DNA of 35,080 nt from Fulvivirga imtechensis AK7 (GTDB taxonomy: Bacteria; Bacteroidota; Bacteroidia; Cytophagales; Cyclobacteriaceae), in assembly GCF_000331535.1 (NCBI RefSeq), contig NZ_AMZN01000021.1:1-35080 (forward strand), read 5' to 3'. The notes under the pieces were generated by a model. The model had not been told where the DNA came from and made no database searches. It saw nothing but the letters and a program-made list of their open reading frames with translations. A program made the translations under genes and the position numbers. This document shows positions 1 to 35,080 of the stretch, one piece after another (positions within the stretch are counted from its first letter, which is position 1; every line of letters begins with the position of its first letter).

Positions 1-412
1 ATCTGACTATCAGCATGTAATGAAAACTTGTCATTGGTAGGCACCTAACAACTTTGAGTTGATTTTGAGGGTAATGACAATACACCATCATTACCATAGC
101 AGAAACTGAGGAAGGCCCTTCGTTCCTCAGGGTGACGTTACGTTCGGGATGACGATGGTGGGGTATTTAATAATTCATTGATTATCAGAATCTAGTAAAA
201 CTTGTCATTGGTATGAAAGAGGAAACTTACTAAGAAGTATGGATGAAACGGCTTAGTAAGATGCCTCCAAAGTCGGCATGACAATTCTTTTTATTGAAGC
301 CAGACCTTAGCTAAAGACCCCTGGGTTCTCTGCGGTTAAATTATTCAAAAGGGATTCAATTGTATTCTCATTGTGAAAAACCTTTATATTTAAGTGAAGA
401 GAAATTTTTAAG
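1..412. other. non-coding leader region with diverged direct repeat and hairpin
   Basis: I see no convincing gene here. Bases 6-39 and 180-213 are imperfect direct copies that share the 17-mer AAAACTTGTCATTGGTA (23-39 and 197-213). A hairpin with an 8-bp stem (CTGAGGAA 106-113, TTCCTCAG 123-130) lies between them. A possible weak -7 box, TATATTTA, at 385-392 may serve the oxidoreductase at 413. The region looks like intergenic repeat debris. Confidence 0.5.
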
Positions 413-2023
413 ATGCAGAATAAAAGCAATTCACCCTTTGACTATGACTACATCATCATAGGCAGTGGCTTTGGAGGCTCTGTTAGCGCCTTGCGGTTAT
501 CAGAGAAAGGTTACAAAGTGCTGGTCATCGAAAAAGGGAAGTGGTATCAATCCACTGATTTTGCCAAAACCAACTGGAACTTACGAAAATGGCTTTGGAT
601 ACCGGCATTACGGCTGTTTGGCATCATGAAAATCACGTTCTTCAGGCACATTGTTATCTTGTCGGGTGCCGGAGTAGGAGGTGGGTCGCTGGTTTATGCC
701 AACACTTTGCCAGTTCCTAAGCGTGCATTTTATAAGACAGGCACCTGGGCGAAGCTGGACGACTGGGAAAATAAGCTTAAGCCATACTATGAGCGTGCCT
801 ATCACATGTTGGGAGCAGCACAAAACCCAAAGCTATATGATGGTGATCTGGCATTGCAAAAACTGGCAGAAGAAAGAGGCATTACAGATAATTTTGAAGC
901 TACTAAAGTATCCGTTTTTTTCGGAAAACCTGGAGTTGAGGTGGACGATCCTTATTTCGGTGGAAAAGGACCGAAGCGGGTGGGGTGTACGTTCTGCGGA
1001 GGCTGTATGACCGGCTGCAGACATAATGCAAAAAACACACTGGATAAGAACTATCTTTTTTTAGCACAGCAGCTAGGGGCGGAAATACTGGCCGAGCAGG
1101 AAGTGTATGGTGTGAAACCACTGGATGGTAAGGAGGGCGAGGGGTATGAGGTGCGTTTTAAATCAAGTACAAGATTTTTCAAAAAGAAAAAGCGGCTAAC
1201 GGCCGGAGGAGTGGTGTTTTCGGGAGGAGTGTTGGGTACGGTCAAGCTGCTGCTAAAGCTGAAGCAAAATGGCTCGTTACCTTTTCTCTCAGACAAGACC
1301 GGAGAAGAAATACGCACCAACAACGAAACGCTGATCAGTGTTTCCAGCCTCAAAAAGGATATTGATGTATCAAAGGGAATAGCTATTGGAAGCATCTTAC
1401 ATACCGATGAAAATACGCATCTGGAGATCTGCCGCTACGCCGAAGGGTCAGGCTTCTGGAAGCTGCTGCACTTTCCTATGTCGCAGGGGGTAACGGTTTT
1501 CAGGCGACTGGTGAACACTTTCAAGCAGGTGATAAAGCATCCCGTTAGCTACTTTAAGGTTTTCTGGGTCAACAGTTGGTCGAAGCGGACGGTGATATTA
1601 CTTTTTATGCAAACGCTGGATAGCACCATTAACTTCAGACGTGGGCTGTTCGGGCGGATGGTCTCCACCGTTGGTAACGGAAAGCCTCCTACACCCGACA
1701 TTCCGGAATCAGCTCAACTGACAAAGGAATACGCGGAAATTGTCGATGGCATGCCTACTACATTTTCTTTGGAAACACTGATGGGTTTACCCTCAACGGC
1801 TCACATATTGGGCGGAGCGGTAATGGGAGCAACAAGAGAGGAGGGAGTGATTGACAAAAACAACAGAGTGTTTGGGTATAAAAATATGTTTGTAATTGAT
1901 GGTTCTATGATTTCCGCGAACCCGGGTGTCAATCCATCGCTGTCTATCACTGCCATAGCAGAACATGCGATGGACCAGGTGCCTGAGAAAAAAGGGAACA
2001 AACATACTCGGAAATTCGTGTAG
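413..2023 (+). CDS. GMC-family FAD-dependent oxidoreductase with Cys-cluster motif (cholesterol-oxidase-like)
   Basis: Probable flavoprotein that oxidises an alcohol or sterol-like substrate; the substrate is unknown. The N-terminus has a Rossmann FAD site (IIIGSGFGGS, residues ~14-23, then an acidic residue after VLVIE). A second glycine-rich block GAGVGGGSLVYAN (~85-97) is typical of GMC enzymes. The C-terminal block IDGSMISANPGVNPSLSITA matches the GMC C-terminal domain. Residues 192-202 carry C-x2-C-x2-C-x3-C followed by RHNAKNT. This cysteine block is seen in the ChoD-like branch of GMC enzymes and resembles an Fe-S ligand set. There is no signal peptide, so it is probably cytoplasmic or membrane-associated. 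At 536 aa it has normal family length. The secreted protein downstream starts 19 bases after the stop, so the two may be co-transcribed. Confidence 0.85.
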   Translation: MQNKSNSPFDYDYIIIGSGFGGSVSALRLSEKGYKVLVIEKGKWYQSTDFAKTNWNLRKWLWIPALRLFGIMKITFFRHIVILSGAGVGGGSLVYANTLPVPKRAFYKTGTWAKLDDWENKLKPYYERAYHMLGAAQNPKLYDGDLALQKLAEERGITDNFEATKVSVFFGKPGVEVDDPYFGGKGPKRVGCTFCGGCMTGCRHNAKNTLDKNYLFLAQQLGAEILAEQEVYGVKPLDGKEGEGYEVRFKSSTRFFKKKKRLTAGGVVFSGGVLGTVKLLLKLKQNGSLPFLSDKTGEEIRTNNETLISVSSLKKDIDVSKGIAIGSILHTDENTHLEICRYAEGSGFWKLLHFPMSQGVTVFRRLVNTFKQVIKHPVSYFKVFWVNSWSKRTVILLFMQTLDSTINFRRGLFGRMVSTVGNGKPPTPDIPESAQLTKEYAEIVDGMPTTFSLETLMGLPSTAHILGGAVMGATREEGVIDKNNRVFGYKNMFVIDGSMISANPGVNPSLSITAIAEHAMDQVPEKKGNKHTRKFV

Positions 2024-2042
2024 TTATATAAAATTCCCGCTT

Positions 2043-2555
2043 ATGAAGAGATTGTTAATCGCTGTTTTGATACTTCTTTCCACCAGTTTGGTAGCTCAGG
2101 AGAAAATGAGTGTCGATACTACGGCTGTACATTCCATCTATGGCATTGTAAAAGAGATGTTAAGAATTATATCAGGAGAAAAAGGAAAAGTGCGGGATTG
2201 GGATGCTTTCAGGAACTTGTTTTTGCCCGCCGCAGATTTCACCATCCTCAATCATGATGAGTCGTTTTCGCAACCTGCAGAAACCGCATCTCTGGAAGAG
2301 CTAATTGAGCTTATGCAGGATCCTTATTACGATCAGGGGTTTCTGGAGTATGAAATTCACAAAGTAGTGGACGAGTACAATGGTATCGCTCAAGTGTTTC
2401 AATCGTACCATGTGAAGGATATTGAGGGTGAAGAGGAACTTGGGATCAATAGCTATCAACTTGTGAATTTTAACAGCAGGTGGTGGATCGTCAACGTTGT
2501 CTGGACGGGAGACTCTAATGGTGTTGATGTGCCCTATAAGTATTTAGGTAAATAA
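2043..2555 (+). CDS. secreted NTF2/SnoaL-like protein of unknown function
   Basis: I chose the ATG at 2043 although the frame is open from 1965. It gives a clear signal peptide (MKRLLIAVLILLSTSLVAQ, cleavage probably after AQ) and avoids overlap with the upstream gene. The mature part of about 150 aa has the look of an NTF2-like cone fold: an N-terminal helix (SIYGIVKEMLRII), the DWDAFRNLFLPAADFTIL motif, and paired strands ending in SYQLVNFNSRWWIVNVVW. Such periplasmic or surface proteins bind or process small molecules, but no catalytic residues can be named here. It is 170 aa long. The fold assignment is by pattern only. Confidence 0.75.
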   Translation: MKRLLIAVLILLSTSLVAQEKMSVDTTAVHSIYGIVKEMLRIISGEKGKVRDWDAFRNLFLPAADFTILNHDESFSQPAETASLEELIELMQDPYYDQGFLEYEIHKVVDEYNGIAQVFQSYHVKDIEGEEELGINSYQLVNFNSRWWIVNVVWTGDSNGVDVPYKYLGK

Positions 2556-2559
2556 ATAC

Positions 2560-3012
2560 ATGGGGTGTCCGGGAGTAAATCTTAAGCATGATTCCCGGCT
2601 TTTTATTATCTTCATTGCTGCTATGCACATCATCGGCTACATTCTATTCATCGTCCATCTTGCTTTGCTGCTTTGGTCAGTTGGTGGATTTCTCGAAATG
2701 GTCCTGCCTCAGGTACCCTGGAAGCCCTTTACTAATCCTGATTTTCCGTTATGGGTCCTTGTTATCCACTGGGGGTCCGTGCTTTTAGCTTCGATAGTTT
2801 TTATTTACGGCTATATTACCCATTGGAGTAAAACGCCTCAACTGATGGTCATTGCATATGGTATGATGGCACTGGTCTGCGTGCTCGAAACCTTCGGTTA
2901 TATGACCAGTAAGACCAAATACTTAGCCATGGGAGCTGAGTACGTGACTTATGCGGTCATTCTGCTGATACTTTTTAAGAGTAGCTATTTTGTGAGTTAT
3001 TTTAAAGGATAA
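2560..3012 (+). CDS. small four-TM membrane protein, unknown function
   Basis: 150 aa with about four hydrophobic segments (residues ~14-41, 64-84, 91-112 and 124-146), so an inner-membrane protein. It starts 5 bases after the stop of the secreted NTF2-like gene, which suggests one transcription unit with it. The ATG at 2560 leaves a polar N-terminus before the first TM; an internal ATG at 2623 would start directly in the TM. I do not recognise a family. Short charged loops (THWSK, SKTKY) are the only polar parts. Confidence 0.65.
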   Translation: MGCPGVNLKHDSRLFIIFIAAMHIIGYILFIVHLALLLWSVGGFLEMVLPQVPWKPFTNPDFPLWVLVIHWGSVLLASIVFIYGYITHWSKTPQLMVIAYGMMALVCVLETFGYMTSKTKYLAMGAEYVTYAVILLILFKSSYFVSYFKG

Positions 3013-3024
3013 TTTCTCGAAGTC

Positions 3025-3669
3025 TTATTTTTTAATATCATATTTCTCCGTCAGCAGTGCCATAGCCTCTTCTGTTTTTTTCTTTAGTAATATTTCCTGA
3101 CCGTAGAGTTCCCGGAAAGACCAAGCCGCCATGTTTAATATAGGCTCGGTTTGGCCGGGAATGAAGAGATCTTTGGTAGCAAAAACTTCAACTCTTAATT
3201 GATGTACGGTTGCGGTGACGCCTGCCTCATGCAACTGATACAGTGCAGACAACGTACTGGCAACTTCATAATCCAGTAGTATATATGCCTCCGATTGCTG
3301 TAGAGTGGGCCAGGCGCTGCTTTTAAGTTGAGGTATGCCGGCAGCGCTTTCTTTCCTGGTTAGCAACTGCATCAGATGGTGTATGGGTTTGTTTTCACCT
3401 GATATATTTTTTAGCCCCTTACTCAAACTGTCGGTGTAGCTGAATAAGACGTCCACCAGTTCTTCATGGTAGGGCATTGCTTTCTCCAATTCGGTGAGAT
3501 TGCCATGAAGCTCGAGATAAACCCCTTCAATAGCCTGTTGTTCCAGTTTTTTAAGCTTGTTGGTCTCGTTTCTGTTGGTAAGCCAAAAGGCAAAATACAC
3601 ACTGCTGAATATAAAAATGAACTGTAGCAGGTGATTGATGATCAGGGTGTTTTTCCAGAATTTAGCCAT
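3025..3669 (-). CDS. one-TM protein with helical extracytoplasmic domain (Bacteroidota DUF-type)
   Basis: 214 aa. The N-terminus is short and basic, followed by one TM helix (IINHLLQFIFIFSSVYFAFWL, ~10-30). The rest is a largely helical soluble domain (LKKLEQQAIEGVYLELHGNLTELEKAM and onward). The layout resembles the DUF6090-like one-TM proteins common in Bacteroidota, but I cannot confirm that family by eye. It has no enzyme motif. It ends 12 bases from the convergent membrane-protein gene and lies downstream of the nitric oxide reductase on the same strand, separated by about 160 bases containing a 9-bp hairpin (3778-3803). Confidence 0.6.
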   Translation of the reverse strand: MAKFWKNTLIINHLLQFIFIFSSVYFAFWLTNRNETNKLKKLEQQAIEGVYLELHGNLTELEKAMPYHEELVDVLFSYTDSLSKGLKNISGENKPIHHLMQLLTRKESAAGIPQLKSSAWPTLQQSEAYILLDYEVASTLSALYQLHEAGVTATVHQLRVEVFATKDLFIPGQTEPILNMAAWSFRELYGQEILLKKKTEEAMALLTEKYDIKK

Positions 3670-3777
3670 TGCAGAGCAGTTGAGCGATTAAAATGAAACT
3701 GCCCTGAATAAAGTAAATGATATGCGGATTTCAAAATCGCTGTAAATTTTACTGGCTACCTTTCGAATACATTTTCA

Positions 3778-3803
3778 CAGGGCCTCCGTTAGGCGAGGCC
3801 CTG
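3778..3803 (-). terminator. possible terminator hairpin after nitric oxide reductase
   Basis: Perfect 9-bp stem (CAGGGCCTC 3778-3786, GAGGCCCTG 3795-3803) with an 8-base loop, 24 bases past the stop codon of the reductase on the minus strand. Only a weak T tract follows, so termination is plausible but not certain. Confidence 0.45.
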
Positions 3804-3827
3804 CGATTCATAAACTTAAACTTATAT

Positions 3828-6155
3828 TTATACTTCTTCAAGAGCTATTTCCTTTCCTTTCCCTTTGCCATCTGGCACCACCCGGGGATAATCATGATCG
3901 GATAGGTCTACTTCACCTTTCACTGACCAGCCCGTTTTCAACCCGATGACAAACCAGCCGAGGGCCAGCACTCCGATAGCAAAAATGGTATCACCAATTA
4001 CTCGCAGCCAGCGCAAAGTATCCATAGCAGGCTCTTGCATGAATTCTGCCGAGCGGGCATACCACAAACCATACTTCACACTGGCCCACGTCTGGGCCAG
4101 TCCGATAGGCAGCACGCTGATCAGCACCATCAGCGCCAGACCGATATTGATAGACCAGAATGCAAATTTGATCGTTCCGTCCTTCCAAACATGCCGGGCC
4201 GCAAGTCCTTTTAGCACGAACAGCATAAGGCCGATGCCCAGCATGCCGTACACTCCGAAGAGGGCAGTGTGGCCGTGTACCGGAGTGGTGTTGAGCCCCT
4301 GCATATAATAAAGCGCAATCGGAGGGTTGATCAGGAAACCGAATATACCAGCACCGACCAGGTTCCAGAAGGCGACCGCTATGAAGCAGTAGATGGGCCA
4401 TTTGTATGCCTTTATCCATTTCGTGGCCCTACTAATGGTGAGGTTGTGATAGGCCTCGAAACCGATCAAAACAAGAGGGACAACCTCCAGGGCGCTGAAA
4501 GTAGCGCCAAGCGCAAGTACCGCAGTAGGTGTACCACTGAAATACAGGTGGTGAAAAGTGCCTATGATACCCCCAAACAGGAAGATAATGGTAGAGAACA
4601 ATACTGTTGCGGTGGCCAATTGCACACGAAGCAGGCCCATTCGTACAAAGAGGAAGGCAATAACCACGGTAGCAAATACCTCAAAGAAGCCTTCTACCCA
4701 CAGATGCACTACCCACCACCGCCAGTATTCAGCTATGGCAAGGTTGGTCTGTCGCCCCCACATGAGACCGGCCCCATAGAAGAGAGCGATGGCAGCCGAG
4801 GATATAAGGAACATTCCCAAGAGGTGGCGTCCTTCTTTCTGGGTATGAAAGGCCGGCCAGATACCTCTTACCATCAAAGCCAACCAAATAAAGAGTCCAG
4901 CAAACAGGAATATCTGCCAAAACCGGCCTAAGTCTACATATTCGTAACCCTGATGGCCGAACCAGAAGTTGGTTTCGAAGCCCAGCCTTTGCATAATACC
5001 GTACCACTGTCCTATCATAGAGCCTGCTACAATTACCAGCAAGGCAATGAACAGCACGTTGACGCCTAATTTCTGATATTTTGGTTCGTGCCCTGAAACT
5101 GCAGGAGCGATGAAGAGTCCGGTGGCAAGCCAGGAAGTGGCTATCCAGAAAATACCCAACTGAACGTGCCAGGTTCTGGTGAGTGAATAAGGGAGAAATT
5201 CGGCCAGGGGAAAGCCATAAAAAGCCGTTCCCTCTACACCATAGTGAGCTGTGGTGGCCCCCAGTATCACCTGTACCACGATCAGTGCAGTTACGATCCA
5301 GAAATATTTAAGGGTTGCCTTCATCGAAGGCGTTGGTTGCAAGCCTAAAAGAGGGTCTTTCTCAGGTAGATTGGCGTGGTCAATTTCATCATCGCGGTTG
5401 GCGGCATAGTACCAGGCCAGTAAGCCGATGCCCGCCAGCAGGAGAATAACACTGAAGCCTGTCCACAATATCAACGAGCTGGTGGGTTTATTGCCCACCA
5501 GATCTTCAGCGGGCCAATTGTTGGTGTATGTGATGTCTGATCCGGGACGATTAGTTGTACAGGTCCAGGCGGCCCAGAAGAAAAAAGCATTGAGCTTTCG
5601 CATGCGCTCCGGATCTTTTACTGTATTGGCGGGTATGGCGTAAGCATCCCGAAGGTCTTCCAGTTCGGCATCGTCAGTAAATAAGGAGGTATAATGATTG
5701 CTGATAGCCGAAATGGCGGCTGCTCGCATAGGGAAAATTGTAAGATCACCGGTCGCAGGATCAAAGGTATTTTCTCTTATCTGCTTCTGAAGCCGTGCGG
5801 TAAGCATCGCTTGCTGCTCCTCATTAGCCTGGTCGTACGGTCGGTTAAATTCCTGCTGCGACCAGGCATGAAGAATAAATGTGGCTTCCCGGTGCAGCCA
5901 GTCTGCCGACCAGTCCGGTGCTACATAAGCGCCATGACCCCAGATGGAGCCTACTTCCTGGCCCCCGATAGACTGCCATACATTTTGACCGTCTTTGATA
6001 TCCTGCCCCGTAAAAAGCAGTTCTCCATTGGTTGTTACAACCTGTTCGGGAATAGGGGGAGCTTCCCTGTATATCTCTATTCCGTAGTAACCCAGGACTG
6101 CAAAAGACAATACCATTACCAGTATAAATCCTATCCATAATTTTTTGTATTTCAT
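3828..6155 (-). CDS. norZ: quinol-dependent nitric oxide reductase (qNOR)
   Basis: Reduces 2 NO to N2O with electrons from quinol at the inner membrane. This is a fused-type NorB of 775 aa from the ATG at 6155. The open frame extends to a TTG at 6182, but the ATG directly precedes the basic/TM start MKYKKLWIGFILVMVLSF. An N-terminal periplasmic domain (residues ~30-215) replaces cytochrome c and has no CxxCH. It is followed by about 12-13 TM segments. Expected haem and FeB ligands are present: H330 (TWHVQ), H484 and E488 (VVHLWVE), H535/H536 (TFHHLY) and H627/H629 (PVHGHT). The promoter carries a perfect Fnr-type dyad at 6207-6226. The role is probably NO detoxification, since no nitrite or N2O reductase is in the window. 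The alternative family name is norB (single-subunit type). Confidence 0.95.
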   Translation of the reverse strand: MKYKKLWIGFILVMVLSFAVLGYYGIEIYREAPPIPEQVVTTNGELLFTGQDIKDGQNVWQSIGGQEVGSIWGHGAYVAPDWSADWLHREATFILHAWSQQEFNRPYDQANEEQQAMLTARLQKQIRENTFDPATGDLTIFPMRAAAISAISNHYTSLFTDDAELEDLRDAYAIPANTVKDPERMRKLNAFFFWAAWTCTTNRPGSDITYTNNWPAEDLVGNKPTSSLILWTGFSVILLLAGIGLLAWYYAANRDDEIDHANLPEKDPLLGLQPTPSMKATLKYFWIVTALIVVQVILGATTAHYGVEGTAFYGFPLAEFLPYSLTRTWHVQLGIFWIATSWLATGLFIAPAVSGHEPKYQKLGVNVLFIALLVIVAGSMIGQWYGIMQRLGFETNFWFGHQGYEYVDLGRFWQIFLFAGLFIWLALMVRGIWPAFHTQKEGRHLLGMFLISSAAIALFYGAGLMWGRQTNLAIAEYWRWWVVHLWVEGFFEVFATVVIAFLFVRMGLLRVQLATATVLFSTIIFLFGGIIGTFHHLYFSGTPTAVLALGATFSALEVVPLVLIGFEAYHNLTISRATKWIKAYKWPIYCFIAVAFWNLVGAGIFGFLINPPIALYYMQGLNTTPVHGHTALFGVYGMLGIGLMLFVLKGLAARHVWKDGTIKFAFWSINIGLALMVLISVLPIGLAQTWASVKYGLWYARSAEFMQEPAMDTLRWLRVIGDTIFAIGVLALGWFVIGLKTGWSVKGEVDLSDHDYPRVVPDGKGKGKEIALEEV

Positions 6156-6179
6156 AGCGTTGGTTTTTTTGGTGATGAG

Positions 6180-6226
6180 CAAACCTATGTGTCAAATATT
6201 ACCTGATTTATGACTTAAGTCATAAA
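6180..6226 (-). promoter_or_regulatory. qNOR promoter: Crp/Fnr-type operator plus -7 box
   Basis: Perfect 20-bp palindrome at 6207-6226, with half-sites TTATGA and TCATAA separated by six bases (6208-6225, centre 6216.5). On the minus strand a perfect Bacteroidota -7 box TAGGTTTG covers 6187-6180. The operator centre is 29.5 bp upstream of the T of TA, about -42 from the likely start, the position of class-II Fnr/Crp activation. The identical operator core, -7 box and spacing occur upstream of the Fnr-like gene at 20762. Confidence 0.75.
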
Positions 6227-6252
6227 AAAATCAAGATTTGATATGTACTGCT

Positions 6253-6399
6253 AATTAGTAAGAAAACTCTAAGTGGATTTAAGAAAACGTTCCGCCAAAG
6301 GGCGGGACGAAGTCCCAAAAAGCGGAGCGTACTGAGGTACGTGAGCATTTTCGGGGCGAGCGTAACGCAGGCATTGGCGTTTTCTTAGAGACACTAATT
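6253..6399 (-). repeat. dispersed MITE-like structured repeat, copy 1
   Basis: About 147 bp, in inverse orientation relative to copy 2. The right edge, read on the minus strand, begins AATTAGTGTCTCTAAGAAAA. The left edge is the related inverted end AATTAGTAAGAAAA at 6253-6266. The interior carries nested inverted repeats (GTCCCAAAAA 6312-6321 with TTTTCGGGGC 6348-6357; an inner CGTAC/GTACG pair). Related copies are at 10129, 25891 and 34804. It lies between the divergent qNOR and lipoprotein genes, just beyond the qNOR operator. Confidence 0.8.
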
Positions 6400-6470
6400 T
6401 AATTAACATGCAGGAGAAGGTAAGGTTACTGATGATATTCTGTAGAAAAATCATTATTTTGTGTTGAAAT

Positions 6471-6893
6471 ATGCTGAGATTTCTTTTTTGTATTTCTTTT
6501 GTGATCGTTCTGGGTTGTGCTGACGATGATTCCTTTGAAAATGAACCTTATACTGGTGAATGGAGGCTTGAAGAGATCTTTCTTGATGGTGTTCAACAAC
6601 CAGAATGGCCATACGCAGTGCTTAACATTGACCAACTTAGTGCTGAGGGAGGGGTATACAACATGCCAAAGACCGTTTATGATTCTATCTGGCCTGAGGA
6701 AGGGCACTGGTCGAAGTCTCGTTATAAAAACCACCTGTTAATAGATGGCGATGCTGTAGGAGAGTATGATTCGGAACGCAATGTACTATGGGTCTCAAAG
6801 ATTATCCCCGGTACCGGAGTGGATGAGTGCACGGATACTATCTGCTTGCCTATTGTAACAGGTGAGTGGTTGTTTGGATTTACGAGGAAGTGA
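6471..6893 (+). CDS. small lipoprotein, unknown function
   Basis: 140 aa with a lipoprotein signal: MLRFLFCISFVIVLGC gives a good lipobox (V-L-G-C, Cys16) followed by acidic ADDDSFE. In Bacteroidota an acidic run after the Cys often marks surface export. The mature domain (GEWRLEEIFLDG ... WLFGFTRK) looks like a small beta-rich, lipocalin-like domain, by pattern only. A Cys pair near the end (DECTDTICLP) could form a disulfide. It is transcribed away from qNOR and converges on the T9SS protein gene. Confidence 0.75.
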   Translation: MLRFLFCISFVIVLGCADDDSFENEPYTGEWRLEEIFLDGVQQPEWPYAVLNIDQLSAEGGVYNMPKTVYDSIWPEEGHWSKSRYKNHLLIDGDAVGEYDSERNVLWVSKIIPGTGVDECTDTICLPIVTGEWLFGFTRK

Positions 6894-6941
6894 GAAAGTA
6901 ATTATTTTTTCATTGATTTTTTCACAAAATCTACATAGCAT

Positions 6942-8318
6942 TTACCGCACAATAAGGCGGTATCGACCCCTGAAGCGTTTGGTGTGAACAACCACCAAAT
7001 AATGGCCCGGCTGTCGAGGAGCTGAGATTTCGACCGAATCGTCTGACACGTATTGAGTGCTTATTTTTCTTCCGAATAGATCCAGAACGGAAACTTCTTT
7101 ATTACCGGTTTCAATGGCGAAAAGCATGGAAATTCTTTCTCCGCCAAATGCAGGATTTGGAAACATGAGGGTATGGTCGTCTTTATGCGGTTTTTCAACA
7201 TCGGTAACTAAGCTATTTGTGGTATGATAAACATTTTCATCCCAAACCTGCACCATGAATATTTTGCCATTTTGATCTTCTGCAAAATGCTGAATATTTC
7301 GAAAGCCGTAAATATCTAAGCCGAGGCCACTATTCATCATAAGCCAGTTTTGGCTTTTGTCTCCAGAAAAATAAGTAGTGCCTGTATTGATCGTACCCCG
7401 GGTAGAGCTATACCAGTCACCATTTTTTGCGAAATGAATGTTACTTAATGTCCTGTCCAGCCACCATGATACGGAATTGAAGACCTTGTAAGGGCTCCAG
7501 AAACTGTGATTTCGTATATCATTGATGCTCTTCTTTAGATTTAAACTTACAAATGCATTCACTGCGGTACCGGTGATACTCAGATAAACACTGTCTTCCG
7601 GTGACACCGAGAGGCCAAAAGTATTCCCTACCTTTATATTGTCTGGCACCGTGTTTTTCCCGTTAATGGAGATATTTATATGTTCCCATAGCAACCCATT
7701 ATTTTCGGAGATGAAGAGACCTCCATTTCCGGTTACGTATTCATCTGCCATGCCCAGGTAAAGTCTTCCCTTGCTGTCTATTGCTATTTTTTCACAGCTT
7801 TTGTAAATACCTAATCCATTATTGCGGTTAGCCCAGCTTTTGCCACCATCATCAGAGTAAAATACACCGTCTCCCACATAACCAAGGTCAACATCAAGTG
7901 CACCTGTGATGGCCAATAGGTGTCCCTGATGATTTTCGATCAACTGAACAACCGGGAAAGGAGATTGAAGAGTCACAGAGTACCAGTTTTTTCCAAGATC
8001 TTCGGAAAAGTAGATGGTTCCGGCACCTCCGGCATATACTTTACCTGCTTTACTGGCATATACCGAAAAGATAGCAGGTGCTGTTAAAACGCTTTCAAAT
8101 GTTTCTCCGTTATCGCAACTGCGGATTATTCCGGTGGTACAACCCACTATCAGGCAGGAGTTACCCGCAAGCGCAATTCCTGTTTTTGGACCTCCGGCAT
8201 ATTCTGGCCTGGCAGTCCAAAACTGCTGGGGCAGAACCCTCGAAATGAAGATCGGGTGCATACAAAGCGCAATTATACAAAGCAGGAACTGATTCCTCTT
8301 ATTAAAAATTTTATGCAT
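6942..8318 (-). CDS. secreted BNR/beta-propeller protein with T9SS sorting domain
   Basis: 458 aa. The N-terminal signal segment (residues ~10-30) is hydrophobic. The central region carries several Asp-box/BNR motifs of the S-x-D-x-G-x-x-(W/F) kind: SCDNGETF, SEDLGKNW, YSDDGGKSW and SENNGLLW. This indicates a sialidase-type or photosynthesis-stability-factor-type beta-propeller. The last ~80 residues (LMFPNPAFGGERISMLF ... VSVLDLFGRKI ... GHYLVVV) form a type A T9SS C-terminal sorting domain, so it should be exported across the outer membrane and attached or released. No catalytic set of a true sialidase is evident. It is the third gene of an operon after the cupin and STAS-like genes (gap 26 bases). 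Confidence 0.85.
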   Translation of the reverse strand: MHKIFNKRNQFLLCIIALCMHPIFISRVLPQQFWTARPEYAGGPKTGIALAGNSCLIVGCTTGIIRSCDNGETFESVLTAPAIFSVYASKAGKVYAGGAGTIYFSEDLGKNWYSVTLQSPFPVVQLIENHQGHLLAITGALDVDLGYVGDGVFYSDDGGKSWANRNNGLGIYKSCEKIAIDSKGRLYLGMADEYVTGNGGLFISENNGLLWEHINISINGKNTVPDNIKVGNTFGLSVSPEDSVYLSITGTAVNAFVSLNLKKSINDIRNHSFWSPYKVFNSVSWWLDRTLSNIHFAKNGDWYSSTRGTINTGTTYFSGDKSQNWLMMNSGLGLDIYGFRNIQHFAEDQNGKIFMVQVWDENVYHTTNSLVTDVEKPHKDDHTLMFPNPAFGGERISMLFAIETGNKEVSVLDLFGRKISTQYVSDDSVEISAPRQPGHYLVVVHTKRFRGRYRLIVR

Positions 8319-8344
8319 AGTTTTTCGATTTTAGCTTAAGTACC

Positions 8345-8794
8345 CTATGCTCCTAACGTATCGTCTTCTTTGGATCTTTGGGTAAGCCACTGCTCAGCTT
8401 GAGAAAGAGTTTCACAGAGAATGGTTGTGACCTTATTGGTGCTTCGTTTTTTCAACTCCAGAGACGACAATTTTGAAAACAGGTCAGGAGAGATGATGCT
8501 GATATTATATCTCAGTCCATACTCATAGTTCATAGGAAAGAAATAGTTGGTGATCCAATCCACTAGCCCTGCCCAGGCTCCTTCTATTTCTTTGGTATCA
8601 TGAACATGAAACCTGCATTTTCTTCGCGATCCCTCTGTTTTCTGCCATTCCAGCATTCGCAGTGAGGCATCTTTTACTTCAGGCTCAGCGCATGGGCCCA
8701 CCCATTTCATCAATAGATAATTCTTCTGAGGCTCATAGCTGAGCTTGGCATAGATCTCATCTGAGGCGTTTCTAATAAGGTCAACAACAATCAT
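8345..8794 (-). CDS. STAS/SpoIIAA-like small protein (tentative)
   Basis: 149 aa, soluble, no signal peptide. The alternating strand-helix pattern resembles SpoIIAA-like/STAS proteins found in Bacteroidota: AKLSYEPQKNYLLMKWVGPC, then EVKDASLRMLEWQKTEGSRRKCRFHVHDTKEIEGAWAG split by loops, then YNISIISPDLFSKLSSLELKK. No phosphorylatable Ser in the classical D-S-S-G setting can be named, so a specific partner role is not supported. It lies between the cupin gene (29-base gap) and the T9SS gene (26-base gap), almost certainly in one operon with them. Confidence 0.55.
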   Translation of the reverse strand: MIVVDLIRNASDEIYAKLSYEPQKNYLLMKWVGPCAEPEVKDASLRMLEWQKTEGSRRKCRFHVHDTKEIEGAWAGLVDWITNYFFPMNYEYGLRYNISIISPDLFSKLSSLELKKRSTNKVTTILCETLSQAEQWLTQRSKEDDTLGA

Positions 8795-8823
8795 TCTGAT
8801 TCAGACTAGCATGATCAAGCTAC

Positions 8824-9312
8824 TTAATTTTTCATTATTTCTGGTAATACAAACTGAATATTATGTTCTACGGCATTATCAAACACCTTTCCCATATCCA
8901 GTTTAGAAATATCCGGAATTTTATTCATGTCCGGCCTGTCTGCTTCGTCTTGAATAGGGTCGCCAATCACTCTAAAGTAATCGAGTAACTTGCCAGGGGT
9001 CAGCAATACCACCATTTTGCCTGTTGTGCCTCCTACATTTTTAAAGGTATGCAATGCATTAGAGGGTACATGTACCACACTTCCCGGAAGGGCTCTGAAC
9101 GGACTTTTGGGATCATTTAAAATGAATTCAAACTCTCCTTTTATCACGTAAAACACTTCCTCATCGGGATGCATGTGTGGTGGCGGACCTCCCAGGGGCG
9201 GTACATTTTCTTCAAATACAGCGTATTCTCCGTTGGTTTCATGGTTGCTCACCAAAATTTTGATGATGTTGGTTAATACCAACAGTTCTTCGGTTTTTGA
9301 CTTTGTTTTCAT
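8824..9312 (-). CDS. cupin-domain protein
   Basis: 162 aa with a single cupin fold. Motif 1 is PPHMHPDEEVFYVIKGEFEF (His-x-His, then Glu, then G). Motif 2 is PGSVVHVPSNALHTFKNVG with the second-motif His. The 2-His plus Glu plus His set suggests a metal-binding cupin of the quercetinase-like kind; the substrate is unknown. It is first in a three-gene minus-strand operon. A 22-bp perfect Fnr-type dyad lies 44-65 bases upstream of its start, with a near-consensus -7 box at the same spacing seen at qNOR, so expression is probably controlled by a Crp/Fnr protein. Confidence 0.85.
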   Translation of the reverse strand: MKTKSKTEELLVLTNIIKILVSNHETNGEYAVFEENVPPLGGPPPHMHPDEEVFYVIKGEFEFILNDPKSPFRALPGSVVHVPSNALHTFKNVGGTTGKMVVLLTPGKLLDYFRVIGDPIQDEADRPDMNKIPDISKLDMGKVFDNAVEHNIQFVLPEIMKN

Positions 9313-9329
9313 ACTTTAAATATTTTTAA

Positions 9330-9377
9330 CAAAGTAATGCCAACCTTTTTTAGGCTTTCTTGATCCAAATCAAGAAA
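9330..9377 (-). promoter_or_regulatory. cupin operon promoter: perfect FNR-type box
   Basis: Perfect dyad: TTTCTTGAT 9356-9364, spacer CCAA, ATCAAGAAA 9369-9377. It includes the textbook FNR core TTGAT-N4-ATCAA. Centre 9366.5. The minus-strand TTACTTTG at 9337-9330 is a -7 box with one mismatch to TAnnTTTG, again 29.5 bp from the operator centre. The site abuts the stop codon of the upstream Crp/Fnr gene. Confidence 0.7.
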
Positions 9378-9947
9378 CTAAACTGAAAATTTTGCACGGT
9401 AACGACTGAGGGTTTCAGGGGTGATATTCAGGTAGCTGGCTACATGTCGTAGCGGTATTCTTTTGAATATCTTTGGGTGTTCTTCCAGTAGATTTTTAAA
9501 TCGTTCTTCGGGATTTAACCGCAACAATGAAGCTTCACGCTTTTCACTTCGCAGAAACTGCTCCTGAATAATAATGTCAGACAGCCTTTTAATAGTCGTA
9601 TACTGTTCAATCAAGGCCATTACATCCTCATGTTTGAATATCACCAGCTCACAATTTTCTATCGCAGCTATATTGACTAATGAAGGCGTCTGTGCCATAA
9701 AGCTGCCAAAAGAACCAATCACCGAATTTTCAAAAAAAAAGTCATTACACACTTCCTTTTCTTTTGCATTGTAAAAAAGCCGCATGCTTCCTTGCTCTAT
9801 AAATGCTACAGAAGTAGATATTTCTCCCTCCCTTAGAAAGAAGTCATTTTTCCTGATGGAAGCAATTTTTGCCGTATTCTTTATGGCATCCAACTCTTCG
9901 GCGGTTGTATTAAATGCCTTTTGAATATTTAAAAAAATGCGCATCAA
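9378..9947 (-). CDS. Crp/Fnr-family transcription regulator
   Basis: 189 aa. The N-terminal cyclic-nucleotide-binding-like beta roll (~20-115) includes FFLREGEISTSVAFIEQGSMRLFY. A dimerisation helix follows, and a short C-terminal helix-turn-helix IPLRHVASYLNITPETLSRYR has the ETLSR recognition pattern. There are no N-terminal Cys clusters, so it is not an oxygen-labile Fe-S FNR; the effector is unknown. It reads into the cupin operon on the same strand, 65 bases away, with an FNR-type box between them, so it may act on its downstream neighbour. It is smaller than classical Crp (about 210 aa), which is usual for this Bacteroidota subgroup. Confidence 0.88.
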   Translation of the reverse strand: MMRIFLNIQKAFNTTAEELDAIKNTAKIASIRKNDFFLREGEISTSVAFIEQGSMRLFYNAKEKEVCNDFFFENSVIGSFGSFMAQTPSLVNIAAIENCELVIFKHEDVMALIEQYTTIKRLSDIIIQEQFLRSEKREASLLRLNPEERFKNLLEEHPKIFKRIPLRHVASYLNITPETLSRYRAKFSV

Positions 9948-10128
9948 GAATATTAAAAGGTAAGGTTAAAGATCTCTCAAAATTGGCCGGTAATTGATGT
10001 TTAATCGTAAAAGTACCAGACATGTGCTAAAGATAACAAAAACTTATCTGCACCTGTCGCGTAGTAGATAGAATAAAAAAGCAGATACGGAATAGCTAAA
10101 AACCGTATATACTTGTAACTTAAGCTAC
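9948..10128. promoter_or_regulatory. divergent intergenic region with possible kinase promoter
   Basis: Non-coding. On the plus strand TATACTTG at about 10107-10114 is a near match to the TAnnTTTG -7 box. If used, the whole repeat copy at 10129-10279 would lie in the 5' UTR of the histidine kinase. No clear operator is seen for the minus-strand Crp/Fnr gene. Confidence 0.35.
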
Positions 10129-10279
10129 TTAGTGTCTCTAAGAAAACGTCAATGTCTGCGTTACGTTTGTCCCAAAAATGCTCTCGTACCTTAGTGCGCT
10201 CCGTTTTTTGGGACTTCGTCCCGCCCTTTGGCGGTAACGTTTACTTAAAGCCACTTAGAGTTTACTTAAAGCCACTACT
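10129..10279 (+). repeat. dispersed MITE-like structured repeat, copy 2
   Basis: Begins TTAGTGTCTCTAAGAAAACG and ends in two direct 16-mers TTTACTTAAAGCCACT (10240-10255, 10261-10276). The interior forms a long stem GTCCCAAAAA (10169-10178) with TTTTTGGGAC (10205-10214). An inner CGTAC/GTGCG pair has a wobble, and GGGAC-TTC-GTCCC plus a GCC/GGC hairpin follow. It ends about 12 bases before the kinase start codon. Confidence 0.82.
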
Positions 10280-10290
10280 TACCCATTAAC

Positions 10291-12249
10291 ATGTACAGAT
10301 ATTTGCGTGCTATTGTCGGGACATTAGCCTTGTTATTCCTGGTAGTCATAGGTGGCAATGGGCAAAATGTCAGTAGAGGAACAATTGATCTTCGGAACTA
10401 CAACTTTCAATATGAGGGACCAGCTTCTCTTACCGGAGATTGGGAGTTTTACTATGGGTCATTATCTGCCCCGGATGATTTTTTAAACAGTGATTCGACA
10501 TTTTTTCTCGGGGTACCAGGCTCATGGCACAGGCAGGGAGCTTTTCCTGTGCTGGGATTTGCCACCTACAGATGCAGAATATTGCTTCCTCATGAACGAA
10601 AAGGTCTTTTGATTTACATACCTACGGTCAATTCTGCAGCCAGGGTGTGGGTAAATGGCGAGGTAAACGCCGAGACTGGCGTGATAGGTACGGATGAAGC
10701 ATCTTATAAAGCCGCGCTAAGGACGATCTACGCCAATATTCCCGATCAGGTGGGTGAGGTCGAGTTGGTGATCCAGGTGGCAAATTACTCCTATTTCAGT
10801 GCCGGTATGGTCAGCACTCCACTATTGGGCATGTCGACTGATCTCATTGAAATGAAAGCCAGGATGAATGGCATCGAAAACTTCTTTGCAGGAAGTCTTA
10901 TAGCCATGTTCGTATACCAGCTTATTCTTTATTTTTTATACAATCGCGGTAAGCCTAACTTATGGCTCGCGCTGATTTGTCTTGGTGTAGCGCTTCGTAG
11001 CATGATCCTGCATGGAGGCTCCTTTCTGCTTCCTAATATGTTTCCGGAAGTTGCCTTTGAAACCTGGGAAAAAATAGAGTTCGGTAGTGTCTATCTTATT
11101 ACAGCAGTATTCCCCTTGTATATCTATCATTTATTCGAACCCTCTTCGAAAAAGGTTGTCAATGCTTTCGTTTTCGTGGGAGTATTCTTGGCTATTCCTG
11201 TATTGTTTACTCCTCAGCATATTTACGGACAATTACTGGAAATATGTCACCTGGCATTGATCCTTACATTTGTCTATGCAATTTATACGGTGACTAAGGC
11301 CTGGAGAGCAGGAAATTCCGATGCAAGGATCATCTTTTTTGGGGTGGTGGCTTCTTTTCCATTTATACTATTAGAAATACTGCAAAATTCAGCATTACTG
11401 GATCTAAATTTCAATTTTGAATACATGGTAGAGCTGGGTGTTTTGGTATTTCTCTTGTTCCAGGTATATATTCTTGCACGGCATTATGCCAACTCTTACA
11501 GAAGCCTGGAGGTGATCAATAAAGAACTTGAAACTGTAATAACCCAGCGTACTTCTGAGTTGGTTGACAGCAATACTGTAAAGGACCGGCTTTTGTCTAT
11601 TATTTCACATGATGTGAAAAGTCCCCTTAATTCATTGCAGAGCCTGATCTCTCTTTATCATGACAAACACCTTTCAAGAGACGAATTTGACACATATTTA
11701 AAAAACGTTGAGAGTGATCTGACAACGACCAGTGGATTGGTTGAAAATGTTCTGTACTGGACTGCAAGCCAAAGAAAGGGAGAGGGGGTTAGCCTGGAGC
11801 AGATAAATTTAAAGATACTGGTGGAAGAAAATATTCGGCACCTACAAGCCATAGCCCGTAATAAATCCATATCGATCTTCAATGATGTGAAGGAAGATAT
11901 ACAGCTAACAACGGATCGAGGTATTCTTAATTTTACGCTTAGAAACCTAATTGCCAATGCCATTAAATTTTCCTACCAGGAAGGCCGGATTGAGATCAGG
12001 GCTAACAGAGTTTCTACCAGTTGCATTATTTATGTTATCGATCATGGTACGGGGATGACGCAAGTCCAGATGGAGCACTTACTTGATGTGGAGCGTGTGC
12101 AGAGTGCAGCGGGTACCAAATCAGAGATAGGAACGGGGTTGGGCCTCAGTCTGTGCCGGGAATTTCTTGAAAAATTGGGAGGGAAGCTTACCGTGGAAAG
12201 CCAGAAAGGGGAGGGAAGTACCTTTAAGGTCATTCTTCCGGTAACATAA
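10291..12249 (+). CDS. 7TMR-DISM sensor histidine kinase
   Basis: 652 aa, orphan sensor kinase. A signal peptide (cleavage near GNGQN, ~25) precedes a jelly-roll extracytoplasmic domain (~30-185: GDWEFYYG, VPGSWHRQG, YRCRILLP, ARVWVNGE). Such carbohydrate-like-ligand domains are linked to 7TMR-DISM receptors. Seven TM helices follow (~195-400), then a coiled coil (YRSLEVINKELETVITQRT), a HisKA domain with phospho-acceptor His440 in SHDVKSPLN, and a HATPase domain (N-box NLIANAIKFS, DHGTGM, GTGLGLSLC). No receiver gene is adjacent on this strand; the nearest is the orphan receiver at 14779-15189. It converges on the sdp operon, and its stop codon lies inside a 14-bp inverted repeat. Confidence 0.9.
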   Translation: MYRYLRAIVGTLALLFLVVIGGNGQNVSRGTIDLRNYNFQYEGPASLTGDWEFYYGSLSAPDDFLNSDSTFFLGVPGSWHRQGAFPVLGFATYRCRILLPHERKGLLIYIPTVNSAARVWVNGEVNAETGVIGTDEASYKAALRTIYANIPDQVGEVELVIQVANYSYFSAGMVSTPLLGMSTDLIEMKARMNGIENFFAGSLIAMFVYQLILYFLYNRGKPNLWLALICLGVALRSMILHGGSFLLPNMFPEVAFETWEKIEFGSVYLITAVFPLYIYHLFEPSSKKVVNAFVFVGVFLAIPVLFTPQHIYGQLLEICHLALILTFVYAIYTVTKAWRAGNSDARIIFFGVVASFPFILLEILQNSALLDLNFNFEYMVELGVLVFLLFQVYILARHYANSYRSLEVINKELETVITQRTSELVDSNTVKDRLLSIISHDVKSPLNSLQSLISLYHDKHLSRDEFDTYLKNVESDLTTTSGLVENVLYWTASQRKGEGVSLEQINLKILVEENIRHLQAIARNKSISIFNDVKEDIQLTTDRGILNFTLRNLIANAIKFSYQEGRIEIRANRVSTSCIIYVIDHGTGMTQVQMEHLLDVERVQSAAGTKSEIGTGLGLSLCREFLEKLGGKLTVESQKGEGSTFKVILPVT

Positions 12250-12285
12250 CCACAGTCGAATATGTGATGACTTACCGGAAGAATG
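12231..12285. terminator. bidirectional terminator-like hairpin overlapping kinase stop
   Basis: Perfect 14-bp inverted repeat: CATTCTTCCGGTAA 12231-12244 and TTACCGGAAGAATG 12272-12285, with a 27-base loop. It spans the kinase stop codon and ends 10 bases from the last base of the convergent sdpB gene. A short T tract follows on the plus strand (TTTTA). Confidence 0.6.
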
Positions 12286-12294
12286 TTTTACCTG

Positions 12295-13233
12295 TTACTT
12301 GTACCTGGAAAATATAGGCAGTTCTATTTTTGGAAGCTGAGCGATCTTGCTTTTGGCCTTTGCCCATGTGGAGTAGATACTAAAACCTTTTACTTTGATA
12401 TTCTTATCAACAGGATAAAGGTACACTATCAATCCCGCAGCCATAGCGAAGAAGAAGGAGGTTAAGCCATGTACCAATATTATTGTAAAATGAAAACTGA
12501 GGGCCATGATCAGCAAAGTTCGTTTTTTCTTGTAATCCATAAAAAGTGCGGCAAATAGCACTGCTTCCAGCACCAAAACGCTCCAGGTAATCAGCCGTCC
12601 GACAATCGGATCGAGTACTAAGCCGCCAAAGAGTCCATGTATAAAGTCCGGGGCTCCAAAAGGATTGTGATTAAACCAGTAATAGAAAGCAGAGCCATCT
12701 TTCCATGCATCTACCTTAAACTTATCAACACAAGCGAAGAAGTACACGATGGCCATCTGCACTTGCGCAATTACAAGGCTTGAGAAAGCAAAGTATTTAA
12801 AAAAAAACGGCATTTTATATCTGAAATAATGATTACTTTGCCAATGATTTAACCTTCTGTCTGTTATTGCAACAGGAATTATCAACAGGCTAAGGATCTG
12901 TGCTATCTGATCGCCACCTTCTATAACCAGTGCCATGTCAAAATAGCTAATAGCCAACCAGGTATGAAGAAAGCAACTAAGCTGAGGCAGGTAACCTGAA
13001 ACTACCCACACGAGAATAATACAGGCCAGAATGATGGAAATTGATAGATTTTCGTGCCCCAAGACAACAAAATAATTCCATGAAAGTGTGTCATAGCTGT
13101 CACTGAACAGTTCAATAGGAAAATTTCTGGTGTTATCTGTAAAGAGCAATGTAATTAGCAGGCTTATGGCTAATAACGACCGGGCTATTCCGTAGACATT
13201 GGTATGTACTTCCTTTATATTAAAAATGTTCAT
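12295..13233 (-). CDS. sdpB: SdpB-family membrane protein (HTTM domain), toxin maturation
   Basis: 312 aa, about six to eight TM helices. The opening block NVYGIARSLLAISLLITLLFTD matches the SdpB/HTTM family, which is related to vitamin-K-dependent gamma-carboxylase membrane domains. In Bacillus, SdpA and SdpB act after signal-peptide cleavage to release the mature SDP toxin from SdpC; the chemistry is not settled. Here the start codon is one base from the sdpA stop, so translation is probably coupled. It is the last gene of sdpC-sdpA-sdpB. The family call rests on the opening motif plus the neighbouring SdpA- and SdpC-like genes. Confidence 0.85.
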   Translation of the reverse strand: MNIFNIKEVHTNVYGIARSLLAISLLITLLFTDNTRNFPIELFSDSYDTLSWNYFVVLGHENLSISIILACIILVWVVSGYLPQLSCFLHTWLAISYFDMALVIEGGDQIAQILSLLIIPVAITDRRLNHWQSNHYFRYKMPFFFKYFAFSSLVIAQVQMAIVYFFACVDKFKVDAWKDGSAFYYWFNHNPFGAPDFIHGLFGGLVLDPIVGRLITWSVLVLEAVLFAALFMDYKKKRTLLIMALSFHFTIILVHGLTSFFFAMAAGLIVYLYPVDKNIKVKGFSIYSTWAKAKSKIAQLPKIELPIFSRYK

Positions 13234-13234
13234 T

Positions 13235-13777
13235 TTACTGTTTTTTACTCGTTACCTGTACTCGTGCTATTAAATAAGGCCTGTAACTTTCCTGTCCTTT
13301 ACCTGCCCATGCAAAGGGTATGGGCTCATACCTGTGAAGGATATATTCCCCCTCAGGGAAATATTGAATGGGCTTATCTGCAATGATGGTATCCGCTGTT
13401 AGAGGAATATTATCTTTAAAATCTCCTTTTCCCTTGTGCCACATATCAGCCTTGGCATACTCCAACAAAAACACAAGATCTATACCTGCGAACCGTGCAT
13501 TGCGCGAAAATCCAATCGCATTTGCTGCCGAAGCATTTTTTACTGTTATTAAGGAGACTTCATCAGTACTTTGATCATAGCTGTATGCTTCTGTAATGCC
13601 TTCTTTTGGATCTCTTGTGAAGAAGCCCCATCCCTGAGGAAGGAGCGAAGACAACAATTTCTTTGCCGAGTAAGGCATTTGATAATCCGGAGCATTATTG
13701 GCTCTCAGCGTGAAGAATATCACCGATAGCCAAATGCTCCAGATTAAAGCAATGCTGATGTTATGCCTTGTCATCAT
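13235..13777 (-). CDS. sdpA: SdpA-family antimicrobial peptide system protein
   Basis: 180 aa. One N-terminal TM or uncleaved signal (ISIALIWSIWLSVIFFTLRA) precedes an extracytoplasmic domain with the family hallmark LLPQGWGFFTRDPKE. SdpA works with SdpB to make active SDP-type peptide from SdpC in Bacillus. The gene follows sdpC after 15 bases and precedes sdpB by one base, the compact layout expected for an obligate toxin-maturation set. The start has two adjacent Met codons; the first is used here. Confidence 0.85.
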   Translation of the reverse strand: MMTRHNISIALIWSIWLSVIFFTLRANNAPDYQMPYSAKKLLSSLLPQGWGFFTRDPKEGITEAYSYDQSTDEVSLITVKNASAANAIGFSRNARFAGIDLVFLLEYAKADMWHKGKGDFKDNIPLTADTIIADKPIQYFPEGEYILHRYEPIPFAWAGKGQESYRPYLIARVQVTSKKQ

Positions 13778-13792
13778 GAGGTAATTTTAGTT

Positions 13793-14563
13793 TTAGTTGA
13801 TTACTGCAGCCAATTCAGAAATGAGAGACTTAGCTGTTGCATCATTGGACTCAAAGCGAGGTATTTGATAATTTTGTACCTTTGTGAAGTTGGCAGCCAT
13901 AGCCACGTTCCATGCGGCAGCTACATTTACCACGTATACCACATTACCTGCTACAACTGCCACAACAAACACAGCCAGGCAGTGACCACGACCGGAAACG
14001 GTGTTGGTGCCGGGAAGTTCTATACCATAATCTTCTTTAAATATTTTGGCAAAAGCTTCAGCGTCCTTTGCATTCGTCAGGTCCAGGTTCCTGAATTTCT
14101 CTGAATTGACATCAACATTTTTGTCTTTGATCTCCGTCAAAAGCTCGAAGTGTTCTGCGTAGCTGGACCTCTTTCCGGCTGCTTCAAACATGCTTTGAGC
14201 ATTTTGTAATGCAAGCTCTATTTCATAGAGATTTTCAGATTGCATGCTTCTTTTGAACTCTGCGAGGTATCCTGGGTCTATCACATTTACCTGACGGACA
14301 ATCTCATCAGAAAATTGAGCATATTCAGCCCATTGATCTTTTGTCATATTTGTGGCGAGCTGTTCGGCCCCCGGTTTTAATACTTCCATTTTGCCGGCCA
14401 GGGGTCCTTGCCAGAAAAATAGTCCTCTGAAAATCTCTTCTCCTGAGTATTCAGGTTCCGGTGATACTTCTTCCTCTGTAGAACAACTTGAAGCAACTAT
14501 CAGCGCACTGAAAAGTACGATACAGAACCATGTAGTTGGTTTATTATGAAATAATTTTGTCAT
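13793..14563 (-). CDS. sdpC: SdpC-family peptide toxin precursor, lipoprotein-like
   Basis: 256 aa from the ATG at 14563. The frame is open to 14629, but only this start gives a normal signal. The signal ends VASSC (Cys27) with acidic residues after it, suggesting a lipid-anchored precursor. The block SGEEIFRGLFFWQGPLA (~40-56) is characteristic of SdpC proteins. A helical propeptide (~57-180) follows. Residues ~193-227, starting GHCLAVFVVAVV, form a long hydrophobic stretch like the 42-residue membrane-killing SDP peptide of Bacillus. Bacillus SDP has two Cys in a disulfide, whereas this stretch has only Cys195. It is first in the operon with sdpA and sdpB. Cleavage sites are not predictable by eye. 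Confidence 0.85.
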   Translation of the reverse strand: MTKLFHNKPTTWFCIVLFSALIVASSCSTEEEVSPEPEYSGEEIFRGLFFWQGPLAGKMEVLKPGAEQLATNMTKDQWAEYAQFSDEIVRQVNVIDPGYLAEFKRSMQSENLYEIELALQNAQSMFEAAGKRSSYAEHFELLTEIKDKNVDVNSEKFRNLDLTNAKDAEAFAKIFKEDYGIELPGTNTVSGRGHCLAVFVVAVVAGNVVYVVNVAAAWNVAMAANFTKVQNYQIPRFESNDATAKSLISELAAVIN

Positions 14564-14778
14564 AGTTTTAAATAAATTTAGATTGTGTTGGTTTTTTGAT
14601 TTAGAAAATGTCCTCAGGATGACCTCCAATCAGCATTCCGTAATTGAAATTCAAGTTAGCGGCAGTGGCAAAAAGGATCAATCGCAGTAAGCCGGTATAT
14701 TGGGGAACCGCCGGAAACCGTGAGTAAAAAATGATAGTGAATAGACTATGCTAAACTCGAAGTAGGAATAGTTGGGGT
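14564..14778 (-). other. sdp upstream region
   Basis: About 215 bases hold the presumed sdp promoter. TAAATTTA on the minus strand around 14580 is a weak -7 candidate. An open frame without an ATG until near its end runs 14601-14750 (49 codons, ending NYGMLIGGHPEDIF); I do not consider it a gene. No clear operator is seen. Confidence 0.35.
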
Positions 14779-15189
14779 TTAACCAAAAAGCCTCCTAAAA
14801 AACGACTTCTTTTGTTTTTTTTCGTGTAGCAGGTCCAGAGCAGTGCGCAGGTTGACCAATGAAGCGGAATCCTTAATGATGTATCTTTCAGCGCCAAGTT
14901 TTGTTACCTCATCCTGAAGCAGTTCATCATTCAGTGTGGTGTAGTAGATCACAGGTATGGAATTAAAATTTCTTTTGAGTAGCTTCAGGTAATCCAAACC
15001 GGTTTTCTGACCATCAGGGAAAAGGTGATCCAGGATGACAGCATATGGTTTTTCTTTAATTCTGGCCATCATTTCTTCAGGATGATTGAAAGTTATTACA
15101 TTGTAATCGGTAAAATTCTCTTCAAAATGCACCTTCAGCATCTTTTGCTGCACAGGATTATCTTCCACAATAAAAACCAGTTTTTTCAT
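14779..15189 (-). CDS. single-domain response regulator (CheY-like receiver)
   Basis: 136 aa, receiver domain only. The acidic pair is in FIVEDNP (Glu9/Asp10), the phospho-acceptor is Asp54 in AVILDHLFPDG, the conserved Thr is in YYTTLN, and the switch Lys is in RYIIKDSA. The short basic tail KKQKKSFFRRLFG is unusual and could bind membrane or nucleic acid. There is no output domain, so it signals by protein contact. No kinase is adjacent in its operon. It lies upstream of the sdp operon on the same strand, about 215 bases away, and the nearest kinase is the 7TMR-DISM protein across the sdp genes. Confidence 0.88.
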   Translation of the reverse strand: MKKLVFIVEDNPVQQKMLKVHFEENFTDYNVITFNHPEEMMARIKEKPYAVILDHLFPDGQKTGLDYLKLLKRNFNSIPVIYYTTLNDELLQDEVTKLGAERYIIKDSASLVNLRTALDLLHEKKQKKSFFRRLFG

Positions 15190-15398
15190 CTACACTATGC
15201 TCTATAAGTTCATCTAATTTAAGCACATTAACAATTTGTAATGCCATATGGAGAGCAAAATTTTTATACACTGTTATAGCACCTTTAAAGTATAGTTATC
15301 GGGATTACAAAACCCGATTAGTTTCTACGTATTTTTAGGGGATTCCAAATCAAAATTTGGAATGACGGATTGACTTTAGACAGTTTTATCTTTTAATA

Positions 15399-15645
15399 TA
15401 ACGTGAGTTCGATATAAAATGCTTAAAAAAGGTCAGTCATCCTATCCCGAAGGCTTTAAGGCTTTCGGGAGGAGGATCTTCCTAAGTTGTTGGTAGTATC
15501 CTTGAACTTAGTAAGATTCTTCGTGCCCTCCCCAAGGCAAATTAGACAAATTCGGGACAGGCAGAATGACCTTAAAGAGATTTTTAGATCTGTTTTTAGA
15601 TACGAATACAATTTAATCGGTTTCTATTATATCGAACTCACGTTA
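15399..15645. mobile_element. MITE-like element with 19-bp perfect terminal inverted repeats
   Basis: TAACGTGAGTTCGATATAA at 15399-15417 and its exact inverse at 15627-15645 bound a 247-bp non-coding unit. A 26-nt hairpin (15445-15470, arms beginning TCCCGAAGG and ending CTTTCGGGA) lies inside. TTAATATA occurs at both edges (15393-15400, 15643-15650), overlapping the arms, and may be a target-site duplication. No transposase is present. Confidence 0.7.
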
Positions 15646-15668
15646 ATATATATTTAATTCTTATAACT

Positions 15669-15968
15669 ATGCTTTGCCAACACTTAAAACCCCTTGAAGC
15701 CGAACTCATCAGTAAAAATATTAAAGAGACCTACAGAGGTCAGGCCTGGAGCGACAACTGTAGGGAATGGGCATACTTCGATTGTGTATTTGTTGACTTA
15801 GACAAAACCATCAGCCGTTTGGGTATGGACAAGCAAAAGTTGGAGATTCACTCACATTTTGGTACACATGACGGGCAGGAGCACGGGCTGATATGTAAGG
15901 AATGCAATGACGGTATAATGGGGAGACATCCTGAAGCTAATCGTTCAGGTGTTGTCGAATATGTATAG
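15669..15968 (+). CDS. small Cys/His-rich protein, unknown function
   Basis: 99 aa, soluble. It has Cys3 and His4 near the start, two Cys in SDNCREWAYFDC (~30-39), a His cluster EIHSHFGTHDGQEHG, then ICKEC. The spacing suggests a metal site, perhaps zinc, and the overall shape recalls small UBP-type zinc-finger proteins, although I cannot confirm that family. It starts 23 bases after the end of the MITE-like element, so its promoter may lie inside or be supplied by that element. It is convergent with the YceI-like gene downstream (12-base gap). Confidence 0.6.
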   Translation: MLCQHLKPLEAELISKNIKETYRGQAWSDNCREWAYFDCVFVDLDKTISRLGMDKQKLEIHSHFGTHDGQEHGLICKECNDGIMGRHPEANRSGVVEYV

Positions 15969-15980
15969 GAATGATTGATT

Positions 15981-16529
15981 TTACGCTGGTTTTAGTACCA
16001 GGGATACGGTGATGTCCATAGCATCCTCTGCTTTGATAAGTCCTCCTAGCTTGCGGGGAGGGGTGAGCTTAAATTCAGAGGCGTAAAACACAAAATCGGC
16101 AGAAAGTACCTGCCTTGTTTTATCCAGCTTCATACAAAACTCAATATTTTCGAGCGTTTTGGACTTTCCTACGAGTGATAGTCTGATGTTTCCCTTCATA
16201 GTACCGGGCTCTTTTTCCTCCAGACTCAGCACTTCGACAGTTACTTTTGGGTGAGTCTTGGCTTTTAAAGTGGATTGAAAGTCGCGGTTTAGTATGAAAT
16301 TACCGCATTCAAATGCTTCCACAGGAATAGTGAAGCTATAAGGTGAAATATGCAAAGTGTTAATGTGTAAAGTGTCACCTTTCCCGGCTACCTCATAGTC
16401 ACAACTGAAGCCACCCAGAGAAGTATTTCCATTGATGGTGATACTTTTTTCCTGAATGATCAGGCAGGGGTCAGCTTTCGGTGATCCCAGTAAGGAGCTT
16501 AGAAGAAAAATGACACTTATTGCACTCAT
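15981..16529 (-). CDS. YceI-domain protein (second copy)
   Basis: 182 aa. A signal peptide (VIFLLSSLLGSPKA) precedes a lipocalin-like YceI fold that binds polyisoprenoid-type lipids in known relatives. Motifs include SFTIPVEAFECGNFILNRDFQSTLKAKTHP split by turns, GNIRLSLVGKSKTLENIEF, and ASEFKLTPPRKLGGLIKAEDAMDITVSLVL. The last, (F)KLTPPRKLGGLIK, parallels the FKVDPPTALLGTIKTGDEI block of the YceI gene at 17884-18474. It is last in YceI-porin-YceI, separated from the porin by 77 bases with a 10-bp stem hairpin. Confidence 0.8.
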   Translation of the reverse strand: MSAISVIFLLSSLLGSPKADPCLIIQEKSITINGNTSLGGFSCDYEVAGKGDTLHINTLHISPYSFTIPVEAFECGNFILNRDFQSTLKAKTHPKVTVEVLSLEEKEPGTMKGNIRLSLVGKSKTLENIEFCMKLDKTRQVLSADFVFYASEFKLTPPRKLGGLIKAEDAMDITVSLVLKPA

Positions 16530-16552
16530 CTTTTTCTGGTTTTAAGCCCATG

Positions 16553-16585
16553 GCCTACCAACTTTCATAATGTCCGTTGGTAGGC
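16553..16585 (-). terminator. hairpin between porin-like gene and second YceI gene
   Basis: Perfect 10-bp inverted repeat GCCTACCAAC 16553-16562 and GTTGGTAGGC 16576-16585, 13-base loop. No T tract follows on the minus strand, so it may be a partial terminator or an RNA-stabilising element that lowers expression of the downstream YceI gene. Confidence 0.5.
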
Positions 16586-16606
16586 GTAGACTATAATTTT
16601 AAGGTA

Positions 16607-17887
16607 TTAGAAACTAATGACTGCTTCAACCATGAATCCGTTGAATTCACCACCGGCATATTTAGAACCTATCCATCCTGTGCCTTCATACTTTTGGTTC
16701 ACATACTCGGCTTTTGCCATTATATTTTTGGTCATAAACCAACCACCACCGATATTTAAACGATTTATTTCTCTTTCTGGTGCCCCTTCTATCATTTCAC
16801 CGGTCACTACATTGTATCTTCCCCCAACATACAGTTGTTCCATACTACCAAACCTGTAAATAAGTTCACCACCCAGTTGTGTAAATTGGCCATTTCCTTC
16901 ATCATCACTATTGGAAGCTACCTCATAGACTCCAAAGAACTCTATTCCTTTGTATTTGATGAATGGGTTGACCTGAATAGCAGTTATCTCCTTAAAGCGG
17001 GGATTAAACCGGCCTTCAAAATTACTTCCACCGTCAGCTACAGTGTGCATTACATAGTAGTACCTGCTACCTGCACGGTCACCACCATACAGGTATGATC
17101 CGGTTGTATTACCTTTATTCATATATACTGATCCGGTCAGTCGCACTCTCAAATCATCAGCGATGTAGTTGTCATAACCCAATTTACCAAAGAAAGAAAG
17201 CTTGTTGTCGGAGTTATCGTTCACTACTACACTCTGATTGAGCTTACCATTGGTAATACCCACAACTCCAAGGAAACCATTTTGCTGAACCGTTACTTCA
17301 GCAAAAGCTTCAGTTGAAAAAGCATCCATGATATAGTTGCCTACAAAAGGGTTATAAATAGCCCGCGCGTTATCAGTTCTTCTAAAGCGTGTATCACCGT
17401 AATTGAATTCATCCATACCAACCCTGATAGTGGTTACATCCATTACACCTTTCAAAAAACCTGGTTTGATAAAATCCAGTTTATCCATTTGAATGTATCC
17501 GCCTTTCACCCATGATTCTTCATGGTGTCTTGAAGAAAGATAAGAAGTAAGATGCATCCTTACACCATCATGTAACTGTACATCAAGCACAAGGCTGGCT
17601 GTTGGCAGGTTGAGGTTTGAACCTAATTCTACCAATGGGAACAAATTTTCCTGACCGGAAAGTCCATTTTCCTGATCTATGGCCTGGAATTGCATAGCAA
17701 ATGCGCCACCAACTCTTACCTTCAACCCATCATACTCAACAGTGTCCGTTTTTGAAGTTTCAAATACATTGATTCCATCCTGACCCACAGGTCTGAAGTA
17801 TTGTAGGGCTCTGCTACTTTGACCGTAAGCGGCCCAGCTTGTGGCAGCAAATAAGACTACCAGGAGCAATTTCATTGACTTTTTCAT
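16607..17887 (-). CDS. outer-membrane porin-like beta-barrel
   Basis: 426 aa. The signal peptide is MKKSMKLLLVVLFAATSWAAYGQ. The mature protein is rich in alternating aromatic/polar strands and ends in ...GFMVEAVISF, a terminal aromatic typical of outer-membrane barrels. Segments such as LKVRVGGAFAMQFQA, QLYVGGRYNVVTGE and NIMAKAEYVNQKYEGTGW look like phosphate-selective-porin or OprP-type strands. The substrate is unknown. The start overlaps the stop of the upstream YceI gene by 4 bases (ATGA), so the pair is translationally coupled. The link with two YceI proteins suggests a role in envelope lipid or solute handling. Confidence 0.8.
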   Translation of the reverse strand: MKKSMKLLLVVLFAATSWAAYGQSSRALQYFRPVGQDGINVFETSKTDTVEYDGLKVRVGGAFAMQFQAIDQENGLSGQENLFPLVELGSNLNLPTASLVLDVQLHDGVRMHLTSYLSSRHHEESWVKGGYIQMDKLDFIKPGFLKGVMDVTTIRVGMDEFNYGDTRFRRTDNARAIYNPFVGNYIMDAFSTEAFAEVTVQQNGFLGVVGITNGKLNQSVVVNDNSDNKLSFFGKLGYDNYIADDLRVRLTGSVYMNKGNTTGSYLYGGDRAGSRYYYVMHTVADGGSNFEGRFNPRFKEITAIQVNPFIKYKGIEFFGVYEVASNSDDEGNGQFTQLGGELIYRFGSMEQLYVGGRYNVVTGEMIEGAPEREINRLNIGGGWFMTKNIMAKAEYVNQKYEGTGWIGSKYAGGEFNGFMVEAVISF

Positions 17888-18474
17888 GATTGTTTTGATT
17901 TAAATGTTAAGCTAAAGTTTATGGTTATTTCATCCCCTGTTTTGATAGTTCCGAGCAAAGCTGTAGGGGGGTCAACTTTAAAGTCGGTCATATTAAAGGT
18001 TTTACTACCGGTAAACCTGATGGTGTTGCCATTGGGATAGGCTTTGGTCACCACGTCCACAGTTCTGGATTCCCCAGCTATAGTAAGTGTGCCCTCAGCC
18101 ATAACCTGGTAGTAATCACCTTTTTTCTCTATTGATTTCACATTTTTCAGATTAAACTTTATGTCAGGGTTTTTCCCCGTTTTCAGCGCCTTATACGCGT
18201 TGCCGTCCATTCCTGACTTTCCACTTTTAAGCGACTCAGCTTTCATTGTTACGGAGAGTTGCTCTATACTTTGAAGCGCTTTAGCTTCGGCAGTGATAAC
18301 GGCCTCTCCCTTACCTTCAGAAGAAGTCATTGTCCAGTCATGCAGGGAAGATGTACCGGAAACAGAGAATTCTGCTCCGGGTGATAGTGTATGGTTGGTT
18401 TGAGCGCTGAGGCCCCAACTCATTACAACCATCGGGAGCAGCATGAACAGATATTTATTGGTAAGTGCTTTCAT
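17884..18474 (-). CDS. YceI-family periplasmic lipid-binding-like protein
   Basis: 196 aa with a signal peptide (LFMLLPMVVMSWGLSAQ). The complete YceI domain has SVSGTSSLHDWTMTSSEGKGEA, SLKSGKSGMDGNAYKALK, DIKFNLKNV, GTLTIAGESRTVDV and FKVDPPTALLGTIKTGDEITINF. Family members bind isoprenoid lipids in a beta-barrel pocket. It is first in an operon with the porin (4-base overlap). The promoter upstream carries a perfect TAnnTTTG box and a degenerate Crp/Fnr-like dyad at the same spacing as the qNOR promoter. Confidence 0.9.
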   Translation of the reverse strand: MKALTNKYLFMLLPMVVMSWGLSAQTNHTLSPGAEFSVSGTSSLHDWTMTSSEGKGEAVITAEAKALQSIEQLSVTMKAESLKSGKSGMDGNAYKALKTGKNPDIKFNLKNVKSIEKKGDYYQVMAEGTLTIAGESRTVDVVTKAYPNGNTIRFTGSKTFNMTDFKVDPPTALLGTIKTGDEITINFSLTFKSKQS

Positions 18475-18509
18475 GATTTTGGGTTTTTGGTCATCGTTAA
18501 ATTCTTGAA

Positions 18510-18555
18510 CAAATCTAGAGCCCGTAGCATCGGCAAAGTATGATGTGTGTCAGTT
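18510..18555 (-). promoter_or_regulatory. YceI-porin operon promoter with Crp/Fnr-like dyad
   Basis: The minus strand carries a perfect -7 box TAGATTTG (18517-18510). The dyad GTATGA-N6-TCAGTT at 18538-18555 is centred at 18546.5, again 29.5 bp from the TA. A TTTG at 18537-18534 is close to a -33 element, with a slightly short 16-bp spacing. Confidence 0.6.
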
Positions 18556-19158
18556 GAATAGGTGTTTGTTGTCACCGGAAAAACTGACGTTTGTTGGTAA
18601 TTGGATGTTATTGATCGACTATCCGCATAAAACAACCCTCATTAGTGATTAATTTGCTAAAAATCAGCATAAGGTGAGGTTGTTTTTAAAACTAATAACC
18701 TTGTAACCCGGGAATAGTTATTTTATTCTACACCATGAAATGACCATACGGCAATGAGAACAGTTGGCATTTTTTAGTTATTAGTATTGAGTCATGAGTC
18801 TTGAGTTGGAAGACGAATCTCCATCCCTAAACACGTGCATACCAATCTTCTCCTGGGAGGAGATACAGAGGTGGATTGACACTTAGCGCCTTGCGCTCGG
18901 CTCCACGCTCTACCACCTCCGCCAGCGGAGGACAGTGGCGGAAGCAAAGTGCAAACTCATCATCGGATGAGTGTCTGCTCAAAGCAAGTCTCATCCGATG
19001 AATGATTTTGAAAGTCCGAAGACCGAAGTCGGAAGAACCTGAATATTAAGTGGTGATGAAGTAATGCAAAACCGGTGAGTTTTTATATACATGCTCTTTC
19101 TCCTCCTGGGAGGAGATACAGAGGTGGGTAAGGGAATTTAAAGTCCGACTTCCGATTT
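18556..19158. repeat. non-coding region with 25-bp direct repeats and inverted repeats
   Basis: No gene seen. A 25-bp sequence starting CTCCTGGGAGGAGATACAG is identical at 18850-18874 and 19103-19127. It contains a near-palindrome, CTCCTGGGAGGAG. Between the copies lies an 11-12-bp inverted repeat (CATCGGATGAG 18961-18971, CTCATCCGATG 18990-19000). The tract around 18880-18950 is GC-richer than its surroundings. Confidence 0.6.
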
Positions 19159-19911
19159 TTATCCCGCATCTATTCTAAAATTGGATAAGGATCCGGTAGA
19201 AATAAACACCGAAAGTCCATTGAAATGCCTAAAGGATCCGTTGGAAAATAGTTGTGCTAATTCATAAAGATCACCTTTAGATAATACCAACAGGTCAGCC
19301 TGGTTTTTCAAAGCATAGTTGCAGAAATCATTTACGGAATCCAGAGGTAACTTTATAAATCCCAGATCTCCATAGTATGTCGATACTTTTTTAACAAACA
19401 TTTTCTCTGCCGCCACTTTTGATCGTTTAAAAGCAAAAGGGGAAATGAGTGTGGAGCTTTTGACATTCTTAGCTTTATTGGGAAATAACTTAGCGAAAGA
19501 TAGTATGGAATTATAAGTGGTATCTGTGCCGTCATATTTCAAAACAATACTGTTAAATTCATTGGTATTTACATTCAACAGCAAAAGGGCACAGTCTATA
19601 CCCTTGAGTTCCTTTATGAGCAAGGGTATGATGTCATAAGCTTTATGCAATTTTTTAATATCAAATACTATGAGATTGAAGAAATAATCTTCCGGGAAAG
19701 AAGGTGCTGAATGGCCTGCGTGAATAGTTTCTCTTACATTTTCCACAGCATTGATGAACGTCCGGATATTATGTTTGGCCAACTGAACTATTTGTATCTC
19801 TGGCGGATCATTGGCTAATGGTCGATTGGAGCAGATATTCCGTACAAGATTAATAAATGTTTGATCTGGTCTGGGATCGGTATATCCGATGGTGATGTTC
19901 AGTTTAGCCAT
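19159..19911 (-). CDS. universal-stress-protein-like protein (tentative)
   Basis: 250 aa, soluble, no signal peptide. The layout suggests a degenerate tandem USP. The first half opens with a strand (KLNITIGYTDP) and holds FFNLIVFDIKKLHKAYDIIPLLIKELKGIDCALLLLNVN in pieces. The second half ends ALKNQADLLVLSKGDLYELAQLFSNGSFRHFNGLSVFIST, like the C-terminal USP motif in which the gene product contacts ATP in true members. The G-x2-G-x9-G-(S/T) ATP motif is not clear, so ATP binding is doubtful. It lies downstream of the Fnr-like gene (134-base gap) and has its own -7 box. Confidence 0.55.
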   Translation of the reverse strand: MAKLNITIGYTDPRPDQTFINLVRNICSNRPLANDPPEIQIVQLAKHNIRTFINAVENVRETIHAGHSAPSFPEDYFFNLIVFDIKKLHKAYDIIPLLIKELKGIDCALLLLNVNTNEFNSIVLKYDGTDTTYNSILSFAKLFPNKAKNVKSSTLISPFAFKRSKVAAEKMFVKKVSTYYGDLGFIKLPLDSVNDFCNYALKNQADLLVLSKGDLYELAQLFSNGSFRHFNGLSVFISTGSLSNFRIDAG

Positions 19912-19935
19912 AACTTTCCTGTTTTTCTATACCAT

Positions 19936-19981
19936 CAAAATTAGGCCTATCGGGAAAGTCGTGAAATGATCGTGTACAGAT
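19936..19981 (-). promoter_or_regulatory. USP-like gene promoter, degenerate dyad
   Basis: Perfect minus-strand -7 box TAATTTTG (19943-19936). At the same 29.5-bp distance lies a degenerate dyad AAATGA-N6-ACAGAT (19964-19981), matching about 7 of 12 positions of the qNOR operator. The operator is weak; the -7 box is good. Confidence 0.45.
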
Positions 19982-20045
19982 GATGAGGTGATTTTTATCA
20001 GGAAAAACATGATGTTTTTTTGATCAGGAAGCCTCAGGTTGCATA

Positions 20046-20762
20046 TCATGCATAGTAATCCGATACTTTGGCAAGCCCTTTTGCATTAACGACCCTAATT
20101 TTCTTGCCTTCCAATTTGATATACCCGTCACTCTTGAATTCTGAAAGCAGTCTTATAAGTGTTTCGGTGGCAGTACCGATAATACTGGCCAGATCTTCCC
20201 TTGAAAGTGCAATATCGATGCTCTTTGTATGGTCGCGATCTTCTACACCATAGCTTTCTATAAGCATGAGAAGCGTATGGGCCAGGCGCTCCCTGACTGA
20301 TTTTTGCGAAAGCTCAGTGACCTTCTCTTCCATGATACCCAGCTCATGACATACCTCTTTCATTAGTCTTTGATATAATTTATGATCTTCTTCTAACAGT
20401 CGCATAAAGGTATCCTTTGGAATAAAACACACTTTAGCATCTTCCAGTATGGTAGCGGAGGCTGCGTAATGCTCTTCTCCAAGCAGCGCACGATACCCCA
20501 GAAAATCACCCGCTTTGGCTAGGCGTATGATCTGCTCTCTGCCATTAGAGGTGGATTTGTAGACCTTTACAGCTCCCTCATAGATACAAAAAAGTCCCAT
20601 TGGGCGTGTGCCTTCATAAAATAATGTTTGACCCTTTTTGTGAAAAACGCAGTTTTTTTCAGCGCTTAGCCGGCAGAGATTTTCTTCCGATACTTCGCTG
20701 AAAAGAGAGCGCTTTCTGCTCTGGCAAAATTCGCACGGCAGGTTTTCAATATTTTTGGTCAT
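20046..20762 (-). CDS. Fnr-like regulator with N-terminal cysteines
   Basis: 238 aa. N-terminal C-x2-C (Cys10, Cys13) plus Cys30 and Cys38 resemble the Fe-S ligand region of FNR-type proteins, with a further Cys59 in the sensor domain (GLFCIYEG). The cNMP-like beta roll spans ~40-125. A dimer helix (~130-165) and an HTH follow: ALSREDLASIIGTATETLIRLLSEFKSDGYIK, split by the turn, with the E-T-x-x-R recognition helix. The Cys set suggests sensing of O2 or NO, which is inference. Its own promoter has the same operator and -7 box as qNOR, so autoregulation and control of qNOR are likely. Confidence 0.9.
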   Translation of the reverse strand: MTKNIENLPCEFCQSRKRSLFSEVSEENLCRLSAEKNCVFHKKGQTLFYEGTRPMGLFCIYEGAVKVYKSTSNGREQIIRLAKAGDFLGYRALLGEEHYAASATILEDAKVCFIPKDTFMRLLEEDHKLYQRLMKEVCHELGIMEEKVTELSQKSVRERLAHTLLMLIESYGVEDRDHTKSIDIALSREDLASIIGTATETLIRLLSEFKSDGYIKLEGKKIRVVNAKGLAKVSDYYA

Positions 20763-20815
20763 GTCGCTTATGTTTATTTATATGTCGAACTACCCATACT
20801 GATTGATATTATATA

Positions 20816-20881
20816 CAAACCTATGGGTAAGTTGCAGGAAAAATTATGACCTTCATCATAAAAACTAACTGATTTGGATCA
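20816..20881 (-). promoter_or_regulatory. Fnr-like gene promoter: two tandem Crp/Fnr-type sites
   Basis: The minus-strand -7 box TAGGTTTG (20823-20816) is identical to that of qNOR. The proximal operator TTATGA-N6-TCATAA (20844-20861, centre 20852.5) lies exactly 29.5 bp upstream. A second dyad TGATTTGGATCA (20870-20881) matches the FNR-type core upstream of the cupin operon when reverse-complemented, and is centred 23 bp further up, about two helical turns. Confidence 0.75.
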
Positions 20882-20901
20882 TATAGTGGGCAGGATAATG
20901 A

Positions 20902-22218
20902 TTATGTTTTGTTTTTGTTTTCTCTCCATTGATCGATTTTTTTGATAATTGGAGTTGCTGATATTCCATGTACAAAAATGGAAATTACTACTATCAGAGC
21001 AACAAGCGCCCAAAGATCACGGGCTTGGGAAAACGTTTGCTCATTTAGCGCGTAGGCAAGGTAATAAAGAGATCCAATACCTCGTATCCCAAAAAAACTG
21101 ATAGCCAATCGTTCACGCCAGGAAGCATGCGTATAGCCAATCATGCCGCATATGCCGGAAACAGGACGGATAATGAAAACAACTAACAATGCACAAACAA
21201 TGAGGTGCCAGTTGAGAGTTGCCAGAAGGCCACCAGCGATAGCGCTACCCAGGGCAAGCAGGATCACAGCCGTCAGGATGCGCTCACATTTTTCGATCAA
21301 TACATGCATTGAGTGGTGGTAGCGATGGCTTCGATCATGGTTTCTGATCATTATCGCTGCTATAAACGTTGCTATAAACCCATAACCACCGAAGTATTCA
21401 GTAAGGCCATATACCAGCAAAGTAGAAGCCAAAGCGCCCAGGCCGATCATGGCTATTGCAAGATCTGTTTTAGCTGGCATAGCCAGTAATGCACGCCCAA
21501 GCACATATCCCAGCCCAAGACCTATTGCAATGGCAACAACTAATTGATATAATACATCGATCAGTAACCAATTTCTTATCCAGTTGTGCGGAGCAGGGCC
21601 TGCTATAGCCATGGCAATAGCCATGTTGGTAAACGGAAACGCCAGGCCATCATTGAGCCCGGCCTCTGAAGTAAGCGCAAATCGAACTTCATCTTCTTCC
21701 CCTAAGCTGGTTTTATCTTTATCTTTTGTTTCGTTGTTTTCTGAATTTTCTCCCGGTGCCCCTACCTGTACTTCTGATGCCAACACTGGATCCGTTGGGG
21801 CGATCACAGCCCCCAAAAGCATTGCTGTTGCAGGGGCAAAGGCCGCTATCCACCAGCCAACTAGTGCGCAAAGGACAATAGTAAGTACCATCGTAATGCC
21901 AAGTAAGCGCCAGGTGCTATTCCAGCCTCTCAAGCTTGGAGGACGGTCAATTTGTAGCCCTGCACCCATGAGGGCAATGATCACGCCTAACTCCGTCAGG
22001 TGCTCCGTATAGTCTCCCTCGGATAGCGGATCAGGTGGCTTCAGTCCTAGGGGGAGCGCTATGACGGCATATCCTAAGAGTAACAGTACTATAGGCATGG
22101 AAAATGGGAAGTCAGCTAATATACGAGGTAGAATAGCAGTGCCCAAAAGAGCAATTCCGATGATGATCAACCATAAACTATAGCTCTCAAACAAGTGTAA
22201 TGCGTCTTCAATTTCCAT
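20902..22218 (-). CDS. CPA1-type Na+/H+ antiporter (NhaP-like)
   Basis: 438 aa, about 12 TM helices. The ion-binding helices are recognisable: LLGAVIAPTDPVLASEVQVG (transport-site Asp in the T-D-P motif) and SEAGLNDGLAFPF (the N-D-G motif with catalytic Asp). Between them lies an unusually acidic and polar loop (GENSENNETKDKDKTSLGEEDEV) not typical of compact NhaP proteins and possibly a regulatory insertion. Function: proton-driven export of Na+ or K+ at the inner membrane. The stop lies 140 bases from the Fnr-like gene start on the same strand. Confidence 0.9.
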   Translation of the reverse strand: MEIEDALHLFESYSLWLIIIGIALLGTAILPRILADFPFSMPIVLLLLGYAVIALPLGLKPPDPLSEGDYTEHLTELGVIIALMGAGLQIDRPPSLRGWNSTWRLLGITMVLTIVLCALVGWWIAAFAPATAMLLGAVIAPTDPVLASEVQVGAPGENSENNETKDKDKTSLGEEDEVRFALTSEAGLNDGLAFPFTNMAIAMAIAGPAPHNWIRNWLLIDVLYQLVVAIAIGLGLGYVLGRALLAMPAKTDLAIAMIGLGALASTLLVYGLTEYFGGYGFIATFIAAIMIRNHDRSHRYHHSMHVLIEKCERILTAVILLALGSAIAGGLLATLNWHLIVCALLVVFIIRPVSGICGMIGYTHASWRERLAISFFGIRGIGSLYYLAYALNEQTFSQARDLWALVALIVVISIFVHGISATPIIKKIDQWRENKNKT

Positions 22219-22307
22219 ATTCCCGAAGTGCTGCTTAAACTAATTTAGCCTATCACCACACTATTGTTAAGTTAAGCATACTTTAGCCATACCAAGCTTG
22301 GTTCTTG

Positions 22308-22394
22308 TTGTTCCATGCTGCCTTAAAAAATACCTACGTCCCGAAAGCTTTAAAGCTTTCGGGATGCTCATATTTTTTGCGTTGCCTGGAACAA
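22308..22394. repeat. 87-nt nested hairpin with perfect 26-bp palindromic core
   Basis: Three nested arms: TTGTTCCA (22308-22315) with TGGAACAA (22387-22394); AAAAAATA (22325-22332) with TATTTTTT (22371-22378); and a perfect 26-bp palindrome at 22339-22364 whose arms begin TCCCGAAAGC. The core is nearly identical to the hairpin inside the MITE-like element at 15445-15470. It lies in the 487-base gap between divergent genes. Confidence 0.75.
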
Positions 22395-22705
22395 AAAATA
22401 ACTGCAACTTATACGGCACAGTAATAGTACACTTGACTCAATACTAGTTGGAAAACAGGTGCCGGAGTGATTTGTTTAAAGACTTTTATTACTGTTTAGG
22501 TTCGCAGTCTATGGAATGTGAAGCAATTATGGAGGCGGATCTTAAGTGCTCTTCCACAAACCAGGGGGAGTGCAAAATACAATAAGACACTAATTATAGA
22601 TAAAGTTAATGCCGTCATAGGCAAATGGTATTGAAATGTTGAAAATTTGAGTACTCACATCCGTATTTACTCATAAATCAATTTTCAATATTAAACCATA
22701 AAGCA
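22395..22705. other. intergenic region upstream of FMN reductase
   Basis: No gene seen. TGAGTACTCA at 22648-22657 is a perfect 10-bp palindrome about 50 bases upstream of the reductase start and could be an operator for the MarR-like protein of the same operon; that link is inference. Confidence 0.35.
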
Positions 22706-23260
22706 ATGAAAATAGCAATTATTTTAGGGAGTGTGAGAAAGGAACGTCAGTCGCACCGCCTGGCTTTTTTCCTCGAAAACCAACTTGCAAATCGTGGTAT
22801 GGATATCAATGTCATTGACATGGCGAATACTCCACTACCAGTTTTTGGGCAAAAAGGAGTTGATGACTCGGCAGTGGAGGAAGTAGGAAAAATACTCCAG
22901 GAGAGTGATGCATTGATCATCGTGACCCCTGAATATCACGGGAGCTACTCAGGAGCGCTTAAAAATATGCTCGATTACTATTGGGCAGAATTTAAAAAGA
23001 AACCTATTGGAGTAGCTGCTGCTTCTGGAGGGAAGATGGCCGGTATTAATGCCTCTACACAACTGCAGCATGTTATCCTTAGCCTTGGCGCATATGCTCT
23101 TCCGCTAAAACTTTTAGTTCCGGAAATCCAAAAGGCATTTAATGACAGCTTTGAGCCGTTAAATGAGACAATAGCACGGTCGGCAAATAAGTTCTTAGAT
23201 GAGTTTCTATGGTTTACTGAAGCCATAGTGGCCAAGAAAGAATTGACCGAGGTTGTATGA
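22706..23260 (+). CDS. NAD(P)H-dependent FMN reductase family protein
   Basis: 184 aa flavodoxin-like fold. The N-terminal phosphate loop IILGSVRKERQSHRLA (~4-20) binds FMN. ITPEYHGSYSGALKNMLDYY, present here with V in the first position, is the hallmark of the family and contacts the isoalloxazine ring. GVAAASGGKMAG is the third conserved block. Likely role: quinone, azo-compound or metal-ion reduction with NAD(P)H in the cytoplasm. The MarR-like gene follows after 16 bases, so the pair is probably an autoregulated stress operon. Confidence 0.92.
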   Translation: MKIAIILGSVRKERQSHRLAFFLENQLANRGMDINVIDMANTPLPVFGQKGVDDSAVEEVGKILQESDALIIVTPEYHGSYSGALKNMLDYYWAEFKKKPIGVAAASGGKMAGINASTQLQHVILSLGAYALPLKLLVPEIQKAFNDSFEPLNETIARSANKFLDEFLWFTEAIVAKKELTEVV

Positions 23261-23276
23261 CCAAAATCCATTTATT

Positions 23277-23711
23277 ATGACCAATACGAAAATTATTGAC
23301 GAAAAAAGCCCGATAGGAGCCTGGGTTAGAGAAGCTGATACTGTTTTTACTCATTTGACAAGAAGGACCCGGAACCATGGCAGTTTTAACCGAATAGAAT
23401 GGCAGCTTTTAAATTTTATCCATGAAAAGGAAAGTGCCCTTGCCACTGAGTCAAAAATGTTATTAAACTTTTTTGACAGTGATGAGGTGACGGATCAGGT
23501 GATTATGAGGTTTGTAAAGGACGGCTTAATTATGGAGGATCATGAGCGAATTCGTATCACAGCTAAGGGGAGGAGGGCATATGCCGAGGTAAGTCAAATA
23601 CAGGAGGAAATTAAAAGAAAGGCGATGGCCGGTGTTTCGGAAAAAGAGTATGCCACTACCATTGCCACCCTTAGGAAGGTGATTGACAACCTGAGAGAAT
23701 ATGCCACTTGA
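23277..23711 (+). CDS. MarR-like winged-helix regulator
   Basis: 144 aa from the ATG at 23277 (the frame is open from a TTG at 23253 that overlaps the reductase stop). The helical N-terminus includes VREADTVFTHLTRRTRNHGSF, then an HTH region (RIEWQLLNFIHEKES, VTDQVIMRFVKDGLI) and a wing (EDHERIRITAKGRRAYAEV). The C-terminal dimer helices end LRKVIDNLREY. The pattern fits MarR-type repressors of oxidoreductases. A strong terminator follows at 23721-23756. Confidence 0.75.
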   Translation: MTNTKIIDEKSPIGAWVREADTVFTHLTRRTRNHGSFNRIEWQLLNFIHEKESALATESKMLLNFFDSDEVTDQVIMRFVKDGLIMEDHERIRITAKGRRAYAEVSQIQEEIKRKAMAGVSEKEYATTIATLRKVIDNLREYAT

Positions 23712-23720
23712 TTTCTTTTA

Positions 23721-23756
23721 ATATCATCAGGCTGATCCTGCCTGATGATATTTTTT
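23721..23756 (+). terminator. intrinsic terminator after FMN reductase / MarR operon
   Basis: Perfect 12-bp stem (ATATCATCAGGC 23721-23732, GCCTGATGATAT 23740-23751), 7-base loop, followed by TTTTT. It also separates this operon from the convergent copB gene ending at 23757. Confidence 0.85.
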
Positions 23757-25880
23757 CTACGTCTTCAGTTTTGTTTTTAATAGTTGAGCGTTTATCGCTA
23801 CAATAACAGTACTAAGACTCATAAATACTGCACCTATTGCAGGACTAATCACCAGCCCTGATACAAAACCGGTCGCCAGTGGCAGCGATATGGCATTATA
23901 ACCTGTAGCCCAAATCAGGTTTTGGATCATTTTTTTATAGGTAGCTCTGCCAAAAAGAATGAGACTGGCTATATCTCTGGGATTGCTGTTGACCAGGATA
24001 ATATCAGCGGTTTCGGCAGCTACATCTGTCCCGGAGCCAACGGCAATGCCAACATTGGCCTGGGCAAGGGCGGGGGCGTCATTAACGCCATCACCTGTCA
24101 TCGCAACAAAATGTCCTTCCTTTTGGAGTTTTTTAATCACATCTACCTTTTCATGGGGCATAACCTCACTATAGTAGCCGTCCAGTTGCAATTTTTCACT
24201 TACTGATTTAGCTGTTTTTTCGTTGTCACCAGTGGCCATATACAGTTTTATTCCTTTAGCACGTAACATGTCGATCGCTTTCGGGCTTTCCTCTCTAATT
24301 TTGTCAGCCAGAGCGATAAAACCAGCGAGTTTTTCTTCCCGGATTAGAAATACTATGGTTTCTGCAGCATCAGAAGTGGTATTAGCTGGTATTTCAATTT
24401 TGTTTTCGCGCAAATATCCCGGGCTTACTACCAGCCACTGCACACCAGAAATACTACCCCTGATCCCCTTGGCAGTTAAAGATTTGAAATCTGTAACCTT
24501 TTTTAGCTCCAGTTTTTGCCCTTTTGCCTTTTTTACAATGCCCTGTGCTATGGGGTGCTCTGATTGTTGTTCCAACGAAGCAGCTACTGTCAATAATTCT
24601 TCACCGGTTATATCAGGGAGTAAGCTTTCATACCTGGAAACACCGAATTTACCTTCCGTTAGCGTTCCGGTTTTATCGAACACGAGAGCAGTTATTTTAC
24701 GTGCGTTTTCAAAGGCAGTTCGGTTTCGGATCAGTAACCCTTTTCTGGCAGAGACTGCAGTGGATATGGCAACCACAAGGGGGATGGCTAGTCCCAGTGC
24801 ATGGGGACACGAAATGACCATTACTGTTACCATTCGTTCCAGGGCGTAGTCAAAAGGTTTGCCCATAGCTAGCCATATGACCAATGTGGCTGTTCCGGCA
24901 CCAATAGCGATAAATGTCAGCCAACGCGCTGCAACATTGGCCAGGTTTTGCGTCTTGGATTTTGCTTTTTGCGCTTCTTCCACCAGGGTGATAACTTTAT
25001 TAAGGTAGCTTTCTTTTCCTGTCTTGGCTACCCTTACCTTCAATGATTGATTCCCGTTGACTGAACCTCCTATTACCTGGTCGCCTTTTGTCTTTTTTAC
25101 GGGTTTGCTTTCCCCGGTGAGCATACTTTCATCCAGGTAACTTTCACCTTCTATTACTATTCCATCGGCAGGTATTTTTTCATTAGCTTTGATGAGAATG
25201 ATGTCATTGGGCTTCAGTTGCTCGACCTTCACATCCATCACATGGTCACCATGTACCACGTGTGCTTCGGCAGGCATCATCTGTACCAGCAGCTCCAGTG
25301 CTCGTGAGGCACCCATTACGGACTTCATCTCTACCCAATGCCCCAACAGCATGATCACAATCAGTGTCGCCAACTCCCAATAAAAGTCCATCCCCTCAAG
25401 CCCGAATACTACAGCGGAACTGTAAACATAGGCGACAGCAATAGCTACACCGATAAGAGTCATCATACCGGGATTTTTCTCCTTCACCTCATCTTTTAAT
25501 CCCACGAGAAATGGCCAGCCGCCATAGAAAAAGATAATAGTGGATAGTAAAAATAGAATATATTGACTGCCAGTAAATTGAATGGTAAATCCCAACCAGT
25601 GCTGTATCATTTCTGAAAGTGCCAGCACCGGCAACGTCAGCAGCAGCGATATCCAAAACCGCTTTTTAAAGTCTTCGATCATGTGTGCATGGTGACCGTG
25701 GTGGCCGTGGTGGCTACTCTGTCTATCAGCGTGTTTGTCGTGTACATGTGCATCATGACCGTGTAGGGTAGTTTCGGCTAACTGATCCTTTACCTCATGC
25801 TCTTTGGTTATGGCGTCTTGGTTCAATTGGCTATTCCCATGTGTTGTATGAGTATGCGCCTTATGCTTGGAGTGGTCCAT
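23757..25880 (-). CDS. copB: CopB-type heavy-metal P1B ATPase with His-rich N-terminus
   Basis: 707 aa metal exporter of the inner membrane. It has a His-rich N-tail (18 His in the first 66 residues) instead of CxxC HMA domains. TM helices lead to the actuator motif ESMLTGESKPV (~251-261). The metal-site motif is Cys-Pro-His (358-360, ISCPHALGLAIP), marking the CopB/P1B-3 subgroup, associated with Cu(II), Cu(I) or Ag(I). The phosphorylation motif DKTGTLTEG has Asp402, and SEHPIAQGI and MTGDGVNDAPAL are also present. Repeat copy 3 begins 10 bases upstream of the start codon. No CopA, CopZ or regulator gene is adjacent. Confidence 0.93.
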   Translation of the reverse strand: MDHSKHKAHTHTTHGNSQLNQDAITKEHEVKDQLAETTLHGHDAHVHDKHADRQSSHHGHHGHHAHMIEDFKKRFWISLLLTLPVLALSEMIQHWLGFTIQFTGSQYILFLLSTIIFFYGGWPFLVGLKDEVKEKNPGMMTLIGVAIAVAYVYSSAVVFGLEGMDFYWELATLIVIMLLGHWVEMKSVMGASRALELLVQMMPAEAHVVHGDHVMDVKVEQLKPNDIILIKANEKIPADGIVIEGESYLDESMLTGESKPVKKTKGDQVIGGSVNGNQSLKVRVAKTGKESYLNKVITLVEEAQKAKSKTQNLANVAARWLTFIAIGAGTATLVIWLAMGKPFDYALERMVTVMVISCPHALGLAIPLVVAISTAVSARKGLLIRNRTAFENARKITALVFDKTGTLTEGKFGVSRYESLLPDITGEELLTVAASLEQQSEHPIAQGIVKKAKGQKLELKKVTDFKSLTAKGIRGSISGVQWLVVSPGYLRENKIEIPANTTSDAAETIVFLIREEKLAGFIALADKIREESPKAIDMLRAKGIKLYMATGDNEKTAKSVSEKLQLDGYYSEVMPHEKVDVIKKLQKEGHFVAMTGDGVNDAPALAQANVGIAVGSGTDVAAETADIILVNSNPRDIASLILFGRATYKKMIQNLIWATGYNAISLPLATGFVSGLVISPAIGAVFMSLSTVIVAINAQLLKTKLKT

Positions 25881-25890
25881 AGTAGTTGTT

Positions 25891-26062
25891 TTTAATTAGT
25901 GTCTCTAAGAAAACGCCAATGTCCGCGTTACGCTCGTTCCAAAAATGCTCTTCCCGACAACTGTAACAACTGTACGGGACTACCGCTTTTTGGAACTTCG
26001 CAAGCCTTGACCTTAACGTTTTCTTAAAGCCACTTAGATTTTTCTTACAAACACTAATTAAA
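25891..26062 (+). repeat. dispersed MITE-like structured repeat, copy 3 (most complete ends)
   Basis: Terminal inverted repeats of 20-23 bp: left AATTAGTGTCTCTAAGAAAA (25894-25913), right the inverse of AATTAGTGTTTGTAAGAAAA (26040-26059), 18 of 20 matching and extended by TTT/AAA. The central stem is GTTCCAAAAA (25936-25945) with TTTTTGGAAC (25987-25996). The loop is replaced by a different inner hairpin (TCCCG/CGGGA). It is the longest copy at about 170 bp. Confidence 0.85.
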
Positions 26063-26345
26063 GAGGCGGATCCCTTGATGCCTCCATCTAATACAAATTA
26101 ACGAACTTTAACAGGGGGGCGTTTTATAGAATTTTCTGATTCTGTTATATGAATTACTGATCTCCATCCTAATGGCTGACTGCTGGTTTTTTTCACCTTC
26201 ATCATGTCTACTACCAGACCTGCAAGGTGAAATCCTTGCACCGTATCCCTCACTGCCAATGCTATTAAGAATGATTTTTTATGGTGAGTTTTAATGGGAT
26301 CGACTTAAAATGTTGCGCCATCTGTTTAAGAGATATAATCTGCCA
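26063..26345. other. intergenic region, possible decayed 3' part of Crp gene
   Basis: A 7-bp hairpin TGCAAGG 26221-26227 / CCTTGCA 26234-26240 is present. On the minus strand an open frame without ATG start (26098-26304, 68 codons, ending SIKRPPVKVR) and a short in-frame tail beyond the Crp stop (SLKQMAQHF-like) are seen. Neither gives a convincing gene. Confidence 0.35.
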
Positions 26346-26759
26346 TTAAAAACCCTCAACAATTTTTGGAGCAACAGGTCGCCTGTCATACAACAACTGC
26401 TGAACCTCCCGCGTTTTCAGGAAGCAGCAAAATGTGTCTTCTGTTGTCATCGCGCTGTTAATGAAGCGCCCGTTCCTGATCGAATTATAACCTACATAAT
26501 CGCCATCTGTGGCATGCAAAGCACCTGGATCTTCATTTTCTTGATCAGTGATTGCCACCGCTCCCTTGTAGATACAAAAAATACCTTCAAAAGTATCCCC
26601 TCTTTTAAATAGGTAACTCCCTTTGTTGAAATATAAAAAATCGCGGTGACTAAATTGTTCATCAGCAAGATGTAAAAACGGAAACTCATTTTTTGGAAGA
26701 CAAAGCGGGCGATTGATACACACTAAGCACAAGCTGTTTTTGACATTGCTTATTCTCAT
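26346..26759 (-). pseudogene. truncated Crp/Fnr-family protein (sensor domain only)
   Basis: 137 aa. It has N-terminal cysteines (Cys11, Cys14, Cys20 in CLVCINRPLC) like the Fnr-like protein at 20046-20762, and a cNMP-type beta roll with FKRGDTFEGIFCIYKGAVAI and GDYVGYNSI. It stops right after the beta roll (...EVQQLLYDRRPVAPKIVEGF), with no full dimer helix and no HTH. Full paralogues are 190-240 aa. It could be a decaying regulator or a stand-alone sensor domain that dimerises with or inhibits full Crp/Fnr proteins. Its promoter region keeps the dyad-to-TA spacing of the other sites, which argues it may still be expressed. Confidence 0.65.
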
Positions 26760-26781
26760 AGCGGATGTTAGTTGAGGAAAG

Positions 26782-26824
26782 ACAAAATACTACCAGAAAA
26801 GCAAATGAAAAATGACTTTTGTCA
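26782..26824 (-). promoter_or_regulatory. promoter of truncated Crp gene with Crp/Fnr-like dyad
   Basis: TGAC-TTTT-GTCA at 26813-26824 (AAATGA-N6-TCAGTT as half-sites), centre 26818.5. On the minus strand TATTTTGT starts at 26789, giving TA at exactly 29.5 bp, though the TTTG is one base close. It could also act on the divergent permease gene at 26928. Confidence 0.45.
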
Positions 26825-26927
26825 GTTGCTGCTCAAAAAAAATTAGTGATCGCCTGTAACCTTCTTCTTCCTAAACCTGTCTAATGCTCAAATTCAGTCT
26901 AAACTCAGAATATAAAATAACAACACC

Positions 26928-29357
26928 ATGCTCAGAAACTACATTAAAGTAGCCATAAGAAATATCCTGAAGCACAGGGTATTTTCTTTTATCAATATTT
27001 TTGGACTTGCCGTGGGCATGTCTGTTTGTATGCTCATTATTATGCTGGTGGCAAACCAAATGATGAATGATCGACATAACCCTGGTCGTGAGCGTATTTA
27101 TCGTGTCAACTCACTGCCTTATTACAATGGAAACCAGCAACAAAGAGGTAATGAAAATGCTACCACTTCTCTACCCATTTGCGATGAGTTACTCAACAAC
27201 TACACCGGGGTGGAAAAGGCGGTGCGGTTGGTTAGAGGCTTCGGCAATAATTGGATTTCCCTGGAGCCTGGTAATGATATTAACATTCCTGTGAGTGGTT
27301 ATTATGCAGATCCTGAGGTGCTGGACATGTTTGCACTGGAATTGCAATATGGAGATCCTGCTACTGCTCTTGTAGAACCTTATTCGGTGGTGCTGACCAG
27401 GAAAACTGCCGCAAAGCTGTTTAAAGAAGAGAATCCGGTAGGGGAATCGCTAAAAGTTGGGGATTTGGGTACTTACAAAGTGACTGGTGTGATAAAGGAA
27501 ACAGACGATAAGTCGCATATAGTGGTAGAGGCTTATGCAAGTATGTCTACCATGAAAAGTCTACAGGCTGCGGGTGTGCTCGGCAACCAGAGTAATGACT
27601 GGTATAACTTTTATACCGGATGGGTCTACATTATGTTGGAAGAAGGAAAGAAGGCCGCTGATATTGAACCTCACCTTGCGAAGATCCATGATGAGCATTT
27701 TGCGGAGCTGCCTACACCTGAAACTACCGCTGCGACCTACAGGCTACAGCCACTGATGTCTATCACCCCCGGGCCGTTGGTAAATAATCCTATTGGCCCA
27801 TTCATGCCCTGGATTATCATTTATTTCTTATCTGGCCTGGCGGCTATTATTTTGATTACCTCCTGCTTCAATTTCACCAACCTTTCCATCGCTCGTTCGA
27901 TGAGCCGGGCGAGAGAGATTGGCGTGAGAAAAGTGACAGGAGCAAAGAAAATACAAATATTTAATCAGTTTATCAGCGAGTCGGTGATCATTTCGCTTTT
28001 TGCGCTGGTGCTGGCTTCGCTATTGTTGGTACTGCTCAAACCCTTTCTGCTGGAGCTGGCTTTTGCGAAAGTGATGCATTGGAACATGACCGCCAATGCT
28101 TTTGTGTATGCTGTATTCTTTGCATTTGCCGTAGTGGTAGGTATTATGGCCGGTTTGTTCCCTGCCACAGTGCTTTCGGGCTTTCAGCCGATAAAAGTGT
28201 TGAAGAACCTGAATAACACCAGGCTGATGTCAAAAATTGGTATGAGAAAGGCGCTTTTGATCGTGCAATTTTCTTTTTCACTGATATTTATCCTCACCGT
28301 TATTGTAATATACAACCAGCTCAACCTTTTCCTTCACAGCGACTATGGCTTTAACCCCTCAAATAAGATTGTCTTTCAGAAGGGGGACACCCCCCATGAA
28401 GCACTGAAAGCTGAGCTTTTAAGCCAAAATAACATCAACAATGTTGCTCTGGCTTCACATATTCCATCTGCAGGGGTAGTTTATAGTGAAGGTTTTAAAA
28501 AGACTCTGGAAGAAGAAAACTGGGCTGAGGTTAGATATTTTGCTGTAGACGAAGACTACCTTGATAATATGGAGATACCTTTGTTGGCCGGAAAGTTCTT
28601 TAGTGCAGAAGCGGGAGAATCCAATGAAAATACTATTGTGATCAACGAAGAAGCAGTGAAGACTTTCAACTTCGCATCTAATGCCGAAGCATTGGGACAG
28701 GTGATCATCTACCAGCGTGATTCCACCGAAAAGCAGATTATTGGAGTAGTTAAAAATTATATTCACGAAATGGCTGTTGAAAGACTGGAACCGCTGGCAC
28801 TGATGTATAACCCCGATGAATTCACTCTTTTTCAGGTGAGCTATAGCGGAGATTTTGCGCAGGCCTCAGAGACCATCGAAAAATCATGGGCAGCCGTTAA
28901 TCCCGGTTTGAAAGTAGAGATCCGGGACTTCGAGGAAAAGATGGGGGAACTATATGAGATCCTCTTTGGCACATTGGTAAAAGTGATTGGTTTCATAGCC
29001 ACTTTGGCGGTGATCATCTCGTGTCTGGGATTGTTGGGAATGGCTACATATACGATAGAAACACGTAAAAAGGAAATATCACTGAGAAAAGTGCTGGGCA
29101 GCTCAAATGGCACTCTCGTCTACATTCTTTCCAAAGGATACCTGTCCATATTGCTGATCGCTATGCTTATTGCTGTACCGGCGGCCTACCTTCTAAACAC
29201 AATGTGGCTGGAAAATTTCAGCCTCCATGTTTCGGTGGATCCACTTACCATAACGATCGGTGTATTGATATTGCTACTGTTTGGAGTGATCACCATAGGT
29301 TCCCAGACCCTCCAGGCCATCTTTATCAATCCTGTGGATAATTTGAAAGATGAGTAG
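26928..29357 (+). CDS. FtsX-like / MacB-type ABC transporter permease
   Basis: 809 aa. The typical Bacteroidota opening is LRNYIKVAIRNILKHRVFSFINIFGLAVGMSVC, with TM1 at ~20-42. A MacB-type periplasmic domain (~45-270) is followed by an FtsX domain with three TM helices (~280-420), a second MacB-type periplasmic domain and a final FtsX domain (~680-800). The motifs SRAREIGVRKVTGA and RKKEISLRKVLGSS are the coupling-helix region of each half. No ATPase gene is adjacent. Substrate unknown; relatives export peptides or antibiotics, or act in mechanotransmission. It stands alone between intergenic regions. Confidence 0.92.
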   Translation: MLRNYIKVAIRNILKHRVFSFINIFGLAVGMSVCMLIIMLVANQMMNDRHNPGRERIYRVNSLPYYNGNQQQRGNENATTSLPICDELLNNYTGVEKAVRLVRGFGNNWISLEPGNDINIPVSGYYADPEVLDMFALELQYGDPATALVEPYSVVLTRKTAAKLFKEENPVGESLKVGDLGTYKVTGVIKETDDKSHIVVEAYASMSTMKSLQAAGVLGNQSNDWYNFYTGWVYIMLEEGKKAADIEPHLAKIHDEHFAELPTPETTAATYRLQPLMSITPGPLVNNPIGPFMPWIIIYFLSGLAAIILITSCFNFTNLSIARSMSRAREIGVRKVTGAKKIQIFNQFISESVIISLFALVLASLLLVLLKPFLLELAFAKVMHWNMTANAFVYAVFFAFAVVVGIMAGLFPATVLSGFQPIKVLKNLNNTRLMSKIGMRKALLIVQFSFSLIFILTVIVIYNQLNLFLHSDYGFNPSNKIVFQKGDTPHEALKAELLSQNNINNVALASHIPSAGVVYSEGFKKTLEEENWAEVRYFAVDEDYLDNMEIPLLAGKFFSAEAGESNENTIVINEEAVKTFNFASNAEALGQVIIYQRDSTEKQIIGVVKNYIHEMAVERLEPLALMYNPDEFTLFQVSYSGDFAQASETIEKSWAAVNPGLKVEIRDFEEKMGELYEILFGTLVKVIGFIATLAVIISCLGLLGMATYTIETRKKEISLRKVLGSSNGTLVYILSKGYLSILLIAMLIAVPAAYLLNTMWLENFSLHVSVDPLTITIGVLILLLFGVITIGSQTLQAIFINPVDNLKDE

Positions 29358-29368
29358 TTGAGATATTG

Positions 29369-29403
29369 ATCAGGAGTAGGAGGTTTTACCTTTTGCTCCT
29401 GAT
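29369..29403 (+). terminator. weak hairpin after permease
   Basis: ATCAGGAG 29369-29376 pairs with CTCCTGAT 29396-29403 across a 19-base loop, 12 bases past the permease stop. No T run follows, so terminator function is uncertain. Confidence 0.3.
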
Positions 29404-29508
29404 TGAGGTGTTGCTAAAAATAATCTCCTTTACCATCTTTAGATTAAGATTATGCGCTATGAAAACATACTTCTTAGAATCAATATCTATTCTATAGGTG
29501 TTACCGGG

Positions 29509-29808
29509 TCATTGACTTTTGCTTATTTGCTCTATATCTGTAAATGGCGCTTTACGTTGGAAAAAGACATTTCCATAAATAACTGTTTTTTTATAGATAT
29601 CAATCTTGAAATGGATCATTCTATTTAGCAAACCAAATATGAACCATATGAACATAACCGAAGTTAGAAATATGATAATGTAGAGTGGTATTTCATCCTC
29701 GATTTTGCTAAGGGTCGGCAAGATGTAAGCAAATGAAGCTAATGCACAAATAAATATCAATAAAACAAAATAGTATACGTATTTAGAGCTTATTATCAAA
29801 TCTTTCAT
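29509..29808 (-). CDS. small two-TM membrane protein
   Basis: 99 aa. Two TM helices (YVYYFVLLIFICALASFAYIL ~11-31; YIIIFLTSVMFIWFIFGLL ~43-61) precede a short cytoplasmic tail, FKIDIYKKTVIYGNVFFQRKAPFTDIEQISKSQ. The tail looks like the start of a PH-like (bPH) domain, in which Y-G-N-...-F-x-D-I pairs of strands are common. No function is known and no operon partner is present. The sequence composition supports a real gene rather than a shadow. Confidence 0.6.
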   Translation of the reverse strand: MKDLIISSKYVYYFVLLIFICALASFAYILPTLSKIEDEIPLYIIIFLTSVMFIWFIFGLLNRMIHFKIDIYKKTVIYGNVFFQRKAPFTDIEQISKSQ

Positions 29809-30381
29809 TTATTAGTTTTGTGTTTTAACGGCCAGTATGAACTAATATTGAGCAATCTCGTTAGAAATAAATACTTCCCCTCACCTTGGTCTGTCACTCA
29901 TAGACTAACACATGCAGATCAGATCAGCCACAATTTATCAAAACCGTTCCAGCTTTTGCTCATCTTTTACCATCCATTCAGTACTGTCCCCGGGATATCT
30001 CCGCCATACTCGCTATTGACGTCCCTTTTCTGTGACTCTGAAGTACTGCCAGGTGATTAATTTGGATCTTTAATAATCACATGAAGGACAGCTTTATTGA
30101 AGTTCGTATTAGCATTTCTTTACCATTTTAGCACAAACTATGCGAGTAGTGGTCTCGAGCCATGGCTGATAGTTCACAGATCATTGAGAGGTTTTTTGAG
30201 AGTGATGCGGTTGATTATTAAAGTTTTAGATAATTCCTACACCTGTCAGATAAACAATAACTCTTCAAATGTATTATTATCCTTAAGCTTTTACTTTGCT
30301 TAAAGTGAAAAATTTTTTTCGAGGAAATGTTTCAATTGATCTTAGGAGGGATGATTAATGTTCAAACCACAAATCTAAAGT
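29809..30381. other. 573-base non-coding gap before TonB operon
   Basis: Two short open frames (29818-30060, 30097-30303) have no start-signal support and odd composition, so I do not call them genes. The promoter of the TonB-YfiR-kinase operon should lie near the 3' end of this gap, but I found no clean TAnnTTTG box. Confidence 0.4.
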
Positions 30382-32331
30382 ATGGAATTGGCTTTGAGTA
30401 ATACGCTATGTGCATTTTTCCGTTATAACAATGGAAATAAATCGCACCGTTTTTACTTCTTAATAATTTTCGGACTGTTTCTATGCGTCAGCAAGATCAG
30501 GGCTCAGGATATGGCGTCATTATCGCCTTCAGAATTGAAGAAGCTTAGCATTGAAGAGCTAATGGCTATTGAGGTGACTTCAGTATCCAAACATCCCGAG
30601 AAACTTACAGAGGTTGCTTCTGCTATACAGGTGATCAGAAATAAAGACATCCACCGTTCCACTGCTACCAGTTTGCCTGAGGCATTGAGATTAGCCCCTA
30701 ATTTACATGTAGCGCAACTCAACTCTTACGCATGGGTCATTAGTTCCAGGGGATTTAACACGCTCTACGCCAATAAACTATTAGTTATGATTGATGGTCG
30801 TACTGTATATACACCATTGTTTGCAGGAGTGTTCTGGGATGCTCAGAATGTGTTATTGGAAGATGTAGAGCGAATTGAAGTAGTTAGTGGCCCTGGAGGC
30901 ACACTATGGGGGGCAAATGCTGTCAATGGGGTAATTAATGTATTGACTAAATCGGCCGGGGAAACACAGGGTCTGTATGCCTCCGGTTCTGTTGGATCAA
31001 TGCTGAGAAACAATCAGGAGGTTAGATATGGCGGGCAGATAGGAGATAACTTTTGCTATCGTGTATATGGAAAGCATTTTGACCTTAATCATACTGTACA
31101 GGCCGATGATCAGGATGTTGCTGATAAGTGGGGCCTTTACCAAGGTGGTTTTCGAATTGATTGGGAGCTTTCAAAGACCGATAATTTAACATTTCAGGGC
31201 GATTATTACATTGGCGATGAAAAAACGGTACCAAGACAAACAGATTTTGACGGTCAAAATGTACTGGGTAGGTGGACTCACATTTTTTCAGATCGGTCAC
31301 AATTGGTTGCACAAGCTTATTTTGATCGGACATGGAGACGAATGCCCACCATAAGTTTTGCGCTTGCAACCTATGATATTGATATTCAGCATCATTTTTC
31401 CGTTGGTGAAAGGCATCGGGTAATGGTAGGTGTGGGCTACAGACTGATGCAGGATGACACTCAAAATTACACCACTGCCGCAGGAATATTGCCCAACGAA
31501 AGAGATATGCACCTGTTCAATGGTTTTGTTCAGGACGAAATATCGATAGTCCCCGAGACCTTTAAAATAACGGTAGGCTCAAAATTATCACATAATATTT
31601 TTACTGATTTTGAGGTTCAGCCAAGCGTTCGTATTACCTGGACCCCTGACAAAGATCATACAGTGTGGGGGGCCGTGTCGCGGGCTGTTCGTACCCCGAG
31701 CCGAATCGATGTGGATTATTATATTCCCACCAATCCTGCGCCAGGAGCTCCACAAGTGGCAGGTGGGCCGAATTTCAACTCGGAAAAAGTCATTGCTTAT
31801 GAATTGGGATATCGGGTTCGCCCGGCACAAGCCGTTTCTCTATCACTGGCGACCTTTTACAATGTTTACGATGACATCTATAGCGTAGAAGCGCTGCCGG
31901 GTACCTTAACTTATCAGATACAAAATGGTTCAGAAGCACAATCAGAAGGGGTTGAGCTTTCGGGAAACTATCAGGCCGCGTCATGGTGGAGGTTAAGAGG
32001 CGGGTACACTTACCTGAAGATGGATATTAGAAACAAACCTGGTCATGACTTCGATCCTACTATACTTGCCAATGATGCAGAACATAGATTTTTAGTGCAA
32101 TCTATCATTGATCTGCCGTGGAACCTGAATTTCGACCTGACTGCCCGGTATACTGATAAATTACCACGAGTAGTCCCCGATTATTTTACATTCGATGCAC
32201 GTCTGGCCTGGTCGGGCGAGAATGTGGAGCTTTCCATTGCAGGGCAGAATCTTTGGGAGGATAAGCATCAGGAATTTGGACTTATTGAAATACCAAGAAA
32301 TATTTATGGTACCTTAAAGTGTCGATTTTGA
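30382..32331 (+). CDS. TonB-dependent outer-membrane receptor
   Basis: 649 aa. The long N-terminal signal region ends IRAQD (~41). The opening segment is SLSPSELKKLSIEELMAIEVTSVSK. A plug domain (~60-170) includes EVASAIQVIRNKDI, RGFNTLYANKLLVMIDGRTVY and VERIEVVSGPGGTLWGANAVNGVINV. A 22-strand barrel follows, ending ...NIYGTLKCRF with the terminal Phe. It has no carboxypeptidase-like N-domain and no SusD partner, so it is not a classic polysaccharide system. The next gene, YfiR-like, overlaps by 13 bases. This four-gene order recurs in other bacteria and suggests ligand uptake or sensing tied to a two-component output. Confidence 0.92.
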   Translation: MELALSNTLCAFFRYNNGNKSHRFYFLIIFGLFLCVSKIRAQDMASLSPSELKKLSIEELMAIEVTSVSKHPEKLTEVASAIQVIRNKDIHRSTATSLPEALRLAPNLHVAQLNSYAWVISSRGFNTLYANKLLVMIDGRTVYTPLFAGVFWDAQNVLLEDVERIEVVSGPGGTLWGANAVNGVINVLTKSAGETQGLYASGSVGSMLRNNQEVRYGGQIGDNFCYRVYGKHFDLNHTVQADDQDVADKWGLYQGGFRIDWELSKTDNLTFQGDYYIGDEKTVPRQTDFDGQNVLGRWTHIFSDRSQLVAQAYFDRTWRRMPTISFALATYDIDIQHHFSVGERHRVMVGVGYRLMQDDTQNYTTAAGILPNERDMHLFNGFVQDEISIVPETFKITVGSKLSHNIFTDFEVQPSVRITWTPDKDHTVWGAVSRAVRTPSRIDVDYYIPTNPAPGAPQVAGGPNFNSEKVIAYELGYRVRPAQAVSLSLATFYNVYDDIYSVEALPGTLTYQIQNGSEAQSEGVELSGNYQAASWWRLRGGYTYLKMDIRNKPGHDFDPTILANDAEHRFLVQSIIDLPWNLNFDLTARYTDKLPRVVPDYFTFDARLAWSGENVELSIAGQNLWEDKHQEFGLIEIPRNIYGTLKCRF

Positions 32332-32876
32332 AGACGATAGCGCCTAAACCAAAATACTTTTTGTTGGCGGCTTGTATGCTCCTGATATCCGCACAGATCA
32401 GTCCGTCAAACGAGTACAAGGTTAAGGCCGTTTTCCTTTTTAATTTTGTGCAGTTTGTAGAATGGCCTTCAAAGGCATTTGCAGAAAAGGATTCGCCTTT
32501 AGTTATCGGTATTTTAGGAGAGAACCCTTTTGGTACCTATTTGCATGAAACGGTTTATCATGAAAAGCTGACAGGTCATCCTTTGGTAGTGAAGCAATAT
32601 GAAAATGTTAAAGAGGTAAGTAACTGTCAGATTTTATTTGTGAACCCGGATAATATCGGAGAATTGGGCTCCATCGCGGAAGAATTAAAACAGCAGCATG
32701 TATTGATTGTAGGAGAGGCAACCGAGGCCTTTATGAAGCGTGGTGGTATGATAGGATTTTTTCTGCAAGATGGTAGAATACGTATGAAGATCAATTTGGA
32801 GTCGATCAAGGAAGCTGATTTAAAGGTCAGCTCAAAATTACTTCGAGTAGCAGATATGTATAATAATAAGCAATAA
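32319..32876 (+). CDS. YfiR-family (DUF4154) periplasmic protein
   Basis: 185 aa from the GTG at 32319, overlapping the receptor stop. The signal peptide YFLLAACMLLISAQIS is followed by the family opening YKVKAVFLFNFVQFVEWPSKAF, then IGILGENPFGTYL, CQILFV, VLIVGEATEAFMKRGGMIGFFLQDGRIRMKINLESIK and LKVSSKLLRVADMY. In Pseudomonas, YfiR inhibits the diguanylate cyclase YfiN from the periplasm; here the partner next door is a histidine kinase with an extracytoplasmic CHASE8 domain, so it probably gates that kinase (inference). A GTG start with full overlap implies translational coupling. Confidence 0.9.
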   Translation: MSILKTIAPKPKYFLLAACMLLISAQISPSNEYKVKAVFLFNFVQFVEWPSKAFAEKDSPLVIGILGENPFGTYLHETVYHEKLTGHPLVVKQYENVKEVSNCQILFVNPDNIGELGSIAEELKQQHVLIVGEATEAFMKRGGMIGFFLQDGRIRMKINLESIKEADLKVSSKLLRVADMYNNKQ

Positions 32877-32878
32877 AC

Positions 32879-34354
32879 ATGGCAATGGCATGGAGAGACA
32901 TACCGATCCAGCGTAAGCTTATGAGAGCTATCTTGCTTACCAGTGGATCAGTACTGCTTTTAACTTGCTCAGCATACTTTGCCTACGAGTACTTCACTTT
33001 TCGACAAACTACGGTTCGACAGCTTTCCGTTCTCGGTGAAATAATTGCCACCAATAGCACTGCGGCACTGGCATTTGATAGTCGTGATGATGCATATGAA
33101 ATACTTGCCTCCCTTAAGGCGCAGCCACATATAGTAGCAGCAAGTATTTATGATAAGAATGGTGATCTTTTTACGCACTATCCTCGCGACCTTACTCAGT
33201 CAGCTTTTCCCTTAGCAGTAAAAAAGGCAGGCTATCACTTTAAAGATTCTTATCTCGTAGGTGTGGAGCCAATAGTGCAACTAGACAACCAGTTGGGCAC
33301 ATTGTATCTTAAGTCTGATCTTGGGGCGATGTATTCGCGACTTAAACTATATGGTAGTATAGTGCTCCTCGTTATAGCTGTTTCTGTGCTACTGGCCTAT
33401 GTGCTTTCCAAAAGGATGCAACAAGCCATTACAAGGCCGATTTTGTCTCTGGCCAATACAGCTAAGGCCATTTCGGAAAGACAGGACTATACCGTTCGTG
33501 CGAATAAGCTAGGCAATGACGAACTTGGCTTGCTCACAGATGCATTCAACCATATGCTTACCGAAATTCTGGAACGCAATCAGAAGATACAAGCATTTAA
33601 CCAGGAGCTGGAGCAAAAAATTGCTGATAGAACGAGCCAACTGGAGGATGTCAACAAAGAACTCGAGTCCTTTTCCTACTCGGTATCACATGATTTAAGG
33701 GCTCCGTTAAGATCAATTGATGGATACTCAAGGATATTAATAGAAGATTATTATGAAAAACTGGATGATGAAGGCCAGCGGGTGCTGAACATTATCATTA
33801 AAAATGCCTTAAAAATGGGAAGACTGATTGATGATCTGCTCGCCTTTTCAAGAGTTGGAAAACAGGAGCTTTCCAAGGTCATGCTCGATATGGAAGCACT
33901 GACGCAGATCGTTGTTCATGAACTTGAGGCTTCACAACAAAACAAAGAATTATGTATTGCTATCCATCCGATGCCGAAAGTAGAAGGAGATAGCGCAATG
34001 ATGAGGCAGGTATTGACGAACCTCATCTCCAATGCCATAAAATATTCAATGAAAAAGGAAAATCCCGTAATAGAAATTGGCTGTCAGGCACAAAATGAAT
34101 ATTATGTATACTATGTAAAAGATAATGGGGCAGGCTTTGATATGCGCTATTACGACAAACTGTTCGGGGTTTTTCAACGCCTGCATAGTGAAAGTGAATT
34201 TGAAGGAACTGGAGTGGGACTGGCACTGGTGCATCGGGTGATCAGCAAGCATGGAGGTGAAGTATGGGCTGAAGGAAAAGTTGACGAAGGAGCTACATTT
34301 TACTTTTCTCTGCCCGTCTCAGACTCAGATGCGAATAAAAATCACAAAGAATGA
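32879..34354 (+). CDS. CHASE8-HAMP sensor histidine kinase
   Basis: 491 aa. TM1 (~15-37), a CHASE8-type periplasmic domain (~40-150, with [23 protein letters not shown] and [12 protein letters not shown]), TM2 (~157-177), HAMP (~178-232), a coiled coil, HisKA with phospho-acceptor His271 ([19 protein letters not shown]) and HATPase ([26 protein letters not shown]). The phosphotransfer region is of the phytochrome-like type that often pairs with Rcp1-like receivers. The stop overlaps the receiver gene start by 4 bases. The three upstream and downstream partners make a complete signalling operon. Confidence 0.93.
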
Positions 34355-34794
34355 AGAATATGCATGATGTTGACATACTCCTGGTTGAAGATAATATGGA
34401 AGATGCGGAGCTGGTGGTCCGCGAACTCAAAAAGAATAATCTCGGAAATAACCTGATACACCTTATGGATGGAGCTCAGGCGCTGGACTTTATTTTTGGG
34501 AAAGGAAAGTATTCCGAAAGGAAAGTCCATGATAAGCCCAAGGTAATTTTACTTGACCTGAAGATGCCTAAAGTAGATGGCCTTGAGGTGTTGCAAGCGA
34601 TCCGATCAGACGAACGCACCAGGCTTATTCCAGTGGTTATCATGACATCTTCCAGGGAACAAAAGGATATTGTAGAAAGCTATAACCTCGGTGTAAATGC
34701 CTATGTGGTAAAGCCGGTTGGCTTTGATAACTTTTCCAAAGCTGTTGCCGAACTGGGAATGTTCTGGATTTTGGTAAATCAGCCGCCAGTATAG
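34351..34794 (+). CDS. Rcp1-like single-domain response regulator
   Basis: 147 aa receiver. The acidic pocket is in [11 protein letters not shown] (Glu13/Asp14), the phospho-acceptor is Asp69 in [13 protein letters not shown], then IMTSS (switch Ser/Thr) and [11 protein letters not shown] (conserved Lys). The inserted loop [16 protein letters not shown] before the acceptor strand is typical of Rcp1-type receivers for phytochrome-like kinases. There is no output domain. An ATGA overlap with the kinase makes it the cognate partner. A deletion copy of the dispersed repeat starts 10 bases after the stop. Confidence 0.92.
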
Positions 34795-34803
34795 CCTTAT
34801 TAT

Positions 34804-34882
34804 AATAAGTGTTTGTATGAAAACTCTAAGCGGCTTTAAGAAAACGTAACGCAGACATTGACGTTTTCTTAGAGACACTATT
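34804..34882 (-). repeat. dispersed MITE-like repeat, copy 4 (internal deletion)
   Basis: About 79 bp. Both ends of the family are present (left AATAAGTGTTTGTATGAAAA, right the inverse of AGTGTCTCTAAGAAAACGTC) with GCGTTACG, but the central hairpin core is missing, as in a deletion derivative. Downstream of the response regulator gene. Confidence 0.75.
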
Positions 34883-34981
34883 AATTAAGTAGTTGCCTGT
34901 ACCCTCATTTGCCCACAGGTAACTCCCAATAGTGTCAACATGAGTATTGAATCGTATTGATTTGAATTGATGTGCGGTATA

Positions 34982-35018
34982 AAAAAATCGCTTAAAAATT
35001 AATTTTAAGCGATTTTAG
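34982..35018 (-). terminator. strong AT-rich terminator hairpin, likely native to the tRNA
   Basis: AAATCGCTTAAAA and its inverse TTTTAAGCGATTT form a nearly perfect palindrome. On the minus strand it ends in a run of seven T, about 20 bases past the tRNA 3' end at 35038, so it reads as the terminator of the tRNA unit. It may also stop plus-strand transcription from the TonB operon. Confidence 0.75.
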
Positions 35019-35037
35019 TGTTATTTGACTCTCGTCT

Positions 35038-35059
35038 TGCGGTCTGGACGGGACTCGAA
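35038..35059 (-). tRNA. 3' fragment of a tRNA (apparently tRNA-Asp), T-loop to end
   Basis: On the minus strand TTCGAGT (T-loop), CCCGT (3' T-stem), CCAGACC (3' acceptor), then GCA match the end of a Bacteroidota-type tRNA whose acceptor would start GGTCTGG, as tRNA-Asp(GTC) commonly does. The 5' T-stem is missing: upstream of the T-loop is CAGCA instead of the needed ACGGG. The isotype is inferred from memory of the family. The part is not a functional tRNA. Confidence 0.55.
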
Positions 35060-35079
35060 TGCTGACGAGGAGTCAGCAT
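35059..35079. repeat. hairpin replacing the tRNA 5' part
   Basis: ATGCTGAC (35059-35066) and GTCAGCAT (35072-35079) form an 8-bp perfect stem with loop GAGGA. It directly abuts the tRNA T-loop, with one base shared, and reaches the window edge. Confidence 0.6.
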
Positions 35080-35080
35080 G

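Follow-up and report, generated by a model that had tools for sequence, protein, structure and literature searches.

The window, by which we mean the whole stretch of 35,080 nucleotides analysed from Fulvivirga imtechensis AK7, holds on its minus strand the genes of a quinol-type nitric oxide reductase (qNOR), a cupin-domain protein with the Crp-family gene P0003 beside it, a YceI-porin-YceI block, a 250-aa protein, the Fnr-like regulator P0001 and a truncated Crp-type protein, P0004 (Table 1). Two gene names are taken over from the initial annotation as labels: the 426-aa "porin" has no Pfam or NCBIfam match, and "USP-like" for the 250-aa gene found no Pfam support at E values up to 5. As the start of qNOR we took the ATG matching the orthologue in a relative (G008), chosen by eye, because the listed TTG start overlaps the -7 box. 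Behind the truncated Crp gene, no helix-turn-helix was recognisable by eye in three frames.

Table 1. Promoter elements and genes of the window
Feature	Position	Strand	Remark
Dyad TGACTTAAGTCA (TTATGA-N6-TCATAA), qNOR promoter	6211..6222	-	Sequence reading and pattern scan
-7 box TAGGTTTG, qNOR promoter	6180..6187	-	29.5 bp from dyad centre
Quinol-type nitric oxide reductase (qNOR)	3828..6155	-	NorB_cytochrome_c-like and COX1
Dyad TTGATTTGGATCAA (core), FNR-type half-sites	9361..9372	-	Between P0003 stop and cupin gene
-7 box TTACTTTG, cupin promoter	9330..9337	-	5/6 fixed letters
Crp-family gene P0003	9378..9947	-	Helix TPETLSR
Cupin-domain gene	8824..9312	-	
Dyad TGACACACATCA, upstream of YceI	18541..18552	-	
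-7 box TAGATTTG, YceI promoter	18510..18517	-	
YceI-porin-YceI genes, whole block	15981..18474	-	
First YceI	17884-18474	-	
426-aa protein ("porin")	16607-17887	-	
Second YceI	15981-16529	-	
Degenerate dyad TGTACACGATCA, USP-like promoter	19967..19978	-	
Second, better dyad TGATAAAAATCA, USP-like promoter	19989..20000	-	22 bp upstream
-7 box TAATTTTG, USP-like promoter	19936..19943	-	
250-aa gene ("USP-like")	19159..19911	-	
Dyad TGATGAAGGTCA, Fnr-like promoter	20847..20858	-	
Second dyad TGATCCAAATCA, Fnr-like promoter	20870..20881	-	23 bp upstream
-7 box TAGGTTTG, Fnr-like promoter	20816..20823	-	
Fnr-like regulator P0001	20046..20762	-	cNMP_binding and HTH_Crp_2; helix TATETLIR; Cys10, 13, 59, 112
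Dyad TGACAAAAGTCA, truncated Crp promoter	26813..26824	-	
Imperfect box TATTTTGT, truncated Crp promoter	26782..26789	-	4/6 fixed letters
Truncated Crp-type protein P0004, 137 aa	26346..26759	-	Without helix-turn-helix match

The six dyads were read in the sequence at the centres given in the initial annotation (6216.5, 9366.5, 18546.5, 19972.5, 20852.5 and 26818.5, all on the minus strand), and at every one of these promoters the dyad centre and the first base of a TAnnTTTG-like box are 29.5 bp apart, a distance counted by eye for all six and recounted by script for five. The box is indeed perfect at the qNOR, YceI, USP-like and Fnr-like promoters, and the qNOR and Fnr-like promoters have both TTATGA-N6-TCATAA and the box TAGGTTTG in common. 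The core TGA-N6-TCA, said to unite the dyads, is present at five promoters but not at the USP-like one, where the dyad reads TGT-N6-TCA and is degenerate, two-fold in one half only. A better dyad is centred there at 19994.5, and the Fnr-like promoter carries a second one at 20875.5.

The checks proposed along with that annotation, by shuffling, whole-genome scan and relatives, bore out the dyads and their spacing. TGA-N6-TCA occurs 23 times in the window against 11.75 expected, a count reached in none of 100 shuffles, and of the window dyads paired with a box of at least 5/6 letters, five fall at N23 (the gap between dyad and box at a centre-to-box distance of 29.5 bp), while 40 other spacings average 0.43 each. 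Genome-wide, N23 has 11 cases of TGA-N6-TCA with an exact box, and 29 other spacings have 3.03 on average. A reversed-pattern control, with one match in this genome, was too weak because the base order is altered, and other spacings therefore served as the main control. The strict dyad TGAY-N4-RTCA was picked after all 11 N23 matches proved to fit it; its 11 of 22 own-genome matches at N23 (mean 0.69 per other spacing) are thus counted on the sites on which the pattern was chosen, and the relatives serve as the independent test. In 27 relatives, N23 accounted for 98 of 334 strict matches over N15-N31 (mean 14.75 per other spacing), in 20 further genomes of the same class for 94 of 248 (9.6 per other spacing) and in 75 genomes of other classes for 30 of 241. 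Complete match lists show a sharp N23 peak with an N24 shoulder, both in ten relatives (36 and 11 of 117) and in ten genomes of the class (38 and 13 of 111). Furthermore, 73 of 80 sampled N23 sites were intergenic, against 15 of 40 control sites at other spacings, and 61/80 against 9/40 were intergenic with a start downstream. We take the 29.5-bp geometry to hold as a rule across this class. It could be argued that chance alone yields such dyad-box pairs in AT-rich intergenic DNA, since loose dyads do occur elsewhere (N18, the runner-up for the bare TGA-N6-TCA in the own genome, has nine); the strict-dyad excess in the own genome, the relatives and the class contradicts this, all spacings being sampled from the same DNA, and we hold it to be extremely improbable.

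In Escherichia coli, class II CRP and FNR promoters have the dimer site centred at -41.5 and an upstream promoter element that is weak or absent. The promoters described here differ in their Bacteroidota-type TAnnTTTG -7 box, and the constant visible in them is the 29.5 bp to that box. No conserved -33 element was found in the 66 sites profiled of the relatives' 98, TTG standing directly behind the dyad in 11/66 and over the next ten positions in 8/66; like class II promoters, they thus have no strong upstream core element. Because the -7 box occupies -12 to -5 in Flavobacterium psychrophilum, according to passages of PMC9723704, the dyad centre is predicted at -41.5 (29.5 + 12), in line with the class II position originally proposed, and would there serve class II activation. 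The reading that we consider probable is that of Crp/Fnr class II activator promoters built on one class-wide layout and used by several paralogous regulators with overlapping local and global regulons. The regulator dimer at -41.5 would lie beside RNA polymerase holding the TAnnTTTG box and would stand in for the missing -33 element, so that activation would come from the bound regulator; paralogous regulators on this one geometry would differ in their inputs and, in part, in their half-site letters.

The fixed distance seems to be used by a number of distinct regulators and not by a single common programme. The cupin site, TTGAT-N4-ATCAA, lies directly behind its own Crp-type gene, P0003, an arrangement repeated at locus L219 with a regulator 47% identical, and the letters of the cupin box recur, as counted by eye, at N23 in L219 and at N24 in L218, where the left half is GTGA instead of TTGA. 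Judging from this gene order, P0003 is likely the cupin gene's own activator, and most likely the switch of this promoter. A Crp gene ends directly before the dyad in 10 of 80 N23 sites and in 3 of 40 controls, all three at N24. Where a regulator with an E-T-x-S-R helix ends before the site and its Glu is preceded by P or Q (15 cases) or by I (one case), the site is TTGA..TCAA in 16/16; in the 80-site sample, this holds for 9/9 sites beside such regulators against 6/71 others. With R before the Glu, GTGA occupies the left half in 3/3 and both halves in 2/3, and a correlation of helix and half-site, including R with GTGA, is reported in the passages of PMC1274295. In the sequences compared, the half-site letters of regulators encoded beside their site follow the recognition helix. 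Of 19 Crp-type genes scanned, 12 lacked, within their 2.3-3.3 kb locus, any site whose box matched in 5/6 letters or more.

As regards qNOR, its orthologue in G008 retains the exact site, the best matches to P0001 in that genome are 35% identical, and a DNR-like paralogue of the P0002 type is encoded there about 9 kb from qNOR. In G021 a P0002-type gene is divergent from a NosZ-type gene with an exact site, and Ric and qNOR lie within about 13 kb; in one or other of G008 and G021, qNOR, Ric/hemerythrin and NosZ-type genes bear such sites close to a P0002-type gene. In the own genome, P0002 and qNOR are on different contigs. The nearest solved structures to P0002 are 3h3z and 3fx3 (about 5e-12, cyclic-nucleotide-binding-type), followed by DNR (3.6e-11), and in G021 and G008 genes of its type, like those of the NO-responsive activators DNR and NnrR, are linked to nor/nos-type genes with matching sites. 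The qNOR promoter would be switched by P0002, or by P0002 jointly with P0001.

FNR oxygen sensors have a CX2CX5C motif plus a distal Cys for the Fe-S cluster and the recognition helix E-x-x-S-R. P0001 resembles FNR in its cNMP and HTH_Crp domains, in the conserved CxxC and in Cys112, but its helix is E-x-x-I-R, and CX2CX5C is absent from P0001 and four orthologues compared, which have Ser at position 19. In the alignment, Cys10 and Cys13 are kept in 81/81 sequences, Cys59 in 79/81 and Cys112 in 80/81, and the NCBIfam Fnr model NF008365 scores P0001 at 100.7 bits, below its cut-off of 228. A P-type ATPase lies near P0001 in 28 of 80 orthologue loci, the one scanned having an ATPase-cat_bd domain. 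The closest solved structure, 2gau, is a Porphyromonas Crp/Fnr protein, treated as the effector-independent CrpPg in the passages of PMC12937710 and PMC6955866, whereas P0001 has conserved cysteines. The same passages describe PgRsp of Porphyromonas as regulating its own expression. The proposal that the regulon includes its own regulator agrees with the exact site before P0001 and before its G015 orthologue (61% identical; the G025 orthologue has a 5/6 box), but it does not hold generally: among 80 orthologues, exact boxes occur four times at N23 and three times at N10, boxes of at least 5/6 letters seven times at N23 and 18 times at N9-N10, and in L044 (50% identical) and L045 (48%) no TGA-N6-TCA site is accompanied by an acceptable box. 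The N23 position is thus not universal and, N23 sites being in the minority, conserved autoregulation of P0001 was rejected. A dyad at N9-N10 would suit repression, as it would cover the promoter, and together with the doubled dyads of the Fnr-like and USP-like promoters this could mean that several of the dyads act chiefly as repressor sites or as dual-use operators. We find this quite improbable: a peak as sharp as that at N23, with no conserved -33 element, fits activation, and the own genome shows no excess at N9 or N10 (3 and 1 of its 99 bare TGA-N6-TCA matches).

In Echinicola (L109), YceI, the "porin" and a second YceI adjoin the Fnr-like gene, and the YceI-porin genes may belong to P0001, which would switch both them and its own gene. 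Conservation of their site, anticipated in the initial annotation, is patchy: the strict dyad precedes YceI in at least 11 of the 26 relatives that have both genes, and 6 of 29 loci carry an N23 box with 5/6 letters or more. A single NO- or O2-responsive regulon of P0001 spanning all six promoters, as first proposed, could draw on this neighbourhood, on the geometry common to all six, on the identical dyad and box of the qNOR and Fnr-like promoters and on the exact site before the G015 orthologue. We nevertheless rejected it as unlikely, since the cupin site, with FNR-type half-sites, follows its own Crp gene, the qNOR site is kept in G008 without a close P0001 orthologue, and the geometry, present across the class, occurs next to many different regulators.

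Two receiver-domain/Crp response regulators, encoded with histidine kinases, lie elsewhere in the genome among clustered stress and anaerobic genes that bear N23 sites; the stress cluster containing the receiver-Crp gene has retained exact sites in G001, G008 and G014. A literature search on such regulators returned nothing relevant, which does not prove them undescribed. The helix type E-T/S-x-I-R is common to P0001, P0002 and one receiver-Crp protein, so that ATGA/CTGA sites are not assignable from sequence alone. We see an even chance that a 29.5-bp rule readable across the Bacteroidia, by which orphan regulators can be matched to their targets, coexists with a second layer of common ATGA/CTGA operators. 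Many orphan Crp/Fnr genes would directly precede one target's operator, and an orphan regulator could be assigned its operator and target because of this adjoining position and of half-site letters tracking the helix. The second layer would be common to an FNR-like sensor, a DNR-like sensor and phosphorylation-controlled receiver-Crp regulators, and oxygen, NO and kinase signals would converge on one promoter position.

Related systems have been described. HcpR of Bacteroides and Porphyromonas is a Crp/Fnr-type nitrogen-oxide regulator in Bacteroidota with the motifs TTGACnnnnGTCAA or GTAACnnnnGTTAC (for HcpR2 GTAACnnnnGTTAC, with another in P. gingivalis), according to passages of PMC1274295; the sites before qNOR, the Fnr-like gene and YceI belong to other types. 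Passages of PMC8510549 assign CRP/FNR homologues of Flavobacteriales and Saprospiraceae to MalR, so that targets had been predicted earlier in Bacteroidota, but with a Bacteroides MalR matrix and, in those passages, with no mention of a fixed distance to the -7 box. Herbaspirillum has three Fnr paralogues whose targets are partly separate and partly shared (PMC5934665); they are alike in acting on one promoter type, in another phylum and with no receiver-Crp protein in the abstract. The low-oxygen survival locus lxa of Burkholderia cenocepacia, a species whose universal stress proteins react to low oxygen (passages of PMC3759415), likewise belongs to another phylum, whereas receiver-Crp genes and 29.5-bp TAnnTTTG sites are found here. 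The passages and listings examined contained no statement of a 29.5-bp spacing.

Promoters of Bacteroidota depart from the E. coli pattern, and activator-dependent transcription is, to our knowledge, less well mapped in this phylum. If true, a fixed activator-to-box distance would make targets predictable for uncharacterised Crp/Fnr proteins, including those controlling NO and N2O reduction, and with about 20 Crp-type proteins per such genome it would yield a list of testable regulator/target pairs.

The six dyads and their TAnnTTTG-like -7 boxes, before the qNOR, cupin, YceI-porin, USP-like, Fnr-like and truncated Crp genes, lie where the initial annotation placed them, all on the minus strand (by eye, and for five of the six also by script), and the four -7 boxes claimed to be perfect read so by eye. 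The TGA-N6-TCA core that all six were said to share is present at five; the USP-like promoter reads TGTACACGATCA. Additional dyads lie 22 bp upstream of the USP-like site and 23 bp upstream of the Fnr-like site. Such dyads are rarer in shuffled sequence: TGA-N6-TCA occurs 23 times in the window against 11.75 expected, and none of 100 shuffles came to 23. Boxes with at least five of the six letters number five at a dyad-to-box gap of 23 bp (N23; other gaps likewise) against an average of 0.43 at 40 other spacings.

In the genome of F. imtechensis AK7 (6.7 Mb in 225 contigs, the window being all of contig C21), TGA-N6-TCA-N23-TAnnTTTG was found 11 times, against one match of the reversed-pattern control, and with one mismatch tolerated 50 times against 10. 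From N9 to N38 the bare dyad and box gave 99 matches, with a mean of 3.03 at the 29 spacings other than N23; because the runner-up, N18, gives nine, the N23 excess seen with the bare pattern is by itself suggestive rather than decisive. All 11 matches fit the strict dyad TGAY-N4-RTCA, with which N23 accounted for 11 of the 22 matches between N15 and N31 and every other spacing for at most three. Since the strict pattern was fixed on these 11 sites, the relatives are the fair test, and there the single spacing was borne out: the N23 peak recurs in 27 relatives (98 of 334 strict matches; mean 14.75 at other spacings) and in another 20 members of the class (94 of 248; mean 9.6), with a smaller excess in 75 genomes of other classes (30 of 241 versus a mean of 13.2).

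Flanks were taken for 80 N23 sites, namely the first 60 matches listed for relatives plus one from each of 20 class genomes, in each case the first in its list, and compared by Fisher tests with the first 40 matches listed at other spacings, own-genome matches being left aside. Intergenic sites made up 54/60 and 19/20 of these groups against 15/40 controls, and intergenic sites with a downstream start 49/60 and 12/20 against 9/40. Between dyad and box, the 66 profiled of the relatives' 98 sites had no strongly conserved letter, the commonest being a T directly behind the dyad (41/66). Passages of PMC9723704 place the TAnnTTTG box of Flavobacterium psychrophilum at -12 to -5; therefore, the dyad centre would fall at -41.5.

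Orthologues of qNOR were found in three of 27 relatives. One (G008) has an exact site and no match above 35% identity to P0001, the Fnr-like regulator of the window; in another (G021) a Ric gene with a 5/6 box precedes qNOR, and a gene of the type of P0002, the paralogue on contig C29, is divergent from a NosZ-type gene carrying an exact site; in G001 the contig ends inside the gene, leaving its promoter outside the comparison. Among 193 further genomes from the order, only two had a cupin orthologue at the cut-off used (loci L219 and L218). Both retain TGATTTGNATCA and TTACTTTG; the gap, counted by eye, is N23 for L219 and N24 for L218, and the left half is TTGA and GTGA, respectively. Both also hold a relative (47-48% identity) of P0003, the Crp-type gene directly before cupin; this relative lies directly upstream of cupin in L219 and divergently on the opposite strand in L218. 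The porin gene was present in 32 of the 193 genomes (E up to 1e-60), preceded by YceI in 26 of 29 loci examined. At least 11 of these 26 have a strict dyad ahead of YceI, a lower bound as the count covers dyads whose box scores 4/6 or better, and 6/29 loci have a box of at least 5/6 at N23 before YceI; at L216, where YceI was not found, such a box stands directly before porin. In Echinicola a P0001 orthologue, with an exact box at N24 in its own promoter, adjoins YceI-porin-YceI; upstream of YceI only a degenerate dyad with no matching box was seen by eye.

The promoters of P0001 itself provide counter-evidence. TGA-N6-TCA lies within 350 nt upstream in 34 of 80 named orthologues, with exact boxes at N23 (four), N10 (three) and N24 (one). 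Boxes of at least five letters at N9-N10 (18) outnumber those at N23 (seven), and thus this promoter often has another layout, perhaps serving repression. By eye, Cyclobacteriaceae (L108-L139) have a conserved dyad upstream of P0001 orthologues with a TAnnTTTA box about 10 nt downstream, sometimes joined, 13 nt beyond it, by a TAnnTTTG box at N23.

As candidate regulators the genome has 22 cNMP-domain matches, 21 above cut-off. P0001, whose nearest named orthologues (61-63% identity) belong to Cytophagales, among them Marivirga and Roseivirga, scores under the cut-off of the NCBIfam Fnr model; its Cys10, 13, 59 and 112 are each present in 79 or more of the 81 sequences aligned. In many relatives the P0001 search matches frames of about 350-380 aa. 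P0002 appears to be DNR-related; its divergent neighbour is an oxygen-independent coproporphyrinogen oxidase gene. In two proteins a receiver domain is fused to a Crp-type regulator, one of them confirmed by Pfam and the other read by eye. On C31 and C111 an exact site precedes a 146-aa gene, and sites with 5/6 boxes precede HSP20, histidine kinase and phosphoribosyltransferase genes; the C31 cluster also has PPDK, OsmC and Usp genes. Related clusters in three relatives (G001, G008, G014) retain exact N23 sites and a receiver-Crp gene (83-85% identity).

Sites, regulators and further features of the window and of contigs C29 and C31
Feature	Location	Remarks
Cupin -7 box	window, minus strand	TTACTTTG; imperfect
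Truncated Crp gene -7 box	window, minus strand	TATTTTGT; imperfect
Site before acetyl-CoA hydrolase gene	C29	box 6/6
Site before P0002	C29	box 6/6
Site before Ric/hemerythrin gene	C29	box 4/6
Receiver-Crp protein 1	L032:11405-12478 (C29)	directly behind PAS histidine kinase gene
Receiver-Crp protein 2	C31:41396-42028	behind apparent kinase end (by eye)
Crp-type protein, 137 aa	window 26346-26759	CX2CX5C (Cys11, 14, 20); no helix-turn-helix match
Copper-type P-ATPase	window 23757-25880	TIGR01511, 590 bits (cut-off 397); adjoins truncated Crp gene
Interspersed repeat (~150 bp), two copies	window 10126-10281 and 25893-26060	blocks of 59 and 54 nt, 90% and 81% alike
Similar stretch, inverted	window about 6255-6400	behind qNOR promoter (by eye)
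SdpA family protein	window 13235-13777	Pfam PF17418, sporulation-delaying protein
Genes flanking SdpA family gene	window 12295-13233 and 13793-14629	

The 137-aa protein, the shortest open frame among the P0001 matches listed in 28 genomes, can be read either as a decaying gene or as a partner without DNA binding.

Of 19 own-genome Crp-type genes scanned, five have a dyad within 44 nt after the stop and a box of at least 5/6 at N23 or N24; in P0001 and P0002 dyad and box sit before, not behind, the gene, and for 12 no dyad had a box of 5/6 or better. A Crp gene ends directly before 10 of the 80 N23 sites against three of the 40 controls, all three at N24. A DinB-family gene follows this arrangement in the own genome, G011 and G007, and by eye in G009. 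The half-site letters vary with the recognition helix: where P or Q (15 cases) or I (one) precedes the Glu of an E-T-x-S-R helix, the site has TTGA..TCAA in 16/16 cases; where R precedes it, GTGA occupies the left half in 3/3 and both halves in 2/3. In the 80-site sample TTGA..TCAA occurs at 9/9 sites behind such a P/Q/I-type gene versus 6/71 others; three of these six (L233, L286, L298) likewise have a Crp gene next to them, but differently oriented. A link of residue 180 to that half-site base is reported in PMC1274295. The half-site of L218 and the one Ile-type helix make the rule slightly less tidy. Altogether, these sequence comparisons argue that the sites are probably class II Crp/Fnr activator promoters, built on one class-wide geometry that several paralogous regulators would use.
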